From positions 1,860,001 to 1,924,000 of the forward strand of contig NW_026570225.1 of NCBI RefSeq assembly GCF_019649055.1: 64,000 nt of DNA. Reading direction: 5' to 3'. A model generated the notes under the pieces. That model was not told the origin of the DNA, made no database searches, and saw only the letters and a list, made by a program, of their open reading frames with translations. This document shows, piece by piece, positions 1 through 64,000 of this stretch. The position numbers and the translations under genes were made by a program. The stretch comes from Paramacrobiotus metropolitanus. Its lineage: Eukaryota; Tardigrada; Eutardigrada; Parachela; Macrobiotidae. Positions within the stretch are counted from its first letter, which is position 1; the number at the start of each line of letters is the position of its first letter.

Positions 1-1
1 G

Positions 2-652
2 GAGGACAACGCTATCCGCATCAGTGTTGCGTTGCGTCTGGGAGCGCCGATCGTTACCCCACACGTGTGCGTTTGTAGAGGGTTAGTCGACGAGCTAGGC
101 CGGCATGGACTTCGCTGTAAGCGGTCTGCCGGAAGACTACCACGACACGACGGAATCAGCGCAGAATTTGCCCGAGGTCTGAAGTCAGCAGGCTTTCCTT
201 CTAGAATGGAAGGTCTGTCCGTGAAAGATCTGTCCGTGAAAGATAAGAAAAGGCCGGATGTGATTACACTTATACCGTGGACACGCGGAAAGCCGCTGGC
301 CGTGGATGTTACCTGCGTGGACACGCTGGCGGCCTCGTATATCGACCGCACCTCCGTGAACGCCGGCGCAGCAGCCGAACTCGCGTAAAGGAAGAAACTT
401 TCGAAACACGCCTGGCTGCAACCAAGATACGATTTTGTTGCCGCTGCCTTCGAAATTTACGGACCTTTGGGAGACGGAACAAAAAAGCTAGTGGAGAAGG
501 TTGGAAACGGTATAGCGACTTCCACTGGCCAGAAGCAAGCGAAAGCGTTTTTTAAGCAGCGAATATCTATGCAAATACAACGGGGAAACGCGATTTGTGT
601 AATGGGTACGCTCCCCTATCAGGATAGCATGGAGGAAGTTTTTCTGTTATAA
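2..652 (+). pseudogene. C-terminal domain of a non-LTR-type reverse-transcriptase protein (partial, broken)
   Basis: The reading frame is already open at the left window edge, so the 5' part lies outside. The translation has the pattern I know from the region after the RT domain in many aquatic-invertebrate retroelement proteins: a cysteine/histidine stretch (VCVCRGLVDELGRHGLRC), an SAGR..RH motif, then KRPD...PW.RGKPLAVDVTCVDTLA, AGAAAELA, and near the end FFKQRISMQIQRGNA. One in-frame TAA at 386-388 interrupts an otherwise continuous frame, which resumes at once and ends in TAA at 650-652. A 15-bp tandem duplication around 216-245 doubles the peptide LSVKD. The catalytic RT core is not in the window. 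Assignment rests on motif memory only, so the exact family is uncertain. Confidence 0.6.
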
Positions 653-785
653 TAACGTTCTGTTTTGGTACTAAGTTTGTACTTGTACTACGATACTTAT
701 TAAAGGTCATTCTATTTGGCTACACAATGTGTTTGGAACCTAAACCTAAAAACGCAACCTAAAAAAGTGTTTGGAAGTGCGCGTT

Positions 786-957
786 TTTTTCTAGCTATGT
801 TGCACGGGGCGGCCGATTAAAATACAGATCTATTTTCTTGATACTTATATAAAGACCAGAAAATTTACGCTCCTTCAGTTACGTAGTCGCCTCGCGAAGT
901 AATGTAATTAACAGTCGAACGAACTTAAATCACCTAATCAATTTCTTATATTCGACA
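786..957 (+). repeat. Dispersed repeat R1, copy 1, with TATA box and initiator-like motif
   Basis: This stretch of about 170 bp recurs in the same orientation at 49493-49665, roughly 90% identical by eye. It contains TATATAAAG followed about 30 bp downstream by TTCAGTTACG, the usual metazoan spacing between a TATA box and a TCAGT initiator. That layout suggests an LTR or promoter fragment. Copy 2 lies just upstream of giant element B, so R1 may be part of B's 5' LTR and this copy a remnant of a related LTR. The termini (TGTTGCACGG near the left, TTCGACA near the right) are compatible with an LTR, but no target duplication was seen. Confidence 0.5.
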
Positions 958-1076
958 TCCCAGTTTCTGGATTTTTACAACGGGTTTAATGCAACCTTTG
1001 TGCTTATAAGTTTGAAAATGCTTTCCCTAATAATTATTAGGTGAATTAACATGCCCTATAAGCAGGCCCGCGCTCA

Positions 1077-1345
1077 AGCTCTCACTCTGACTCAGACTCT
1101 GACAGCTGAAACTCTGACTCTGACTACTCAAAGTCTGGCTCTGACTGTCCTAAGTCTCAACCTAAGAAAAATCTGAAGAAACCTAAGAAAAAACCTAAGA
1201 AAACACCTAAGAAACCTAAGAAAACCTAAGAAACCTTCAGAATCAGCAGACGTTGAGCGGTCAGAGTCAGACTTTGAGCAGTCCGAGTCAGGGTTTGAGT
1301 GGTCAGAATCAGAGTTTGAGTGGTCAGAATCAGAGTTTGAGCCTA
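1077..1345. repeat. Inverted minisatellite around a CCTAAGAAA core
   Basis: A unit of about 21 bp (CTCAAASTCTGAYTCTGACN-like) is repeated in direct orientation at about 1077-1150 and in inverted orientation at about 1240-1345. Between them is a run of CCTAAGAAA-type units (about 1154-1240). Read on the minus strand the right arm would encode a seven-residue S/D/H/S/N repeat, but no start or flanking coding sequence supports a gene. The same core motif recurs inside or beside other palindromes in the window (26.3, 32.3, 34.7, 42.7 kb). Confidence 0.7.
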
Positions 1346-2040
1346 AGCCCTTTAAGCATAACAAAGTGCAGAAAATCATAAAGCTCAGTCTGCTTTATGA
1401 TTGTGGACGGTCTGAATTTTTTTTCTGATGGCAAATTATTTGAGCAAGATCGGCTTTGCCGTTGGCGTTGTTAAAAGCAAATCGAAAATTAATACGGTAA
1501 AAAATGGTCCATTTCATTCTGCACTGTTTGCAAGCATTTTCACCCGATTAACCTTGCGATGTTCCAAAGCGGTCTCTTCAATGTCAAATTAAAGATTTAA
1601 ATTAATATCAAATGGAAGATTGTCATGGAAATGAAATGAATAGATACTTACTTAAATAACACCGATTTCGAGCATTATTATGTAAGCCGACTTCCATCTT
1701 TGTACGTTTGTTCTCCCGTTAGCACGATCTTTTCGAATCGGTCCTAAAACCAGACGCACGGTATGCGAAAGTAAACGAGACAGCTTAAAGGATTGCGGGA
1801 ATCAGCCAATACCGATGCACCTTTTCAGGTCCGTACCCCTCGAAGCACCGATCAATTCCATAACTCGGCGCTTATCCCATTTTTTTGACGGAGACAGTGT
1901 TGTGTTACTGTCAATTTCCAATTCGCTTTTACTGTTTACTATACCACGGTTTTCTTTTACTTTACTTTTATTGTTTTTTTCTGCAGGGTTTACTGTTTAA
2001 TTTACTGTTTACTGCTAATGAAAAAATTTGCTTACTCAGT
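1346..2040. other. AT-rich intergenic stretch, nothing recognised
   Basis: No coding, RNA or repeat signal that I can support. The sequence is AT-rich with T runs. It ends where the palindromic element begins. Confidence 0.5.
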
Positions 2041-2487
2041 AAACTTGGTATTACTTACCAGGGAACATTTTCCTCCTCCAAATTCAAAAAATTCTCATGT
2101 TTTGTAAAATGGTAGTGTACTATTGTAGTATGCTCGAAAAAATATTTTTATCTGCCATCGTCAAGGGGGCGTGGCCAGACAACAATTAAAAGTTTGCATG
2201 CTGTCACATATCTGTACGAGGGCATTTGGGTGCTGTGAACATACCCTGCACGATTAGGCTGCGATGAACAGCTGGTTAGCCGTAGCTCGCAACGCTACTG
2301 ATATCACAGTCTGAATGCAAACGGCTATAAGTTTAGCCGGCTGTTCATCGCAGCCTAATCGTGCAGGGTATGTTCACAGCACCCAAATGCCCTCGTACAG
2401 ATATGTGACAGCATGCAAACTTTTAATTGTTGTCTGGCCACGCCCCCTTGACGATGGCAGATAAAAATATTTTTTCGAGCATACTAC
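2041..2487. mobile_element. Palindromic foldback element FB1 (left arm, loop, most of right arm)
   Basis: Arms at about 2041-2280 and about 2325-2487 are near-perfect inverted copies: the segment from TATGCTCGAAAAAA through GCTGCGATGAACAGC is mirrored by GCTGTTCATCGCAGC through TTTTTTCGAGCATA. The loop is about 45-60 bp. The right arm is interrupted at 2487 by giant element A and resumes at 25494-25575, where it matches the outer left arm (CATGTTTTGTAAAATGG and its complement). Unbroken, the element was about 530 bp. There is no coding capacity, so it is a non-autonomous foldback or MITE-like element. Confidence 0.85.
2484..2487. repeat. Target-site duplication of element A, left copy (CTAC)
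   Basis: CTAC here matches CTAC at 25494-25497. The uninterrupted left arm of FB1 shows the pre-insertion sequence, in which CTAC occurs once, so the duplication is confirmed internally. Confidence 0.9.
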
Positions 2488-2913
2488 TGTGACAGCTGGC
2501 GAACAAAGGCTCACGATAGTGAGAGAAGGCTTTATTGTGATAGCAATAAAGTACAGAGAACCAAAACACAAAGGGCTCGATGTGAGCTGTAACGTGAAAA
2601 TCACCGAATGTCAGCTAGTGAATGCTAATGAACGGCACATCGAGCCGAAAGCATGGGAAAAGCCTATGCGGCACACTGGGCAGATCCAACACGAGCGAAC
2701 GAACGCTGATAGGCCGAGATGTGGAAGTGGGGCGTGGCTCCGCCTACATCGAGGCCGGTGATTGGCCGAGACGTAAGGCTGGGCGGAAAGCTGCCTGAGT
2801 CGAGGCCGATCTAGCGCTCGACAGCGAGTGCGACTCGGTGTGAGTCAGCACACCGGAAGCGGGACTGTCGCTGGCTGCTATACTCGTAGGCTGCCATAGC
2901 GACTGGCCCAACA
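2488..2913 (-). repeat. 3' LTR of element A
   Basis: On the plus strand it starts TGTGACAGCTGG and ends CTGGCCCAACA, so in element sense it is TG...CA. It matches 25070-25493 except for about seven or eight positions clustered around 2676-2700 plus two isolated substitutions. It contains a palindromic poly(A) signal at 2530-2551. The sense sequence just upstream of it (CCCGCCCAGAGGCA) is only weakly purine-rich, so the polypurine tract is not obvious. Confidence 0.92.
2530..2551. terminator. Bidirectional poly(A) signal in 3' LTR
   Basis: CTTTATTG and CAATAAAG form an inverted repeat separated by TGATAG. AATAAA is therefore present on both strands within 20 bp. The same structure is at 25112-25133 in the other LTR. 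The minus-strand copy would serve element transcripts; the plus-strand copy could end transcripts coming from the host side. Confidence 0.55.
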
Positions 2914-3769
2914 TGCCTCTGGGCGGGAGTCCGAGCCCCTGCGAAGGACCGGCCTCATACCGCTCCAGTGCCCGCTCCGCACACGACCCTATTGGGGTCG
3001 GTGGCTGCGCCTCGGAGGTATCCGATGATGTGGGTGTCTCGTGCCGCGTTCTCCTCCGGACCCGTGGTGGCGATACAACTCACGGCCGAAATCCGAAGGT
3101 CGGTCGGTGGTATTGTTGGACCGGTGTAGGCATCTGTTGGTCGTGTCCGTAACGGCGAAAAAGTAAAAAAAATAAAGTATTATTCCATTCGTCTCTCTCT
3201 CTCTAGTAAAAATAACATCACAATTCCTGGTGAGCAGGTTACAAAAAAAAGATCAATAAAATGAGAACATCATTTCGAGATTAGAAAAAGTAAACTCAAA
3301 GTCTTTGGTCCGGGGCTTTGGGCCGGGTGCTTATTCCGACTAGAGCTCGTCCGCTTCACGGGGGCTCCAGTCCACTGGAAGTCCGGTCATCTAGGTCCGA
3401 GGCATCGGTTCTCGGGATACCCAATGGTACCGGTTCAATTCACCGAGGGTCGAAGGTTCGACCCTATTGACTTCGGGTAAGAGTATGGATCTCCGTTGTC
3501 GGGTGCGAAACGGGCGTGAAACACACTTTCCGACCGGGATCCTCCGGTAAAAGCTTGATTAGAACCTTCATAGCCGGGTAAGGTTGCTCGTCCTCACATC
3601 CAGCCGAGGTTCATCGGGTGAGGTTGATGGAGAGGCACTGTCGCATTCGCAAATACCGTAAGGTACCCTCTCTGAGTGCAAGATAAGACCTATTGGGTCT
3701 ATTGATCGGTGGATCCTCCGGGGAAGCCCGGTGATCCGAGGTTGGATCCGGGCAAAACCGTAATGTTGT

Positions 3770-3797
3770 GTCCTGTCGCCTATTGGGCAACAAGGAC
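3770..3797 (-). repeat. Extended hairpin of the CAATA-loop family
   Basis: Outer stem GTCCT/AGGAC, inner stem GTCGCC/GGCAAC with one C-A opposition (G-U in sense RNA), loop TATTG, one bulged A. The hairpin at 4294-4319 has the same layout with a different outer stem (GTAG/CTAC), so the outer pairing is maintained by compensating changes. Confidence 0.8.
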
Positions 3798-3836
3798 CGG
3801 TTGATGCCTGGTCTCCATAAGGTTTAATGGTTGATG

Positions 3837-3875
3837 GACGTGGTTTACACTGCACCGTGCAGTGTAAACCACGTC
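3837..3875. repeat. 39-bp perfect palindrome
   Basis: 19-base arms beginning GACGTGGTTTACACTGCAC are mirrored exactly around a single central C. It sits in the 3' non-coding region of element A, among the small hairpins but without their TATTG loop. In RNA it would give a stem of about 18 pairs. Confidence 0.9.
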
Positions 3876-6628
3876 TGGTCCAAATGATGTTATGGCCTCT
3901 GTGCGGGAGTCCGACCCTTCAAGGTTTTGAAGTCCGATGGTAGCCTCGGTAACCGAGGGTCAGCTCCGGTTGCAAAATCAGAGTCCAAGCTCAGCCTCGG
4001 TTGCTGAGTCTAAGTCCATTGGCAGCCTCGGTACTCGAGTTAGAGTCCGGGGTGTACCCTCGGCTGCGCTGGTAGATCGTGGTTACGCGATGTGCTGAGT
4101 ATTCTGTCCGGTCAAAATCCCCAAATCTGTCTCCTGTCACCTATTGGGTGACTTAGAGGGGGTGGGTTCCGGACTTTGAAGGTTGAAGTCCGAGGGCGGG
4201 TAGCCTCGGTATCCAAGGATCAATCTAGCCTCGGTTGGTTAACGAATGACAGTCTGATGGTCGCTTCATCCCGGCAAAACCCTTATTGACGGTGTAGGTC
4301 GCCTATTGGGCAACTCTACCGAGGGTCTCACCGGTAAGATGAAGTCGCTACCCGGGGCAGCCTCCGTGTCCGGGGTAGCCTCGGTGGTGAGGTAGTCAGC
4401 ATCTGGTAAGGCTGGTCCTAAGGCGTTCTGCCCGGGCAAAAACCCTTTTTAACGTCTCCCGTCACCTATTGGGTAACATGGAGAGGGTTAATGCCTCTGG
4501 ACAGGGTCCCAGCAGGTATCCGAGGGTCAGTTAGCCTCGGTATCCGGGGGTCCAAACCTCGGTAACCAGACTGGCCCAACATGCTCTGGTGGGAATCCGC
4601 TTGATGCTGGGGATGTCCACCGGGTTACTAGGAAAGATCATGCAAAAGAGGCTCCCCGACAGCTATTTAAGACCTAATTGGGTCTAAGCTGCGAGGTGGA
4701 CACTCTAAGTTTTAAAGACGGAATCCATGCTGGTCCGTTCCTTGGCTGATCCCGTGCTTCCACTTAGGCGAAAACACCCGGGATGCCGGAATAATGCCTT
4801 GGCTAAAGGCCTATTGGGCCTATTGGCGTAGTTATGGGCATCCGTAGCCTCCGTTGGGGGTTCAGTCATGTCGGACGCGGAGGAATGCTTATATACCGGT
4901 GTTGTATATACGCATTCACCCGTGTACCCTAATGTCCTGGTACATCCTTCCGGTGACCACGGTCCGATTTGCGGTGAAATGGTCGTGCCGGTCACTCCCA
5001 CGTTCTACCAGCTCCATAGTTGATAGAAAGTGTGAGTGTGCCCTAATATCCCACTTCGTCCGTTCCGGGGTGGAATGGAGGCCTATTGGGCCCCGATGGG
5101 CATCCTTGGAAAGGTAGAGATCGTGGTTATACGCGATCTGCGAAGGCTTGCATCCTCCGAGGGTCCTTCTGCCGGAGGGACAGGCCGGTGGAGCGAAGCG
5201 GATCGCGCCGCGCAGCACCGTCCCGTCGCTTTTCGTACGACGGATTCCGCCGGAGTTATGCTGCCGAGGCCTATTGGGCTCTCGTGCTGACTTCAAGTGG
5301 AGGTCAGTCAACCAGCTATTACTCCGATTCCCGGGGTGTCCATGAGTCGTTGGCAAACACGGTGCTGAAAAGGGCAGTCGCTTTTTCGGCACCATGTTAG
5401 CGGAATCCTCTTGGGTTAAGTTCCGGAAATTAGTCATATGGGTTCGCTGACCGAGGAGGTATCGCGTCCTGGGTCAAGGTAATCCATACTCAGTTGAGAG
5501 GTTGAGTCGTGCGGATCGGGTTGTCAGGAGGTATCGCTTCCTGTACCACACGGTCCGCATTCGGTTGAAGGATGAGAGCCTATTGGGCTCAGAAGGTCGG
5601 AGTTATGGAACTGTAGTTCCACCGGGGTCCTTCTGCCGGCTGGGTGCGAGCAGGAATACCCGGCAGATCATGCTGGGAACTCCTGGTCAACCTCCTTACG
5701 TGCGAAGGGTCCAATGACGAGGCTGTTACCTGGGCTTCATCGGTATAGGGTTTGTTACTTCCTATGCCAACAAGGTCCGGGCTGGTAGGATCCGAGAGTA
5801 AGAGCCTATTGGGCTCTATGGTCCGAGTTACGGAACGGATCAGCCGGGATTCCTCTGTCGGAGGGACATGAGCAAGGAGAACTGCACATTTGCGCAGTTG
5901 TGCTTGCCCAAGTCGCTATTCGTACGATTCAGAGATGAATTGTGTAGTCACAGTTCACCGCTAGCCAGCCGCTATTTGTGCAAGTTATCCCGGTGAACTG
6001 GGGTTTCCTTTAGGTTCGACCCTTCTAGTCCGAGGGTCGAAGGGTTGGAGGGTTGGACGTCGGGGTATCCCTATTGGGGTCTACTCCCTAAGTCAATGGT
6101 GGGTCGGGCCTCTACCACGGCCTATGATGTTCCCTTTTAGCTCCGGGGATAGCAGGTCGGCGGAGTCGCTGATTCAGCCGAAGCCAGCTAACCGTCGGGG
6201 GTCGGCTAACCCTTTAGTTCGGTTGCATCCCCTCGCTACTTGGCTCGGTTCGCCTCCTGTCATTGTCACCGGAGACCGGAACATTCTGTCCGGTTCATCC
6301 AGGGGAAGCCAGGGGAGACGTCCGGTACGGTCCAAGTTGAACTCGTATTTATCGGGTCTGTCCAAGGGATCCATCCAGGTTCGATTCCAAGGTCTTCTAC
6401 CGGAGTGGATTATCCGTGCAGAACAGCGGGTCGCGCTGTACTGTGCGGACAAACCGCCTTTCGTGCGAAGGTCCGGACTAACGTGGTTTAGGAGGCTTCT
6501 CTTCCAGAACTACGGTAGTCCGAGGGTTGCCGGTTCGGTTGTCCTCTACTGACGACGAGGTCTAAGTTCTGCCTTAGTCGTCCGTGGGGGATCAGGCTCC
6601 GCTAACTTTCTGGCGGCCTATTGGGCAC

Positions 6629-6660
6629 CTTCCCTGGAACCTATTGGGTTCACGGGGAAG
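6629..6660 (-). repeat. Extended hairpin of the CAATA-loop family, two-stem form
   Basis: CTTCCC pairs with GGGAAG outside GAACC/GGTTC, separated by a small internal loop (TG opposite ACG). A second copy at 6821-6852 keeps the same inner stem and internal-loop position but has outer stem TTGCCT/AGGTAG. Confidence 0.8.
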
Positions 6661-6993
6661 TTATCGAGGGTTCGTGTGCCATATTCGACTTCGCTTCAAA
6701 CCGTCCATTTCCGGAGGGTGAGGTCCATATCTTGGTGGTCCTGGCCAGAGCGGTCAGGTTCCAAGTCGGCCAAACCTGCTCTGGCCAGGGCCTAAAGGTT
6801 CATCAGGCCTAGCTGGGCACTTGCCTCAGAACCTATTGGGTTCACAAGGTAGTTGTTGAGCCTTTCATGGGGTGAAGTCCAGTCAGGTCCACTTCTTTGG
6901 ACTCTGTCTTTCGATCCGAGGTATTTCCGTTCCCGCGATGTAGGTACCGTTACTTCCCGCGTCGGAGGGACGGAACTTAGAATTTTTTCCACA

Positions 6994-7019
6994 GGTGGAG
7001 GCCTATTGGGCCTCATACC
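6994..7019 (-). repeat. Extended hairpin of the CAATA-loop family
   Basis: GAGGCC/GGCCTC perfect six-pair stem with TATTG loop, then GGT/ACC outside a small internal loop. Confidence 0.8.
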
Positions 7020-7572
7020 CCGGAGCCCTTAGGGTCCGGTGAGGTATCGAGCGATCCGCTCGGATCGAAAGACAGGTTACTTAGTCGTATCAGCATCGTG
7101 CTTAGGTGCGGTCTGCAGGTTGCCCTCTTCGCTGAGATCACCACGGACAGCCGTACTTGTGGCTGACTCTGTAGCTTCTTGATGGTAGCAGAATGGTCGT
7201 GGTTAAGGCTGCGATCTGCAGGATAATGAGGGTTTGCTCGGCGAAAGTTATGTTCCGGGCCGTTTGGGCGTAGTAAAGGGTCAAGTCTACCACCCTGTCC
7301 CTTATTGAGGGTCCGGTTTGGTAGCTGATCGTGGTTAATGCGATCTGCACTGCTCTGGGACCGTTTCCCTTATTGAGCATGCGGCCTGGTAGCAGATGTA
7401 ATTATCGGGCGCGGTCTGCGGGCTTTACCTCCGTATCCCTTATTGAGGGTCCGGTTAGGTAGCCGATCGTGGTTAATAGGCCCGGTCTGCGTTGGTAGCT
7501 TGTCGTGGTTCGAACTGCAAGATGGTCGGCCAGCGATCTGCGGCTCCTCGGTTGGGTTCCATCGGGGGTATT

Positions 7573-7589
7573 CGTCTCTATTGGAGACG
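7573..7589 (-). repeat. Hairpin with altered loop-closing pairs
   Basis: CGTCTC-TATTG-GAGACG. Here the usual CC/GG next to the loop is TC/GA, yet pairing is intact. With CCCT/AGGG at 7299 and 7437 and AGCTC/GAGCT at 23848, this shows that even the stem base next to the loop can covary while the loop stays constant. Confidence 0.8.
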
Positions 7590-7657
7590 TCGTCATGTCC
7601 ATGTGACCGGTTTTACGGTTAGCCTAACCCTATTGGGGTCCAGCCACCGGTCTCTCT

Positions 7658-9638
7658 TTATTCTAAGTCCACGTTGACCGGGGCTCCACCACCAAAGTGG
7701 GAGCCTTCCGAGTCATCGTCCTTATCCCGTTCCCGTCGTCCTGGGTGGTTCGAGGATGTGGCCTCCTGGGTACAGGTAGACTGCGTCTCCGAGGCTTCCT
7801 GTCCGGGCTTCTCATCTTTGGTTCGGCGGGTCTCGCGTCTTCGGCGGTTCCTGCCTGAGGATGACGAACCAGGCCACATGTTATACCTGTAGGATGACTT
7901 GCCTTCGGGCATCGGTGGTGATGTGAACCCGGGTGGCAAGTGGCGATGGGTCCGGCACCATTCCGAGAGGGTCGAGGCCTCGTCGACATCCTTTTCGTCG
8001 TCCGGATGGTACTGGTACTCCTTATGCCATCGCTCTGCTGTCAGCAGGAAGTCACGCAGCCATAGTCCCACCACTGTATCTCTCATTGGCGTACTCAGCT
8101 GGGCCACCGCCGTCCGAAGTCGGGGCGGGATTTTGTTATTCCGGTACGCGCAGTACAGGGTGTAGTGGCTGTGATGATGGCCAAGTCGAGCCGCGAAAAT
8201 CAGTCGCAAAGCCGTCTGGAAAGCCATTGGAGCATCTCCTCGGGCTTCAGGTTCAATGTTGCCAAGGTATTCAGGCAAACCCTGGGCAGCTCTGGCTGCA
8301 GTCATCACCATGGCTGCTTGTGCCTCGGTGAGTACGAACTGCGCCACCCATTCCGTATGGTCCGTGACCTCTCGTTCCGAGGCATATAACGGAAGCTGAC
8401 TCAGCTGAGACCAGTCAAGGTGGTCGAGTGGCAGTCCCAAAATTGCTGGGTCGGTTGCGCTAGGCAAGCCGTTCGTCCGGTAGTACGGGAATCCGATGCC
8501 ATAGGCCAACCGATCGTTCATCTCGAAGTCCGATGTTCGAACATCTGTTGGTATCCGGAGTGGTCGAGGAAGATTCGAAGGTCGTTGACCAGGTGCCAGA
8601 CTTGGTTTCGTCGGTCTTCCCGGTACTGCATGGTTCCCATAATGCATGGTTCAGCTTATGTCGTAAGTCCCTTCCCAGCCTATGACGCAAGTCGCCAGGT
8701 GTCAGTTCCGACACGCTCTGAGTTCTGCGGTTAGACGGAGTGGACCCTGTTGGGGTCACTGCTGCCGTCGCTGGTGGTTCTGCCGATCGAACCACTGGTT
8801 GGGCCGGGAATTGCGAGGGTAAGCTGCCCATTTGCTGGGGTAAGCCACCTTCTTGTGGGGCTACCAGCTGCTGTTCCACTTGGCTCCGCTGAATTGCCGG
8901 TTGAGCCTCTATCTGGTGGGGGTTAAGGATTTGGGCCATGTATTGTCGGCCGTCGGGTCCGGTGAGTGCTACCGTCATTCCAGTAAGTGGTGTGGGACCA
9001 GCCAGGAATGGACTCGTAATGCTGGGTATATTTGCGGTCCCATCCGGGTTCAGCACTTCCGCAAAGGCATTGAGGGGTGCCGGGGGCTCGTCCGGGAACC
9101 CATTGGGTTCCACCGTGAGTCGAGCCTGTGAGCAGCCGGCTACGCCCAAGGGTGGGGGTTTATCCTCCTTCTGGCGTGTCCGTTTATCGTGCTCACGCTG
9201 GGCCTTAGCGATCCGTCGGTCAGCTGCCGCTACTTCTCGGCGGTCATCTTCGCGCTCCTGCTCCCGTCGTTGTTCACGGGCATGAACCAGTCGGGCGTTA
9301 TCCGGGACTGCTGGGGTATTATCCCAACCAGGCTCGTGGGTACGTCTGCGATAGCGTTGCAGGTCCTACATATGGAGCAGCTCTCGGCCTTCCAACTGGT
9401 CGAAGACTCTGCTGTTGTGGATTAAGTAGGTGTACGCACTCAGATTCCCGATAACGACTTGGAGATACAGGGCATTAGCCTGGTCCCGTCGTGTGACTCG
9501 GTCCTCCCCGGCCTGTCTGTCTATATGTCGTAGCAGGCAGTCCGCGCAGGGTTGGCGTGTCCGGGGTGAGTTATTGTTGACTCGGCACGTCTGGCAACCC
9601 GAGTCGTAGGGTTCCGTCCGGGGTTGAGGAGGCTGTGC
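7658..9638 (-). pseudogene. ORF2 of element A, C-terminal part (two frames, one in-frame stop)
   Basis: From 9638 downward one frame runs AQPPQPRTEPYDSG, a Cys module (CQTC...CADC), a helical stretch, an in-frame TAG at 9366-9368, a strongly charged helix (REQRREQEREDDRREV..ADRRIAKAQREHDKRTRQKEDK) and a P/Q-rich segment to about 8620. Sense then continues one base out of frame in the 329-residue stretch ending at 7658. That stretch has helical segments around DWSQLSQLPLYASEREVTDHT, an RLGHHHSHYTLYCAYRNNKIP segment, and a basic-then-acidic tail (RNRRRRETRRTKDEK...RRERDKDDDSEG). I recognise no family. Being last before the long 3' tail, it may be the C-terminus of ORF2 or a separate protein after the gap at 9642-9896. 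Confidence 0.55.
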
Positions 9639-9896
9639 TCAGAGACACGTAACTTAATATTGTTAAGTTATTTTTGTTTTTAAACCTTGTGGATCATTAC
9701 GTAAACCTATTGGGTTAAACGTTCTAAGGTTAGATGTAAGCTTAAACGGTCGGGTACGGTCAGGTCTTGTCCGATCCTTTTCCTTCTCGCCTATTGGGCA
9801 AGAGAAACATCCCCGTTACGGAGGTTATAGGGTCTCGGCTATTGAGCAAGGAACCTCCGGTGATGTACTTCCGTTTAGCTCTTCTTCTTCGGCAGG
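9639..9896 (-). other. AT-rich gap within the downstream coding region of element A
   Basis: No open frame. It holds hairpins at 9704-9716 and 9785-9803 and an AT-rich patch (TTAATATTGTTAAGTTA). It separates the winged-helix-like part of ORF2 from the terminal part, so it could be an intergenic spacer, an intron or an insertion. I cannot tell which. Confidence 0.4.
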
Positions 9897-11090
9897 TCAG
9901 CCGGGTTGGTCGACTTGGCCCGTGCTAACCGCTTCTGGGCCTCCGTTTCGGCCAATGTGGGAGCCTTCGCCGGGCTTGCCCGCGTCTTTGGCAGGTGCTG
10001 TCCAAAGTCCAGGTAGATAGAAGACGGAGAAACGCTGCCCGTGGGTCTTGTAAACCTCACTCGATCCAAGAACTTTCTGTCGGCAGGCTTGCTCCAGGAC
10101 GTACTCCAGCTCATCGGCCAGATGGTACAAGTTGCTTTCCTTTCGTCGGACCGGTCGGTACCGTGCGTCTTCCAGTTGAGGGTAAGCGGACATCAGGATG
10201 AACTCGAACCGACCTATTAGGTGGCTCGCAATCTCCCGGCGAGTTAATCCTTCCGGGTGTCGATCCGTCCGCAGGCAGGCGATCACTGCGTCCCGCCATC
10301 CGAGATAAGTCTTCGGTGCTGGGTCTTGTTCTTCCCTCGGAAAGACGTAGTATGCCCGTTCGGTCTTGGTGTTTACCCGTAGGATGGCACCGGTCTCGTA
10401 TGCCATCCGACAGTAGATCTTCACCCTGTCCAGGCTGAGGTCGAACCAGCTTCCGTCCTTGTCGACTCGCCAATGCTTCAGCAGCTGGTAAGCCAACTCC
10501 GGGGTTGCGTAGGTTGGGCCCGACCAGGACAGCGACTTGAGTGCAGCGTGTACGTGCACCCATCCAGGGTCGGTATCGGAGATCTGAGGCTTCGGTCTTG
10601 ATGCCCGCATGGTTGCCGGTTGTTTCGGCCGGGGAAGCCGGATAACAGGCTTCGGTGGGATCTCCCGAGGCAAGACTTGTGCTGTATCCTCGTGCCACTT
10701 CATAAGTAGCTGGTCGGCCGGAGGGCTCGGGGTCCTTTGGTCAAAAAGGCCCGAGGCTTGTTGTTGAGAGGGGACTTTCGATCCCGGTCCCTCCATGGGA
10801 TCGTCCGGGTCATCTGCCGGAGGCTGTTCCTGATTGTCAGGCTCATCGTCCGGTTCGGGATGTTCGGGTGCCGCTGTTGGCGGCTTCCCTTTTTCATCTT
10901 CATTGTCATCATCATCGCCATCCGAGTCATCGGATTTGTCAGAATCTTGATCTGACTTGGCGTCTTTATCATCATCATCTTCTGAAGAGGGTTCTTCCTC
11001 TTCGAGGGACTGAGCATTCCGCGAAGTCCTACCCTTGTTCGTGCGCTTCTTAGTCTTAGGCGTAGACTGGCCCCTTGTTGAGGTTCCAGC
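9897..11090 (-). pseudogene. ORF2 of element A, acidic tract and possible winged-helix pair
   Basis: The frame continues that of 11091-11741 after an in-frame TAG at 11091-11093. It begins with a basic segment (TPKTKKRTNKGRTSRN) and an acidic tract (EEEEPSSEDDDDKDAKSDQDSD...GDDDNEDEK), then a P-rich linker. The last 230 residues contain two similar helical units, each ending in a hairpin-like strand pair: GAILRVNTKTERAYYVFP and VYKTHGQRFSVFYLP. This resembles two winged-helix folds, but that is inference from pattern only. Element B also has an acidic tract at the matching place (63.84-63.95 kb). Stop at 9897. Confidence 0.55.
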
Positions 11091-11741
11091 CTACGAAGAC
11101 GACACGTCCATAGGTGATGAGGGTTGTGATCCCGGGGGTGCTGACTGTGTGTCCTTGATGAATTTACCCCTTCTGTCGCGGGCCGAATGCTTAATGCGTT
11201 TGCTGCCGGAGTCTTGGTCCGCTGAAGCAGAAATCTGCGGGTCGCCCGGGGCTCTTGGCCGTTCCAGGGGGAACCTGCTACCTGAGGAGGCTGCCGTTGA
11301 TCTGGCCAGCTCCAGCCATACTCTGGCCTGGGGTGCAGGGTCTTCGTCTGGTTGGACCTGGACTTCAGCGCCTTCTGGGTCGAATTTCTTTGTATGGATG
11401 TAAGACATCCGAAGCTTCTGTTCCTTCCGATTCTTTTCGGGGATGAAGTTCGGTACGGTATACCGAAGATGGGCTCTACGCTGCGCGTTAGTAGTCTGCA
11501 GCTCTCTTCGTAGTACCATGGCTTCGAGGGTAGGATTTACATCCCTCGTGATATCTTCAAACTCAGCCTCTCCTTTCGGTTTATGGCCGTAAGTATACAT
11601 CTTGTTGAGGAATCGGGCGATTTGGAGGCGGGTAGTACCTCTTGGGTTCCGATAATAGCCGATAGCTCGAACTGTCCGCTGTTCCGGTGACTCCCGCTGG
11701 CTTAACTTGGCCGGTGGTTTCGGGAACACCAGTTCGCCCAT
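11091..11741 (-). pseudogene. ORF2 of element A, conserved YYRNPRG domain
   Basis: Clearly homologous to residues about 235-445 of the 62450-63976 segment in element B. Shared landmarks are R-IGY-RNPRG--LQIAR, (L/F)QTTNA-R---LRYTVP-FIPE and LRMS(Y/F). The domain is preceded in frame by the 515-residue segment, separated only by a TAG at 11748-11750 that aligns with a tryptophan in element B, so the stop is probably a TGG-to-TAG mutation. Ends in TAG at 11091. No known family recognised; conservation between A and B indicates past selection on the protein. Confidence 0.65.
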
Positions 11742-11747
11742 TCGGTC

Positions 11748-13295
11748 CTAGGATCGGTGGAGTACGAAGGCCATGCATTCGTCCTGAATCCAGGTAACTA
11801 TCTTCCGCATAAATTGTGCGGTCAGGAAGTGTCCTCGCTCGACCCGATATTCTTCGGTCAGTTTCTCCACCAGTGCCTGGTAGACATCTCTACGCTCCGC
11901 GTCAGCGGTGGCGATGATCCGCCGGACGTCCTCTTTAAAGATTGCCTTGGAGAATTCCGGCTCCGGTTCCGAAGGTTGTCTGTCCGGCAGCCTGTTACGG
12001 ATGTTGTCCGGGGCTGGCAGGTCAGACTCGTCAGTGTCAGCATGGTAGCCCCACATCTCTTCACGGGGACCCTCGGCTAGGTGTTCAGCCGAGCCAGGCT
12101 CCAATTGGTCCGATTCGTTGAGCCTCCGCTTGACTGGGGTATCCTCCATTTCGATCTCCGGGGATGCCGACCGTTCTAGGTCTCGGTCCCTTTGCTGGAT
12201 GTTGTCAACCATCAGCTGGAGAAATGGTGGAAGCGAGGAGTCTCCTTTTGACTCCTTTTTCTCCCGCTTCACTTTGGGTGCCTCTTTTGGGGGCTTCTCC
12301 TCGGCCCATTTCCGGATTTCGTTGATCCAACTTTCAATACTTTGGCGGGGTTTCAACTCAGGCTTAGGCCCCCGATTCTTGTCGGGTTCCTGTCGGCTTG
12401 ACGTTGACTCTGGTTCGCTATCCGAGGATGGTAGCTCGGGCCGGACCTTTCTTCGGGTTTTATTCCGACGGACTTCTACATCCGAGACATCGGTATCTCC
12501 GCCGCCGCGAGGTTTCTTAGGCAGTCGGTTCGGAGACTCCTTCTTTGAGGTCGATTTCTTAGCCTCACGCTTCTTCCGTACGGTAGTGGAGTTGGCCGAG
12601 TGGATCACCGAGCCGCTAAACGTAGTCACCGAGCCGCTAAACGTAGGCATCTCCTCGTCCTCTATCTCCACGGATGGCCGCCGTTTAGGGTCAACCTTCC
12701 TCTTTGACGGGACCACGGACGCCTTTTGGGGTACCGTGGCCTTCGAGGCTTCTTGTCCGCTAATTGGGGATGGTGCGATGGAGTGCGGCGCCGGGATTTC
12801 TCCGGAGGCTCGCTTCTTTCGATAGTCATCGCCCATCTGCTGCACAATCTCTTTCATCCGCTCGGTGAGGTTGTGGTACTCACGGATGGTCTCGTTGGAG
12901 TTATTGTCGGGCAGATTGTCGCGGCGACTCTTGAGGGCGTTGTAGTAATTACGCTCCGCGCTCGCAGCCCGATTGATGCAATCGTCCCTTTCAGTCATGG
13001 TCAAGTCCTTTATGGAGTCCATGGCCGGGTCGTTATGGTACTGACGGTGGGTCTGGTTACTAACCGCGGGCCCTAATTGGGGCTGCACAGCCGGTTGTAC
13101 CTGACTCTCGACCGTCACTTCGGCTGCTATGTCCGGCACCGAGGTTGACATCGATGCTGTGCTGCCCGGCTCTTTTGCCGCTATCTCCAGTTTTGCCGGA
13201 GACGAAGTGTCCATCCGTTCTCGTGAGGCTTGCCGAGGGGTCCGTTTCGGAGAAAACCTCGGTGGCGGAGGCTGGAAAGGGGTCATACTGGGCAT
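11748..13295 (-). pseudogene. ORF2 of element A, helical repeat plus linker plus conserved domain
   Basis: An N-terminal P/S/T-rich stretch is followed by a helical segment (about residues 95-165, AASAERNYYNALKSRRDNLPDN..). Next comes a long charged, lysine-rich linker (KKREAKKSTSKKESPNRLPKKPRGG and similar). The C-terminal 100 residues start the domain shared with element B: E-MWGYHADTDESDLPAPDNIRNRLPD then RRDVYQALVEKLTEEYRVERGHFL. A short direct DNA duplication at about 12605-12645 repeats the peptide FSGSV. Its frame is the same as the segments on either side, broken only by stop codons. Confidence 0.6.
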
Positions 13296-13439
13296 CCGGT
13301 TCGGTTAAGAAAGAGCCCTAGTAGGGGACACCTGTTTCACCGGGGACCTACTTCGTCCGCCAGTTGACCGAGGCTCGGTTGAGAGCCTTGATGTTGACCT
13401 TGTGGCAACAGGGCTTGTTGCCACTGTCGCTCCTCGTCA
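13296..13439 (-). other. Stop-containing join between ORF2 segments
   Basis: The frame of the flanking segments runs through this stretch (ATVATSPVATRSTS..STEPRSTGGRSRSPVKQ) with TAG, TGA and TAA interruptions. It looks like decayed linker-coding sequence rather than a true gap. Confidence 0.5.
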
Positions 13440-14378
13440 CTATCCTCGCACCATAGACATTGGGGTTGTCGTCATTACCTCCCGAGTTGTCGGGTTCGGT
13501 TTCGCGGATAAGGTCGGTTTTGACCTGCCTTCCTCCAGGGGTGGTTCACGGATGTATACGGCCGGGTTAATCTTCGGGTTCCGTAACAACTGGACATAGT
13601 CTAAAACCACCCTCGGTAACCTCTGTTGACGAAGTACCTGCATGCTGCTCCGGAGGGCCATGAGTCTCGGTATAATGGTGTCTCGGTCGGCCGCAAAGTC
13701 CAGGATCTTCTGAGTTATGCGGTTCCGATCCCTTGACGACATCTTGTGATATAGCTGTCCTCCGGTAAGTTCACCCTCTTGGATGACTCGGTAGAATTCA
13801 GCCTGCTTAACCTGGTCTACTAGTTGGTTGTGGTAGGCTAGCGCTTCTCGTTCCGTGGCGGTTAAGTCCGGTTGGATTACCCGCAGTACTAACTGAGGCT
13901 GGGAAGCCGTCTTGTGGCTCTCACCCGGCGTCGGTCGTACCTTCTGACGGGACTTCAGTGGGTCTGAAGTCGTATCCCGCATCATGATCTCTCGGACTTG
14001 TTCAAGGGTCCGGACTTGTCTCGGCGGTGATGAGAACAGCTTCAGTTTCGGGCCTTGATCCTCATCCCTGTCCTTAGATCGAGGCTTCCTCGCAAACTTA
14101 GGCGAATCTGGGCCTCCGGGCTGATGGATAGCCCTACCATCCGGGGTTCTCTCCGGGTCATCTGACTGTTCAGTCGGGCGTCGGATGACAAGCACCTGTT
14201 CCGTTCGTTTTGGCCGAGCCGAACCGCCTATTGGGGGTACCGGCACTGTTGTTGGCCTCGGTGCCTTGCTTGTACTCGGTCGCTCCGGGGTTAAGTCCCG
14301 TGTCCGAGCATAAGCTTCCCGTTCCGCTGTGGAGGGCTCAAGGTTCTGTTCTTCGCCTTCTAAGGGTGGAACATCCAT
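13440..14378 (-). pseudogene. ORF2 of element A, helical segment
   Basis: About 310 residues: a P/R-rich N-terminal half (LTPERPSTSKAPRPTTVPVPP) and a helical C-terminal half (LTATEREALAYHNQLVDQVKQAEFYRVIQEG...ITQKILDFAADRDTIIPRLMALRSSMQVLRQQ). The second half fits the pattern of the repeated helical units in element B ORF2. It follows the 14424-14657 segment in the same frame after a TAA. No enzyme motif seen. Confidence 0.55.
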
Positions 14379-14423
14379 GGGCTCACCGAGCGGCGTGGCT
14401 GGTTCTGCAGGCGTCTTATCCTG

Positions 14424-14657
14424 TTAAGCTTTACGCTCTGCAGCTTCACGTCGCTTGTTACGGTAGTAACCCTCGGTGATCCGCTTAATGTCCTGCAGCG
14501 CCTGTATTAGGGTATCCTCGGTGTCTGAAGATCTCGCTGCCGATAGGGTAAGTATGGTGGCGATGGTTTTTCGGCTTGTGTCCAAGGTATTGGTGTCGAC
14601 ATCGAGCCTTGCCGCCCTAGGGTCCCAGGCGTTCATGGCATGCAGTTGGGCATGCAT
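14424..14657 (-). pseudogene. ORF2 of element A, short helical segment
   Basis: 77 residues, mostly predicted helix (TSRKTIATILTLSAARSSDTEDTLIQALQDIKRITEGYYRNKRREA). It overlaps the upstream segment by 25 bp in a frame one base back and continues in frame, past a TAA, into the next. Another unit of the helical repeat series. Confidence 0.5.
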
Positions 14658-15335
14658 CTCATGACTGGCATCCTCGGCTCGCTGAAGTGCTCGTCGAATG
14701 GTTTCGTAACCGTTGAGGGTGGCTTGATGGTCGGTCTCCGGGTCGATTGGGCCGATGTACCCTGCTCTGGGGGTTCAATCTGCCTGATCCGAGACTGATC
14801 CCTGGAGGCTCGATCTGCCTCTCGCCGTTCTTTAGCCTGTTTTTCTTCCTCATAATCCCGGATAAAGCCTGAGAGCCAAAGCACGCAAGGTTGCAGCTGA
14901 GCCTGGCTATACTGATGCTTCGGAGTCTCCGGGTGTAGGAGTATTCGGGTTGCCCGGGTATGATTCTCAACCCCGGTGATGTCACCATCCAACTTAAAGA
15001 ATTCCGCGCTGTGACGGTCGCAAAAGTCTCGGCGAGTCCGCATCTCAGTCAAGATATTGTTTGCCCGAGTCATAGCTTCGACTATATAGGGTTGAGCGTC
15101 GGGCGGCAGGACTCCCGGGTCCGATATGTTTTCCATCGTCCGCACTATCGAGCGTGGTGAGAGACGCTGGGACGGTGCAACCTGTTGGGTCGCTACCGGC
15201 CGTTCCGGTTGCTGCGGTGGATTCGCAGAGGTTTGGGTCGGTGGGTTGGCCGGAGGCTGAGTCGCCTGGTTTGCCGAGGCTTGGGTCGGCTGAGTGGCCG
15301 GAGGCTGAGGTGGAACCGTTTTGCGGCTCTCATTC
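14633..15335 (-). pseudogene. ORF2 of element A, P/Q-rich linker and helical unit matching element B
   Basis: From about 15335 the frame gives a P/Q/T-rich linker (PPQPPATQPTQASANQATQPP) with short DNA repeats, then a helical unit DAQPYIVEAMTRANNILTEMRTRRDFCDRHSAEFFKLDGDI. That unit aligns with HLVNLVNQTMELITEMRARRIFCDSNSRLAQDLDRNI in element B (about 62240-62345). It continues WLSGFIRDYEEEKQAKERREADRASR, matching B's WLETRVRDYIEERDRDQERKETDRRS. This fixes the deletion junction: upstream at 15336 the pol linker stops at MYLG. Confidence 0.65.
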
Positions 15336-17168
15336 TCATGCTTCCTCCGAGCCGAGGTACATTAGGTACTTGTTCTTAGCGGGGTCAACTTCTATGTCGA
15401 GGGTGACCGTAATTTCGACGATAGCCCTGGGAAGTAGCTGGACCTTCTGTTGGGTCCGTACCGTAGTAGCGTCATATTGTGTCGCCCTCGGTAAGCTGAA
15501 TGGTCGGTCCCCGTGCTGTGAGACTCGGGCTACTCCCATCGGGATTTCCCATTCGATCTCGTCATTGTCGGGTTCGAACTCGTAGGTGTCGCTGTAGTGC
15601 ATATATCCGATCTTCGCACCCTTTCGGAGTACCTGGTTGTACTCGGTCGCGTTCTGGACCTTGATCCATGCGGTGTCGCAAGTTGGTCGGATCTCAATCG
15701 TGTCTTCAATCGGCCGAATTCCGGAGTGCTTTCGCCGGAAGGATTCGAAATGGATGTCCCTATGAGGGGCCATGCTCTTAAGAGTTCGCACCAGTACGGC
15801 ACAGGTTGAGAAGGGTGGTAAGGTGCACTTGTTTTCGACAAATACAGGTTGTCGGTCTTCGTCCTTATCCTCGGTATGGAGCTGAAGACGATTGACGGTT
15901 GGGCCTGTTGCTATTGGCTTCGGCCTCCGTACCCGTTTCCATGGGTTATACACGGTGCTCTCGGGCTTAGTCTGTCGAACCGAGGCTGTCTTTGATTTAG
16001 CCGAGGCTCCGTCAGGACTTGTATTTTTATCGGGCTCAACGGGGTTACCTCCGACGAATGTCGCCTGTTGGGCAATCTGTTCGTCGTCGGTCTGAGATAC
16101 CCGTTGTCCCGCCACACGGACGTCGTACGTGGGGCTTCCTTCCGAGGATTCAGCTTCGGAGGTGTTAGGGTCCCGTCCTAGGCCCGTATCGCTAGAAGTA
16201 GCCGAGGTTGATAGGCTGTCAGCCGGGTGAGAAACCGTAGTTGCGGTTAACTCAGCCCGTCGTTGGCCCGAGCCTCCATTCTGGGGTTGCTGAGCTTCCT
16301 TTGCGGATTCGTTACCGGGCGATCCACCTTTTGGGGGTTCGTCCGGAGGTGTATCAATTCCCATCCATCGAACCGAAGGGTCGAAGCCGATGTCATTATC
16401 ATCGTCGTCATCGGAAGTATCCGATGAGTTGCCTTCTGAAGGGTTGGATGGCTCGTTATCGGAGTCAGTGTCCGGTGAGTCGCTTGTGCTCTGGACATCC
16501 GAGGCTTCCGAGTCCCAATCTCCGAATTCGTTGGCTTCGCCTTCCTCCGCTGTTCCAGCGGATGGTCCAAGTAGACCGTCAGTAACCCTAATTGGGGTCT
16601 GCTGAGTCGGTCCTTCCCACCTTCCCGGTTCGGGAGGTCCGGGGGATGGTGGCTTACCATGCTCCCAGACTTCTTCGTTCCGAGTTCTGAGGGCTTGGAC
16701 AATCGCTCCATTGTTGTCGTGGCAGATCGGGCATTCCAAGGCCATATACTGTTGATCCGGGGCATGTTCCCGTATGTTAGCTAGGCGGCCCCCTTCTTGT
16801 GGGTGCACAGCCCCTGCTAACCTTACTTTCTTGGCCTGATGCCAGTTGCGAGGCTCGATCGGAGGTTCGGAGTCCAGCACGACCCTAGTTATACGGGTGT
16901 CTTCGCCGTATCGACTCCAAAAGGAGGCAGTATCCAGGGTACCGAAGTGGTAGGGATCTCGGAAGTGCCACATAAGGCGTCGGCCCAATTCATGGGACTG
17001 GATTTGTAGTATTGCCGGTATGGGGAGCTGGTGTTCCACGAATTGTGCGTGGAGTACGATCCGCTCTTCTTCCCACTCCGTAATTAAATCTTCTAAGGCT
17101 TCAGTCAGGTCGATTACCTCTTGGCATTTTCTCCCTTGCGGCTCGGATCTGGTCGTCCGTCCTTGCAC
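15336..17168 (-). pseudogene. Element A protease-RT linker region, truncated before RT
   Basis: 610 residues. The N-terminal 130 match 51936-52400 of element B (SFWSRYGEDT; CPICHDNN, a CxxC module). A central acidic S/D/E-rich region follows. The last 170 residues match the start of B's pol frame: LPPFSTCAVLVRTLKSMAP, FRRKHSGIRPIE, IEIRP-CDTAWIKVQN, LRKGAKIGYMHYSD, LLPRAI. This pattern of a beta-rich module before RT is typical of Gypsy pol. The frame ends right after KYLMYLGSEEA, where B goes on to RT. It overlaps the protease frame by 68 bp and is one base ahead, the shift lying near GGGAGAAAATGCC. Confidence 0.7.
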
Positions 17169-18162
17169 CGACTCGTTCGAGTGCGATTCTTATGCCAACC
17201 GTTCGGGTTTCGAGGAGGTGTCGAATGCCGGAAAACCAAGTTCGGTACCTTTGGTTGAGTATACCAGAGGCCGATGCCTCTGGTATCGGGATAGACTTTA
17301 GTATCCCTCGGACTGGTTCCAATCGGGTCGTCCGTACTTTCGCCAAATATTGTTCGATGGCGTTGTGGATTTGCAGCTCCGTTACGAGGCTTCGTTCGGT
17401 GTCCGAGCATTGTGGGCAGATCGGAAGTCCGGGGTTTATCGGTTGCGCAAGCCGATTTATCCGAGCCTCATTCGCTGCCGTGCCCGATGCCTCTGGTATC
17501 AGGATAGGCTGCACTGCACCCGAGGATGGGTTCCGCTGACCCTCATTGGGGGTCATTGACGCCCGGGGGAAGACTAACTTGGAGTGCAGATAGTCGCATC
17601 CAAGAAGTACGGGGACGTCCGAGTTATTGGCTTGGACGTGGAAGGTGTGGGGGCTGGTGAATCCTTGCAAGGTTACCGGTACGGTACAGCAATGGGTTAC
17701 CATGAAGGCGACTTGTCCGCCGACACCAAGTATTTTGGTGAAATAGCCCAGAGATTCGAGCTTAAGGTTGTTGGTCCGGCAGAAACGCTCCTCTATTAGG
17801 GATGTTTCGGCTCCGGTGTCCAACATGGCCATGGTTGTCACTGGTCCAATCTGAACTTCATGTGTCCATGCCCGGACTACCTTCGGTCGTCCGGTGGTCT
17901 GTAACGGTTCAAGCGTTACTTCCCTAATGGTCACTTCGACCGGGATTAAGGGTGTCGTTGATCCGCCGGGGACACTATTGGTGTCTGCAGACGGCGGTGG
18001 TGAGATTCTGTCCGACCTTGGTGGATCTACTCCGCCTTGTGGGTAGCCATCCGAGGGTCGTTGTGGACTTAGTCGTTTTGCCGGGGCTGATGAGCCTGGT
18101 AGCCCGGATGGAACTTCCTTAACCGAGTGATCCGCCTCCGGTCGGTTAGCTACTCCGTCCAT
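17101..18162 (-). CDS. Element A aspartic protease region
   Basis: 353 residues with the retropepsin active-site motif AMLDTGAETSLIEERF (Asp at about residue 115) and the later VPVLLGCDYLHSK strand. After the fold come a CPQC-DT module with the helix LVTELQIHNAIEQYL and two copies of an IPEAS peptide motif (DNA at 17484-17508 and 17271-17295). The motif could mark processing sites; this is inference. This is the only intact DTG in the window. The frame follows the 18162-18683 segment, one base out of frame, and runs into the linker frame by a one-base shift. Confidence 0.75.
   Translation of the reverse strand: MDGVANRPEADHSVKEVPSGLPGSSAPAKRLSPQRPSDGYPQGGVDPPRSDRISPPPSADTNSVPGGSTTPLIPVEVTIREVTLEPLQTTGRPKVVRAWTHEVQIGPVTTMAMLDTGAETSLIEERFCRTNNLKLESLGYFTKILGVGGQVAFMVTHCCTVPVTLQGFTSPHTFHVQANNSDVPVLLGCDYLHSKLVFPRASMTPNEGQRNPSSGAVQPILIPEASGTAANEARINRLAQPINPGLPICPQCSDTERSLVTELQIHNAIEQYLAKVRTTRLEPVRGILKSIPIPEASASGILNQRYRTWFSGIRHLLETRTVGIRIALERVGARTDDQIRAAREKMPRGNRPD
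17271..17508 (-). repeat. Paired 25-nt box in element A (IPIPEAS-coding)
   Basis: In sense the box is TCTATCCCGATACCAGAGGC followed by ATCGG. Copies are at 17271-17295 and 17484-17508 (two differences), 213 nt apart. The first is 25/25 identical to a copy in element B. It can fold (CCGAT/ATCGG around ACCAGAGGC). On the plus strand the first copy forms a longer palindrome with 11-base arms at about 17260-17285. Confidence 0.85.
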
Positions 18163-18683
18163 TAGCGATTCGGCGGTTTCACCGGGTATGTCCGGCTTGC
18201 TATCCGTTCTTCCATGGACGGTTGACCTTCTCGCAGGGTTGAGAGGTTATATTGCATGTTGAAGAACGTGCGCGATCCGATTACAGTTCGTGCCGGCTGT
18301 CGCTGGAAGAGGTCCGCTTCCTGCTGCAGACAGTAGGCTGGCACCTGTGCCTCCAAAGGTACTGCTTCCCAGTCTTCGAAGTACTCCGTTACTTCGTCGG
18401 TCGGAGCCTCCGGCCGTCTACCTGGTTGGCCTACCAAGGACGGTTCAGGCGTCATTCTGGCGTCCTGTGAGATTGCGGGTCGGCGTCCCGATTCTCCGCT
18501 TAGCCCGTGGCTCGTAATGCCTAATTGGGCACTGAGCCGTCCGGGCAGCCTGGTGACGTTTCTCGTCCCGGCTGGTCGGGTCCGGTTTCTCCGACCGACA
18601 TCCCCGGCTTTGCCTTCTGGGCCTGGGGGTCCGGGCACATTCTGTGTCCCGGCTGCCGATCGGATCCAAGTTCCTTGGCCCAT
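18162..18683 (-). pseudogene. Element A segment between Gag and protease
   Basis: 173 residues. The N-terminal half has a collagen-like GPPGPEGKAGDVG run. The rest is acidic then basic (EVTEYFEDWEAVPLEAQVPAYCLQQEADLFQRQ). No family recognised. It lies between the Gag C-terminus and protease and may be the N-terminal part of the protease protein, joined by a one-base shift near 18170. Confidence 0.45.
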
Positions 18684-18689
18684 CCTCCC

Positions 18690-20045
18690 AGGTACCTGTT
18701 CTGGTCCGGGAGCCGCATTACCGGCGTGGCGAGGTTCGATTCTCCGAGTATCCGAACCGGGGATGTTCGGCGCCTAGTTGGGCTACCGTCCCCGCCGCTA
18801 AGATTCTAGCGGCCTCGCTGACCGTTGCGGAGGCTAAATCCTTTGAGGTTCCGAGTTGTGTCCAAAGGGTTAATCCGGTTAGTGGGGTTATCCTTATCCG
18901 GTGGTTCCGTTGGATGACAGAGGTCGAATGAGTCACCGGAGCTCAGTGACCGGAGCTCAGTCGAATGAGTCACCGGCAGTTGCGGCCGTTGAACTGGTGG
19001 CGGGGTTGCCAACGGGGGTCGACCGCCGTTCTGACGGTTCCCTCCATTTCCCTGGCTAGGCTGCTGGTTAGGGCTGCCGTGACCGCCGAATCCGCCGGCA
19101 TTCTGCTGACGGGGTCGCGGGGGTGGTACGATGGCCCAATAGTTCGGATTCGCCGAGCCTAATGGCCATCCGTTATCGTACCGGTACCTCCAATCCAGGT
19201 ACCATCTCCGGTTTGGATTGTCTTCCAGCCGGAGGTTGGCATAGCCACAACCTCGCTTGGTTGTGGTTGCCCCACAGGCAGTGACCGCAGGAAAACGTTC
19301 CGTTCTGGGTCCACTGGAAGAACTTAGCTTCCACCCGGTCGACGTAGGTCACCTGTTGGCGAGCTTCCTGCTGTGGTGTCCGAGGCTGCCGTTGCACATT
19401 CTGGGCCTGGCCGCCTCCACCCGCGCGGTTGCCAAAGTTTCCGCCGCGATTCTTGCCGCCACGTCTTCCACCGGAGCCACCATATTGCGAGGCTCCGCCG
19501 CTTCCATATCCGCCTCCGGAGCCATACCCCTGGTTCTGAGGTTGGCCGTAGCCGGAATTCTGGCCGTAGCCCTGTTGGGGCTGGCCATAGCCGGGGCTTC
19601 GAGGCTGGCCGTAGCCCTGTTGGGCCTGGCCATAGCCGGAGTAACCCTGGCCCCGTGATTGGCCGTAGCCGCGGCTCCGAGGCTGACTCGGTTGGCCGCT
19701 ATTTCCATAAGCAGGCGGCGTGATCATGGTCCCTGTTGGGGCCCCATTCAGGTTCAACGCCGCCATTGCCGCCCAAGTCTGTTCGATTTGACCACGGGCT
19801 TGAGGAGGTGGTGTCGCCGGAGGGCTCTGTCGGTGAAGCCCCGGTTGCACGTTCTGGTAACCTGGCGAGTTGGGTTGGATGTATCCGGGAGCCGGCTGAG
19901 GCACAGGAACGGGGGTCGCCGTCCTGACGGTGATGTAGTTGGTGGTATTACCACCTTTAACTACCTGGTACATCGGCTTTCCCCGGGTGAAGTCCCGTAC
20001 ATAGTCCCGGAACTCACGCGTCGTCTTCGGCATTCGAACGTCCAA
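18690..20045 (-). pseudogene. Element A Gag, C-terminal half: YGQ low-complexity domain and zinc-knuckle remnant
   Basis: Continues the capsid frame after a one-base step near 20050. Residues about 105-215 are a FUS-like low-complexity domain of repeated GYGQ/QQGYGQ followed by G/R-rich sequence (GGRRGGKNRGGNFGNRAGGGG). Then come AKFFQWTQNGTFSCGHCLWGNHNQAR and, one base out of frame, GCGYANLRLEDNPNRRWYLDWRYRYDNGWP and a G/N/P-rich tail to about 18690. CxxC-x4-H followed by Cys resembles a nucleocapsid CCHC knuckle. Role: RNA binding in Gag. The first frame stops at 19173. Confidence 0.65.
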
Positions 20046-21583
20046 AGCTGCCGAAGGATTGGCTCCGTGACGTTCGTCCGCAGGTAGAAGACAGCTAGTT
20101 CTTCGGTGAGATTGCCTCGTTGTTTGAGGTTCATGATGGCGTCGTAGTACTGCTCGGGGGTCTCTTGCCCTAGCATGTACCTCCTAGTAGTGATATCCGC
20201 GACGGCCGTGACCTGTCTGTCAGGGTCCATGAACCGAGCCGCAAATTGCTGCAGCCAGTAGTCGACGGTCCATCCATTTTCCTCAGGTTCCAGAGCTGAC
20301 TGGTTCTGGTACCATTCCAGGGCTTGTCCAGTAAGGGCGCCCTCCAGCTCCGTCATAAAGGCGACGTTCGTCATTGCGACGTCGTCAGCCTCCGAGCGAT
20401 AGATTCGCCGGATCTTTGTGATCCAGCCTTCCACCTTAGCCCCGTCGCCATTAAACTTCGGCAACTCCGCTCGGTTTTTCCGAGCCAGGATCCGGTTATT
20501 CCGTTCCTCGTAACGGCGCTGGCCTTCTTCATAGCCTTCAAGTCGGGCTTGAGCGATATCCTGCTCATCGGGTGGTGGGGTTTGTCGGGGTTGGGCTACC
20601 GGCATTGCCTGTTGGGCTACCGGATGGTTCCAACCTATTGGGTAGGCCGCTTGCTGGTTCTGCGCAGCCGGGGCGGGTTGAGGTGGGTACGGCTGTGGTT
20701 GAGGATACGGGTTGCCAGGGGGTGCCGGCTGTTGCGGCTGTCCCGGTCCGGGCGGAGGATTCTGCGCTCCGTACCCCTGGTTCGGCGGTTGGTTTGGTGC
20801 TACATACCCGGGTATCCTCTGGAGGACTCGGTTCTGATCGAGCCACATCCCTGGTGGTATAATCACATATAGGTCAGCCTGGGGCAACGGAACTCTCGGG
20901 TCCATGTTGCCTTGCTGAGGCTGATAGGGGACATTACCAACAGCGCCTGGGCCAACCAGACCTATTGGGTCACGGTTATCTAGCCGAGGCTGCTGTGGTG
21001 CGTTATCCGGATAGCCGGGGCGTACCGGGTCAGCCCAATTGCGCTGCCCTGCCGATACGGGTTGTACTTCGATCCTCGGCGGGTACGTGTTCTGGGAGCC
21101 CGAGCGTTGTCGGTCCCGGTTGGAATTCCCGGAATTGGGTTGAGAACTTCCCACCGAAGCGTTCGTCGGCGGTCTAAGTCCCATGCTAGATCCGGTTACC
21201 GGGGCTCGGAGGTTCGAGCCTCGGGGCTGATCTTGTCCGGTTGAAGTCGATGCTACAGGCCTAGTTCCGGTTGAGAACATCGTCGTTATGGATGTTCCTC
21301 CGTAGGCCGTAGTAGTTGTGGTGGTTGAATGGGTCGGTGCATTGGGGGTAGCCGTCGAAGTATTTCGCTCCGGCTCCGGGGCTGACGGTACCATCGGCGG
21401 CCTCAGTATGGGTCCCACCGACGGTTCAGCCCGAAGCATTCCGACCTGATAAATTTGTCCCTCGAGAGCCCCCGTTTGACCTGTTGGGTTCAGCAGGGGG
21501 TTGTCTCGGCGCAGGTAGTCATCAATCTGCTGACATTTATCCTGCTCTTGGGTGGTCCGGTAGGATGGAGGTTGCTCCGTCAT
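19961..21583 (-). CDS. gag: Element A Gag, N-terminal and capsid region
   Basis: 540 residues. The N-terminal 350 are P/Q/T/N-rich. The C-terminal part is a Ty3/Gypsy capsid: ELPKFNGDGAKVEGWITKIRRIYRSE, then LTGQALEWYQNQ, WLQQFAARFMDPDRQVTAVADITTRRYMLGQETPEQYYDAIM and EPILRQL. It is directly homologous to 50151-51480 of element B. The start ATG overlaps the stop of the upstream coiled-coil frame as TAAATG (21581-21586), consistent with termination-reinitiation coupling. After about residue 515 the true sequence continues one base out of frame in the next segment. Confidence 0.8.
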   Translation of the reverse strand: MTEQPPSYRTTQEQDKCQQIDDYLRRDNPLLNPTGQTGALEGQIYQVGMLRAEPSVGPILRPPMVPSAPEPERNTSTATPNAPTHSTTTTTTAYGGTSITTMFSTGTRPVASTSTGQDQPRGSNLRAPVTGSSMGLRPPTNASVGSSQPNSGNSNRDRQRSGSQNTYPPRIEVQPVSAGQRNWADPVRPGYPDNAPQQPRLDNRDPIGLVGPGAVGNVPYQPQQGNMDPRVPLPQADLYVIIPPGMWLDQNRVLQRIPGYVAPNQPPNQGYGAQNPPPGPGQPQQPAPPGNPYPQPQPYPPQPAPAAQNQQAAYPIGWNHPVAQQAMPVAQPRQTPPPDEQDIAQARLEGYEEGQRRYEERNNRILARKNRAELPKFNGDGAKVEGWITKIRRIYRSEADDVAMTNVAFMTELEGALTGQALEWYQNQSALEPEENGWTVDYWLQQFAARFMDPDRQVTAVADITTRRYMLGQETPEQYYDAIMNLKQRGNLTEELAVFYLRTNVTEPILRQLWTFECRRRRVSSGTMYGTSPGESRCTR

Positions 21584-22090
21584 TTAGTCCTCGAGGTAGG
21601 TCTTTTCCTCCTTCAGGCACGCGACCTCGATGCCCAGGTTTTCTCGTTCCTGGACCAGCTGATTGTGCTTTTCGCAAAGGTCGTTGTATCTGTTGGATAC
21701 ATCCGTGCCGAAGTCGTAAAGTTCTTGTTGGTACTTTAGGAGACGATCCTTGTCGATCTCCAGCTGGGTCTTCTCGGACTCTAGCTGTATGATCCGGGCC
21801 CGTAGAGCCTCGATGACTGCGAGGTTCTCGATGCGAGCCTGTTCAAACCAGGCTGTTTCGTTCTGGAGATGGGTGGTGAGGGCATGAATCTGCTGGCCAA
21901 GTTGAGCCTGGCATAGCCGAAGGTCTACGGCTACACCCTCCGGGTCGTTCTGATTCTGCCGGAAGTTCTCATAGGCTGTCCGGAGGAAGTCGAGTTCCGA
22001 GGTGAGTTCGTCGATCTCTCCCTCCAGGCCGATAATGCCCTGTTTGAGGTGGTGGTTCTCCTCTCGATACTCATCCACCCGGCCGAACAT
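21584..22090 (-). pseudogene. Element A ORF0, coiled-coil C-terminal part
   Basis: 168 residues, almost all heptad-patterned coiled coil (HHLKQGIIGLEGEIDELTSELDFLRTAY; ALRARIIQLESEKTQLEIDKDRLLKYQQEL; QLVQERENLGIEVACLKEEK). It is in the same frame as the upstream segment across one TAG at 22106-22108. It ends TAA immediately before Gag's ATG and in the same frame as Gag, so readthrough would fuse it to Gag. Confidence 0.65.
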
Positions 22091-22105
22091 GTTGTGAAGC
22101 TCGGC

Positions 22106-23296
22106 CTAGCCAGCCTCGGAGTAGCCGAGGGCCTGTAACCACTGCTCCAAGTCCTCGCGCAGGGTGGCCACCTCGGCCCGAGAGTGCTCCAGCATGTCCT
22201 GGAGTCTGGTGACTTCGGTCTGGTCATAACGGCAGGGCTCCTCAGTTACTTGTAACTGGGCCTCTAACCGTTCGATCTCCTGGGTAAGGTCGTCGATGAC
22301 GGTGTTCGCACGTTCGAATTCAGCTGTGAGCCTCTTGCGCTCCTGCTTATGCGAAGCAACCGTCTGGGACAAAACATTCTCCGTCGATTCGACGATGTTT
22401 TGCCCGGCCAAGAGCTGATTTTGCAGCTCGTAAATCCGTTGGCGGAGGACCTGTGGGTTGTCGATCTTCTCCGGAGGGGTCTTGGTCAGGTACCGCCGAG
22501 GCGTGAAGTCCGAGGCTCCAGTGTGTGAGCCTGGGTACTGCTTCGGAGACGGAAACCTGAAGCCCTTCCTACTGTCTGGACGCTCGGTCACCTTATTGGG
22601 TAACACGGTTGCGTCGAAGACATCGTCGGTCGGTGATGGGGTTTTGTCTGCCCCGAGGTCCGAGGGTTCGAACATCGGTGGTGTGGCCGGAAGGTCCGTG
22701 GTTGGCTTTCCAACCTTCGGTGAAGCCGATTTCGACTTACGGGTAGCCTGTGAGGCTTCAATCCGGCTGGCTCGGGTCAGCATGGGTTCACTGCCGGGGG
22801 TTATGGGTTTTGGGGATGACGGTCCGCCAGCCGAGGTTAAGTTAACCTCGGTAACCGAACCCTCAACCTCGTCCGCGGAGGCTATGTCCGTTGCAACCGA
22901 CGGAATCCGGAATTTTACCGGAGAAACGGCTTTCTTAGCCGAGGAAGTGGGGGTTGCCGGCCGGGTTTTGGGTGTTCCAACCTGCTGGGTCGGTGTTCGA
23001 GCCCCGGTGTTGGGGGTCCGAGCCTCAGTGTCTGAGGCTCTGGCCGACTGCAACCTTCCCGTTGGTGATTTTGATGTTCCCGAGGTCGGCTTCGGTAAGT
23101 TCGACGTCCGAGTTGGAGTCCCGGTGAGGGTCCTCGGGTCCGGTGTGGTCGCCTTCGGAGTCCCGGAGGGTCGTTTCGGGTCCGGCCACGTCGATTTCCG
23201 ACCGTTGTCCGAGGATTTAGGGTTGTTGCCCGTTGGTTTGGGGCTCTGAGCCAGGGTCAGTGGGGACTTAATCGGTGAACCCGCCTTGTGGGTCAA
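22106..23296 (-). pseudogene. Element A ORF0, S/T-P-K-rich and coiled-coil part
   Basis: 396 residues. The first 270 are rich in TPK/SPK-type motifs, like histone H1 tails or proline-directed kinase targets (PSGTPKATTPDPRTLTGTPTRT). The last 110 form a coiled coil (VLRQRIYELQNQLLAGQNIV...LTAEFERANTVIDDLTQEIERLEAQLQ). An extra ORF upstream of gag is a known feature of Ogre elements; no homology to theirs can be claimed. Element B shows no clear counterpart upstream of its Gag. Confidence 0.6.
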
Positions 23297-23825
23297 ACCC
23301 CCGGGTCGGTGATACCGTACCCTTCGTTTGGCTCATCTGGCCTTGCTTCTGTTTCGATCCAGCCATGCCGCCCTGTTGGGGCTGCACAGGGTCACCCATG
23401 TCCGGTGACACCTCGGAGCTACTTAGCGCCGGGCTCGAGGCTCCATTGTTCGGGGTGATGGCCGGGAAAAAGACTGGCGAGGCACCTATTGGGTGCACAA
23501 GTCCAGCCGCAGGCTCGGAGTTCGCAGTTTGACCTATTGGGTCATGCTGAACCTCCGACTCAGCCTGTGGTAGCTCGAGGAACGTCCGGTCGTGTGCGTC
23601 CTCGAAGCTATCCTCCGGCGATTGGGTGAAGTCGTTCGCCAGGATCCGCGCATCTCGCTTCTCCTTGGCCGATTTGGTCGACTGGTTCGGTTTGCCGGAC
23701 TTGCTCGATCAGTTGGAGTCCGACGAGTGAGGCTCATTGCCCGGGCCGGCATGACGGAAGGTGTATCCGCCTGCGTTGTCCCTTCGGGCGTAGCCTTGAT
23801 CGAACTTCCGTTCGTATGGGTTTGA
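23268..23825 (-). pseudogene. Element A ORF0, N-terminal part
   Basis: From about 23708 to 23268 a frame gives KSAKEKRDARILANDFTQSP, EDAHDRTFLELPQAESEVQ, then a P/S-rich tail that joins the 23296 frame by a one-base step. Upstream of 23709 a different frame (PARAMSLTRRTPTDRASPAN) may carry the true start. Hairpins of the CAATA-loop family lie inside the coding sequence at 23482 and 23530, where they encode P-I-G. Confidence 0.45.
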
Positions 23826-25069
23826 TCGATCGGACATCTTCGGTGGTAGCTCTATTGGAGCTGTGAAGTAGCCTCCGGGTTGTCCCTTCGGCCAAGAAGT
23901 CAGACTATCCCTATTGGTGACTTGCCCGAGGCTGATGAGGCTTTATGCCTATTGAAGGTCCGAGGGTCCCGTGGGGGCTAAGGTCCGGTGGGGGGCTGAG
24001 GTCCGGTGGGGTGAGGGGTGTTGGTGTGGGTGTGCTTGTGCTACTTGCAACTCAGTACTGTTGTCAATACAGGGTACAGCTTACGTACGTCCTATACTAC
24101 AGCACTGACCGCTATGACGTCACACACCGCTAAGTGGTCTTGCAAATTGCTGCCTACGTCACGATTCTGCGTGCCGCGCGCAAAATTCCAAAAAACTATG
24201 ACTCACTTATAGCATAGGGAATCTCCCCGCTATCCTGATTGGTCGGATTTTATAATGTAAAATCGGCCGTCGTGACGTCACAATTATTTAAATTTTCGGA
24301 TTAATTAATTTCCGAGATGGAAAAATTCGGAAAAATCGTAGAAAATTCAGAAAAATTAATTTTACCGACCAAAAATTATTTTAGCCAAAGGAAAGTTACT
24401 CCCTTAATTTTTCGTAAGTTAGGATAGGTTGAAAACCGAGGCTCGGAGGGTCTACACCGAGGCTCCGACGGTCCGGCCTAGTAAGGCTGGCTAACCCTAT
24501 TTTTACCCGTAAAAAGATGTTTTAAGCCCGTTTTATCCGGGTGAAAATAAGTTCTAGCCGGCCAAATTACTTTTGGTCAGGTAAAAATGAAAAATGCCCG
24601 GCTATATCGGGTCTTATGAGGCTCTACACGGTTTACCAAGGGTCAGTCGACCCTTTTTACCGGGTTAATCCGTGCGATTCCGCTTGTTGGTCCGGTGAAT
24701 CCCGCGCTGTTATAGTTGCGGGTGCCACTTAAGGCAAAGGCGACCCCGATTGATGAGGCTGCGAGGGTCCGCTGGGTCCGTGCCGTCCGTTCTGTCCGGG
24801 GATCCGCGGGAACCGCTAATCGACCCGGGCAAAGTCCGTCCGAAGGTCGTTTCCGCGAGGAACGTTCCGTCCACGCGCAAGGAGAGGGTCTGCCGAGGCT
24901 TTCTGCCCGCAAGAGAGAGAGAAGAGACCAGACCGTTCTGGCTGGCGGCGATCAGATGGGGATAGGAACCTTCGGTTCTCCCCTGTCTTCACGTCGGCCG
25001 TTTACGGATGTAGGTCTACACCGTGGTCTCAAAGGGTCCGTTGAAGGAAAACTCAACGATATGCTATCA
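23826..25069 (-). other. 5' leader of element A
   Basis: Non-coding stretch between the 5' LTR and ORF0. It is GC-rich except for an AT-rich island at about 24050-24420. It contains an AGCTC/GAGCT hairpin with TATTG loop at 23848-23862 and two perfect CRE palindromes. A packaging signal would be expected here but none can be assigned. Confidence 0.6.
24115..24280. promoter_or_regulatory. Two CRE (TGACGTCA) sites in AT-rich island of the leader
   Basis: TGACGTCA at 24115-24122 and 24273-24280, with a half-site-like TACGTCAC near 24155 and TTTATAATG near 24250. CREB/ATF factors bind TGACGTCA in animals. The island differs in composition from its surroundings and could be an enhancer, an internal promoter or a small insertion. 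Confidence 0.4.
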
Positions 25070-25493
25070 TGTGACAGCTGGCGAACAAAGGCTCACGATA
25101 GTGAGAGAAGGCTTTATTGTGATAGCAATAAAGTACAGAGAACCAAAACACAAAGGGCTCGATGTGAGCTGTAACGTGAAAATCACCGAATGTCAGCTAG
25201 TGTATGCTAATGAACGGCACATCGAGCCGAAAGCATGGGAAAAGCCTATGCGGCAATTAGGCAAATCCACACGAGCGAACGAACGCTGATAGGCCGAGAT
25301 GTGGAAGTGGGGCGTGGCTCCGCCTACATCGAGGCCGGTGATTGGCCGAGACGTAAGGCTGGGCGGAAAGCTGCCTGAGTCGAGGCCGATCTAGCGCTCG
25401 ACAGCGAGTGCGACTCGGTGTGAGTCAGCACACCGGAAGCGGGACTGTCGCTGGCTGCCATACTCGTAGGCTGCCATAGCGACTGGCCCAACA
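25070..25493 (-). repeat. 5' LTR of element A
   Basis: Second LTR copy, 424 bp, same termini as the left copy. In element sense it is followed by TGATAGCATATCGTTGAG, which does not begin with the usual TGG of a tRNA-primed binding site, so the primer is unknown. No canonical TATA box is visible in the LTR, so transcription may start from a TATA-less promoter. Confidence 0.92.
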
Positions 25494-25497
25494 CTAC
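25494..25497. repeat. Target-site duplication of element A, right copy (CTAC)
   Basis: Second copy of CTAC, directly after the outer LTR end. The sequence that follows continues the interrupted right arm of FB1. Confidence 0.9.
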
Positions 25498-26330
25498 AAT
25501 AGTACACTACCATTTTACAAAACATGAGCATTTTTTGAATTTGGAGGGGGAAAATGTTTCCTGGTTAGTAAACCTTTCGGCTCGAAATATCGCCGGTATA
25601 AATTTTCAAACATGCATTTTAATTTTCAAATACGGTGAACAGCCTACCAACAATTCCACAAATAAACCTACCTGGAGCATGTTTTCTCTATTTTCACACA
25701 TTTCTACGGTACTGGCCAAGTGAAATTTGCTACGTTATTTAACAGAGTAAAAATTTCTTAAACCCGTAACAGCCCGCGTAAATCACGCACTTAAACAAGA
25801 ACTACCAATCTTTCCGTACACACAATTTTAAAACTTAGAAATTCAAAAACAAAAACTACCAATCTTTCCGATGTGATTATACAATATGTTGTAATCGATG
25901 CAACAGAATCCGAATGCACTTTCTACCTTCATGTAGACTTAGCTGCTTTAGGGTTAGCTTCCGTGCTAGAATTAGTATGTCGTACCCAGTGGAAGGATCT
26001 TGATTTTTAACCGGACTGATACACGCTTTGCTAGTGATGCGTCCATTGAATCATGCGGTCAAAGCAGTACAAGATGAACAGGGATCGAAACACGGCGAAG
26101 ATACCGAGGGTACTGTGCACTCCAATCATTGACTGGGGTCGCTCAACTGATCAAAATCACAAAAGCGGTCAATTCCGCAGTTTTGTTGTGTACTAGCCCT
26201 TCTGATTACACTGTAATTACATTACCCCAGAAATTCATGCGGTCGTGGAGTGGACGATGGCTGGGAAAGACGGCAACCGGCTCACTTCAGGAAATGCAAC
26301 TCGTAGATCGCGCCGATTCCACACATACTA
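25498..26330. other. FB1 outer arm end, then AT-rich sequence
   Basis: 25498-25575 completes the right arm of FB1. Beyond that the sequence is AT-rich with a short direct repeat (AACTACCAATCTTTCCG, about 25800 and 25853). No gene is supported. Confidence 0.5.
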
Positions 26331-26764
26331 CGTTTTCTTATACTGTTTTCTCGTGCTTATTCTTCTGATTTTCTCAGGTTATTCTTAGGTTTCTTAGGAC
26401 TCAAAGTTATAGAAAACCGAAAATCTTTCGAACCTAAAAAAGTGATGAAACTTTAGAACCATTATTAAAACAGCACTACGTCAATCGACCCATTTTGGGT
26501 GATGACCTTTTGGGAGGAAAGACTCATCCGGAGCGTACACCATACAATGCTTTCACATATTCATTTATCATTAGTTTGTAGTTAGTTTTGTAGATTTCAT
26601 CTTTTTTTTAAACATTTCAACCCAAGAAACTTAGAAACCCTACGAAACTTCAGAAACCTAAGAAAATCTGAGAAAACCTAAGAAAACCTAAGAAACCTTA
26701 GAACCCTAAAAATAACCTGAGAATAACAGAAGAATAAGCACGAAAAAACACTATAAGAAAATGT
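26331..26764. mobile_element. Foldback element FB2, copy 1
   Basis: Terminal inverted arms of about 65 bp: TTTCTTATACTGTTTTCTCG at the left is mirrored by CGAAAAAACACTATAAGAAA at the right, continuing through TTATTCTTCTG/CAGAAGAATAA. The right part contains CCTAAGAAA-type repeats (about 26640-26715). A second copy in the same orientation is at 34688-35104, as shown by the shared unique middle (CTACGTCAATCGACCCATTT). Non-coding. Confidence 0.75.
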
Positions 26765-26992
26765 AATCCAAGCCCTAAAATAAGTATTGGTAGTCCAATT
26801 CAGAGAATCCAAGTTATCCAAGTTAAGTAATCCAGCTTATGTACTGATTGTACTCCAACTTCTGCAATCCAAGTTAAGGGATCCAAGTCCAAGTTCGAGT
26901 AATCCAACTTCGAATCCGAATCCAAGGTTCAGCGTGAGCCCTCAGCGAAGTGCGTCTCGCTGTGAATGCATAGCACGAGTGTATAGGATACC
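26765..26992. repeat. TAATCCAAGT-type degenerate repeat, copy 1
   Basis: Irregular repeats of TAATCCAA(G/C)TT end in CAGCGAAGTGCGT...GCATAGCACGAGTGTAT. The block recurs at 35105-35300. Together with FB2 it makes a direct repeat of about 650 bp on both sides of the large palindrome. Confidence 0.6.
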
Positions 26993-28738
26993 CTGGATGC
27001 GGCCAAACGGGAAGCGAAACCCTGGATACCCTCCGTTGGGCGTCGTGGCTACACCCTGATATCCAGGGAGGAGAAACTAGATTAATGCGTGATTCTTTTT
27101 CACACTCCTTTAGGCCTTACTACAGAGGGTGAGCCACCCACATTGGCACACTTTTGGTAGGAAATTATTTGTGACTTTTGGACTCAAGTCCTGTTAAATC
27201 CGCTGATGCAGTTTTGTCCCTTAGCTCTCTGTGAACGGAAAAAAAAAATAATTTTCCCATGAAGATTTTGCGCACACGTGGCATAAAGTGACCACAAGTG
27301 TCCGCGACCGGCGAAAAAAACGCAGACAAAACGTTTCACTTTGTATTTTTGTTTTTAAATGATTATTAAATGAAGCAAGCATTTTTTTTGTCACATTCAG
27401 TTTTTACTTTTAGAAGATTTTAAGGGCTATATGAAAAAGTATAATGTTGTCTGAAAACCTTTTTCAGGATCCCGAGGGAAAAAAAAAAAAGTATTAAAAA
27501 ATTGAGGATTTACACTTTCAATGAAGCGGCTGGCTTTTGCAGTGGGAAACTCGTGGCAAAAAAAACCGGCGATGCCGATTTCGCTTTGATGTAAACAAAT
27601 AATTATTTAGACAGGCTTGTAGAAGATATTCTATGAAATTCCGGACGAACGGACAATTTGTTAGAGAATGGCAGATGTTTCTGGACTTCCGGTCAGTTTT
27701 GGGAGCCGACGTCCAGAAAAACTCAACCATGGCTTTGATCAAAACCGAATTACACTTGTCTTAAAGAGAATTGATTATTTAACATTTTAATGCATTTCGT
27801 ATGTAGTATGTACTGATCGGTAAAGGGGGATTTTTAGGAATTTGTTTTGCGAAAGGCATTCCAGTTTTGAAACGCACTGTTTTACTACCCCGCTCCAGGT
27901 TTTTCTTCCTGGATTTTGAAAGGCATCCTTTACTAAGCTCAGATAAATTTATCAAGTACAAAATACCCCAGGCTATCGGGTAATGTTTTTGAAAAAGTTG
28001 TTGTAGACGAAAGGAAGTTTTAAAAAATCAGTTTGTGCAGTATGCCAATGTGGGTGGCTCACCCTCTGTACACATTTACACTAACCACAGATCGGGATCA
28101 GCGCAACAAGATTTCAAACACGAGAACTGTCCAGTAGTTTTCAGAAATAATTCAAACTACTGTTAGGAGTGGATCACGGCTTCTAATTAAATTTTTCTAA
28201 AAGTTGCGAGAAAAGTGGAGATTGGAGAACGTGAATCCACGGATCATATGCATGCAGCCGCCACTGGAATGAACGCAGCTTGGCAAACGCATTTGGGTCT
28301 ATTCGACAGCAGGAAGAGTGCCTATCGTCCACGCGAGACCAGGACGCTGCTGACCTGTGATTGGACGACAGAGCAATGGCGCCAAGCAGCAAATTAAACA
28401 GGCTGTGCCGAATCTGCCGATTAAACAGTGAAGGGCGACTGGAGCGACTATTATTCATTTTCGATCCATACCTCTGCTAACACGATTTTCACGATTTTCG
28501 TGTTAACTAAACTGCTCCAGACCCGTGTCTTGCAAGTGTTTTCTTTCCCCTGAACAGGATGTATGGCTCGCAACTGCTATCTCACCGCTCTGTTTATCTG
28601 TCTGTCCAGAGGCAGAATACTACACTAGGCCTCTGTGTGCAGAACACGTACCCGCTTGCGCGCGTAGGCTGTGGTCAGGCAGACAGCTTTTGCGCATCCC
28701 CTTCAGTTCTGTTAGCAAGTTATTTATTTCAGGCAATT
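26992..28738. repeat. Large inverted repeat IR1, left arm
   Basis: Matches 33752-34645 in inverted orientation, about 85-90% identical by eye. The arm is about 800 bp once the 946-bp element at 27123-28068 is removed; the right arm has about 90 bp extra near 34038-34130. Small open frames found in both arms are not conserved as proteins beyond what the DNA similarity explains, so I do not call genes. Confidence 0.8.
27123..28068. mobile_element. Non-autonomous Tc1/mariner-type element with 26-bp terminal inverted repeats
   Basis: Perfect 26-bp terminal inverted repeats starting CAGAGGGTGAGCCACCC at 27123-27148 and 28043-28068, flanked by TA on both sides (27121-27122, 28069-28070). The other arm of IR1 has the empty site with a single TA, which confirms the TA duplication. 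946 bp; no transposase frame recognised. Confidence 0.9.
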
Positions 28739-28740
28739 CA

Positions 28741-30262
28741 GGGTATTTACTATGTTTGCTCCACTACTATATTCGTGTGGTTGTGCATGGTTCATTCGTT
28801 TACCTCTTAAATGTTTCAACATCACACCAAAGCAAACATGCAAAAGGAACGACAAAAATCGGTCCACTCTGAGGGTAGATATAGCAATTTAAAAATTTTA
28901 AAATCGAATTACAAAAAGCCAAAATTTTTTTCAACATACACTTTTTACTTTATGATATACGACGTAATAAACGTATAGGACGACTTTTATGTCGTATCTA
29001 TTAGACCTGACCAGTGCCGCGCTACACTAGTGCAGTCCATTGTAGAACGGCACTGGCCAGACACGGCCGGCCGCTGCGCACTGCTTGTACACATGTGCAA
29101 GGACTTATCAAGCTTCTCATTCCATTGGAAAAAACGTTCCAGAGCAAATCTGATTGCAGATTTAGAATCAGCCAATTTTTCTGATCTAGAAAACTTTTGG
29201 AGAAACCTAAAAACACCAGCGGTTTTCTTCCCCCTTTTTGAAGTACCTAGCCTCCCAATCGCGAGGCGGTTGCCGTTTTGCGAAGGGGGTGTCTTGTTTT
29301 TTAAAGGGGAAGTCGCCCCTTTGGTTTTTCCGCAAAACCAAATTCAGATTCGGAATCAGGGCATTTTTTTGTTACGGAAACTGAGTCCGATTTTTGAAAA
29401 AATTTGTCGCCCCTATGGGGCGCCAAGTGCCAAATTCTGTGACAGAGCACTTTTATAATTTTTTTGATAACGGAATCGGAATCCATGCAGCAGATTTATC
29501 CAGATAACAATTTTGAAAGAGAGAAAATGCATTCCTTTTTGTTGATAATATTGCGACCGCCCAAGGTGGCGGTCATGTATGCCCCTTGGGGCGAGAAACT
29601 TTCTCTCAAAAATCGAACTCTGTTTCCGTACCAGAAAAATTCGCTGATTCAGAATCTGAAATTGTTTTTTTCAAAAACCCAAAGCGGCGCCTTCCACTTT
29701 AAAAATAAGTCACCCCCTTCGCAAAACAGCAACCGCCTCGCGATTGGGAGGCGAGGTACTTCAAAAAGGGGGAAGAAAACCGCTGGTGTTTTTAGGTTTC
29801 TCCAAAAGTTTTCTAGATTAGAAAAATTCGCTGATTCTAAATCTGCAATCAGATTTGCTCTGGACCGTTTTTTCCAATGGAATGAGAAGCTTGATAAGTC
29901 CTTGCACATGTGTACAAGCAGTGCGCAGCGGCCGGCCGTGTCTGGCCAGTGCCGTTCTACAATGGACTGCACTAGTGTAGCGCGGCACTGGTCAGGTCTA
30001 ATATATACGACATAAAAGTCGTCGTATACTTTTATTACGTCGTATCTCATAAAGTAAAAAGTGTACGTTGAAAAAAAGTTTGGCCTTTTGTAATTCGATT
30101 TTAAAATTTTTAAATTGCTATATCTTCCCTCAGAGTTGACCGATTTTTGTCGTTCCTTTTGCACTTTTGAATTGGTGTGATGTTGAAACATTTAAGAGGT
30201 AAACGAATGAACCATGCACAACCACACGAATACAGTAGTGGAGCAAACATAAATACCCTGAA
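28741..30262. mobile_element. Long palindromic element FB3
   Basis: Arms at about 28741-29425 and about 29575-30262 (about 685 bp each, about 80-85% identical by eye) around a spacer of about 150 bp. Outer ends read TTCAGGGTATTTA and TAAATACCCTGAA. Each arm also has an inner hairpin, GACCAGTGCCGCGCTACA against TGTAGAACGGCACTGGCC. No coding sequence recognised. Confidence 0.8.
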
Positions 30263-30400
30263 ATAGGCCCGCGGTGGAGGGGGGCGGCCCTTTTTAGGAT
30301 TATGGCCGCCGTGGGGGGGGGGGCGCGTTTGAAATTTACCTCACAGAGGGCCCGCCGTGGGGGCGGTCTTTATTTTTGAATAAAAATTAAATCGCATTTT
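30263..30400. repeat. GC-rich G-run minisatellite-like block
   Basis: Runs of GGGCGG and a stretch of nine or more G. A related C-rich block (CCCCGGCGGA, GAGCCGCCCCCAGGCGG) lies at about 33630-33755, inverted, at the inner end of the right arm of IR1. The two blocks extend the IR1 palindrome inward. Confidence 0.55.
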
Positions 30401-30470
30401 TTTATAGTTTTTTTATTATATTTCTGGTAGTTGGATTTGTTGGTAAAACTACTGTACACCAACCCTGCAC

Positions 30471-30590
30471 TTGACGGAAATTTGTACAGTGCAGCGACTG
30501 GCTGCACTGTACAATACACATTTCCGTCAAGTGGAACGAGTAGTGAGTCTAGTGACTGGCTGCACTGTACAAATTTCCGTCAACTGGCCA
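30471..30590. repeat. Small palindrome with third copy
   Basis: TTGACGGAAATTTGTACAGT at 30471 is mirrored at 30501-30530 (GCTGCACTGTACA...TTTCCGTCAA). A third copy of the right half is at about 30558-30583. Confidence 0.7.
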
Positions 30591-30789
30591 GCAACTCACA
30601 CTTGTACAACACGAGCGCATTCACCATTCCTGGTATGCGGTAGAGGGGCGGGCGGAGCCGGTGCAAACACGTTCATTATAGTAGCTGTATGAGTGGTCTA
30701 ACCAACAGAGAATTCAGCATAGCGCTAACAGGGCAAACTGAAGGTGCGCAGTATAACAGAACTTATAATACGAGGAGGATTGTAGTTGA

Positions 30790-31030
30790 GTCGGTAGCGC
30801 AAAGCTGCTGCGAGTTAAACTGAACACCAGTTCCGTAAGCTATTGACGCAACAGCTAACCGTGGATGGATGCACAAACCAACAGCTGCGGTTGGTAAATA
30901 AACGATGCTACCCCCCACGGCTGACTGTATGCGCAGTTTTTGAAAATGCAACCATCCACGGTAGACTGTTACGTCAGTAGCTTACGGAACTGGTGTTCAG
31001 TATAACTCGCAGCAGCTTTGCGCTACCGAC
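30790..31030. mobile_element. Foldback element FB4
   Basis: Inverted arms of about 60 bp: GTCGGTAGCGCAAAGCTGCT at the left and AGCAGCTTTGCGCTACCGAC at the right, continuing through AACACCAGTTCCGTAAGCTA. 241 bp, non-coding, MITE-like. Confidence 0.85.
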
Positions 31031-32238
31031 CAGTTTGTAAAATACCAATCTTTATAGCTACTTTGAAAATTGTTTGTGCACCTTGGTTTGAGCTGTTTTC
31101 GGAGTGTATGGGTTCATTAGAAAGCTCATAAATCGCGCTTTTTAATAGACATAGTTTCAAAATCAACACTAATAGCATAAACGCGATAGAAATTTTTCTG
31201 TTGTGTGAGCATTAAAAAAATCTAAGCCAAGCACCAGATGGAACATCTTCAGGTCTGATGTTTTCAAATGGAACTTAAAATTATTTCACACACTGGGTTT
31301 ATTCAGAAAAAAATCTTGAATAAAAAGCTAGGAAGATACAAGTTTTTGAACATGGAACTAATTCTTCTTACGGAGAAAATCACTGAGCGTTGGAGTTCGA
31401 ATGACTATATCGCAAAACCAAGAAAACCCAGTGTGTAGAATAATTTTTTCTTTCCAATGGTACCAAGGACGACCAATTCCATTGCGGCAGTGGAATGCAA
31501 TACGCGTAAAACTCTCCGAACTTTACTTCCAGTAAATCAAGGTTTTCGGGTTTTGCAAATGGTCCGCTGCATCGGTGGACCAGTTTGAGCAGACAACCAC
31601 GCTACCTGCAGGCTGCGCATGGCGTTCATGAAATCGCCGCCTGCGCACGGCTGCAGAGGTACGCAGACACGCAGCCCGCGTGCGGTTGGGTATGCTTCGA
31701 TTGAAACTGTGATGGCAGCTACGTGAATCGAACCGTGCTGCTGCACCCCTCCGTCGTTTTGGACCCGCGGTACCTTTTGGTTTTAGACGGATTTGGGTTT
31801 CTGTTCTGTTCTTTGCTTCTCAAAAGACTTCTCATTTTAAAAAGCATTTTTTTCTGTTCTAGAAAATGTAGTTACTGTAACTTCTCTGGGGATGAAGCAA
31901 AACCAGTCTATCGCCTTAACCATAATCGTCCTCGTACCGAATTTCATGGTGCAAAGCTCTGGCGGCAATAAGTCACTGCAATAATACATTCCCATTTGAC
32001 AGCTAGCATTTCCCTGTAGAGCACATTTTTCTTAGACACATTTTAGTTATGGCTGTGGTTTTGCTAACACATCAGTGGCTGAATGAGCAGTGTTCGAAGC
32101 CGCTGTCTTGAACCTCTGCTTAGCGACAGAAGCAACGACTTCCGAGTTCCGACCACTCGCAGGTTTTCAAGAACTGCCGTCCCTGCGCGGCTGCCCTGGC
32201 CATACACGGTTTGCAGCACACCTGCAGCGGCGCCCTAT
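31031..32238. other. AT-rich stretch with a weak inverted repeat
   Basis: AAATTATTTCACACACTGGG (about 31280) and CCCAGTGTGTAGAATAATTT (about 31430) are imperfect inverted copies. The rest has no supported feature. Confidence 0.45.
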
Positions 32239-32444
32239 CATTGTGGCCACCATTCATTTTGGCCACCATTATTTTGGCCACCAATCATTTTGGCCACCCG
32301 TCATTTTGGCCAACTAAGAAACTTAGAAACCTAAAAACCTAAGAATCTAAGAAGCCTAACAAAACCTAAGAACCTAAGAAACCTAAGAAACCTAAAAAAA
32401 CTAAGAAACCTGGGGTGGCCAAAATGAGTGGCCAAAATGAATGG
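32239..32444. repeat. Inverted TTTTGGCCACC minisatellite around a CCTAAGAAA core
   Basis: About five units of CATTTTGGCCACCATT run to 32312. A CCTAAGAAAC array occupies about 32313-32408. Inverted units (GGTGGCCAAAATGAGTGGCC) follow to 32444. The layout matches the inverted minisatellite at 1077-1345, with different arm units and the same core. Confidence 0.8.
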
Positions 32445-32594
32445 ACACCTTTGCGGCTAGTGCATTTGATTGCTTGCACACTTTCATCTGTTTTTTTCAT
32501 TTGTTATTTTGTCACTCCTTGTGCGCCATGGCGGTTCGGCGAGGATTTCGTTTTCCTCAAAAAGGTATTTTTGAACTGAAAATTCTTATGTTAC

Positions 32595-32981
32595 AAACTG
32601 TAACATACGAATTTTCAGTCAGTTGGGCTCCTGCCTCTGCGATGCCCACGACGACTCCATCTCCCAGTCCCAGCAGCCCGCCCGCCGTCCGCAGCACCAG
32701 CGCCAACAGCTACACCCCACAACGAAGATCTTTATGACGGCGGAGGAAACCCGTACAGCACAGCAGCCGTTCTGGGATACTGCGCGCTGGCGGCACTGCT
32801 TGTGCTGCTGCTGTAGCTGTACGAGGTTTCCCGATGGCTTCGCGGAAAACGAGTGCCATTGCGGGCTGCTGGCGATGGATCTCCATCCTCGTCGACGTCC
32901 TCGTTGGACCGAGCCACCTTTGTGCCCAAAGAGGACAGTTCTGCTGCGGCACCGACGCAGCGTGAGCCCTCCAAAGGGTGA
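32595..32981 (+). other. Possible membrane-protein exon (weak)
   Basis: One plus frame gives a P/A-rich stretch, then NEDLYDGGGNPYSTAAVLGYCALAALLVLLL, a TAG at 32814-32816, and LYEVSRWLRGKR followed by an S-rich tail to TGA at 32979. The hydrophobic run plus following basic residues looks like a transmembrane helix and cytosolic anchor. The TAG falls at the membrane exit. GC-rich composition and a TTTTCAG acceptor-like site near 32620 fit an exon, but nothing else supports a gene. Confidence 0.2.
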
Positions 32982-33629
32982 ACAATCGGAGTCTCCCCCC
33001 AGCCTGAATATTAATTTACTGGTGAGTCTGTCTGACGTGTAGCTTATTTCACGGTTCTAATGGTTCTACCTTCCAACCAGACACTGACAGCATAGAAAAG
33101 GATAATTTATTTGCTATTATTTTGTACCGTGCTGACAGTCTGACTGTGACACTGTCAGTCTGTCACACTCACACTACTGTCTACTGTTTGTCATTTAATG
33201 AGCGCCTTGAGTGATTATTAAATTTTTAACCAAATTTGCTGTATTGCGCAGAGTTTCCTGGATTAAGATCATTAAGGGAGTGGAACAGTATTCTCACCAC
33301 GGAAGCCTACTTCCCCGATGCCAGTTTTCTATAATAATTGTAATTTGTTTGATAAATTTTGGCGATTGCGGCTGCGCACTGTGGGAATGTTACAAGCTTC
33401 TGCCTTCTGGTATTTTTTAATTTTATCGGTGTTACAGTGTACAGTATTTTAGGCTTACGGGCGGTATTGTTGTTTTTACAAAGTAGAGTGAATAAACGTA
33501 AAAACTGAATCTGAATGCTCGCAATTTTCTTAGTAAATTTGTAGATCTACTGGTGTTTGTGACGGTCCACTAGACCACAACTGAATTAGTGGTAACTGGT
33601 AAATTAAATATTTAAAATTAGTTTTAAAA
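32982..33629. other. AT-rich stretch, nothing recognised
   Basis: Contains CTGACAGTCTGACTGTGAC-type short repeats near 33130-33170. No gene. Confidence 0.4.
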
Positions 33630-33751
33630 AATTAAATCCGTCCCCGGCGGACTCAAAAAAATGAGCCGCCCCCAGGCGGTTTTTTGGCTAAAATCCGCCC
33701 CGCGGCGGCCTTCCGCCTCCAACCAAAAAACCCCGGCGCGGGCCTACCCCG

Positions 33752-34645
33752 AAATAAATAACTTGCTAACAGCACTAAAGGGGATGCGCAAAAGCTGTCT
33801 ACCTGACAACAGCCTGCGCGCGCAAGCAGCTATGTGTTCTGCAGACAGAGGCCTAGTGCAGTGTTCTGCCTCTGGACAGACAGATAAACAGAGCGGTGAG
33901 ATAGCAGTTGCGAGCCATACATCCTGTTCAGAGAAAAGAAAACACTTGCAAGACACGGGTCTGGCGCAGTTTAGTTAACACGAGAATCGTGAAAATCGTG
34001 TTAGCAGGAGTATGGATCGAAAATGAATATTAAATAGTGGACAGAAATAAGAAATGGGTGGAAAAATACGAAATGTAAGTGCAGCTAGGCTAACCGCTCG
34101 GTATGGGCATTCTCGTCATTTCCGGTGGCGCTCCAGTCGCCCTTCACTCTTTAATCGGCAGATTCGGCACAACCTGTTTAATTTGCTGCATGGCGCCATT
34201 GCTCTGTCGTCCAATCACAGGTGAGCAGCTTCCTGGTCTCGCGTGGACGATAGGCACTCTTCCTACTGTCGATTAGACCCAGATGCGTTTGCCAAGCTGC
34301 GTTCATTCCAGTGGCGACTGCATGCATACGGTCCGTGGATTCAGGTTCTCCAATCTCCACTTTTCTCGCAACTTTTAAAAAAATTTGATCAGAAACCGTG
34401 ATCCACTCCTAACAGTAGTTTGAATTATTTCTGAAAACTACTGGACAGTACTCAGTGTTTGAAATCTCGTTGCGCTGAGTCCGATCTGTGGTGAGTGTAA
34501 ATGTGTAGTTAGGCCTAAAGGAGTGTGCAAAAGAATCACGCACAAATCTAGTTTCTCCTTCCTGGATATCAGGGTATAGCCACGACGCCCAACGGAGGGT
34601 GTCCAGGGTTTCGCTTCCCGTTTGGCCCCATCCTGGATACCATGG
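33752..34645. repeat. Large inverted repeat IR1, right arm
   Basis: Inverted copy of 26992-28738. It lacks the Tc1-type element and so shows its empty target (a single TA in AACTACACATTTACAC, read in complement). It has about 90 bp not present in the left arm. Confidence 0.8.
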
Positions 34646-34687
34646 ATTTTCTAAACTGGACTACTTATTTTTGAGCTTGGATTACGT

Positions 34688-35104
34688 TTCCTTATACTGT
34701 TTTCTCGTGCTTGTTCTTTTGTTACCCTCAGGTTATTCTTAGGTTTATTAGGACTTGAGGTTATAGAAAACCGAATATCTTTCGAGCCTAAAAAAGTCAA
34801 AAAACTTTAAAACCATTATTTGAACAGCACTACGTCAATCGACCCATTTTTGGTGATGACCGTTAGGGAGGAGAGACTCATCCAGAGCATCTACCATACA
34901 AGGCTTTTACATATTTATTTATCATTAGTTTTGTAGATTTCATCTCTTTTTTGTAGATTTCAACCCAAGAAACTTAGAAACCCTAGGAAACTTCAGAAAT
35001 CTAATAAACTTAATAAAACCTAAGAAAACTAAAAACCCTTAGAAACCTAAGAATCACCTGAGAATAATAGAAGAATAAGCACAAAAAACTCTATAAGAAA
35101 TTGT
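34688..35104. mobile_element. Foldback element FB2, copy 2
   Basis: Same structure and orientation as 26331-26764: TCCTTATACTGTTTTCTCGT at the left and inverted at the right, with a degenerate CCTAAGAAA array at about 34970-35060. Confidence 0.75.
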
Positions 35105-35480
35105 AATCCAAGCCCCAAAATAAGTACTGGTAGTCCAATTCAGAAAATGCAAGTTATCCAAGTTAAGTAATCCAGCTTATGTAATCCAACTTATTCCAAG
35201 TCCAAGTTTGAGTAATCCAACTCCGAATCCGAATCCAAGGTTCAGCGCGGGCCCTCAGCGAAGTGCGTATTGAATGCATAGCACGAGTGTATATGATACC
35301 CTAGGGTAAGTAAGTACTCTAAGTCAAGTAATCCAACTTATGTAATCCAAGTTTAGTAATCCACCTCGTCCTCATGTAATGTGTAATCGAAGTTAAGGTA
35401 TCCAAGTCCAGGTCTGAGCAATCCGAACCTAAGTTTGAGTAATTCAACTTCCAATCCAAGGTTCAGCGCCGGCCCTGTTT
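35105..35480. repeat. TAATCCAAGT-type degenerate repeat, copies 2 and 3
   Basis: 35105-35300 matches 26765-26992. A further partial copy ending CAAGGTTCAGCGCCGGCCCT is at about 35390-35480. Confidence 0.55.
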
Positions 35481-35567
35481 TTTTAACCTGGCAACGTCTG
35501 CTAGGTGGAAAAACCACCAATAAAGTTCGCCAGTTTCTACAACGTCAGGACTATTGTCATTGCCGGA

Positions 35568-36692
35568 GTAATACATATGCATTAGACAGAGCAAAGATAA
35601 CTCATTGCACAGGGCATTTTAGTTTTGTTATCAAACACACCATAAAAAACTACATTACTTAAAAAACACTGCAAAAATAAAGTAAAGTTCTACGAAGCAT
35701 ATCTAAATCGGCTGTTATGGTAAAATTTGGGATTAAATTAGTATTAACTTCACGTAGGTATCTCTCAATTTCAGTATTACACAAAAGTCTGCAGCTCTTC
35801 TGTAAAAAACTATGAATTTTGAAAAACAGCTGGGGGACATTCCACCGCTTGAGCATTGGCGTAGGACAGTAAGTCACAATGACCAGGGCCGCACACTTCT
35901 TATGATTCAGCCGTTGCACGCTAGCAGCCAAGCCACATCGCTGACAGTTAACTTATCAAAATACAAGGCAAATGAGGACATCTGAGTGCTTTCACAATAG
36001 CTTTAACAATATTAACACATTTTTTTTGTTGTATCACAATGTTTCTTCGACCGTAATAAGAGCAAGAACAATAGAACGACGTTGTGATCAAAGCAGCCAG
36101 TCATAAATATGGCTGACTGTGATCAGTTCTGCATGTAAGCTGGCGCAGCCCATCATCACCCTGTTACATGCTGATCGGAAATCACAATTTTTTTAATTAT
36201 AAATTCAACAGAGAATCTTTTCATGATGAATTAATTCGTATAAACTAACTACCGTAGACATCTATTACAACCAGGTTGATTCGAGTACGGGGTATATCAA
36301 GTAGCCACGACGTTGTGTACAACGGAATCTGTGTGGTGTCGCACCGGCAACCTCCTTGCCCACACCGTATGTATTGTATATCGTCAATGCCCAAGCGGTG
36401 GAATTTCTCTAAAAAATATATTAATTTGTTTATCTTTTGAATTACACAAAAAATTCAATATTTTTAATACTAACAATTTTCATTTTAATTCCATTGGTGC
36501 TGTTTTTGCGGGATTACCCACTGGTACCCGCTTATAACTGGAGTACAGCTTAGGACTAAAAAGACGAATAACCCCATACGTTATTTTTGCAGTGTTTTTT
36601 AAGTAATGTAGTTTTTTATGGTGTGTTTGATAAAAAAACTGAAATGCCCTGTGCAATGAGTTATCTTTGCTCTGTCTAATGCATACAGCTTA
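35568..36692. mobile_element. Foldback element FB5
   Basis: Inverted arms of about 105-110 bp: 35568-35680 (ATGCATTAGACAGAGCAAAG onward) and 36582-36692 (ending CTTTGCTCTGTCTAATGCAT). The middle is about 900 bp, AT-rich and without a recognised protein. Confidence 0.8.
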
Positions 36693-36839
36693 GGACCAAA
36701 AAGACGCATAACCCCATACACAGAATGATATCCGTACGCATGTGGCAAGTGCACTTGTACGACAACCGGATATTTTAGCTGAGTCGTACAGCGCACTGCG
36801 CCGCATGCGCTCAGAATGCGTCTTTGTTGTCCTAAGCTG
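36686..36839. mobile_element. Short TA-flanked MITE
   Basis: Terminal inverted repeats CAGCTTAGGACCAAAAAGAC.. and ..GTCTTTGTTGTCCTAAGCTG (22 of 24 matching), flanked by TA at 36684 and 36840. 154 bp, Tc1/mariner-type. A truncated relative starts at about 36543. Confidence 0.8.
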
Positions 36840-36842
36840 TAC

Positions 36843-38600
36843 AATTAAATAATAAGTGATTACAAACTCAATTTATTATTATTATTTTTTTAGAGGTAAA
36901 TTTAACTTTTTTTCCTGTAATTTTGGAAAATGAATTTTTTCTTATAGTGGATTTCACCTACCCTTGAAATTCCTTGAAATTTTAAACTACTGCAGCAAAA
37001 ATTTTGAAAAAAATAATTGAAGTTCATTATATTACTGTTATTTTAGGGTATGAATTCCAACTTCGACAAAAAATTCCTTGATACCTCGGGCATTGCCGGG
37101 TTAAACAGAATCCGCTTTCTTTTGATATTGTTTTCTCACGTTTTCTTATGTTTTCTTGTGTTTTCTTGTGTTTGCTTGTGTTTTTTTTTGCACTCACAAA
37201 TAGTCGCAATGCTGAAAACCAGCACTGCTCCTTTAATCATTGTAATTTTGTTTTATGATTCGAATAGCGTTTTACGATTCGGATACTGTAGGGTTTTTTT
37301 GTTCGAATTGTCCCGTAGGTAGTCGAAATGAGTGCCAGCCCATGTGCGGCAAAATGTCACACTCCCATACGCCCGGTGCGACGGCCGCCACATACTGTAC
37401 ATCACACAAAGTATTGACTGTTGGGCTTCAACAGGTCACCCACAATATTAATTAATTGTAATAACGAATGTACAGATGCTAAGAAATTAAATGCTGGAAT
37501 TAAGTCGCAAATAAGACCCGTGTCAGTTGAGATACTTACTGTATATCGTGCAACCTCCGGTACTCGTACATATTATATCTGTAGACACAGTTCATTACAA
37601 CTCGACCACAAGTTGTTGAGACTGGCAGGCAGGACCGGCTAAGAATACGCGTACTACACAGATTATTTTGTACCGTGGCTGAACGCTGCAAGAAAGTAGC
37701 GGTCGATTGACAGCAAGTGACACATTAAACGGTTATTATCCAATAAATGCAATCGCCAGTCCCGTGATTGGGCGTACGGCATTCTTTCCTTGACTGCATC
37801 TGTTTACTACTGGATAGACTGCAAAAACATTAAAAGCGCACCGTGCACTTTCGTATCAAACTGCATACTGTACTGCACAGAAGAATTTGAAACCCACAAT
37901 ATTTCATCACTACAATGCCGAATTTTAGGCAGATAATTTTGTTTAGTTTAAAATTATTTTACAGTATAAAAATGTGGAAAAAAGTCAAAGGATTGTGGGA
38001 ATGGACAACACAGAAACAAACGAAAACATGTATTGTACGTGGAGACTAGAGAGTCAATGACCTAATACATGCTTTCGTTTGCCCTTGTGGCATCCAACTT
38101 TTATTTTTTTATATTTTATTAGATTACGGATGATTCCGTGGACAGCAAGTCCTGTTCCAAAAAGGGAAAGGATGCATCAGCTGTCTCAGCAACTGAGGAA
38201 CGTGGCATTAGAAATTCATTGGGATTTTGCTGGATTCCACTTCCAGTGCGTGTTGCGCGTCCGGAATAATGAACTGGACGAGGACGACGATCGATCTTCC
38301 TGAAATGGTTTTCGGAACCCGGGCGGAACTGAAATTCTTTAATAAATAATATGCTTCAGTACAAATTATGCCCTTTTTTCCTCAATATCGCTGCGTCGGC
38401 CTTCTAACGGGTACCTGAACAAAATGCTGATTTTCTTTCGGCTCGTTGCTAGCAGACCATCGGTTGTGCCGTGAACAACTTTTTGAAAATTTTGTTACTT
38501 AACTAACAAAGGCAAAAAAATTTTATCTGGATAATTGAAACCTGCTCATTATTAACGGCGAAAACTTATCTTACAGGTTGAGGCCCAGAGCCAGAAATAA
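36843..38600. other. AT-rich intergenic stretch
   Basis: A TTTTCTTGTG-type tandem repeat at about 37117-37190. Otherwise no supported feature; short open frames here look like chance. Confidence 0.4.
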
Positions 38601-38609
38601 AATACGTAA

Positions 38610-38735
38610 ACGTAAAAAAAATGTACGTAAACTCTATGTTGATGTCAATAAATTTCCGTAAACTCTATGTAAATAAAATTAAATTTCCGTAAATAAAATT
38701 AAATTTCCGTAAGCTCTATGTTGATGTCATACTTA
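38610..38735. repeat. Short tandem repeat block
   Basis: Three to four imperfect units of CGTAAACTCTATGTTGATGT / AAATTTCCGTAAA. Confidence 0.7.
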
Positions 38736-39285
38736 AAGACGACGTATTATATGATAACGAATTTGTTAAATATTATCCACTACATTGTAATTCTGATCAT
38801 GTTTTATTTTTTGCGAGCTCCGTATATGGTGCTAGCTAATTCTCGTTTTGACGTTATGCGTTAGTCATACTTCGTATTGACGTTCTAATATTATAGTTTA
38901 GTTCTAATAATAGCTTGTGTTCGGCACACACAAAACGACAGACACATCGTACCGGACACCGTACCGTAACCATACCGTCGGTAATTGTGAGTGTTCGCAG
39001 TCGGCCATTGCTTACTGATAAAGTAATCGCAATAAGTATTCGCACTAATAAAACACATCGCTATACACACCCTTTCACTACCTTTTACTCCGAACACAAC
39101 ATTTTGCACTACCTTTCATTCTGTGCACAACCTTTTCGGGCACTGCCTTTCTTTCGGTAGACGACTGCCTTTGACACTCGTTCACTCAATAGACCATTCA
39201 CTCGATGCACTACCAAACTTTTATATAAAAAATTACCATTCACCAATGGTCAAAAACTTAAAATTTTTGATTAAACCAGTATATT
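38736..39285. other. AT-rich stretch before the Gypsy fragment
   Basis: Runs of CACTACCTTTTACTCC, CACTACCTTTCATTC and CACTGCCTTTCTTTC between 39070 and 39160 form a degenerate repeat. No coding. Confidence 0.35.
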
Positions 39286-40971
39286 GCTGGGAGAGAGTTC
39301 ACCCTGCTGACGGACCACAAGCCACTGCTGAGCGTGTTCAGAAGCCGAGAAGGGATACCGGTGGTGACCGCGAACCACCTTCAGCGCTCATGTTGATGGC
39401 GTACAGTTTTGCCATCGAGTACCGGCGAACAGAAGAGTTCGGCCAGGCGGACGGTTACCAGTGTCGGTAGAAACCGTGGCAAAGGAAGCCCGCACAGATG
39501 CGGAGCTAAGCATCGTTCTGGAGTACGTCCAGATTGGATGGCCAAGTGTCGTACGAGAAGAGCTGCGACCGTACTAGCGGCTAGAGAGTGAACTGGTGAC
39601 AGTGAACGGGTGCCTGTGCTGGGGCACGCGGACGGTGATACCGAAGAAGCTGCAAACGCATATACTGGCGTACTTGCACGAAAGTCAGCTTGGAGCGGCA
39701 AAGATGAAGGGCGAAGCTCGGGGGTACTGTTGGTGGCCGTCCATGGACCGGGACGTGGAGCGGGTGTCCAAAGCGTGCCGCGTATGCACCGAACGTGCAG
39801 GAGAAACGGCGAAGGTCCCGCTGTCACAGTGGCCAGTGCCCGACGGACCATGGAGACGCCTCCATGTTGACTTCACCGGGCCGTTCCATGGCACGATATT
39901 GTTCGTCGTGGTCGAAGGTATGTCGAAGTGGCCGGAAGTAGTGCCAATGCGAAATGCCACAACGGACGCCGTAGTTGATGCGCTGTTGGATATGTTCAGC
40001 CACTACGGGCCGTGCACTGAAATTGTTTCCGGTAATGGGACACAGTTCACGTCGGAGCAGTTCAGCGGATTCTGCCAGCAATACGGCATTAAGCATCTGC
40101 GGACGCCACCGTGTCATCCTCAATCGAATGGCCAAGCGGAACGCTACGTCCGGACGGTAAAGGACGGCGTATCCAAGCTCATGGCCGACCAGAAGCGCCT
40201 GCCGAATGCGCTGAGGGAGTTCCTCTGGCGCTACCGTAACGCGCCTCACACAGCGACTGGGAAGACGCCAGCCGAGTTGTTTCTGGGCCGAAAGATGCGT
40301 TCGATGCTGGATCTGCTAGTCCCTGTGCTGCTGACCACGGCAGAGAAGAACAGGAGCGCCACCGCCGAAACTTCAACCAGCACACCAAGAAAAAAGACTT
40401 CCGGTTGGGCGATTTGGTCCTGATGCGAGACTATCGCTCAAGCCGCGCAATGGATCGGATCAGTGGCAAAGTGATTAAGCGGGAAAGCCGGTGGATCTGG
40501 GAGGTACAAGTGAGCGTTCTGCTGTGGAGGCGACATGCAAACTAAATACGCCCTCGATTTTGGCTGGAGACGCCTGAACACGCGGAAGCAGTTACGGCGA
40601 AAGGTCACCCGCACGCGGAAACGCCTATGCAATTTCCGCCGGCAAAAGTGATCGAAAAGCCAGTTTCGCCAGCTATTGCGCCTATGCCAATACCATCGAC
40701 GGAGTCACAGGCACAACCGGAGGTGAAGCCACGGCTGGAAGTGAAGCCGCCTGTCCCGGCGATCGCAGATGAACCGACGTTGTCAGTTCCAAATGCGCCT
40801 GTCCACGTACAGCCAACGGTTTCTGCATCCGCGAAGACGGATGACAACACGAAGCCAGTGAAGACTCAACTACCGAAAAGTACGAAGCCTGTGAATCCAC
40901 AGAACCCAGAAGAATTACGCCGGACTGCAAGGCACAACGCAGGAGTCCCACCAAAACTGTTAATAAATTAG
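39286..40971 (+). pseudogene. pol: Gypsy pol fragment: RNase H end, integrase, C-terminal tail
   Basis: Starts inside RNase H (FTLLTDHKPLLSVF..., then ALMLMAYSFAIEYRRTEEF after a frame step), and continues through a linker with one TAG. Integrase follows at 39596-40423: zinc-binding HESQ...C..C (second His is Gln), VDFTGP (Asp at 39869), IVSGNGTQF where the catalytic Asp is Gly (40031), and QAERYVRTVK (Glu at 40139). After another step comes the C-terminal KDFRLGDLVLMRDY domain and, to 40971, a P-rich tail ending LRRTARHNAG. The gag, protease and RT parts are absent. It is dead: two key integrase residues are changed and three frame steps are present. It belongs to a conventional Gypsy family, not to the giant elements. 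Confidence 0.85.
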
Positions 40972-42027
40972 ATGTAATTTTCGTTGTTTATTCGTTCGTT
41001 GTTTTCGTAAAATTTATTTTGAATACTTTAGCCGCTCGATGATAAACCATTACAGATACCTGGTCTGGTACGAAAAAACTCAAACGATGGTCAATGTGCG
41101 ATGTATTGTTTTCGGCGAAATAAAAGCAGGGAAAACTTATAACAATTGCCGTTTTTGTGATAATACATACATACAATTTTGTGATAATAATACATACATA
41201 TATAATAGATAATATATATAGATACATATATAGATAATATATATAATACATATATAGATAATACATACATTTTTGTGATGATACATACATACAATTTCGA
41301 AACTGCTGCCTAACGATGCCTCTGTTACTGGCACAGCCATCCGCTTGGTCAAAAGAACGTTCTCCTTACAGTGATCCAAGCCTTCAACGGACGGGATCTG
41401 CCTTCAACGGCTGGAAGGATTAACACGTGAAATCCTACGCCAAGAAAGACAATATTTTAGGACATATCTTGGGTAAAACGAATCGTTTTTGGTAAAACTT
41501 AACATCGACGCGTTCTATAATTAATTGTGCTGTCGATGTTTTTTTTTGTTTTTCTCCAGCGATGTGATAATAGCTGTGTTTTAATGTTACTGGAGTTGGC
41601 AATATTTTTCAAAACGTTTAATTTGTTACAGCGCAGGGCTGGATTTATTAATAAAACTAGTAAACTGACTGGTTTTGCATTGGCGTTCGCGTTAAACAAC
41701 AGCGAAAGTATAGTTAGTTCTCACGCCTTCTTTACCGCACTAGCTCCAAACCACCACCTCAATAGCCGCTGCTTTGCATTGACCCAGCACCCGAACAATA
41801 GTTCTCTCATACCTCGCTGATATTTACGTACGGCATGCACCGCTCTTGGGCAGTACTTTCGTATACTGTGGTTGACAAAAAAATAGTGTTCCAGTTTCTG
41901 ATGGGGTTCTCACGCCGGTAGAAACGCTTTGTGGGGCCTGCGCCAGTACCATGCACAGATCAAGTTAGAAAGAAACAGGTGATGGTGAGCTAGAAATCTA
42001 ATCTTAAAAACGAGACTTTTTTAAACC
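40972..42027. other. AT-rich stretch with TA/CATA microsatellite
   Basis: 41155-41295 is a CATACATA/ATATAGATA simple repeat bracketed by TTTTTGTGATAATACATAC copies. The remainder is featureless. Confidence 0.6.
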
Positions 42028-42632
42028 GGGTGCGGCATTTCCGGGCGGTTTTATCGGTTATAGATTGTTGCTGTACTCTGTACTTCATAACATCCACTTT
42101 ACTAAAGTGGAAGTTACGAAGTATAAAGAAAAATTTATAACCGGTAAAACCGCTCGGACAGATGAACATTTCCTTGTTCCTAAAACTGCGTAAATTTTGC
42201 CCGGCCAATTTTTATTTGCTGTCGCAGTAATGTTATTTATGCCGGAGTCACATTTCGAATTTCAGACAATTATTGGGTTCCTCACCGCCAAACACACTTG
42301 TGAACTTTTCGGTAACAATGCTTCTCATTTCGCACTGATAATTTTCATCGAAAGCAATTTTCCTGTTATAAGGATTAATTTTCGATATTTTTTTTATTCA
42401 TCGATTCGAAATGTGACTTCGGCATAAATAACATTACTGCGACAGCAAATAAAAATTGGCCGGGCAAAATTTGCGCAGTTTTAGGAACAACGAAATGTTC
42501 ATCTGCCCGGGCGGTTTTACCGGTTATAAATTTTTCTTTGTACTTCGTAACTTCCACTTTAGTAAAGTGGATGTTATGAAGTACAGCAAAAATCTATAAC
42601 CGATAAAACCGCCCTGAAATGCCGCACTGAAA
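42028..42632. mobile_element. Palindrome of palindromes FB6
   Basis: Arms of about 235 bp at 42028-42265 and 42400-42632 are inverted copies. Each arm carries its own palindrome of about 110 bp (GGGCGGTTTTATCGGTTATA against TATAACCGGTAAAACCGC, centred on CCACTTTACTAAAGTGG). The unit therefore occurs four times as half-arms. It can be read as two inverted copies of a short MITE at the ends of a larger one. Confidence 0.85.
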
Positions 42633-42689
42633 AATGTCGTATTTAGAACTGTTTCCAGTGCTTTATCCTGCAGAGCTGCTGCAAAAAAA

Positions 42690-42795
42690 AGAAACCTAAG
42701 AAACCTAAAAACACTTAAGAGCATCTAAGAAAACCGAAGAAACCTGGAAAATGTAAGAAAATCTAAGAAGCCTAACAAAACTACGTTTAAGAAAC
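42690..42795. repeat. CCTAAGAAA array beside FB6
   Basis: AAGAAACCTAAGAAACCTAA-type units, degenerate, as in four other places in the window. Confidence 0.7.
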
Positions 42796-45700
42796 TTGAT
42801 CGGACGCGGCTGTGCCGCCTGTTATACTCCGCTTTTTTTTCGTCTTTTTTATCCGACATCTCCAGACCATTCCAGATTTTTACCTGTACGATAGCTTCAA
42901 AGTTCAAAATACATATAAATTTTCATGGCGTTTCCAAAAGGTCGTCGTTTTGCGTACATATCACACCCAAAATCCAGAAACTTTTTCGAATCGAATTTTG
43001 TCAAATGGCAGGGAGCATCATCAGTACGTTTTAACGGCGGATGGACGGAAAAAGTATTACTGCTGAGAATTATAACAGTGACAACACGGTTCAATAACAA
43101 TACATCACGTACGTAATGTTAACCCTTGTCATTTATAACTGCAACTCGCAGACCCCGCGCAAACTGCGCGGAATTAATAATGCGATGGACACATCATAAC
43201 CCAGTGCAAAAAACAGAAAACAAAATGCCTTAGAAAACATTCCCTAGAAAATTTCCCTAGAAAACAAAATGTATTGACGTTTGAAATTCCTTCCTCTTGC
43301 TGTTAACGAAATGTTTAAGAAGAATAGCGATTTTATGCCGATTTCTCAGGCAAATTAGAACTGTCAGGGCGAACGTGAAAAACTCCAAAAATATTTATAA
43401 ATTCTACAAGTTTGGCTAAAATACAAACAGAGGTCGAAGGTTGCACTGGACTGTGCTAAACAGCGCCGTGCAGCACACGCTTTACCATTAGTTATCAAGG
43501 AAGTAGATCTATATTATGATCGCCCGCCCCGTGAATCGGGTCTAGAAAAACCCGCTAATCAAATTAAAAATACGATTTTACCATTGAACTCGGCATGTTC
43601 CAAAAGTTGTTGCGAGGAGCAATTAATATTCAAATACGGAGTGGTGTAATTTTAAAAAAAAGAATTTTTTCAAACAAAATTCAAAAAATGTTTCACTTTG
43701 TCACCTTTCTACATAATGCTTATAGCGAAGAAATTCATTAAAATAGCTCCAAAAATTTTTATTAGCAAGGACGAAAAACTGTAAATATTAACTGTATACG
43801 AGTACAATCCGCTTTATTAATTTTCTGTAGCACCGAAAAAACTGCATGTCGCAAAATTTATCAGGAGGTACATTCAACTTCCAAACAGCCCATGTCAGTG
43901 TGCGTTTAGTTCAAGACCACCGGTCAGGCCGTACGATTGATTATACGGAAATTACAGGCCGCTGTATTACTGTTCCCTAAAATTAGTTAGAACCATATGA
44001 TCGAGAACGGAGAATTATCTGTTGCTTGCTCCAATCAGGAAACCATAACAGCAAATCGGGTCAGTTTATGTGAGACGAAATTAGTAACACGAGTAATAAT
44101 CGAAGAGCAGAATTGAGTTTCTGATAGCTGCCCGCTACTTTTTCATAACTGGTGGAAACATTTTGATCGTGGACACTAATAATGGTATCACTCGGTTATT
44201 CAATAGGCTTGGTCAGTGGACATTGTGAACCTTTGAATATTTCCGTTCAATCAGTCGGCAGTATTGAATGTTAACAGTAATAACTAGGCCCGTAGCGAAG
44301 TCCGAAGGATTGGGGGTGCGCAAATCGGCTGCGCCAGTTGTGCCCGTTTTGAAGTTCGACCTGCGCAAGCTGCGCTCGTAGATTTCAGATCTGGCCCTGG
44401 TAATAACGACTGTCAACGACCTCCAGTGATCACGGGGTCCGAACGGCGAACAGTAGGAACAGCAACAGCACGTCCTGTAATTTCCGTTCACTCCCTGATT
44501 AGTGATCTGCAAGCACTCGTATGGATCCTTTTCTGGTATGGTTGACCCTTTCTGAATACCGATTGTTTCAGAATAACAGTTTCCGAAAAAATGCATTTGA
44601 CACTGATTCGAAACATCTAATGGCGTTTGCAGTTACCCGGGATGTTTAATGTTTATTGGCAATTATAGTCGCCATCGTAAAAGAGAATAGCGAGTAGCGG
44701 TCACACTGCTTAAAATTACGCGAATTTGGTCAAAATTGAACCGCAAACAGTTTTTTTGTGATTTCCCTTTTCATGCCATCAAATTCAGCATGATAAGATC
44801 AGTGCGCTGGGCAATAATAACGGTTCCGCTCTTATTTGGTTTTAAGCCGCTAACACTGTTACGGGGTCCGTTCCCTGTAACTTAGACATCTGTGCACTCG
44901 ACAGGTCATCGGCGGACCGACGGTGGTCACGTACGTTTCCTGTTATTCTGTAGGTTAGGACTTTGGACCGCTTGGTCAGTGGTAGTGTCACGCTTTGGGC
45001 GGTTCTGTGCATTCGACAGCTCAGGTACCCTGTTGGCACCGAGCCCTTAATTCTAAGTAAAGCTTTGACACTACTACTTTGAGCTAAAGTAACACTTTGA
45101 CAGTGCCTAATGCCTAATCATATAATGCTAAACAAACTTGAAACGCACACAAAAACAAACTCATAATACAAATGAACAAGAATTATGGTTTAGAGAATTA
45201 ATTGTAGACCACAAGACATCTGAGGCGAAGCCGAAGATGACTCTTGTATACTCTGTTGCTAACTGTGATTGCGATATTACCACAGACAAAAAAAACTTAC
45301 CGCTGCCATTTCTCTTGGTTTTTTTGTCGCTTCTTTCAGATTTTCGCCCTAAGAAAAACAGTAGTTCTGTTAACAACCAGTGTGTATTCTATAAATGCCA
45401 GTGGCAGGTGCGACTGTTACCTTTTACACCCTCCCTGAACCAGGAACACCCATGAGCACACCTACCATTTCATTGTCACCGTTGCTCACCTGGCTAGCTT
45501 TAATAGACGGGTGCAGGGGTGCGTCATCTGGGCTAGATACTGTGGTCAATGTCGGTGACAGCTTCTGCAAGTCATTTCAAGAAGGTTCTCGGGCTGGATC
45601 AGCAGACGGCAGTTAAGGTGGTACTTACCTTTCGTGAATGCTCAATCCAAACTGGTAAAAGTTATGTACTTGTCAACTGGTAAAAGTTGTGCATGCAGAT

Positions 45701-48599
45701 TCATGCTTAGCGCTTTCATCTTATAGAGGAACCTCGCTAATTCTGGTTTGCTAGCAAATTGCGGACACAGTTCTCTTTGGAAATGCGGTCGAAATCGAAT
45801 TAATGACAACGTGTTAAATTTTACTGTTTTCACGAACCAGGGCACCGCATAACAGTTACTGTACTGTGCTCGGCACTTTGCCGTGGCAGTTTAGCACTCG
45901 TCGTATGGCGATGTATAGTCGACTCAGCGAAACACGAGTGTTCCGCTGTTGCAGTGCCACTGCCAGTGCCAACTACTGCAATGCAAGCCTGCACCGAACA
46001 AACAAAACGCTGTCAGATGGTGATATACGATTTCGTACGTTCCGTCACTTCCGTGCCAGTAGTAGCTTTATTTCAGATTGCACAGTCCAGCTTCCGTATA
46101 GTTGATCTTCGGTATGAAAGCTCAAGTTGCGGGTTGATCTACGTCCGCTCGCGACTTTAATTTAATAAGTTGATGTAACCTAGCGGTCCTAGAGTCTGCC
46201 TAGCTAAAGCTAAAGCAGATTGGTCTACCTTGAAATTCGCTAAATTCGCTTTAGCTCTTGCGTAAGCAGATGCGTAAAAACTGTCTTCCTTACGCGGATG
46301 CTTGCAACTCCGACATATATGTAAGTATGAATGAATATGAATGAATTATTGATAGCGTTCGTTCGCTTACCGGTAGTGTTCGTAAAAAAAACATGCGCAA
46401 TAAATGAATTCTTGGGTACCGTAAATTTCGATAGGAGTACTGTAATCTACAGTACCATTTTAAGGTGGTTGAACCAAGCGGTTTCGTGAATATAAAACGC
46501 TAGAATAAATTTCACCTTGAAAAACTGTGAAAAAAATAATTAAAAAATTAAAGGCTGTTTGTTAACAATTTACTATGTTTCAGATATTTAATTCTACTAG
46601 CCCGGTGCAAGCAAACCGCTTATTCGCTACATTTGCATAACTTTGACTGTGAGATGCAAAACCGCTTGCGTCGATCCCAGCATTCTGTTAAAAATTAGAA
46701 ATACACACTGTAATACTCGAAAGAAACAGCTGCAGAAAAAAGGGCTTTTTTCTTGTAGACTGTGTATACTGTGTTAGACTGTGTATGTATTGTATATTGT
46801 AGACTGTACATTATTATGTATATTGTAGTCCACCGCACGGTTACAGTAATAAAGGTCCACCGCACCGGCACGGATCTCATTATGTGAACGACTGATCGAG
46901 CTACCAATGCTGTCCAGTGCGGTTGATTCGTAGTTTTACCATTTTCTCATTTTTCGCACAAAATGTTTAAGCGGATTAAATGCAAACAAATTTCCAGATG
47001 GACTCAAGCTAGGCAATTTCCTACTGCCAGTGTGCCTTTATTAATTTCTGAACACTCTTGCTCCTAGGCACATAGAAGAATGCGAGCCGAAATGCTGAAT
47101 CATGATCTTATGAATTGTTTTCGAAATTATTGGAATTATTTACAGCTTGTGCAGTTGTGCTTACCTTAATAGCGTCAGACGTTTAACTAATACCTACTTT
47201 CCTATACCTGTAAATGGGTAAATACATATTGTACTTACTGCTTGATGCCACGATTCGTATTTTATTATTTTTAACAGCAGGGATTTTTCAGGTTACTAAT
47301 TCGGTTTTTACAGGTGGCCGCGACCGACATATTCGTTGGCATACGTGCACCCAGAGATAGCACTACAGATGGACTAACGATGGCATTTGATTTCCGGTGT
47401 TTTACGGGCGTCTAGTTCGAATTTATCCACCAATTAAGGATGCACACAAAGGTTCATAATTACTCGTAGCTTTTAGGAATATGATTTATGAGTTTTTCTC
47501 TGCTGCGGCGGCATTCGTTCACATATTGAATGTATGATCTATCAATATCTACGCATCTATGAAAAACGTCAATTATCTACCCTCTTTGTTTACGTCCAAG
47601 CGTTTCGCGCAGAGTTTGAAATCAAAGTCACGAAAATTAAATGCTTCAATTATGACACCGGACGTCGCGACTGGCTATGCAAATCCTGTGGGAACACTGG
47701 CAAGGTTTCCATCCAGGCGGCATAAAATTGTACATATTTGGTCGTGACAGATATGTTTCTTTGGTGAGCATGCGAAATCTGGTGGTCTCCAGCGGAACTT
47801 ATGAAAACTCCGCTAATTAACTGGCAGTCTGGCATTAAATGCGTTAATTAGACTACCGGCGGCCGCTCTGGTATAAATACCGCGGACGAATTTCAGTGCC
47901 AACTGGCATGTAGTTACATGGCGCTGTAATGTTGAAGCGTTAAAATTAAAGCTTGAGTTTGTTTTGTGATGATACGTATTTAACGGATTGACTCCCAGCA
48001 GGTGGCCACTAGAGTTTTACCCTGAACCAGGGTTCCACAATTTTTTCCAGTTTTAAAAATGACTTTTACGATTTATTTCCTTGGAAATCTTATGTATTAC
48101 AATTTATTAGAGCGCGCGAAAACGAAAGCTTAAGTGCTTGTAAACACATCAGTGTGGTATCATGTACCGGCACACCTTTCTTTTATGGAGGCTTCTGGAC
48201 GATAAAATTTTTCGAATTTTGATCATTTCGGTATTACAGATAATTAATGAAATGGAGTGTATACAGTTAATATTTGCAATTTTTTGATTTTCGTTGCCAT
48301 CAAATTTCGGTGCTAGTCCAATGAATTTCTTTAGTTCACAACTTCACATTTATTGTAACTTTTTTTTGAAGGTAATTAAAAACAATCAGTTCGATTACTT
48401 GTTACACTATTTGAATACAAGAAACCGCTTCGGCTTCGCGTTTCTTGTGATCCACGGCCGCTTTGAACAAATCATTGCATTTACAGTAATTCGGTAAACT
48501 GACTAAATTCACTAAGTAGTTAATTACTAAATTCACTGACTGACTAGTTATTCAATAATTAGTTAATTCCTTAGTAGTTATTGTAAACTTTTTAGATAG
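42796..48599. other. Long AT-rich region without recognised genes
   Basis: Read on both strands, no protein family, tRNA or rRNA was recognised. Minor items: TCCCTAGAAAA repeats at about 43222-43265; TGTAGACTGTGTATA-type repeats at about 46755-46830; a TATAAATA at 47872-47879 with TTCAGTG 20 bp on, a possible but poorly spaced core promoter. Host exons too short to recognise could be present. Confidence 0.35.
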
Positions 48600-48850
48600 A
48601 GTCTAGCTCGGTCACTCACTCATCTAGGGATTTTATTCCCTGCACAGCGGTGGTAGCTCGGTCACTCACCTACCTAGCGATTTTGTTTACTGGACAGTGG
48701 TGGTAGCTCGGTCACTCACTTACCTAGCAATTTTGTTCACCTAGCGATTTATTGCTCGGTTATCACTCACCAAGCGATTTCATTTTGTTCACTGAACAGT
48801 GGTAGTAGCTGGGTCACTCACTGCTAGAGCAGGTTTGTTCACTGAGTTTT
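48600..48850. repeat. Tandem repeat of about 65 bp
   Basis: Three to four imperfect units containing GTAGCTCGGTCACTCACTTA and CCTAGCGATTTTGTTCACTG. Confidence 0.8.
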
Positions 48851-48899
48851 GTTTCCTTCGAAACCTGGGCTAATTCAAACATGGTTCGGCAATCGGATT

Positions 48900-49480
48900 T
48901 TTTTAGGCATTTGAACATTTGAACATTTGAACATTTCAATAGCAATCAGGCAGTTAAAATTTAGCATGCCTGCAAAATAACTACAAATGTATTATAGTAC
49001 ATATTTGGTTCTTTAATAAACGTTCTAAGCACTGTAGTAATCTCAAGGTCACCTAGAAAGCTTTACCGAAGCCAGTTTCGCCGGAACCGGCATCGTTGGG
49101 ACGGGTTTAAATAATTTTTTTAAGAAATAAAATGCATGTGACACAGTTCCTGAACATGCTGAATCTAATGGCGTTTACAGTTTTTTCCGATATGCTATAG
49201 TTTTCCCGATCTCGTTGCCTCAGATTTTTATGTAGTTGTATTATAGATCTAGTTCCTTGATAGTTCCTTGATAATCAGAATATTCGTTAGTCCACGCAGC
49301 AATATGTTGTAAATGGTCTTTCAAGTAGGTCACCTTGAACTGATGTCTGTACCGGTACCGGCATCCGAGCGATTGTCCCGGGACAGATATTTCTGAAAAC
49401 AAAATGCACATGTGACCCTTTTGGAACAAGCTGAGTTTAATGGTGATGTCGGTTTTAATGGTGATGTCGGTTTTGTAATT
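48900..49480. repeat. Degenerate local repeats
   Basis: CATTTGAA repeated four times at about 48906-48938. Two diverged copies of a block of about 200 bp (GGTCACCT...ACCGGCATC...AAAATGCA..GTGA) lie at about 49050-49185 and 49330-49460, with a third trace near 44590. A 20-bp unit TTAATGGTGATGTCGGTTTT is doubled at about 49438-49476. Confidence 0.5.
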
Positions 49481-49492
49481 TACATACTTGGC

Positions 49493-49665
49493 GGTTTTTT
49501 CTAGCCATGTTGCACGGGGCGGCCGATCAAAATACAGATCTACAATATCTTTCTTGATACTTACATAAAGACCAGTTACGCTCCTTCAGTTACGTAGTGG
49601 CCTCGCAAAGTACTGTAATTAACAGTCAAACGAACCTGAATCACCTAATCAATTTCTTATATTCG
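49493..49665 (+). repeat. Dispersed repeat R1, copy 2
   Basis: Copy of 786-957. Here the TATA-like CATAAAG to TCAGTT spacing is about 7 bp shorter. It sits about 490 bp upstream of giant element B's Gag start and may be part of B's 5' LTR; the 3' LTR needed to prove it is outside the window. Confidence 0.5.
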
Positions 49666-50150
49666 CCAATATACGCGCAGCACCGTGCTTACATAACTAT
49701 ACATATATTATCAGTTTTTTTCGGTTGCGTGTCTCGGCTAAACAGTCGCAGAAAATAAATCGATATACCTAAAACAGCATTTATTTGCGAAAGGAGCTTG
49801 GCATGTCTGGGAACAACTTATTGATCCCGACGATCACCAGTACTCCGGCTGTCTACCGTTTGCTAACTAGAAGGGTTACTCTGAAAGTCATCGCAGAGAA
49901 ACACTATAAAATTACGTAGAGGTTGCCAATCCGGGGCAGCCGTGTAATTAAATTGTAATATTATCACTTTCTTATGTAAATAAAATATGAGAAATGGGAC
50001 ATCTCATGCAGCAAATGGAGATGCATTCGTCGTGCCGAAGGTATGTGAGTCGAAAGCGGAGCATCAGTTGCACACCCAAACCCACCCAAACAGGAGGAAA
50101 CGAAACACCTGGAACAATCTAGGACGGAACCTCCATCCTACAGGACCTCG
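49666..50150 (+). other. Probable 5' LTR/leader of element B
   Basis: AT-rich to about 49980, then composition changes to that of element B. A small open frame from 49987 overlaps Gag in another frame and has no recognised features. LTR ends and primer-binding site cannot be fixed without the second LTR. Confidence 0.4.
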
Positions 50151-50558
50151 ATGGCAACGGACTTCAACTTTGAACCGTCGCAAACTGTTCGAAACATCCT
50201 GTGGGATATCCAACCTAAAGAGGAGAAGAAGGAACAGAACTTCTTCGTGGGTGTGGTGACAACTAACCCGCTTACTGGAACTCCTCCGCAGCAACAGCCG
50301 CTGCCTCACCGTCCAGAACCGGAACGGAGTACATCGACCGCGGCACCACATGTGCCAACGTCAAACGTGCCGACAACAACGACGGCAACGTCAGGTACTT
50401 ACACCAGTACCACGTATGCGACGCACACATCGACGCATGCGCCAGCGCCCACCACGTCCCACCCGAACGGAACAGCGCCTAATCAATGGGGCGCAGGACG
50501 GCGACTGGGAGAGCGAAGAAGCTCACACCCCAACATAGATGACTGTTCGGCCGCTTAA
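50151..50558 (+). pseudogene. gag: Element B Gag, N-terminal part
   Basis: 136 residues. The start was chosen at 50151 because MATDFNFEPSQTVRNILWDI and the following PEPERSTSTAAPHVPT correspond to the N-terminal region of element A Gag (PEPERNTSTATPNAPT). T/P/H-rich. It is lost to a one-base frame step near 50540, after which the sense continues in the next segment. Confidence 0.65.
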
Positions 50559-50564
50559 CAATAA

Positions 50565-51482
50565 GCGACTCCGATTATCGGCGTGAACGAGCTAGGTCAT
50601 ACAATAACGACCTACCTCCAGGAGGACGAAGCGGACAACCGAATCCGGAACGCCCTCCCGCCGATTACCTACAAGACCCTCAGAACGCGCCTCGGTTCCG
50701 ACCCACAGAAGGTCGGGTACCGCCGAGAAGGCCGTTCAGAAGTCAGCACGGAAGGGTGAACGACCTTCCAGCTGGATTTTACCAGCAGCCACAACGGCCT
50801 CCTCGAGCACCAGCTCCCCAGCCGGAACATTACCCGGCTGGATACCCAGATCAACGAGGTCAGGGATATCAAGATCAACAAGGTCGGGGATACCCACAGC
50901 AACAGAACTATGGATACCCGGACCAACAGAATCAGTACTACCCAGACCAACAAGGTCGGGGATACCACGCGGAACAAGGTTGGGAAGCAAACCCTCCCCC
51001 ACCACCCTATGCCGTGGACGCCCAACAAGCGGCTAACCGGGCATTCCAGGAAACAATGATACGCGTATGTGCCCGTGGACGCACGCAGAAACTGCCGGAA
51101 TTCGATGGTGACCATAACAAACTTGAAGGATGGTTAAAACAAATCCGTCGATTCTACGCGGAAGCACAGGAATGGCATGAATCGGACCACACGTTCATGA
51201 CCGACCTTATCTCGCGACTCGAAGGCCAAGCCGCACAATGGCACAGGGACACCGCCGGTAGCGAACCAGCCGGAGGATGGTCAGTCAACCTTTGGTTGGC
51301 TAAGTTTGAAGAGCGGTTCGGAGACAAGAACAAGGAAATCAACGCCGTAACCGCCATGGCCAAACGAAAGTACCGTTTCGGACAAGAGACGCCGGAACAG
51401 TACTATGACGCCATGATGTTGCACCGTACCGGTAACGCTACAGGGGTTTACGAGCCATCATACATTCCACGTTCAACCGAAC
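50565..51482 (+). pseudogene. gag: Element B Gag, low-complexity and capsid part, truncated
   Basis: The open frame starts about 50565 (SDSDYRREPARS-like, then PPGGRSGQPNPERPPADY). Residues near 50830-50985 are YPDQQGRGY-type repeats. The capsid follows: KLPEFDGDHNKLEGWLKQIRRFYAEA, LEGQAAQWHRDT, WLAKFEERFGDKNKEINAV and FGQETPEQYYDAMM. After DAMM the homology to A stops abruptly at about 51418, and about 65 bp later protease C-terminal sequence begins in another frame. The capsid C-terminus, nucleocapsid and protease N-terminus are therefore deleted. Confidence 0.75.
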
Positions 51483-51935
51483 AACGCGGATATCCCAGTG
51501 TTACTTGGATGTGATTACCTTCATTCCAAGTTCACCTTCGTGCTAACGCCCATTCCTAATCCGGAACACCCTGGAGGAATGACGGTAGTGCAGTCTATCC
51601 CGATACCAGAGGCATCGGGCACGGTGACAACTGAAGCGAGGATAAGTCGGCTTGATCACCCGTCGGACTCCCCGCCCAACATTTGCCGTGATTGCCGAGA
51701 TACTAACTGGACTCTGATCGAGGAACTAAGGCTGCACAACGCCATTGAGGCGTACGAAGAACGGATACGAACTGGAAGAATACGTCCGCAGAAACGTATA
51801 CTCAAGACGGTAGTCAGGTCTATCCCGATACCAGAGGCATCCGCAACGGAAGCGGATGCCCTCTTAGAAGTTCAACAGAAGTACCGAACTTGGTTTACGG
51901 GAGTTCAGCATTTTCTCGACCGACGGACTTTGTAA
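51483..51935 (+). pseudogene. Element B protease remnant and post-protease module
   Basis: Begins at NNADIPVLLGCDYLHSK, the last strand of the protease fold. The DTG active site present in element A is missing, so no protease can be made. The post-protease module is intact: IPIPEASGTVTTEARISRL, CRDCRDTNWTLIEELRLHNAIEAYEERIRTGR and the second IPIPEAS. It ends in TAA at 51933-51935, immediately followed in frame by ATG. Confidence 0.75.
51594..51843 (+). repeat. Paired 25-nt box in element B (IPIPEAS-coding)
   Basis: 51594-51618 is identical over 25 nt to 17271-17295 of element A (opposite strand). 51819-51843 differs at one position. Spacing is 225 nt. The neighbouring conserved peptide VLLGCDYLHSK uses different codons at most positions in A and B, so the box is conserved as nucleotide sequence. 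Confidence 0.85.
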
Positions 51936-52295
51936 ATGTTGGCCACTCTGCAACAGAACGGAGCGGTGACCACGGACCAGATACAGGAAGCACAACGGAC
52001 ATGCGAACCTGTATTAGCCCTCGCCGAAGACATCGACGACGAGGCTTGGGAATGGGAAGATGAACGAGTCCCAATCCACCGGCAGTACATGGAATACGGA
52101 CTTCCAGTACCACGCCCCCTGGAGACACCCTGCCAAGAACTAGGCGGAGCACTCTTCAGCTACATGCGCCAAATACAGTTGTACGGAGAATCGACGACAA
52201 CTGCGTTTTGGAAACGGTACGGCGAGGACACCTCAATAAAAGGAAGATCCCCGACCCGTTACCTCCGATTATGGAACATTCACCGAAGAACGTGA
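51936..52295 (+). pseudogene. Element B linker protein, first part
   Basis: 120 residues, same frame as the preceding segment across a TAA. Acidic helix (LAEDIDDEAWEWEDERVPIHRQYMEYGLPVP), then TTTAFWKRYGEDTS, matching element A at about 17110-16890. Sense passes one base back into the next frame near 52240 (ATAAAAGGAAG). Confidence 0.65.
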
Positions 52296-53047
52296 TGTTC
52301 GTCAGCAGCCCACCCAAACAGGCGGAGCACACTCAAATCGGCGAAACTGACCGACCTGAACGTTGCATAATCTGCAAAGATAACATTGATGGAGTCATTC
52401 GGACGATAAAGACTCATCACGACCTGACTTGGATTGACAGCAGACCGTCGTCACCGGCCCCTCCGCAACCAGAACGGAAGGTAACTAGAAGCCGGAAGAC
52501 CAAGTCGGTAGCTAACCAATGGCTGAGCAACATAAGCACACAACCATCCGATCTGAAGAATCAGGAAGGAGAGAGTCGACCGACCCAACCGAAGGAAACG
52601 GCCGACCAGGGTGCACCGACCACGGAGGTCGGAGAAGGCAGTGTGCCACCGACCACAGAGGTCGGATATGGTAACACACCTGATGCTAACCCGGAAGAAG
52701 AACAAGAATCCGAGGAGTACAACTCGGATGGTTCGGACGTACAAAGTTCGAGTGATTCACCGGACACGGAATCCGATAATCAACCTTCGGAAGAATCCGA
52801 AGAAGAGGATGATGATGAAGAATTCGACCCGTCAGTACGAAACTGCAGGTCGGATAAACCGCGGAATGACGACTGGGACGACTCTTCCGAGGAGGACGAA
52901 GAACCGACCTACGACGTCGGGCTAACAAAAGCGTTGCGGTCCATCGTCCATACAGAACTTGTAGTCGACCAGCCCCGGAACAGACCAAAAGGGAGAAGCC
53001 AGCCGACGTGGAACAACAGACAGAATCTGAACAACTTCAAATTTTGA
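52208..53047 (+). pseudogene. Element B linker protein, acidic part
   Basis: Contains a CIICKDN module (matching CPICHDN in A), then two TTEVG repeats whose DNA forms identical-stem hairpins (52616-52632, 52649-52665). A long acidic S/D/E region follows (EESEEEDDDEEFDPSVR), matching FDPSVR in A. The end of this frame is not meaningful; real sense moves one base back between about 52960 and 53030 into the pol frame (REKPADVEQQTESEQLQ). Confidence 0.65.
52616..52665 (+). repeat. Two hairpins with CCGACC/GGTCGG stems
   Basis: CCGACC-ACGGA-GGTCGG at 52616-52632 and CCGACC-ACAGA-GGTCGG at 52649-52665: six-pair stems with five-base loops. They resemble in size, but not in loop, the hairpin family of element A. 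They may be only a by-product of a short coding duplication. Confidence 0.6.
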
Positions 53048-56000
53048 GGGAGTTTGGAGGAGGCCAACTGGAGAAAGACGATCTCCAACCTCCCATGGTA
53101 GAAGTCCAGCAAAAGCCAACGGAACAACCGACCTCGGTTAACATGACCGACCAACAGAAGTCAGAGCAACCGCGCCCACAGAAGGTCCGGATTGCAAAAG
53201 TTAACTCGATTACGGAGTTGAACTTGGGCAACAAGCACCCACAAGTTCATCATTTGGCAAAGGACCCATTCATCGACTCGAAGCCGCTAGACCGACAAGT
53301 CGTCTTCAACAGCGAGCAATTCTCTCTCCCACCATATTCAACGTGCTCTTTCAAGGTACGGACGGCCAAACCAATGGACCCGATGAGACCCATCTACTTC
53401 TACACTTTACGGCGGAAGCACCGACTTATCCGACCAATAGAAGCTAAGATTGAGATCCGACCTCAGGTAGACACGGCCTGGATAAACATCCAGAACATGA
53501 CTTACCAACCGAGGATATTGAAGAAAGGCATAAAACTTGGCCATATGCAATACAGCGACATGTTCGAACCGGACATCGACAACCAGTACGTCGAATGGGA
53601 ACTCCCACTTGGGAGTGCCAAGACCTGGCCACCCAAACCGGAACCAAAGCCATCGCCAAAATTTGAAATTTTCGAGGCGACAGGACTTAGAGCTCAACGG
53701 AAAGTGAAACTCCTACCTCGGGCGATAACCCAAGTGCATGTCGTTATGGATGTTGCAGTAGCCACCGGACAGAAACTCATGTACCTTGGTGGATCCAACC
53801 CCCAACGAGACGGAGTCGAGATGATGGATGGCGTAACTAAACATGATGGGAGACGATTTACCATCATGGTCGCCAACCACACTCACCGTGAGGTCACCTT
53901 ACGAAAGGGTGCTCCCATGGGTCGAGTCGAACCGTTTCAAATGATGACGGACGACCAGAGAATTGGAGAAGCGAGAATACGCTCAGCTCAAGTAGAGGAA
54001 GAAGACGCGGAATCCCAGGAGGAGCGACGAAGAATCATCGACTCCATGAACTTCGGTAAGAACTTGACCGACGAGCAACTTGCCCAACTTAAAGCAGTTG
54101 CCTGGGAATACCGGACCGTCTTCCCAACCTCGAAGAAACCATACGGAGATGTCAAAGGTGTAACACACACCATCGACGTCCAAGGTGCACAGCCGATTAA
54201 GATGAACCCCACCAGAACAAGCTGGAAAGGACGGGAATTCATCCAGAAAAATGTGCAGGAGATGCTCGACCAAGGAGCCATCGAACCTTCATCGGCTGCA
54301 TGGAGCTTCCCCGTCGTCTTAGCCGCGAAACGGAACGGGGACGGCACGTTTGCAACTCGCTTCTGCATCAACTACATAAAATTGAACGCAGTGACGAAGA
54401 AAAATAATTACCCGTTACCGAACCCGGACGAGCTACTGGACCAGTGCGCCGGAATGGAGTACTACGGTAAAGTAGACTGTCAGTCCGGCTTTTGGCAAAT
54501 TCCCATGGATGAAAACTCCAAGGATTACACAACCTTCGTAACACCGGAGGGAATGTGGAGATTTAACCGTATTCCATTTGGAGTCTGCAACGGACTAGCG
54601 ACCTTCCAGATGCATATGGATAAGATCACGGCATCAGCCCGGAAGAAAGGCGTGTTCGCGTACATTGACGACATCATCTTCGGTAAAACATTTGAAGATT
54701 TTGTCGAGGCTTTCCGAGCGACTCTCGAATGCCTCAGAGATGCCGGATTTACTATTAAACCCTCCAAATGCGAGGTCGGAACGGACAAAATGCTGTTCCT
54801 CGGACACGTCCTCAGCAAAGACGGAGTCCAAACCGACGATGAAAAAGTCGCAGCCATAGCTCAACATGACTACCCGAAGACGGAACGCCAACTGAGGTCG
54901 TTCCTGGGACTGGCTAACTTCTACCGTAAATTCATCCGAGGATACGCCCAGAAAACATCCAAGATGTACGAGCTCCTACGGAAGGACCAAAACATCAAAA
55001 AGGATTGGACGAAGGCCCACACGGCCGAGTTCAACGAAATCAAGAAGGCGTTAACAGAAGCGCCGGTATTGGCAAAGTTCGATCCGTCAAAAGAGACCGT
55101 CATTGAATGTAACGCAAGCGGAGCCGGACTTGGCGCGGTGTTATCCCAGGACGGACATCCGATCGCCTACGCTAGTAGAGTCTTACACGGACCTGAACTC
55201 AACTATGGAGTCACTGAATGGGAATGTTTGGCCGTGGTATGGGCAGTGCAAAAATTTAAGCACTATATCGACCATGGACCTTTCACCGTACAAACGGATC
55301 ATCGAGCATTGCAGAACCTGCTCAGATGCGAGTCAAACCGACCTGGCATCAACCCTCGACTAACACGATGGGCACTGGCTTTACAAGGACGGGACATAAC
55401 CATCAAGTACAAGCCAGGAGTATTCTGCGACAATGCGGACGCCTTGTCGAGGTGGCCACTCGAACGGAGTGATGACAAAGATCCACACGAAGAGTTGGAT
55501 CAGGTGCCCAACTTTGAAGACTTTAAGGACGAGATTAAAGTCTGCACCATACGGACCCTACGACGTCTGAAAGATAACGCGTACAAGAGAAAGAAGAGGG
55601 ATGAGAAGGAACCACCGGAAATCCCACTTCCACCGCCTCTCCCCGGATGTAACGTCATCTCGGACTGGGATGACCTAAGTACCACAGAAGTACGGGTCAT
55701 TAACGTACCAGCTTCCGAGATGCCGGGACCGAACATAACGGAACCGACCATCCGGACCGCAAATACAGCGGAAGAGTCGGACGAGTTGAGCCCACAAGGC
55801 GAAACACTCGTACCACCCGTGTCAACAAACGCGGAACTGCGGAAAGCACAGCTGCGAGACCCGCACTTACGGAAAATCATCGATGAACTGGAGAACCTGG
55901 ATAAACTCGACTACAAGTCGAAGTACACCGAGCACTACCAGATGGCTCAAGGACTCCTGTATCGATTGAAGGTAATAAACGACAAGCTGGAACGATGCTT

Positions 56001-56592
56001 CGTCGTACCCCTCTTCCTGCGAACCAACATCATACGGTCACTACATGATGGGAAAACCGGAAACCATTTCGGACGTGACAAGACGGTAGAAGCACTGAAG
56101 ATGCGCTACTATTGGGAACATATGTCAACGGATGTCTTCGAATACATTCGAAAATGCCGACAGTGCATTTTGGCCAACAAGGTCCGACGTACCCAACCGG
56201 GTAAACTCCAGAAGATGGAGGTTGGTGAAGCTTGGTATCGCATCTACGCGGACTTCAACGGACCTTTACCTCGAATGCAGACGAAAGGATACCAATACAT
56301 CGCAGTTGTAACCGACCAGCTGACGAAGTTCACCATCGCCCGGGCAACTAAAACGAACACCGCGAAGGAATTCGAGAAATTCTTCGTGGATGATGTCCTG
56401 CTGAAGTACGGAATGCCGACCTTCATCCACTCGGACCGAGGGACGCACTTTACGGCGAAAACATTTGCCAAGGTTGCGAGGATCTTTGGCATCCAACATA
56501 CGCTTGGAACAGCCTACCATCCGGAAGGTCAAGGACAAGTCGAACGGCAAATGCAGACGATATGGGACGGAAACGAAAGTTCTGCAACATAA
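53008..56592 (+). CDS. pol: Element B pol: linker, reverse transcriptase, RNase H, integrase
   Basis: 1194 residues. The linker module LPPYSTCSFKVRT...ILKKGIKLGHMQYSD is at about 110-200. RT at about 400-610 has the first catalytic Asp in KVDCQSGFWQI (residue 490) and YIDDI (552-556). RNase H at about 695-810 has ECNASGAGLGAVLSQ where the first catalytic Asp is Asn (702), with TEWECLAV (Glu 737) and VQTDHRAL (Asp 764) present. Integrase has zinc-binding LHDGKTGNH...C..C (His 1013) and a DDE core with Asp 1082, Asp 1143 and Glu 1179, the last two separated by 35 residues. Sense leaves this frame near 56570 for the integrase C-terminus. The RT and integrase active sites look intact; RNase H does not. 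This is the only RT in either giant element in the window. Confidence 0.85.
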   Translation: MEQQTESEQLQILREFGGGQLEKDDLQPPMVEVQQKPTEQPTSVNMTDQQKSEQPRPQKVRIAKVNSITELNLGNKHPQVHHLAKDPFIDSKPLDRQVVFNSEQFSLPPYSTCSFKVRTAKPMDPMRPIYFYTLRRKHRLIRPIEAKIEIRPQVDTAWINIQNMTYQPRILKKGIKLGHMQYSDMFEPDIDNQYVEWELPLGSAKTWPPKPEPKPSPKFEIFEATGLRAQRKVKLLPRAITQVHVVMDVAVATGQKLMYLGGSNPQRDGVEMMDGVTKHDGRRFTIMVANHTHREVTLRKGAPMGRVEPFQMMTDDQRIGEARIRSAQVEEEDAESQEERRRIIDSMNFGKNLTDEQLAQLKAVAWEYRTVFPTSKKPYGDVKGVTHTIDVQGAQPIKMNPTRTSWKGREFIQKNVQEMLDQGAIEPSSAAWSFPVVLAAKRNGDGTFATRFCINYIKLNAVTKKNNYPLPNPDELLDQCAGMEYYGKVDCQSGFWQIPMDENSKDYTTFVTPEGMWRFNRIPFGVCNGLATFQMHMDKITASARKKGVFAYIDDIIFGKTFEDFVEAFRATLECLRDAGFTIKPSKCEVGTDKMLFLGHVLSKDGVQTDDEKVAAIAQHDYPKTERQLRSFLGLANFYRKFIRGYAQKTSKMYELLRKDQNIKKDWTKAHTAEFNEIKKALTEAPVLAKFDPSKETVIECNASGAGLGAVLSQDGHPIAYASRVLHGPELNYGVTEWECLAVVWAVQKFKHYIDHGPFTVQTDHRALQNLLRCESNRPGINPRLTRWALALQGRDITIKYKPGVFCDNADALSRWPLERSDDKDPHEELDQVPNFEDFKDEIKVCTIRTLRRLKDNAYKRKKRDEKEPPEIPLPPPLPGCNVISDWDDLSTTEVRVINVPASEMPGPNITEPTIRTANTAEESDELSPQGETLVPPVSTNAELRKAQLRDPHLRKIIDELENLDKLDYKSKYTEHYQMAQGLLYRLKVINDKLERCFVVPLFLRTNIIRSLHDGKTGNHFGRDKTVEALKMRYYWEHMSTDVFEYIRKCRQCILANKVRRTQPGKLQKMEVGEAWYRIYADFNGPLPRMQTKGYQYIAVVTDQLTKFTIARATKTNTAKEFEKFFVDDVLLKYGMPTFIHSDRGTHFTAKTFAKVARIFGIQHTLGTAYHPEGQGQVERQMQTIWDGNESSAT

Positions 56593-57830
56593 AGGACGGA
56601 CACCGTTGGCACAGAGCCTTACCATACGTCGTCTGCGGGATGAACAGAGCAGTCCATGCCTCGACCAAATTCTCACCGTATCACATGGTGTATGGTCGAG
56701 AAATGACCATGCCCCAGGACTTGGTGACCGGAACGAACGCACCGGAGCAGTATACGGATGAGGAACATGACATCAGGCGGATAAAAGAACGACTTCAAAT
56801 AGCCCACAAAATTGCGCGCATCAACATCGATGAAGCCTTCGAACGGAGCGCCGAAACTTACAATAAGAAGAAGTCGTCACCGACCTTCAAACCACGGGAT
56901 AAGGTAACGGTGGAATTCCCAACTAAGGATCCCGCCAGGATGGAACGATACGACGGAGAGTGGACGGTCATCAGTTACGTTGGCCCAAACAACCTACTAC
57001 TCCGAAGTGAAGACGGACGTGAAGACACCGTAGCCGTCGACCGAGTGAAACACTTTCCAGCCGACGCACGTCGACCGGTAACTCGGTCATCTGGACAAAA
57101 GAAGCCAGATAACGACCTGGGAACCGACCCCACGGAAGGGAAGGCAACCAGTAGGTCGACCAAAAAGCCCGAAGTAACCATCGAACAACCGGATAAAGCC
57201 ACCTTAACCGACCAACCTGATGTAACGGTTAAGAAAAGAGGTCGAGGTCGGGCCCGGAAGAAACCGCCGATGGACTTCGAGACACCAGCCCTGCAGGAAC
57301 TGCAAAAGCAAAATGTGATACCAGATGAACCCGTCGAACCGACCTTGGAGAAACCTAAGGAGTCGGACAACAAGTCCGAAGAACCGGTTCAGCTATCCAA
57401 CCAACCTGCGGAAGAACCCAAAAAGTCGGGAACTAAGCCGGCCAAGAAGAAGTCGGATAAGACGACCGATCAGGTGGCATCGACCACGGAAGTCGAAGTA
57501 ACCGACCCGGCAGTCGCACCGACGAAGCCAAAACGGACCTATAAGAAAAGGACGGTCAAATCAACCGACCCGGCGGCACCGACCACAGAAGTCGAAGTGA
57601 CCGATCAGGAGGTCGGACCGCCTAAGCCGAAACGGAAAATCGGAACGGTAAAGAAACCAAAGCTGACAGCACAACAAGTGCTGGAGGAAACCGAAGTCGC
57701 TGAAGACGAGGCCCATAAGGAAATCCTCGATAGAATTTCGGAAGGACGGGCGGACTCGGAGAAACCAGTCAAAACAGCAAAATCAAAGACACCTAAACAA
57801 GCAGTCACAACAGAACAGACTCAGTCATAG
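56562..57830 (+). CDS. pol: Element B integrase C-terminal domain with AT-hook-like tail
   Basis: 422 residues continuing integrase one base back: RKFCNIKDGHRWHRALPYVV, FSPYHMVYGREMTMP, a helical region, then a GPY/F-like module (RYDGEWTVISYVGPNNLLLRS). The remaining 220 residues are a basic, repeat-rich tail with VKKRGRGRARKKPP (AT-hook-like, about 57229-57270) and two copies of an EVEVTD....PKPKR unit (57480-57660). A long basic tail after integrase could guide target choice or bind DNA; inference only. Ends in TAG at 57828-57830. Confidence 0.7.
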   Translation: MGRKRKFCNIKDGHRWHRALPYVVCGMNRAVHASTKFSPYHMVYGREMTMPQDLVTGTNAPEQYTDEEHDIRRIKERLQIAHKIARINIDEAFERSAETYNKKKSSPTFKPRDKVTVEFPTKDPARMERYDGEWTVISYVGPNNLLLRSEDGREDTVAVDRVKHFPADARRPVTRSSGQKKPDNDLGTDPTEGKATSRSTKKPEVTIEQPDKATLTDQPDVTVKKRGRGRARKKPPMDFETPALQELQKQNVIPDEPVEPTLEKPKESDNKSEEPVQLSNQPAEEPKKSGTKPAKKKSDKTTDQVASTTEVEVTDPAVAPTKPKRTYKKRTVKSTDPAAPTTEVEVTDQEVGPPKPKRKIGTVKKPKLTAQQVLEETEVAEDEAHKEILDRISEGRADSEKPVKTAKSKTPKQAVTTEQTQS

Positions 57831-58002
57831 GGCCATAGGCGTAACTTAGAATAAGTTATAGTCATAGGTAGCTTAACAGTAGCTAGGTATAGGCCTATCT
57901 TTGGTGTCGAAATGGAACCTCTCAGTTGACCGGAACACCTTAAGTTGAATTTACGGGAGTTGGTAGAATTCTAACGCGCCGTATTCCTTAACAGCAGACA
58001 AC
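57831..58002 (+). other. Spacer between pol and ORF2 of element B
   Basis: 170 bp of AT-rich sequence with TAGGTA/TATAGG repeats and GCATAAC-like motifs. It may hold a splice acceptor or promoter for ORF2 expression; none is demonstrable. Confidence 0.4.
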
Positions 58003-58956
58003 ATGTCAGGCCGACAACGCAACGACCCACCTTCTAGCGGATCCAACAGTGGACGCAGTGGTAGCGGTTTGAACCGATCGCACCCGTACCCTTCTCACCA
58101 TCGCTCGACCTCGCGATCGGATAATTCGCGGTCGGCAACGAACACACCGCTGCCGCAGGTACATAACCCGCATGCTAACGATACAGCTAATGTCTTAGCA
58201 GGTTTAACGGTCAGGCCAGAACGAAGCCCACAATATCGACCTGTACCACCGCAGTATCTGCCACCGAACACTGGATTTACCACTGGCGGACTTCTCGTCA
58301 ACTATGGCGCGAACGGTAACCAACCCGTTACGGTAACTGCGGGAGACCCACTTGGTCAAACGCAACCTTACCGATGGCCGGTACCGACAACAATGGTCGG
58401 TCCGACCTATCCAGTGCCTACGTTAGTGCCTGGAATGGTGAACCCACCACCACCGATTTTTACGACGTCCACTATGCCGTCGAACCAGCCAACATGGGCT
58501 GGACCAGTGACCCGATTTGTACCAGTTTCGGGAGGAATGGGAAACATAACTCCGACGTCACCGACGCGATTCGGATCGTTTAGTGTGATCGGGCCAAACA
58601 ATACACTGTCACCTCCCCGACTTGCGACATTCAGCATCGCGGGGGTAGTCCCACCTTTACCGATGACGGGACCAGTCTCACCGACTCATTTTGGACTCCC
58701 GGGACAACCGATTCCATGGGGGAATCCAAACGTGGCACAGTACTTGAATCAGTCGCTTAACCAGCACTTGAATCAGTACGGAGGCCAGGCCCCACATGGG
58801 ACTGTGCCGGCGACGACCACACAAGTCGTACCACCACTACCTCCGCCGCCACCACCAGTCGAACTTTCCATACCGACCTCGACTCAAAGCAGGTCGATAC
58901 CAACGGAGAGTTACGGAAACTCGACCAAATCGCTCGTGACCAGGCGCGTGACTTGA
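58003..58956 (+). pseudogene. Element B ORF2, N-terminal P/S/T-rich part
   Basis: Start ATG at 58003 with favourable context (ACAACATGTC). About 290 residues rich in S, R, P and T (NSGRSGSGLNRSHPYPSHHRSTSRSDNSRSATN), then glycine/proline-rich sequence with no transmembrane segment or signal peptide, so it does not look like an envelope. Near 58870 sense moves one base back into the coiled-coil frame (TDLDSKQVDTNGELRKLDQIARDQARDL). Confidence 0.6.
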
Positions 58957-59807
58957 CGCACCAGCTGTCGACAATTACACCGACAACCCCTGGTTACCAC
59001 GACAGAAGGGTGGAAATCTTGGATCGAATTTCCGGACTTCAGACCTTCATTAACGACAACACGAATATATTTAACATTCGGAGTCAACGAGCGGCCCAAC
59101 AGACGTCCGCCCCATCAGCTCAACCGTCATCGGCAACGACCACACAAGTCGTTACTTCGATGCCCCCACCACAGGAACCGGCCTCGTCGACCTCGTCAAC
59201 CACACAGACTGGTAGTCGAACATCGTTTGCGGAGGCCATGGAACGCAGAAAACAGAGAGACGCTGAGCTGAAACGATCCAAGTTGAACGAACTTCGACAA
59301 CAACGAGAGGATGCTTGGAACGAAACGGTTGAACTCAGACAGACGCTACATAAGCTGTCTACTGAACAACCCGACAACAACGCCGCTTGGAAGGAGGTCA
59401 TGGACCAACTAATTGGTTGGGACCATTATATGAGGGACATGGACGAACAAATCGAGCAAGAGGCAACACCACCTCCGGAACTCGCAATTGTTCCCCCGAC
59501 CCAGCCGATACAACCGGCTCAACCGAGTCCGACCTCGCCAGCAACGGTGCCTAACGTGCCAAACGCGCAACCGGCACCGAATCCACCAACTCAACAAGAG
59601 GCGGCAATGGATCCAATTATGCAGGAGCTACAGTACCTCCAGCGTGTATCGGACATTATGATGACCCGAATGGAAGCAGTCGGACAGGACCGAAGACTCG
59701 AACTTAACGAGTCAGCCCGCCTGGCGACCGTCAAGATATTAAGGCCACCAACGCCCAGATCCAACATGCGATCAAGAACGGCATTCCTAAAGAACAACTG
59801 CCCTTGA
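58953..59807 (+). pseudogene. Element B ORF2, helical units 1-3
   Basis: Real start of this frame is about 58870. Helical units separated by P/T/S-rich linkers: ITPTTPGYHDRRVEILDRISGLQTFI; ERRKQRDAELKRSKLNELRQQREDAWNETVELRQTLHKL...AWKEVMDQLIGWDHYMRDMDEQI; MQELQYLQRVSDIMMTRMEAV. Sense steps one base back near 59730 (LATVK then DIKATNAQIQHAIKNGIP). No enzymatic motif. Confidence 0.6.
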
Positions 59808-60676
59808 CGACCTTCCAACAGAAGATATCTCATCTTCGGCAGCTGATGGACCGATACCCACATATGTCCCAGAACTTGGAAGCGTCAGAAGGACGATCCG
59901 AACAACTACGGATACCTGACCCCGTGGCCATCGCTTCCACGCTTACCGAGGCCAGACGACTTCGCCAGGTATGGACCATGGCCCACCACATTGTGGACTT
60001 GGGTGCAGTACTCGGCAATTCAACACGTATGGCCGACCTGGATAGAGCCATATATTCGGCAGAACGCCTCAGCAGTCGAGGTCGACCAACAACGGACGAT
60101 GAAGCCCAACGGCTCATCAACATTCTGGAGCGACTGAAAACCCTGATCCAAAATGAACCTTTGATGGCGGAACAACAAGTTCCCCAAAACCAGGATAAGA
60201 AGTATCACGCGATGGCACTCCAAACGGAGGAGTCTAAGCAGACAGAAGCAGCTTGGAAAGCCATCCTTGAAGGCAAAGATACACTTCGGACAATCTACGA
60301 ACGTGTCCTGTTAGGTACCGAACCAAGGGCCCTGACTAAAATTTCTGACCTCCGAGCTTACATAAAGCTTGCGGAGAGCTTGGTCAAGAAAGGTCCAGCA
60401 GCGACAGTGCAGGAGAAGCAACAGCTTCGGATGGCGGTCCAAGAGATTGAGAGACAAAATCTCCTTGAAAAGAACCCTCCATCCCTGATACCCTTACCAG
60501 ACAGGAATTACGTGGTATCCCCGGACTTCTCTACACATACTCAGCAAGTCCACCTACGTCGCCGAGGACGGCCATGCACAACAAAGTGCAGGAGGACCGT
60601 CAACACCGAATATCCACCCACATATCAGACGGATGGGACCGGCTCGACGACCTCCAAAGGGCATATGTACACTTAA
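59804..60676 (+). pseudogene. Element B ORF2, helical units 3-5
   Basis: Real start of this frame is about 59730. FQQKISHLRQLMDRYPHM; ASTLTEARRLRQVWTMAHHIVDLGAVL...RLINILERLKTLIQNEP; AAWKAILEGKDTLRTIYERVLLG...KISDLRAYIKLAESLVKKGPAATVQEKQQLRMAVQEIERQN. Each unit is two to three amphipathic helices and ends near NP/EP. Sense steps one base back near 60550. Confidence 0.6.
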
Positions 60677-61362
60677 CGCCCACGGATCCAGACGCCATTA
60701 GCACGGCACGTCAAAAGATCGACACTCTGGCTGCTTACTTAAGGCAGGCCCAGGATCTCTTTGATAAGGTCGGTCCGAACGACACCGAGAGCCGACAACT
60801 TAGGTCGGTAGTTGAAAGGATCGTAGAAATCCTCGACTCGGAACCGTCGGGTACTCGGATTGCTACACCACTACCTCCACAACGGCCAGCACCGACCACA
60901 ACAGCAGTAATGACGTTGGTACGGACAACGCCAATACCAGACGTCTTGAAGCACGTGGAGACAATTAACCACGCGGGTCGGGACTTAGCCGAAATCTACA
61001 ATTACCAGCTGAATCGACCGATGTCACCAACGAAAGTGACCGACCTCGAACGAACGGATCGGCAATTGCGGATCGAGCTGGATTTCGCTGAAACACTTAG
61101 CGAATGGGGTGTTCCGACATGTGGCCAACCCAGGAACGGTTGGAGGAAGCCCTTCGGTCAATTATCGACCATGTCAAAAGATACCAGCCGGTGCCAACAC
61201 AAGCACCAGCAAGAGAGGCGACGCCACCTGAAGCGGAGCCCTCTCCAGCCCCATCACTGGCACCCGCCGATGGACTTGAATTTGCTGAGGACGCCAGAGA
61301 CCAACAGGAGGTCGACCTGGACGAGGTCGAAAATCAGTATCGAGAAGCTGTCGACGTGCTAG
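60574..61362 (+). pseudogene. Element B ORF2, helical units 6-7
   Basis: GWDRLDDLQRAYVHLTPTDPDAISTARQKIDTLAAYLRQAQDLFDKVGPNDTESRQLRSVVERIVEILDSEP and HVETINHAGRDLAEIYNYQL are the clearest units (each quoted only in part by position: 60640-60850, 60945-61120). After SEWGVPT (about 61110) sense steps one base back into WPTQERLEEALRSIIDHVKRYQP. Confidence 0.6.
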
Positions 61363-62432
61363 AGAATCTAGCCAAGCAACTTCGCGACCTCAACCCAGCG
61401 GACAAGTCAGAAGAACGCCTGAGAGTAGCGCTGGAACAACAGCATACCATCTGCTCCAGACGAGTTGACGACTTGTGGAAGATATTGGAGGCGAATCCAC
61501 GGACGGTTCACCTCCCGCCGACCCAACAAACGGGACCGCCCATTTTCAAAACACAAGGCGAACTTGGCCGGGAGGAAATGAAGAAGTTGAAGACGGACTT
61601 CGCCCGGGCAGAACAGATAGCTGCCAACCTCCAGGTCCAGATTAGCAAGATGGAAGGCCATGACCCAATAATGGCTAACGTGAAGAGAGCGCTGGAAAGC
61701 CAACTTAGGCTTTCCCGGATACGCGTTTCCGACCTTCACAACAGAATTGACAACTTACGTACTGAGGGCCACCGAAGAACAATGGCTCGGATAGCGGCAA
61801 AACAGCAACCGACCTCAACAGGGGGGCCGGTTCAGCCGAAGCCATCAGTACAGGATTTCGCCACATTACGACGCGCCCTCAGTTACGCTGAAGAAATCGT
61901 CGTCAACTTGACGGTACGATTCGCGGGCATGGATGACAAGGATCCGGCCCAGGCAGCCGACAGGAAGGGTACCGAAGACCGACTGAAGTCTTCACAACAA
62001 CGAGTCCGTGAACTAACGGCTGAAATCACCGCGCTCCAAAATCAGCAGTCAGCACCGACCTTGACTAGCCCGACTCAGCCGACCTCCACAGTAGGATTGG
62101 CTCCACCGACCTCAACAGTAGGAACGGTTCAGCCTAAGTCAGTGGACATTAGCGACCGACCTATGTCCCCTGTAACTGAGGCCCGAATAATGTCAGCACT
62201 ACCGGACCCAGGAACGATGCCAACAAGCGCACCACCTCACTTGGTTAACCTGGTGAATCAGACGATGGAACTCATCACAGAAATGAGAGCCCGTCGAATC
62301 TTTTGTGATTCCAACAGCCGGTTAGCACAAGACTTGGACCGCAATATTTTGGCTTGGGGAACTAACGTAAAGTTCTCCATCAACTCCACCATCCGGATGC
62401 GCCGAAAACTCCCGGCATCAGAGGCCATATAA
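61104..62432 (+). pseudogene. Element B ORF2, helical units 7-11
   Basis: Units at about 61330-61490 (NQYREAVDVLENLAKQLRDL), 61575-61770 (LKTDFARAEQIAANLQVQI), 61855-62040 (FATLRRALSYAEEIVVNL) and 62240-62400 (HLVNLVNQTMELITEMRARR). Linkers repeat PTSTVG and PTLTSPTQ-like phrases. The last unit is homologous to 14950-15100 of element A. Sense steps one base back near 62415 into SSWLETRVRDYIEERDRDQ. Confidence 0.65.
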
Positions 62433-62449
62433 TTAGGACCTCTTCATGG

Positions 62450-63976
62450 TTGGAGACGCGAGTCCGAGACTACATTGAGGAACGGGACCGTGACCAAGAA
62501 CGTAAAGAAACGGATCGTCGATCTCGGATTACACAAATCCAGTCGACCCGTAACCCGTCTGACGCCTCAATACCGCCACCACGCGTAGGCACAGCGGCTT
62601 ACCAAGATCCTTTTGCGGTTCCACAATCCATACCGGATAACGAAATCCAGCTAACTCTGCAGACTGCGGACAGATTGATTGGCGAACTTTACCAGTTACG
62701 GGACTCAACCGACCCGCAGACTCCACAGTACTGCGACCACGGAGAAGCCGATCCATACGAAGGATTTAAAGGCGATCGGAATGAGGAATGGAGTCACGAA
62801 GAAGACACTGACGCTTCTAAATGGCCAGCCCCTGATGACGTACGTCAGCGGCTACCCGACGCTCAACCTGGCGACCGACCAGTCGGATTCCATACAGTGC
62901 GACTTCACGTCGAAATAGTCCGAAGCGTTAAGAACGCCCGAACGGAAGGCAGAGATGTGTATCAGTCGTTGGTGCGCGACCTCTCGACCAACTTAAGGAT
63001 CGTAGGTCGGACCTCACCTTGGCTTACACAGAAACTTATGATGGCAATAGTGGCATGGGCCTTGGACTTCGGATTAGCCGTAGCGGTCCACCGACAATGG
63101 GAACGGATCGCCGAGTTAATCGCACCTGACATCATCCAAAAGCTCAGAAGTGCCGCGGCCAGAAACCAAGATGACCCGCCGACGAGAATCGTCAGGTGTA
63201 TCGGATACGCAAGAAACCCTCGCGGATCCTCCCTACTACACATTGCCCGTATATACAACGTTATGTACGAGAACAGCCAGGGCAATATTGACGTCATAAT
63301 GGACCTCTTACGACCTGTCATCGCAACGATGGTGGCAGAGTTTTCCCTTCAAACGACGAACGCGGAACGCGACCTACCACTTAGGTACACGGTACCTAGG
63401 TTCATACCGGAGCAGCAACGACGCGAATTCAACCTCCGGATGTCCTTTGTCAACATACAGCGCTCTCCCGAAGGTACCGAAATGATCGTCGAGGAGTACA
63501 GCGAGTCGGATGAACAACCATCCGGAGAGGCGGCGGACATGTTGAACATTGCACGGGCGTCTGGTATGTCGTCACAGAAACGACTACCAGCCAATCGACC
63601 TCGGGCACCGTTCGAACCGGTAACATATGTCAACACCGCCCCGGCACCAGCACGAGCCAGTGCAACTAAGGCAGGCCGGACCACAACAGGACGCTTCGCC
63701 GCGAGAGACACACAATTTCTCCCACCGGCCTCACCAATGGAAACCTCACCGGCTCCAGAAGGTAAGACTCCACGGAAGAGTCAACCTAAGCCGGTTAAGT
63801 CAACAAAAAAGTCGGCGAAGACCAAGGAGAAAACGCCCTCCGACGAGGAGGACGAAGACAAAGAAGAAGATGAGGACGATGACGACACCTATCAGACACC
63901 AGAAGGGTCGGAGGATGACGATAACGACGACGTCGATCAACCCTCCACCAGCTTCGGCACCACAACAGCAGGGTGA
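62450..63976 (+). CDS. Element B ORF2, conserved domain and acidic tail
   Basis: 508 residues, the longest uninterrupted ORF2 segment. Coiled start, then DASKWPAPDDVRQRLPD, GRDVYQSLVRDLSTNLRI, AVHRQWERIAELI, RIVRCIGYARNPRGSSLLHIARIYNVMYE, SLQTTNAERDLPLRYTVPRFIPEQQRREFNLRMSFV. All of these align with element A segments 11748-13295 and 11091-11741. The tail is K-rich, then acidic (EEDEDKEEDEDDDD). At the end a frame one base back (PPPASAPQQQGEPEISDSQ) stays open to the window edge, so the protein probably continues. Confidence 0.65.
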   Translation: METRVRDYIEERDRDQERKETDRRSRITQIQSTRNPSDASIPPPRVGTAAYQDPFAVPQSIPDNEIQLTLQTADRLIGELYQLRDSTDPQTPQYCDHGEADPYEGFKGDRNEEWSHEEDTDASKWPAPDDVRQRLPDAQPGDRPVGFHTVRLHVEIVRSVKNARTEGRDVYQSLVRDLSTNLRIVGRTSPWLTQKLMMAIVAWALDFGLAVAVHRQWERIAELIAPDIIQKLRSAAARNQDDPPTRIVRCIGYARNPRGSSLLHIARIYNVMYENSQGNIDVIMDLLRPVIATMVAEFSLQTTNAERDLPLRYTVPRFIPEQQRREFNLRMSFVNIQRSPEGTEMIVEEYSESDEQPSGEAADMLNIARASGMSSQKRLPANRPRAPFEPVTYVNTAPAPARASATKAGRTTTGRFAARDTQFLPPASPMETSPAPEGKTPRKSQPKPVKSTKKSAKTKEKTPSDEEDEDKEEDEDDDDTYQTPEGSEDDDNDDVDQPSTSFGTTTAG

Positions 63977-64000
63977 ACCGGAGATCTCTGACAGTCAGAA

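Follow-up and report, generated by a model that had tools for sequence, protein, structure and literature searches.

The window analysed here, a stretch of 64,000 nt from the tardigrade Paramacrobiotus metropolitanus, contains a Ty3-type LTR retrotransposon of about 23 kb at positions 2488-25493 on the minus strand. Paired LTRs, TG...CA ends, a short target duplication (CTAC on both outer sides) and the protease place it with the Ty3/Gypsy elements. Several further frames lie downstream of the pol region. The main features are:

2488..2913, minus strand: 3′ LTR, 98.4% identical to 25070-25493 across 426 columns; outer CTAC at 2484-2487
2914..7660, minus strand: long 3′ region that follows the final long sense frame; taken as non-coding
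15339..17189, minus strand: pre-RT frame; its C-terminal part resembles the pre-RT part of the neighbour pol
17101..18246, minus strand: aspartyl protease frame, PF13975 (Pfam E 3.9e-8)
19964..21583, minus strand: Gag-like frame, assigned by eye and from its position; without a Pfam match
25070..25493, minus strand: 5′ LTR, from the LTR pair alignment; outer CTAC at 25494-25497 equals that at 2484-2487
49401..64000, plus strand: related giant element (the neighbour), extending about 700 bases beyond the window into L049

The window copy lacks an RT after the 15339..17189 frame. A family without RT was considered and rejected: 17 of 19 other loci match the RT domain of the neighbour pol (residues 451-601), one of them partially. 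In the neighbour pol, RT, RNase H and INT follow one another as in Ty3. Locus L067 matches RNase H and INT only, and locus L069 stops before the RT. Matches to the INT part are found in two of the 19 loci, L061 being on the other strand; the loci extend just 1.5 kb beyond the match.

Within the window, the plus strand carries 24 copies of CCTATTGGG, spread over 2988-23541, and the minus strand none. In the sense RNA of the internal part of the element (2914-25069, without the extreme ends), the word CAATA is found 52 times vs 4 times on the other strand. At 26 of the 52 sites it is enclosed by four or more contiguous Watson-Crick or G-U pairs. When windows of 45 nt are folded to the MFE, it is the apical loop at 29 of the sites, a measure that is uninformative alone since many good sites of this G+C-rich element lie outside the lowest-energy windows. 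Both counts agree with the “about 30” hairpins proposed in the earlier note from the sequence. The two pairs adjoining the loop are usually C-G, and a second helix below a bulge is common. Outer stems that the earlier note had reported at 3770, 4294, 6629 and 6821 are present in the sequence, as judged by eye. Sites such as 3465, 14229, 20636, 22594 and 23950 form a poor hairpin or none in the window copy.

The array is real and far beyond chance. In a screen of all loop words of 3-8 nt, CAATA ranks first (26/52, p 2e-32), followed by CAACA (9/47, 8e-8) and CAATTA (4/5, 3e-7); the best loop word in 30 dinucleotide shuffles reached 2e-6. When 3′ arms were re-dealt among the 52 CAATA sites, the observed pairing at each of pairs 1-5 was reached in 0 of 2000 trials, as was that at each of pairs 3-5 among the 24 CCCAATAGG sites. 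Similar numbers of paired flanks in shuffled controls, one of the results named beforehand as undoing the proposal, were thus not obtained. The loop was described as constant. CAATA does dominate, but the loop set also has CAACA and CAATTA. Counting CAAYA or CAATTA loops on at least 4 bp, the window copy has 39 hairpins, of which a few are probably due to chance. A search of window 1-26000 against 4227 Rfam families gave no matches up to E 1.

Hairpins are densest in the 3′ region, where 18 CAAYA/CAAYTA hairpins with stems of at least 4 bp lie in 4745 nt and protein constraint seems to be absent:

2985..2999, minus strand: CAATA hairpin, 6 bp, CGACCC/GGGTCG; window and copies
3686..3700, minus strand: CAATA hairpin; window and copies
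3776..3790, minus strand: CAATA hairpin, bulged outer stem GTCCT/AGGAC; by eye, MFE, stem scan
4137..4151, minus strand: CAATA hairpin, 11-pair two-part stem; compensatory changes between copies
4299..4313, minus strand: CAATA hairpin, outer stem GTAG/CTAC; window and copies
4462..4476, minus strand: CAATA hairpin; window and copies
4670..4685, minus strand: CAATTA-loop hairpin, GACC/GGTC; read in the window copy
4807..4821, minus strand: CAATA hairpin; window and copies
5079..5093, minus strand: CAATA hairpin; copy C35 has apparently lost nine bases between GGCC repeats
5267..5281, minus strand: CAATA hairpin, bulged; MFE fold
5576..5590, minus strand: CAATA hairpin; core conserved, flanks diverging
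5802..5816, minus strand: CAATA hairpin; window and copies
6067..6081, minus strand: CAATA hairpin, imperfect in the window; TGTCCC/GGGACA in L043
6637..6651, minus strand: CAATA hairpin, outer stem CTTCCC/GGGAAG; by eye, MFE, stem scan
6829..6843, minus strand: CAATA hairpin and outer stem; missing from three copies (C46, C138_48, C73)
6999..7013, minus strand: CAATA hairpin; window and copies
7298..7312, minus strand: CAATA hairpin, stem CCCT/AGGG; MFE, copies, stem scan
7436..7450, minus strand: CAATA hairpin, stem CCCT/AGGG; MFE, copies, stem scan
7574..7588, minus strand: CAATA hairpin, CGTCTC/GAGACG; CGGCCC/GGGCCG in L043
7626..7640, minus strand: CAATA hairpin; window and copies

In the coding half the sites are sparser and variant loops more frequent, CAACA and CAATTA being found mostly there. 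Hairpins within reading frames that encode P-I-G, also reported earlier, were seen in the first long frame and the Gag-like frame:

9653..9667, minus strand: CAATA hairpin, 8 bp, TTAA/TTAA adjoining the loop; read in the window copy
9703..9717, minus strand: CAATA hairpin; read in the window copy
9787..9801, minus strand: CAATA hairpin; read in the window copy
15178..15192, minus strand: CAACA-loop hairpin, GCGACC/GGTTGC; no counterpart among 19 loci
16061..16075, minus strand: CAACA-loop hairpin, coding frame; stem intact in 18/19 copies, weak evidence because the copies are about 90% alike
16584..16599, minus strand: CAATTA-loop hairpin, coding frame; stem intact in 18/18 copies read, CAACTA loop in 4
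17971..17985, minus strand: CAATA hairpin near the protease frame; read in the window copy
20958..20972, minus strand: CAATA hairpin, Gag-like frame (P-I-G); one other copy aligned
23482..23496, minus strand: CAATA hairpin, first long frame (P-I-G); stem scan, copies
23530..23544, minus strand: CAATA hairpin, first long frame; two stem pairs show two-sided changes
23848..23862, minus strand: CAATA hairpin upstream of the first long frame; stem covaries

At 23535, 11 of 21 rows have an Asp codon before P-I-G and 10 have a Gly codon, while every one of the 18 distinct rows has G-C, A-U or G-U as the pair at this place.

Other copies were read in 31 stretches, from 193 matching pieces. Orthologous hairpins are retained as their surroundings diverge, and they are found at the same sites in copies with about 73-76% identity in the longest matched pieces. 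In these stretches CAATA is a hairpin loop in 330 of 523 occurrences vs 41 of 1921 for the same letters reordered; the corresponding figures are 27/234 vs 33/1424 for CAACA and 17/28 vs 23/1356 for CAATTA. At 20 window sites the loop is CAATA or CAACA in 386 of 418 aligned rows, and one window-site loop is lost through a 50-base gap. The conserved unit is 15 nt, i.e., 5 bp and the pentaloop, with the rise in divergence starting at pair 6. At the 17 sites of the 3′ region with ungapped arms and a stem of at least 4 bp, this core shows 0.039 differences per site from the window vs 0.128 in random windows unselected for stems (sd 0.020, lowest 0.067 in 2000 draws). Broken stem cells amount to 43/1719 at these 17 sites vs 1703/15091 in chance stems.

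Covariation of the stems, the statistical check that the earlier note had proposed, was measured against a tree-preserving null in which columns of equal pair type are re-partnered. Two-sided changes number 10 at the 3′ sites (null mean 0.4, maximum 4 in 1000) and 16 at three 5′ sites (null mean 0.3, maximum 1). The broken fraction in the 3′ re-partner test shows no difference (0.0232 vs 0.0237). With partners slid along the sequence, 2-10 two-sided cells are obtained vs 31 for the real partners at 25 sites, with 2 to 28 rows per site after removal of rows of odd length or without flank anchors. Two-sided cells also exceed shuffles in set A1 (9 vs 2.6), set A2 (6 vs 2.0) and set A3 (46 vs 14.5), the last consisting of 28 hand-chosen sites of the 52 in the window, for which the re-dealing of 3′ arms is the unbiased counterpart. 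In A1 and A3 the excess is confined to cells and score. Neither pairs with a two-sided change nor pair types are in excess; 170/500 and 500/500 shuffles are as high for A1, and 84 and 151 shuffles for A3. Tree-preserving covariation, conservation limited to 5 bp and the loop, and the counts of two-sided cells show that selection acts on the RNA structure of the hairpins. The central proposal of the earlier note, a selected hairpin array with a constant loop and covarying stems, is thus borne out. Two features expected of a packaging array, multiple dispersed stem loops with a shared loop motif and selection on stem pairing, are both found.

How the array might work is a further matter. The sense RNA of this giant Ty3-type family carries a dispersed array of short hairpins, each with a 5-bp stem, free in sequence, under a CAAYA loop or, more rarely, a CAAUUA/CAACUA loop, and one protein would read the constant loop on the 5-bp helix. 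The likeliest reader may be the element's own Gag, with a large number of weak sites along a single, very long genomic RNA giving selective, cooperative packaging or particle assembly. Dispersed recognition hairpins for a single protein, most likely Gag, is a reading to which we give an even chance, the binder and the role being putative. Counting against Gag as the reader, Pfam recognised no nucleocapsid zinc knuckle in the window copy. The packaging sequences of Ty1, Ty3 and HIV-1 are at the 5′ end (PMC11381356). Unlike these, the array gains in density towards the 3′ end and peaks there, so that a role in RNA stability, export or translation fits equally.

A host RNA-binding protein, or an accessory protein of the element, should also be considered as the binder, with a putative role in RNA stability, nuclear export or translation; this is a tentative but serious possibility. 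For stability, the hairpins would shield a transcript with long downstream sequence from nonsense-mediated decay. The peak density in the 3′ region is in keeping with this, as are the frames past the pol region, one of which (9900-11090) was taken as a candidate binder and gave no homologue in a protein search. However, hairpins are also present in the first long, Gag-like and pre-RT frames, and a related element may use another loop. Nor is the motif spread genome-wide: 80 among the first 100 matches listed in the genome fall, by eye, in five dense clusters, which speaks against a host-wide motif.

A signal at the DNA level, such as a CCAAT-box-like site, a cruciform or a hairpin in single-strand cDNA, is improbable. 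An inverted repeat is symmetric in DNA, and CCCAATAGG contains CCAAT, which we liken to the CCAAT-box binding motif. However, the motif has a single orientation (24 vs 0), and stems of at least 4 bp are more strongly enriched in the sense reading (26/52 at a base of 0.017) than in the other (23/52 at a base of 0.030). The bias towards G-U pairs in the sense RNA, claimed in the earlier note, stands for cells (175 G-U vs 29 A-C) but is weak by position, 32 stem positions having any G-U vs 22 any A-C, a similar tolerance that would suit a DNA signal.

Functionless mobile hairpin insertions, or template-switch products at the CAATA word, were offered as alternatives at the outset and are now disfavoured as very unlikely. 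Near-tandem sites (4812/4821 and 3691/3700), diverged duplicates that make up parts of the 3′ region, and a hairpin in L045 within a 29-base gap facing 0 window bases are what such events would leave. Against this, 288 of the 330 hairpins in the 31 stretches are at window CAATA sites, and among 33 in unaligned gaps the L045 case is the only one that is hairpin-sized; its stem is identical to the one at 7579 nearby, which makes duplication of a piece equally likely. Diverged copies share orthologous sites with sharply bounded conservation, and the compensatory changes at these sites are not explained by template switching. Chance stems in a G+C-rich repeat combined with protein-level conservation of P-I-G or P-T-G can be dismissed as next to impossible. 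It is true that P-I-G is encoded by hairpins in coding frames. However, chance and composition are rejected by each of four kinds of control (permutation, shuffle, letter order and re-partnering), and the array is at its best outside long frames, in the 3′ region, where P-I-G cannot be the sole cause.

Hairpin arrays read by one protein are found in the XIST A-repeat and the 3′ UTR stem loops of alfalfa mosaic virus, which are other molecules with loops other than CAAYA. No constant-loop, variable-stem array in LTR elements turned up in the open-access library searched. The dispersed packaging signals of RNA viruses, MS2 among them, comprise many stem loops per genomic RNA with a shared motif and variable surroundings (PMC6281560). 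The MS2 loop motif is (x)xYA with a 5′ bulged A (PMC6281560); CAAYA also ends in AYA, a likeness that may be chance. The reader of the viral signals is known to be the coat protein (PMC6281560), whereas that of the tardigrade array is putative; the latter differs also in its pentaloop on 5 bp, its LTR retrotransposon setting and its 3′ density. Cis-acting packaging elements of Ty1 and Ty3 belong to the same element class; multiple scattered RNA sites are thought likely contributors (PMC4974528), and the parts of these sources drawn on describe no array of constant loop and variable stem (PMC11381356, PMC4974528). Sirevirus motifs are, as here, many palindromic repeats in an LTR element (PMC2829016). 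Their core is CGG-CCG, with a single element as the exception, and they are located within LTRs on the upstream side of the promoter; two elements have them beside ENV as well. The source compares them to transcriptional activators, and the sections drawn on describe no variable covarying stem (PMC2829016). The present array has variable stems, a constant A/U-rich loop and an internal location in place of such a core in the LTR. Burro and Ogre are also Ty3/Gypsy elements of >20 kb with extra frames; in the text as drawn on, no hairpin array is described and the word tardigrade occurs 0 times (PMC6431247).

The related giant element may carry an analogous set of hairpins with a CACRSAA loop, a lead that comes from CACAGAA, broadened by eye. 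Of 17 CACAGAA, CACACAA and CACGGAA sites in 49401-64700, 11 are closed by at least 4 bp. Against an analogous array, several sites are broken in relatives, and at 63709 none of five relatives has a stem of 4 bp. Another loop in the related element, if right, would favour a reader encoded by the element. A lineage-specific hairpin code, in which CAAYA and CACRSAA lineages each have their own Gag and covarying sites mark self RNA against co-resident relatives, is conceivable but doubtful.

Even for Ty1 and Ty3, it is ill defined how an LTR retrotransposon singles out its own RNA (PMC11381356, PMC4974528). In this animal Ty3-type family, dozens of covarying 15-nt hairpins yield a recognition rule, 5 bp and CAAYA, that can be read from sequence alone, so that a binding test is immediate. 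If the related element truly has another loop, the two would amount to a naturally occurring exchange of specificity in a protein-RNA pair.

The window, C5:1860001-1924000 of an assembly of 169.8 Mb in 533 contigs, holds a giant Ty3-type LTR retrotransposon (the element), with CTAC outside both LTRs, and a related neighbour:

2488-25493, coding sense on the minus strand: the element
2488-2913 and 25070-25493: its LTRs, 98.4% identical
9900-11090: accessory frame of the element
19176-20183: frame overlapping the Gag-like frame of the element, rich in G, Y, Q and RGG
49401-64000 and on into locus L049, plus strand: related giant Ty3-type element, encoding RT and INT
53008-56592: pol frame of the related element, whose closest proteins are Paramacrobiotus metropolitanus annotations

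The element encodes an aspartyl protease and several further frames, and its 3′ region of about 4.7 kb is without long frames of known kind. The Gag-like frame, so assigned from its position and by eye, has no match in Pfam. The frame that overlaps it likewise has no Pfam match and is possibly a candidate RNA-binding tail. For the accessory frame, none of 3347 word-sharing candidate proteins reached E 0.001 or better. The C-terminal part of one frame resembles the pre-RT part of the related element at 48-65 kb (39%, E 1.6e-44). In the window copy the pre-RT domain is present and the RT is missing after it (15336); an RT domain is matched in 17 of 19 other family loci, one of these partial; of the remaining two, one is limited to RNase H and INT matches and the other ends too early. 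The element is enclosed by a MITE-like inverted repeat, in which 2125-2487 recurs inverted just upstream, with a short stretch on the far side (25493-25571). A AACCTAAGAA-like unit forms short arrays at 1159-1233, 26619-26723, 32314-32411, 34962-35053 and 42689-42783.

The sequence CCTATTGGG occurs 24 times on the plus strand and 0 times on the minus strand. Loop words of all lengths from 3 to 8 nt were screened for flanks forming 4 or more pairs, independently of the earlier claim of a hairpin family with a constant loop. The top word in element sense RNA is CAATA (26/52, base rate 0.017, p 2e-32), followed by the 7-nt CCAATAG, then CCAACAG/CAACA (9/47) and CAATTA (4/5). Composition does not reproduce this pairing, the best p over 30 dinucleotide shuffles being 2e-6. 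When the 3′ arms were re-dealt among the 52 sites, the observed pairing at pairs 1-5 was never reached in 2000 trials. Elsewhere in the genome, 31 stretches totalling 148,940 bases contain 523 CAATA words, of which 330 have a closing stem of 4 or more pairs; for these letters in any other order the count is 41 of 1921. The hairpin family of the earlier note is thus borne out, and shuffled controls do not yield the similar pairing that by that note would have refuted it.

Comparison of copies demonstrates, at the level of sequence, selection on the CAATA hairpins as RNA structure, with the loop constant and the stem free to covary. The share of positions that differ from the window across the 31 stretches is 0.030 for the loop and 0.02-0.10 for pairs 1-5; away from the sites it is 0.127, and the rise comes at pair 6. 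The most tolerated loop change is U to C at the fourth position (21/438 rows), which agrees with the existence of a CAACA class. In the diverged copy L043, the stems at 4142, 5084, 6072 and 7579 are altered, still pairing in large part. The stem of coding CAACA at 16066 is kept in 18/19 copies and that of coding CAATTA at 16589 in 18/18, and 33 of the 37 CAATTA words in those 19 loci form hairpin loops; because the copies are about 90% alike, this is weak evidence.

Covariation was assayed with a null that preserves phylogeny: each 5′ column was matched to a 3′ column taken from a different hairpin, with the pair type held equal. Two-sided changes exceed it, as covarying stems would predict: 10 at the 3′ sites (mean 0.4, maximum 4 of 1000) and 16 at three 5′ sites (0.3, maximum 1). 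With partners slid, 2-10 two-sided cells are found versus 31 in true register. Three further alignments agree for cells and score: 9 two-sided cells against 2.6 in shuffles at 23535 (21 rows), 5 pairs with two-sided changes against 1.8 at 4142 (28 rows), and 91.4% of cells paired against 64.3% in 28 chosen window sites. The number of pairs with two-sided change is no higher than in shuffles for the first and last of these (170/500 and 84/500 shuffles as high). In the 21 rows at 23535, read by eye in the window frame, P-I-G is preceded by an Asp codon 11 times and by a Gly codon 10 times, while the pair at this codon is standard in 18/18 distinct rows. Stem cells in the other copies are broken less often than those of chance stems in this region (43/1719 versus 1703/15091); the broken fraction at the 3′ sites is not different from that of the phylogeny-preserving null (0.0232 versus 0.0237).

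The common unit consists of pairs 1-5, with pairing falling at pair 6; many 3′ sites continue through a bulge or small internal loop into a second helix (MFE folds and the 4142 alignment). Some hairpins sit in diverged duplicates, e.g., 4102-4163/4426-4488 and 6615-6668/6806-6860 (76-78% identical), and further units are found in other copies. Three features favour action of the array as RNA of coding sense: the G-U excess, the restriction to one orientation, and an enrichment over base that is higher when the sense strand is read. The G-U bias noted earlier is clear by stem cells in pairs 1-5 (175 sense G-U, 29 sense A-C), but weak by position (32 versus 22). Because the density of the hairpins is biased to the 3′ region, roles in RNA stability, export or translation are serious rivals to recognition by Gag.

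Mobile hairpin insertion is disfavoured, since 288 of the 330 hairpins lie at window CAATA words (of the rest, 6 are elsewhere in the window, 33 fall in unaligned gaps, and 3 lie beyond the aligned part) and the only hairpin-sized gap is in L045, where 29 bases with a stem identical to the nearby 7579 hairpin stand opposite 0 window bases. Three of the 33 gap hairpins lie in clean 184-base segments missing from the window; the copies that carry such a segment with its CAATA hairpin are C389 (L012/L028), C68_237 (L025/L030/L037) and C71 (L031). Sites are also lost: 4304 by a 50-base gap in one copy, 5084 in C35, which lacks about nine bases (by eye), and 6834 in three copies (by eye).

The related element is 73-91% identical to family copies in pieces that fall only within RT and RNase H, and has no CAATA array. 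There the loop screen places CACAGAA first (5/7, p 2e-8; 0/60 shuffles as good), a lead to a possible second hairpin set. Together CACAGAA, CACACAA and CACGGAA have a stem in 11/17 cases versus 12/813 for other letter orders, and control stretches have none of these hairpins. Relatives give mixed results. In the coding repeat at 57485 and 57584, 3/4 copies read retain stems of 4 bp or more, the loop alternating between CACAGAA and CACGGAA. At the other sites the stem is kept in 5/5 at 63771, 3/5 at 63573 and 0/5 at 63709, even at 91% identity. In L101 a G-C pair has become A-U in what looks like a compensated change, yet only 3 pairs remain. About 87 kb upstream, C5:1830742-1831122 is 100% identical over 381 bases to 57340-57720, and by this identity is a very recent copy or duplication of that piece.

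A search of open-access literature gave no account of such an array in an LTR element, in line with the earlier note. One putative protein would read the constant loop of all the hairpins. The favoured candidate would be the element's own Gag, because the genomic RNA carries sites all the way from a point ahead of the first long frame to its 3′ end, because the motif is clustered (80 of the first 100 matches listed fall in five clusters), and because the RNA is so long.
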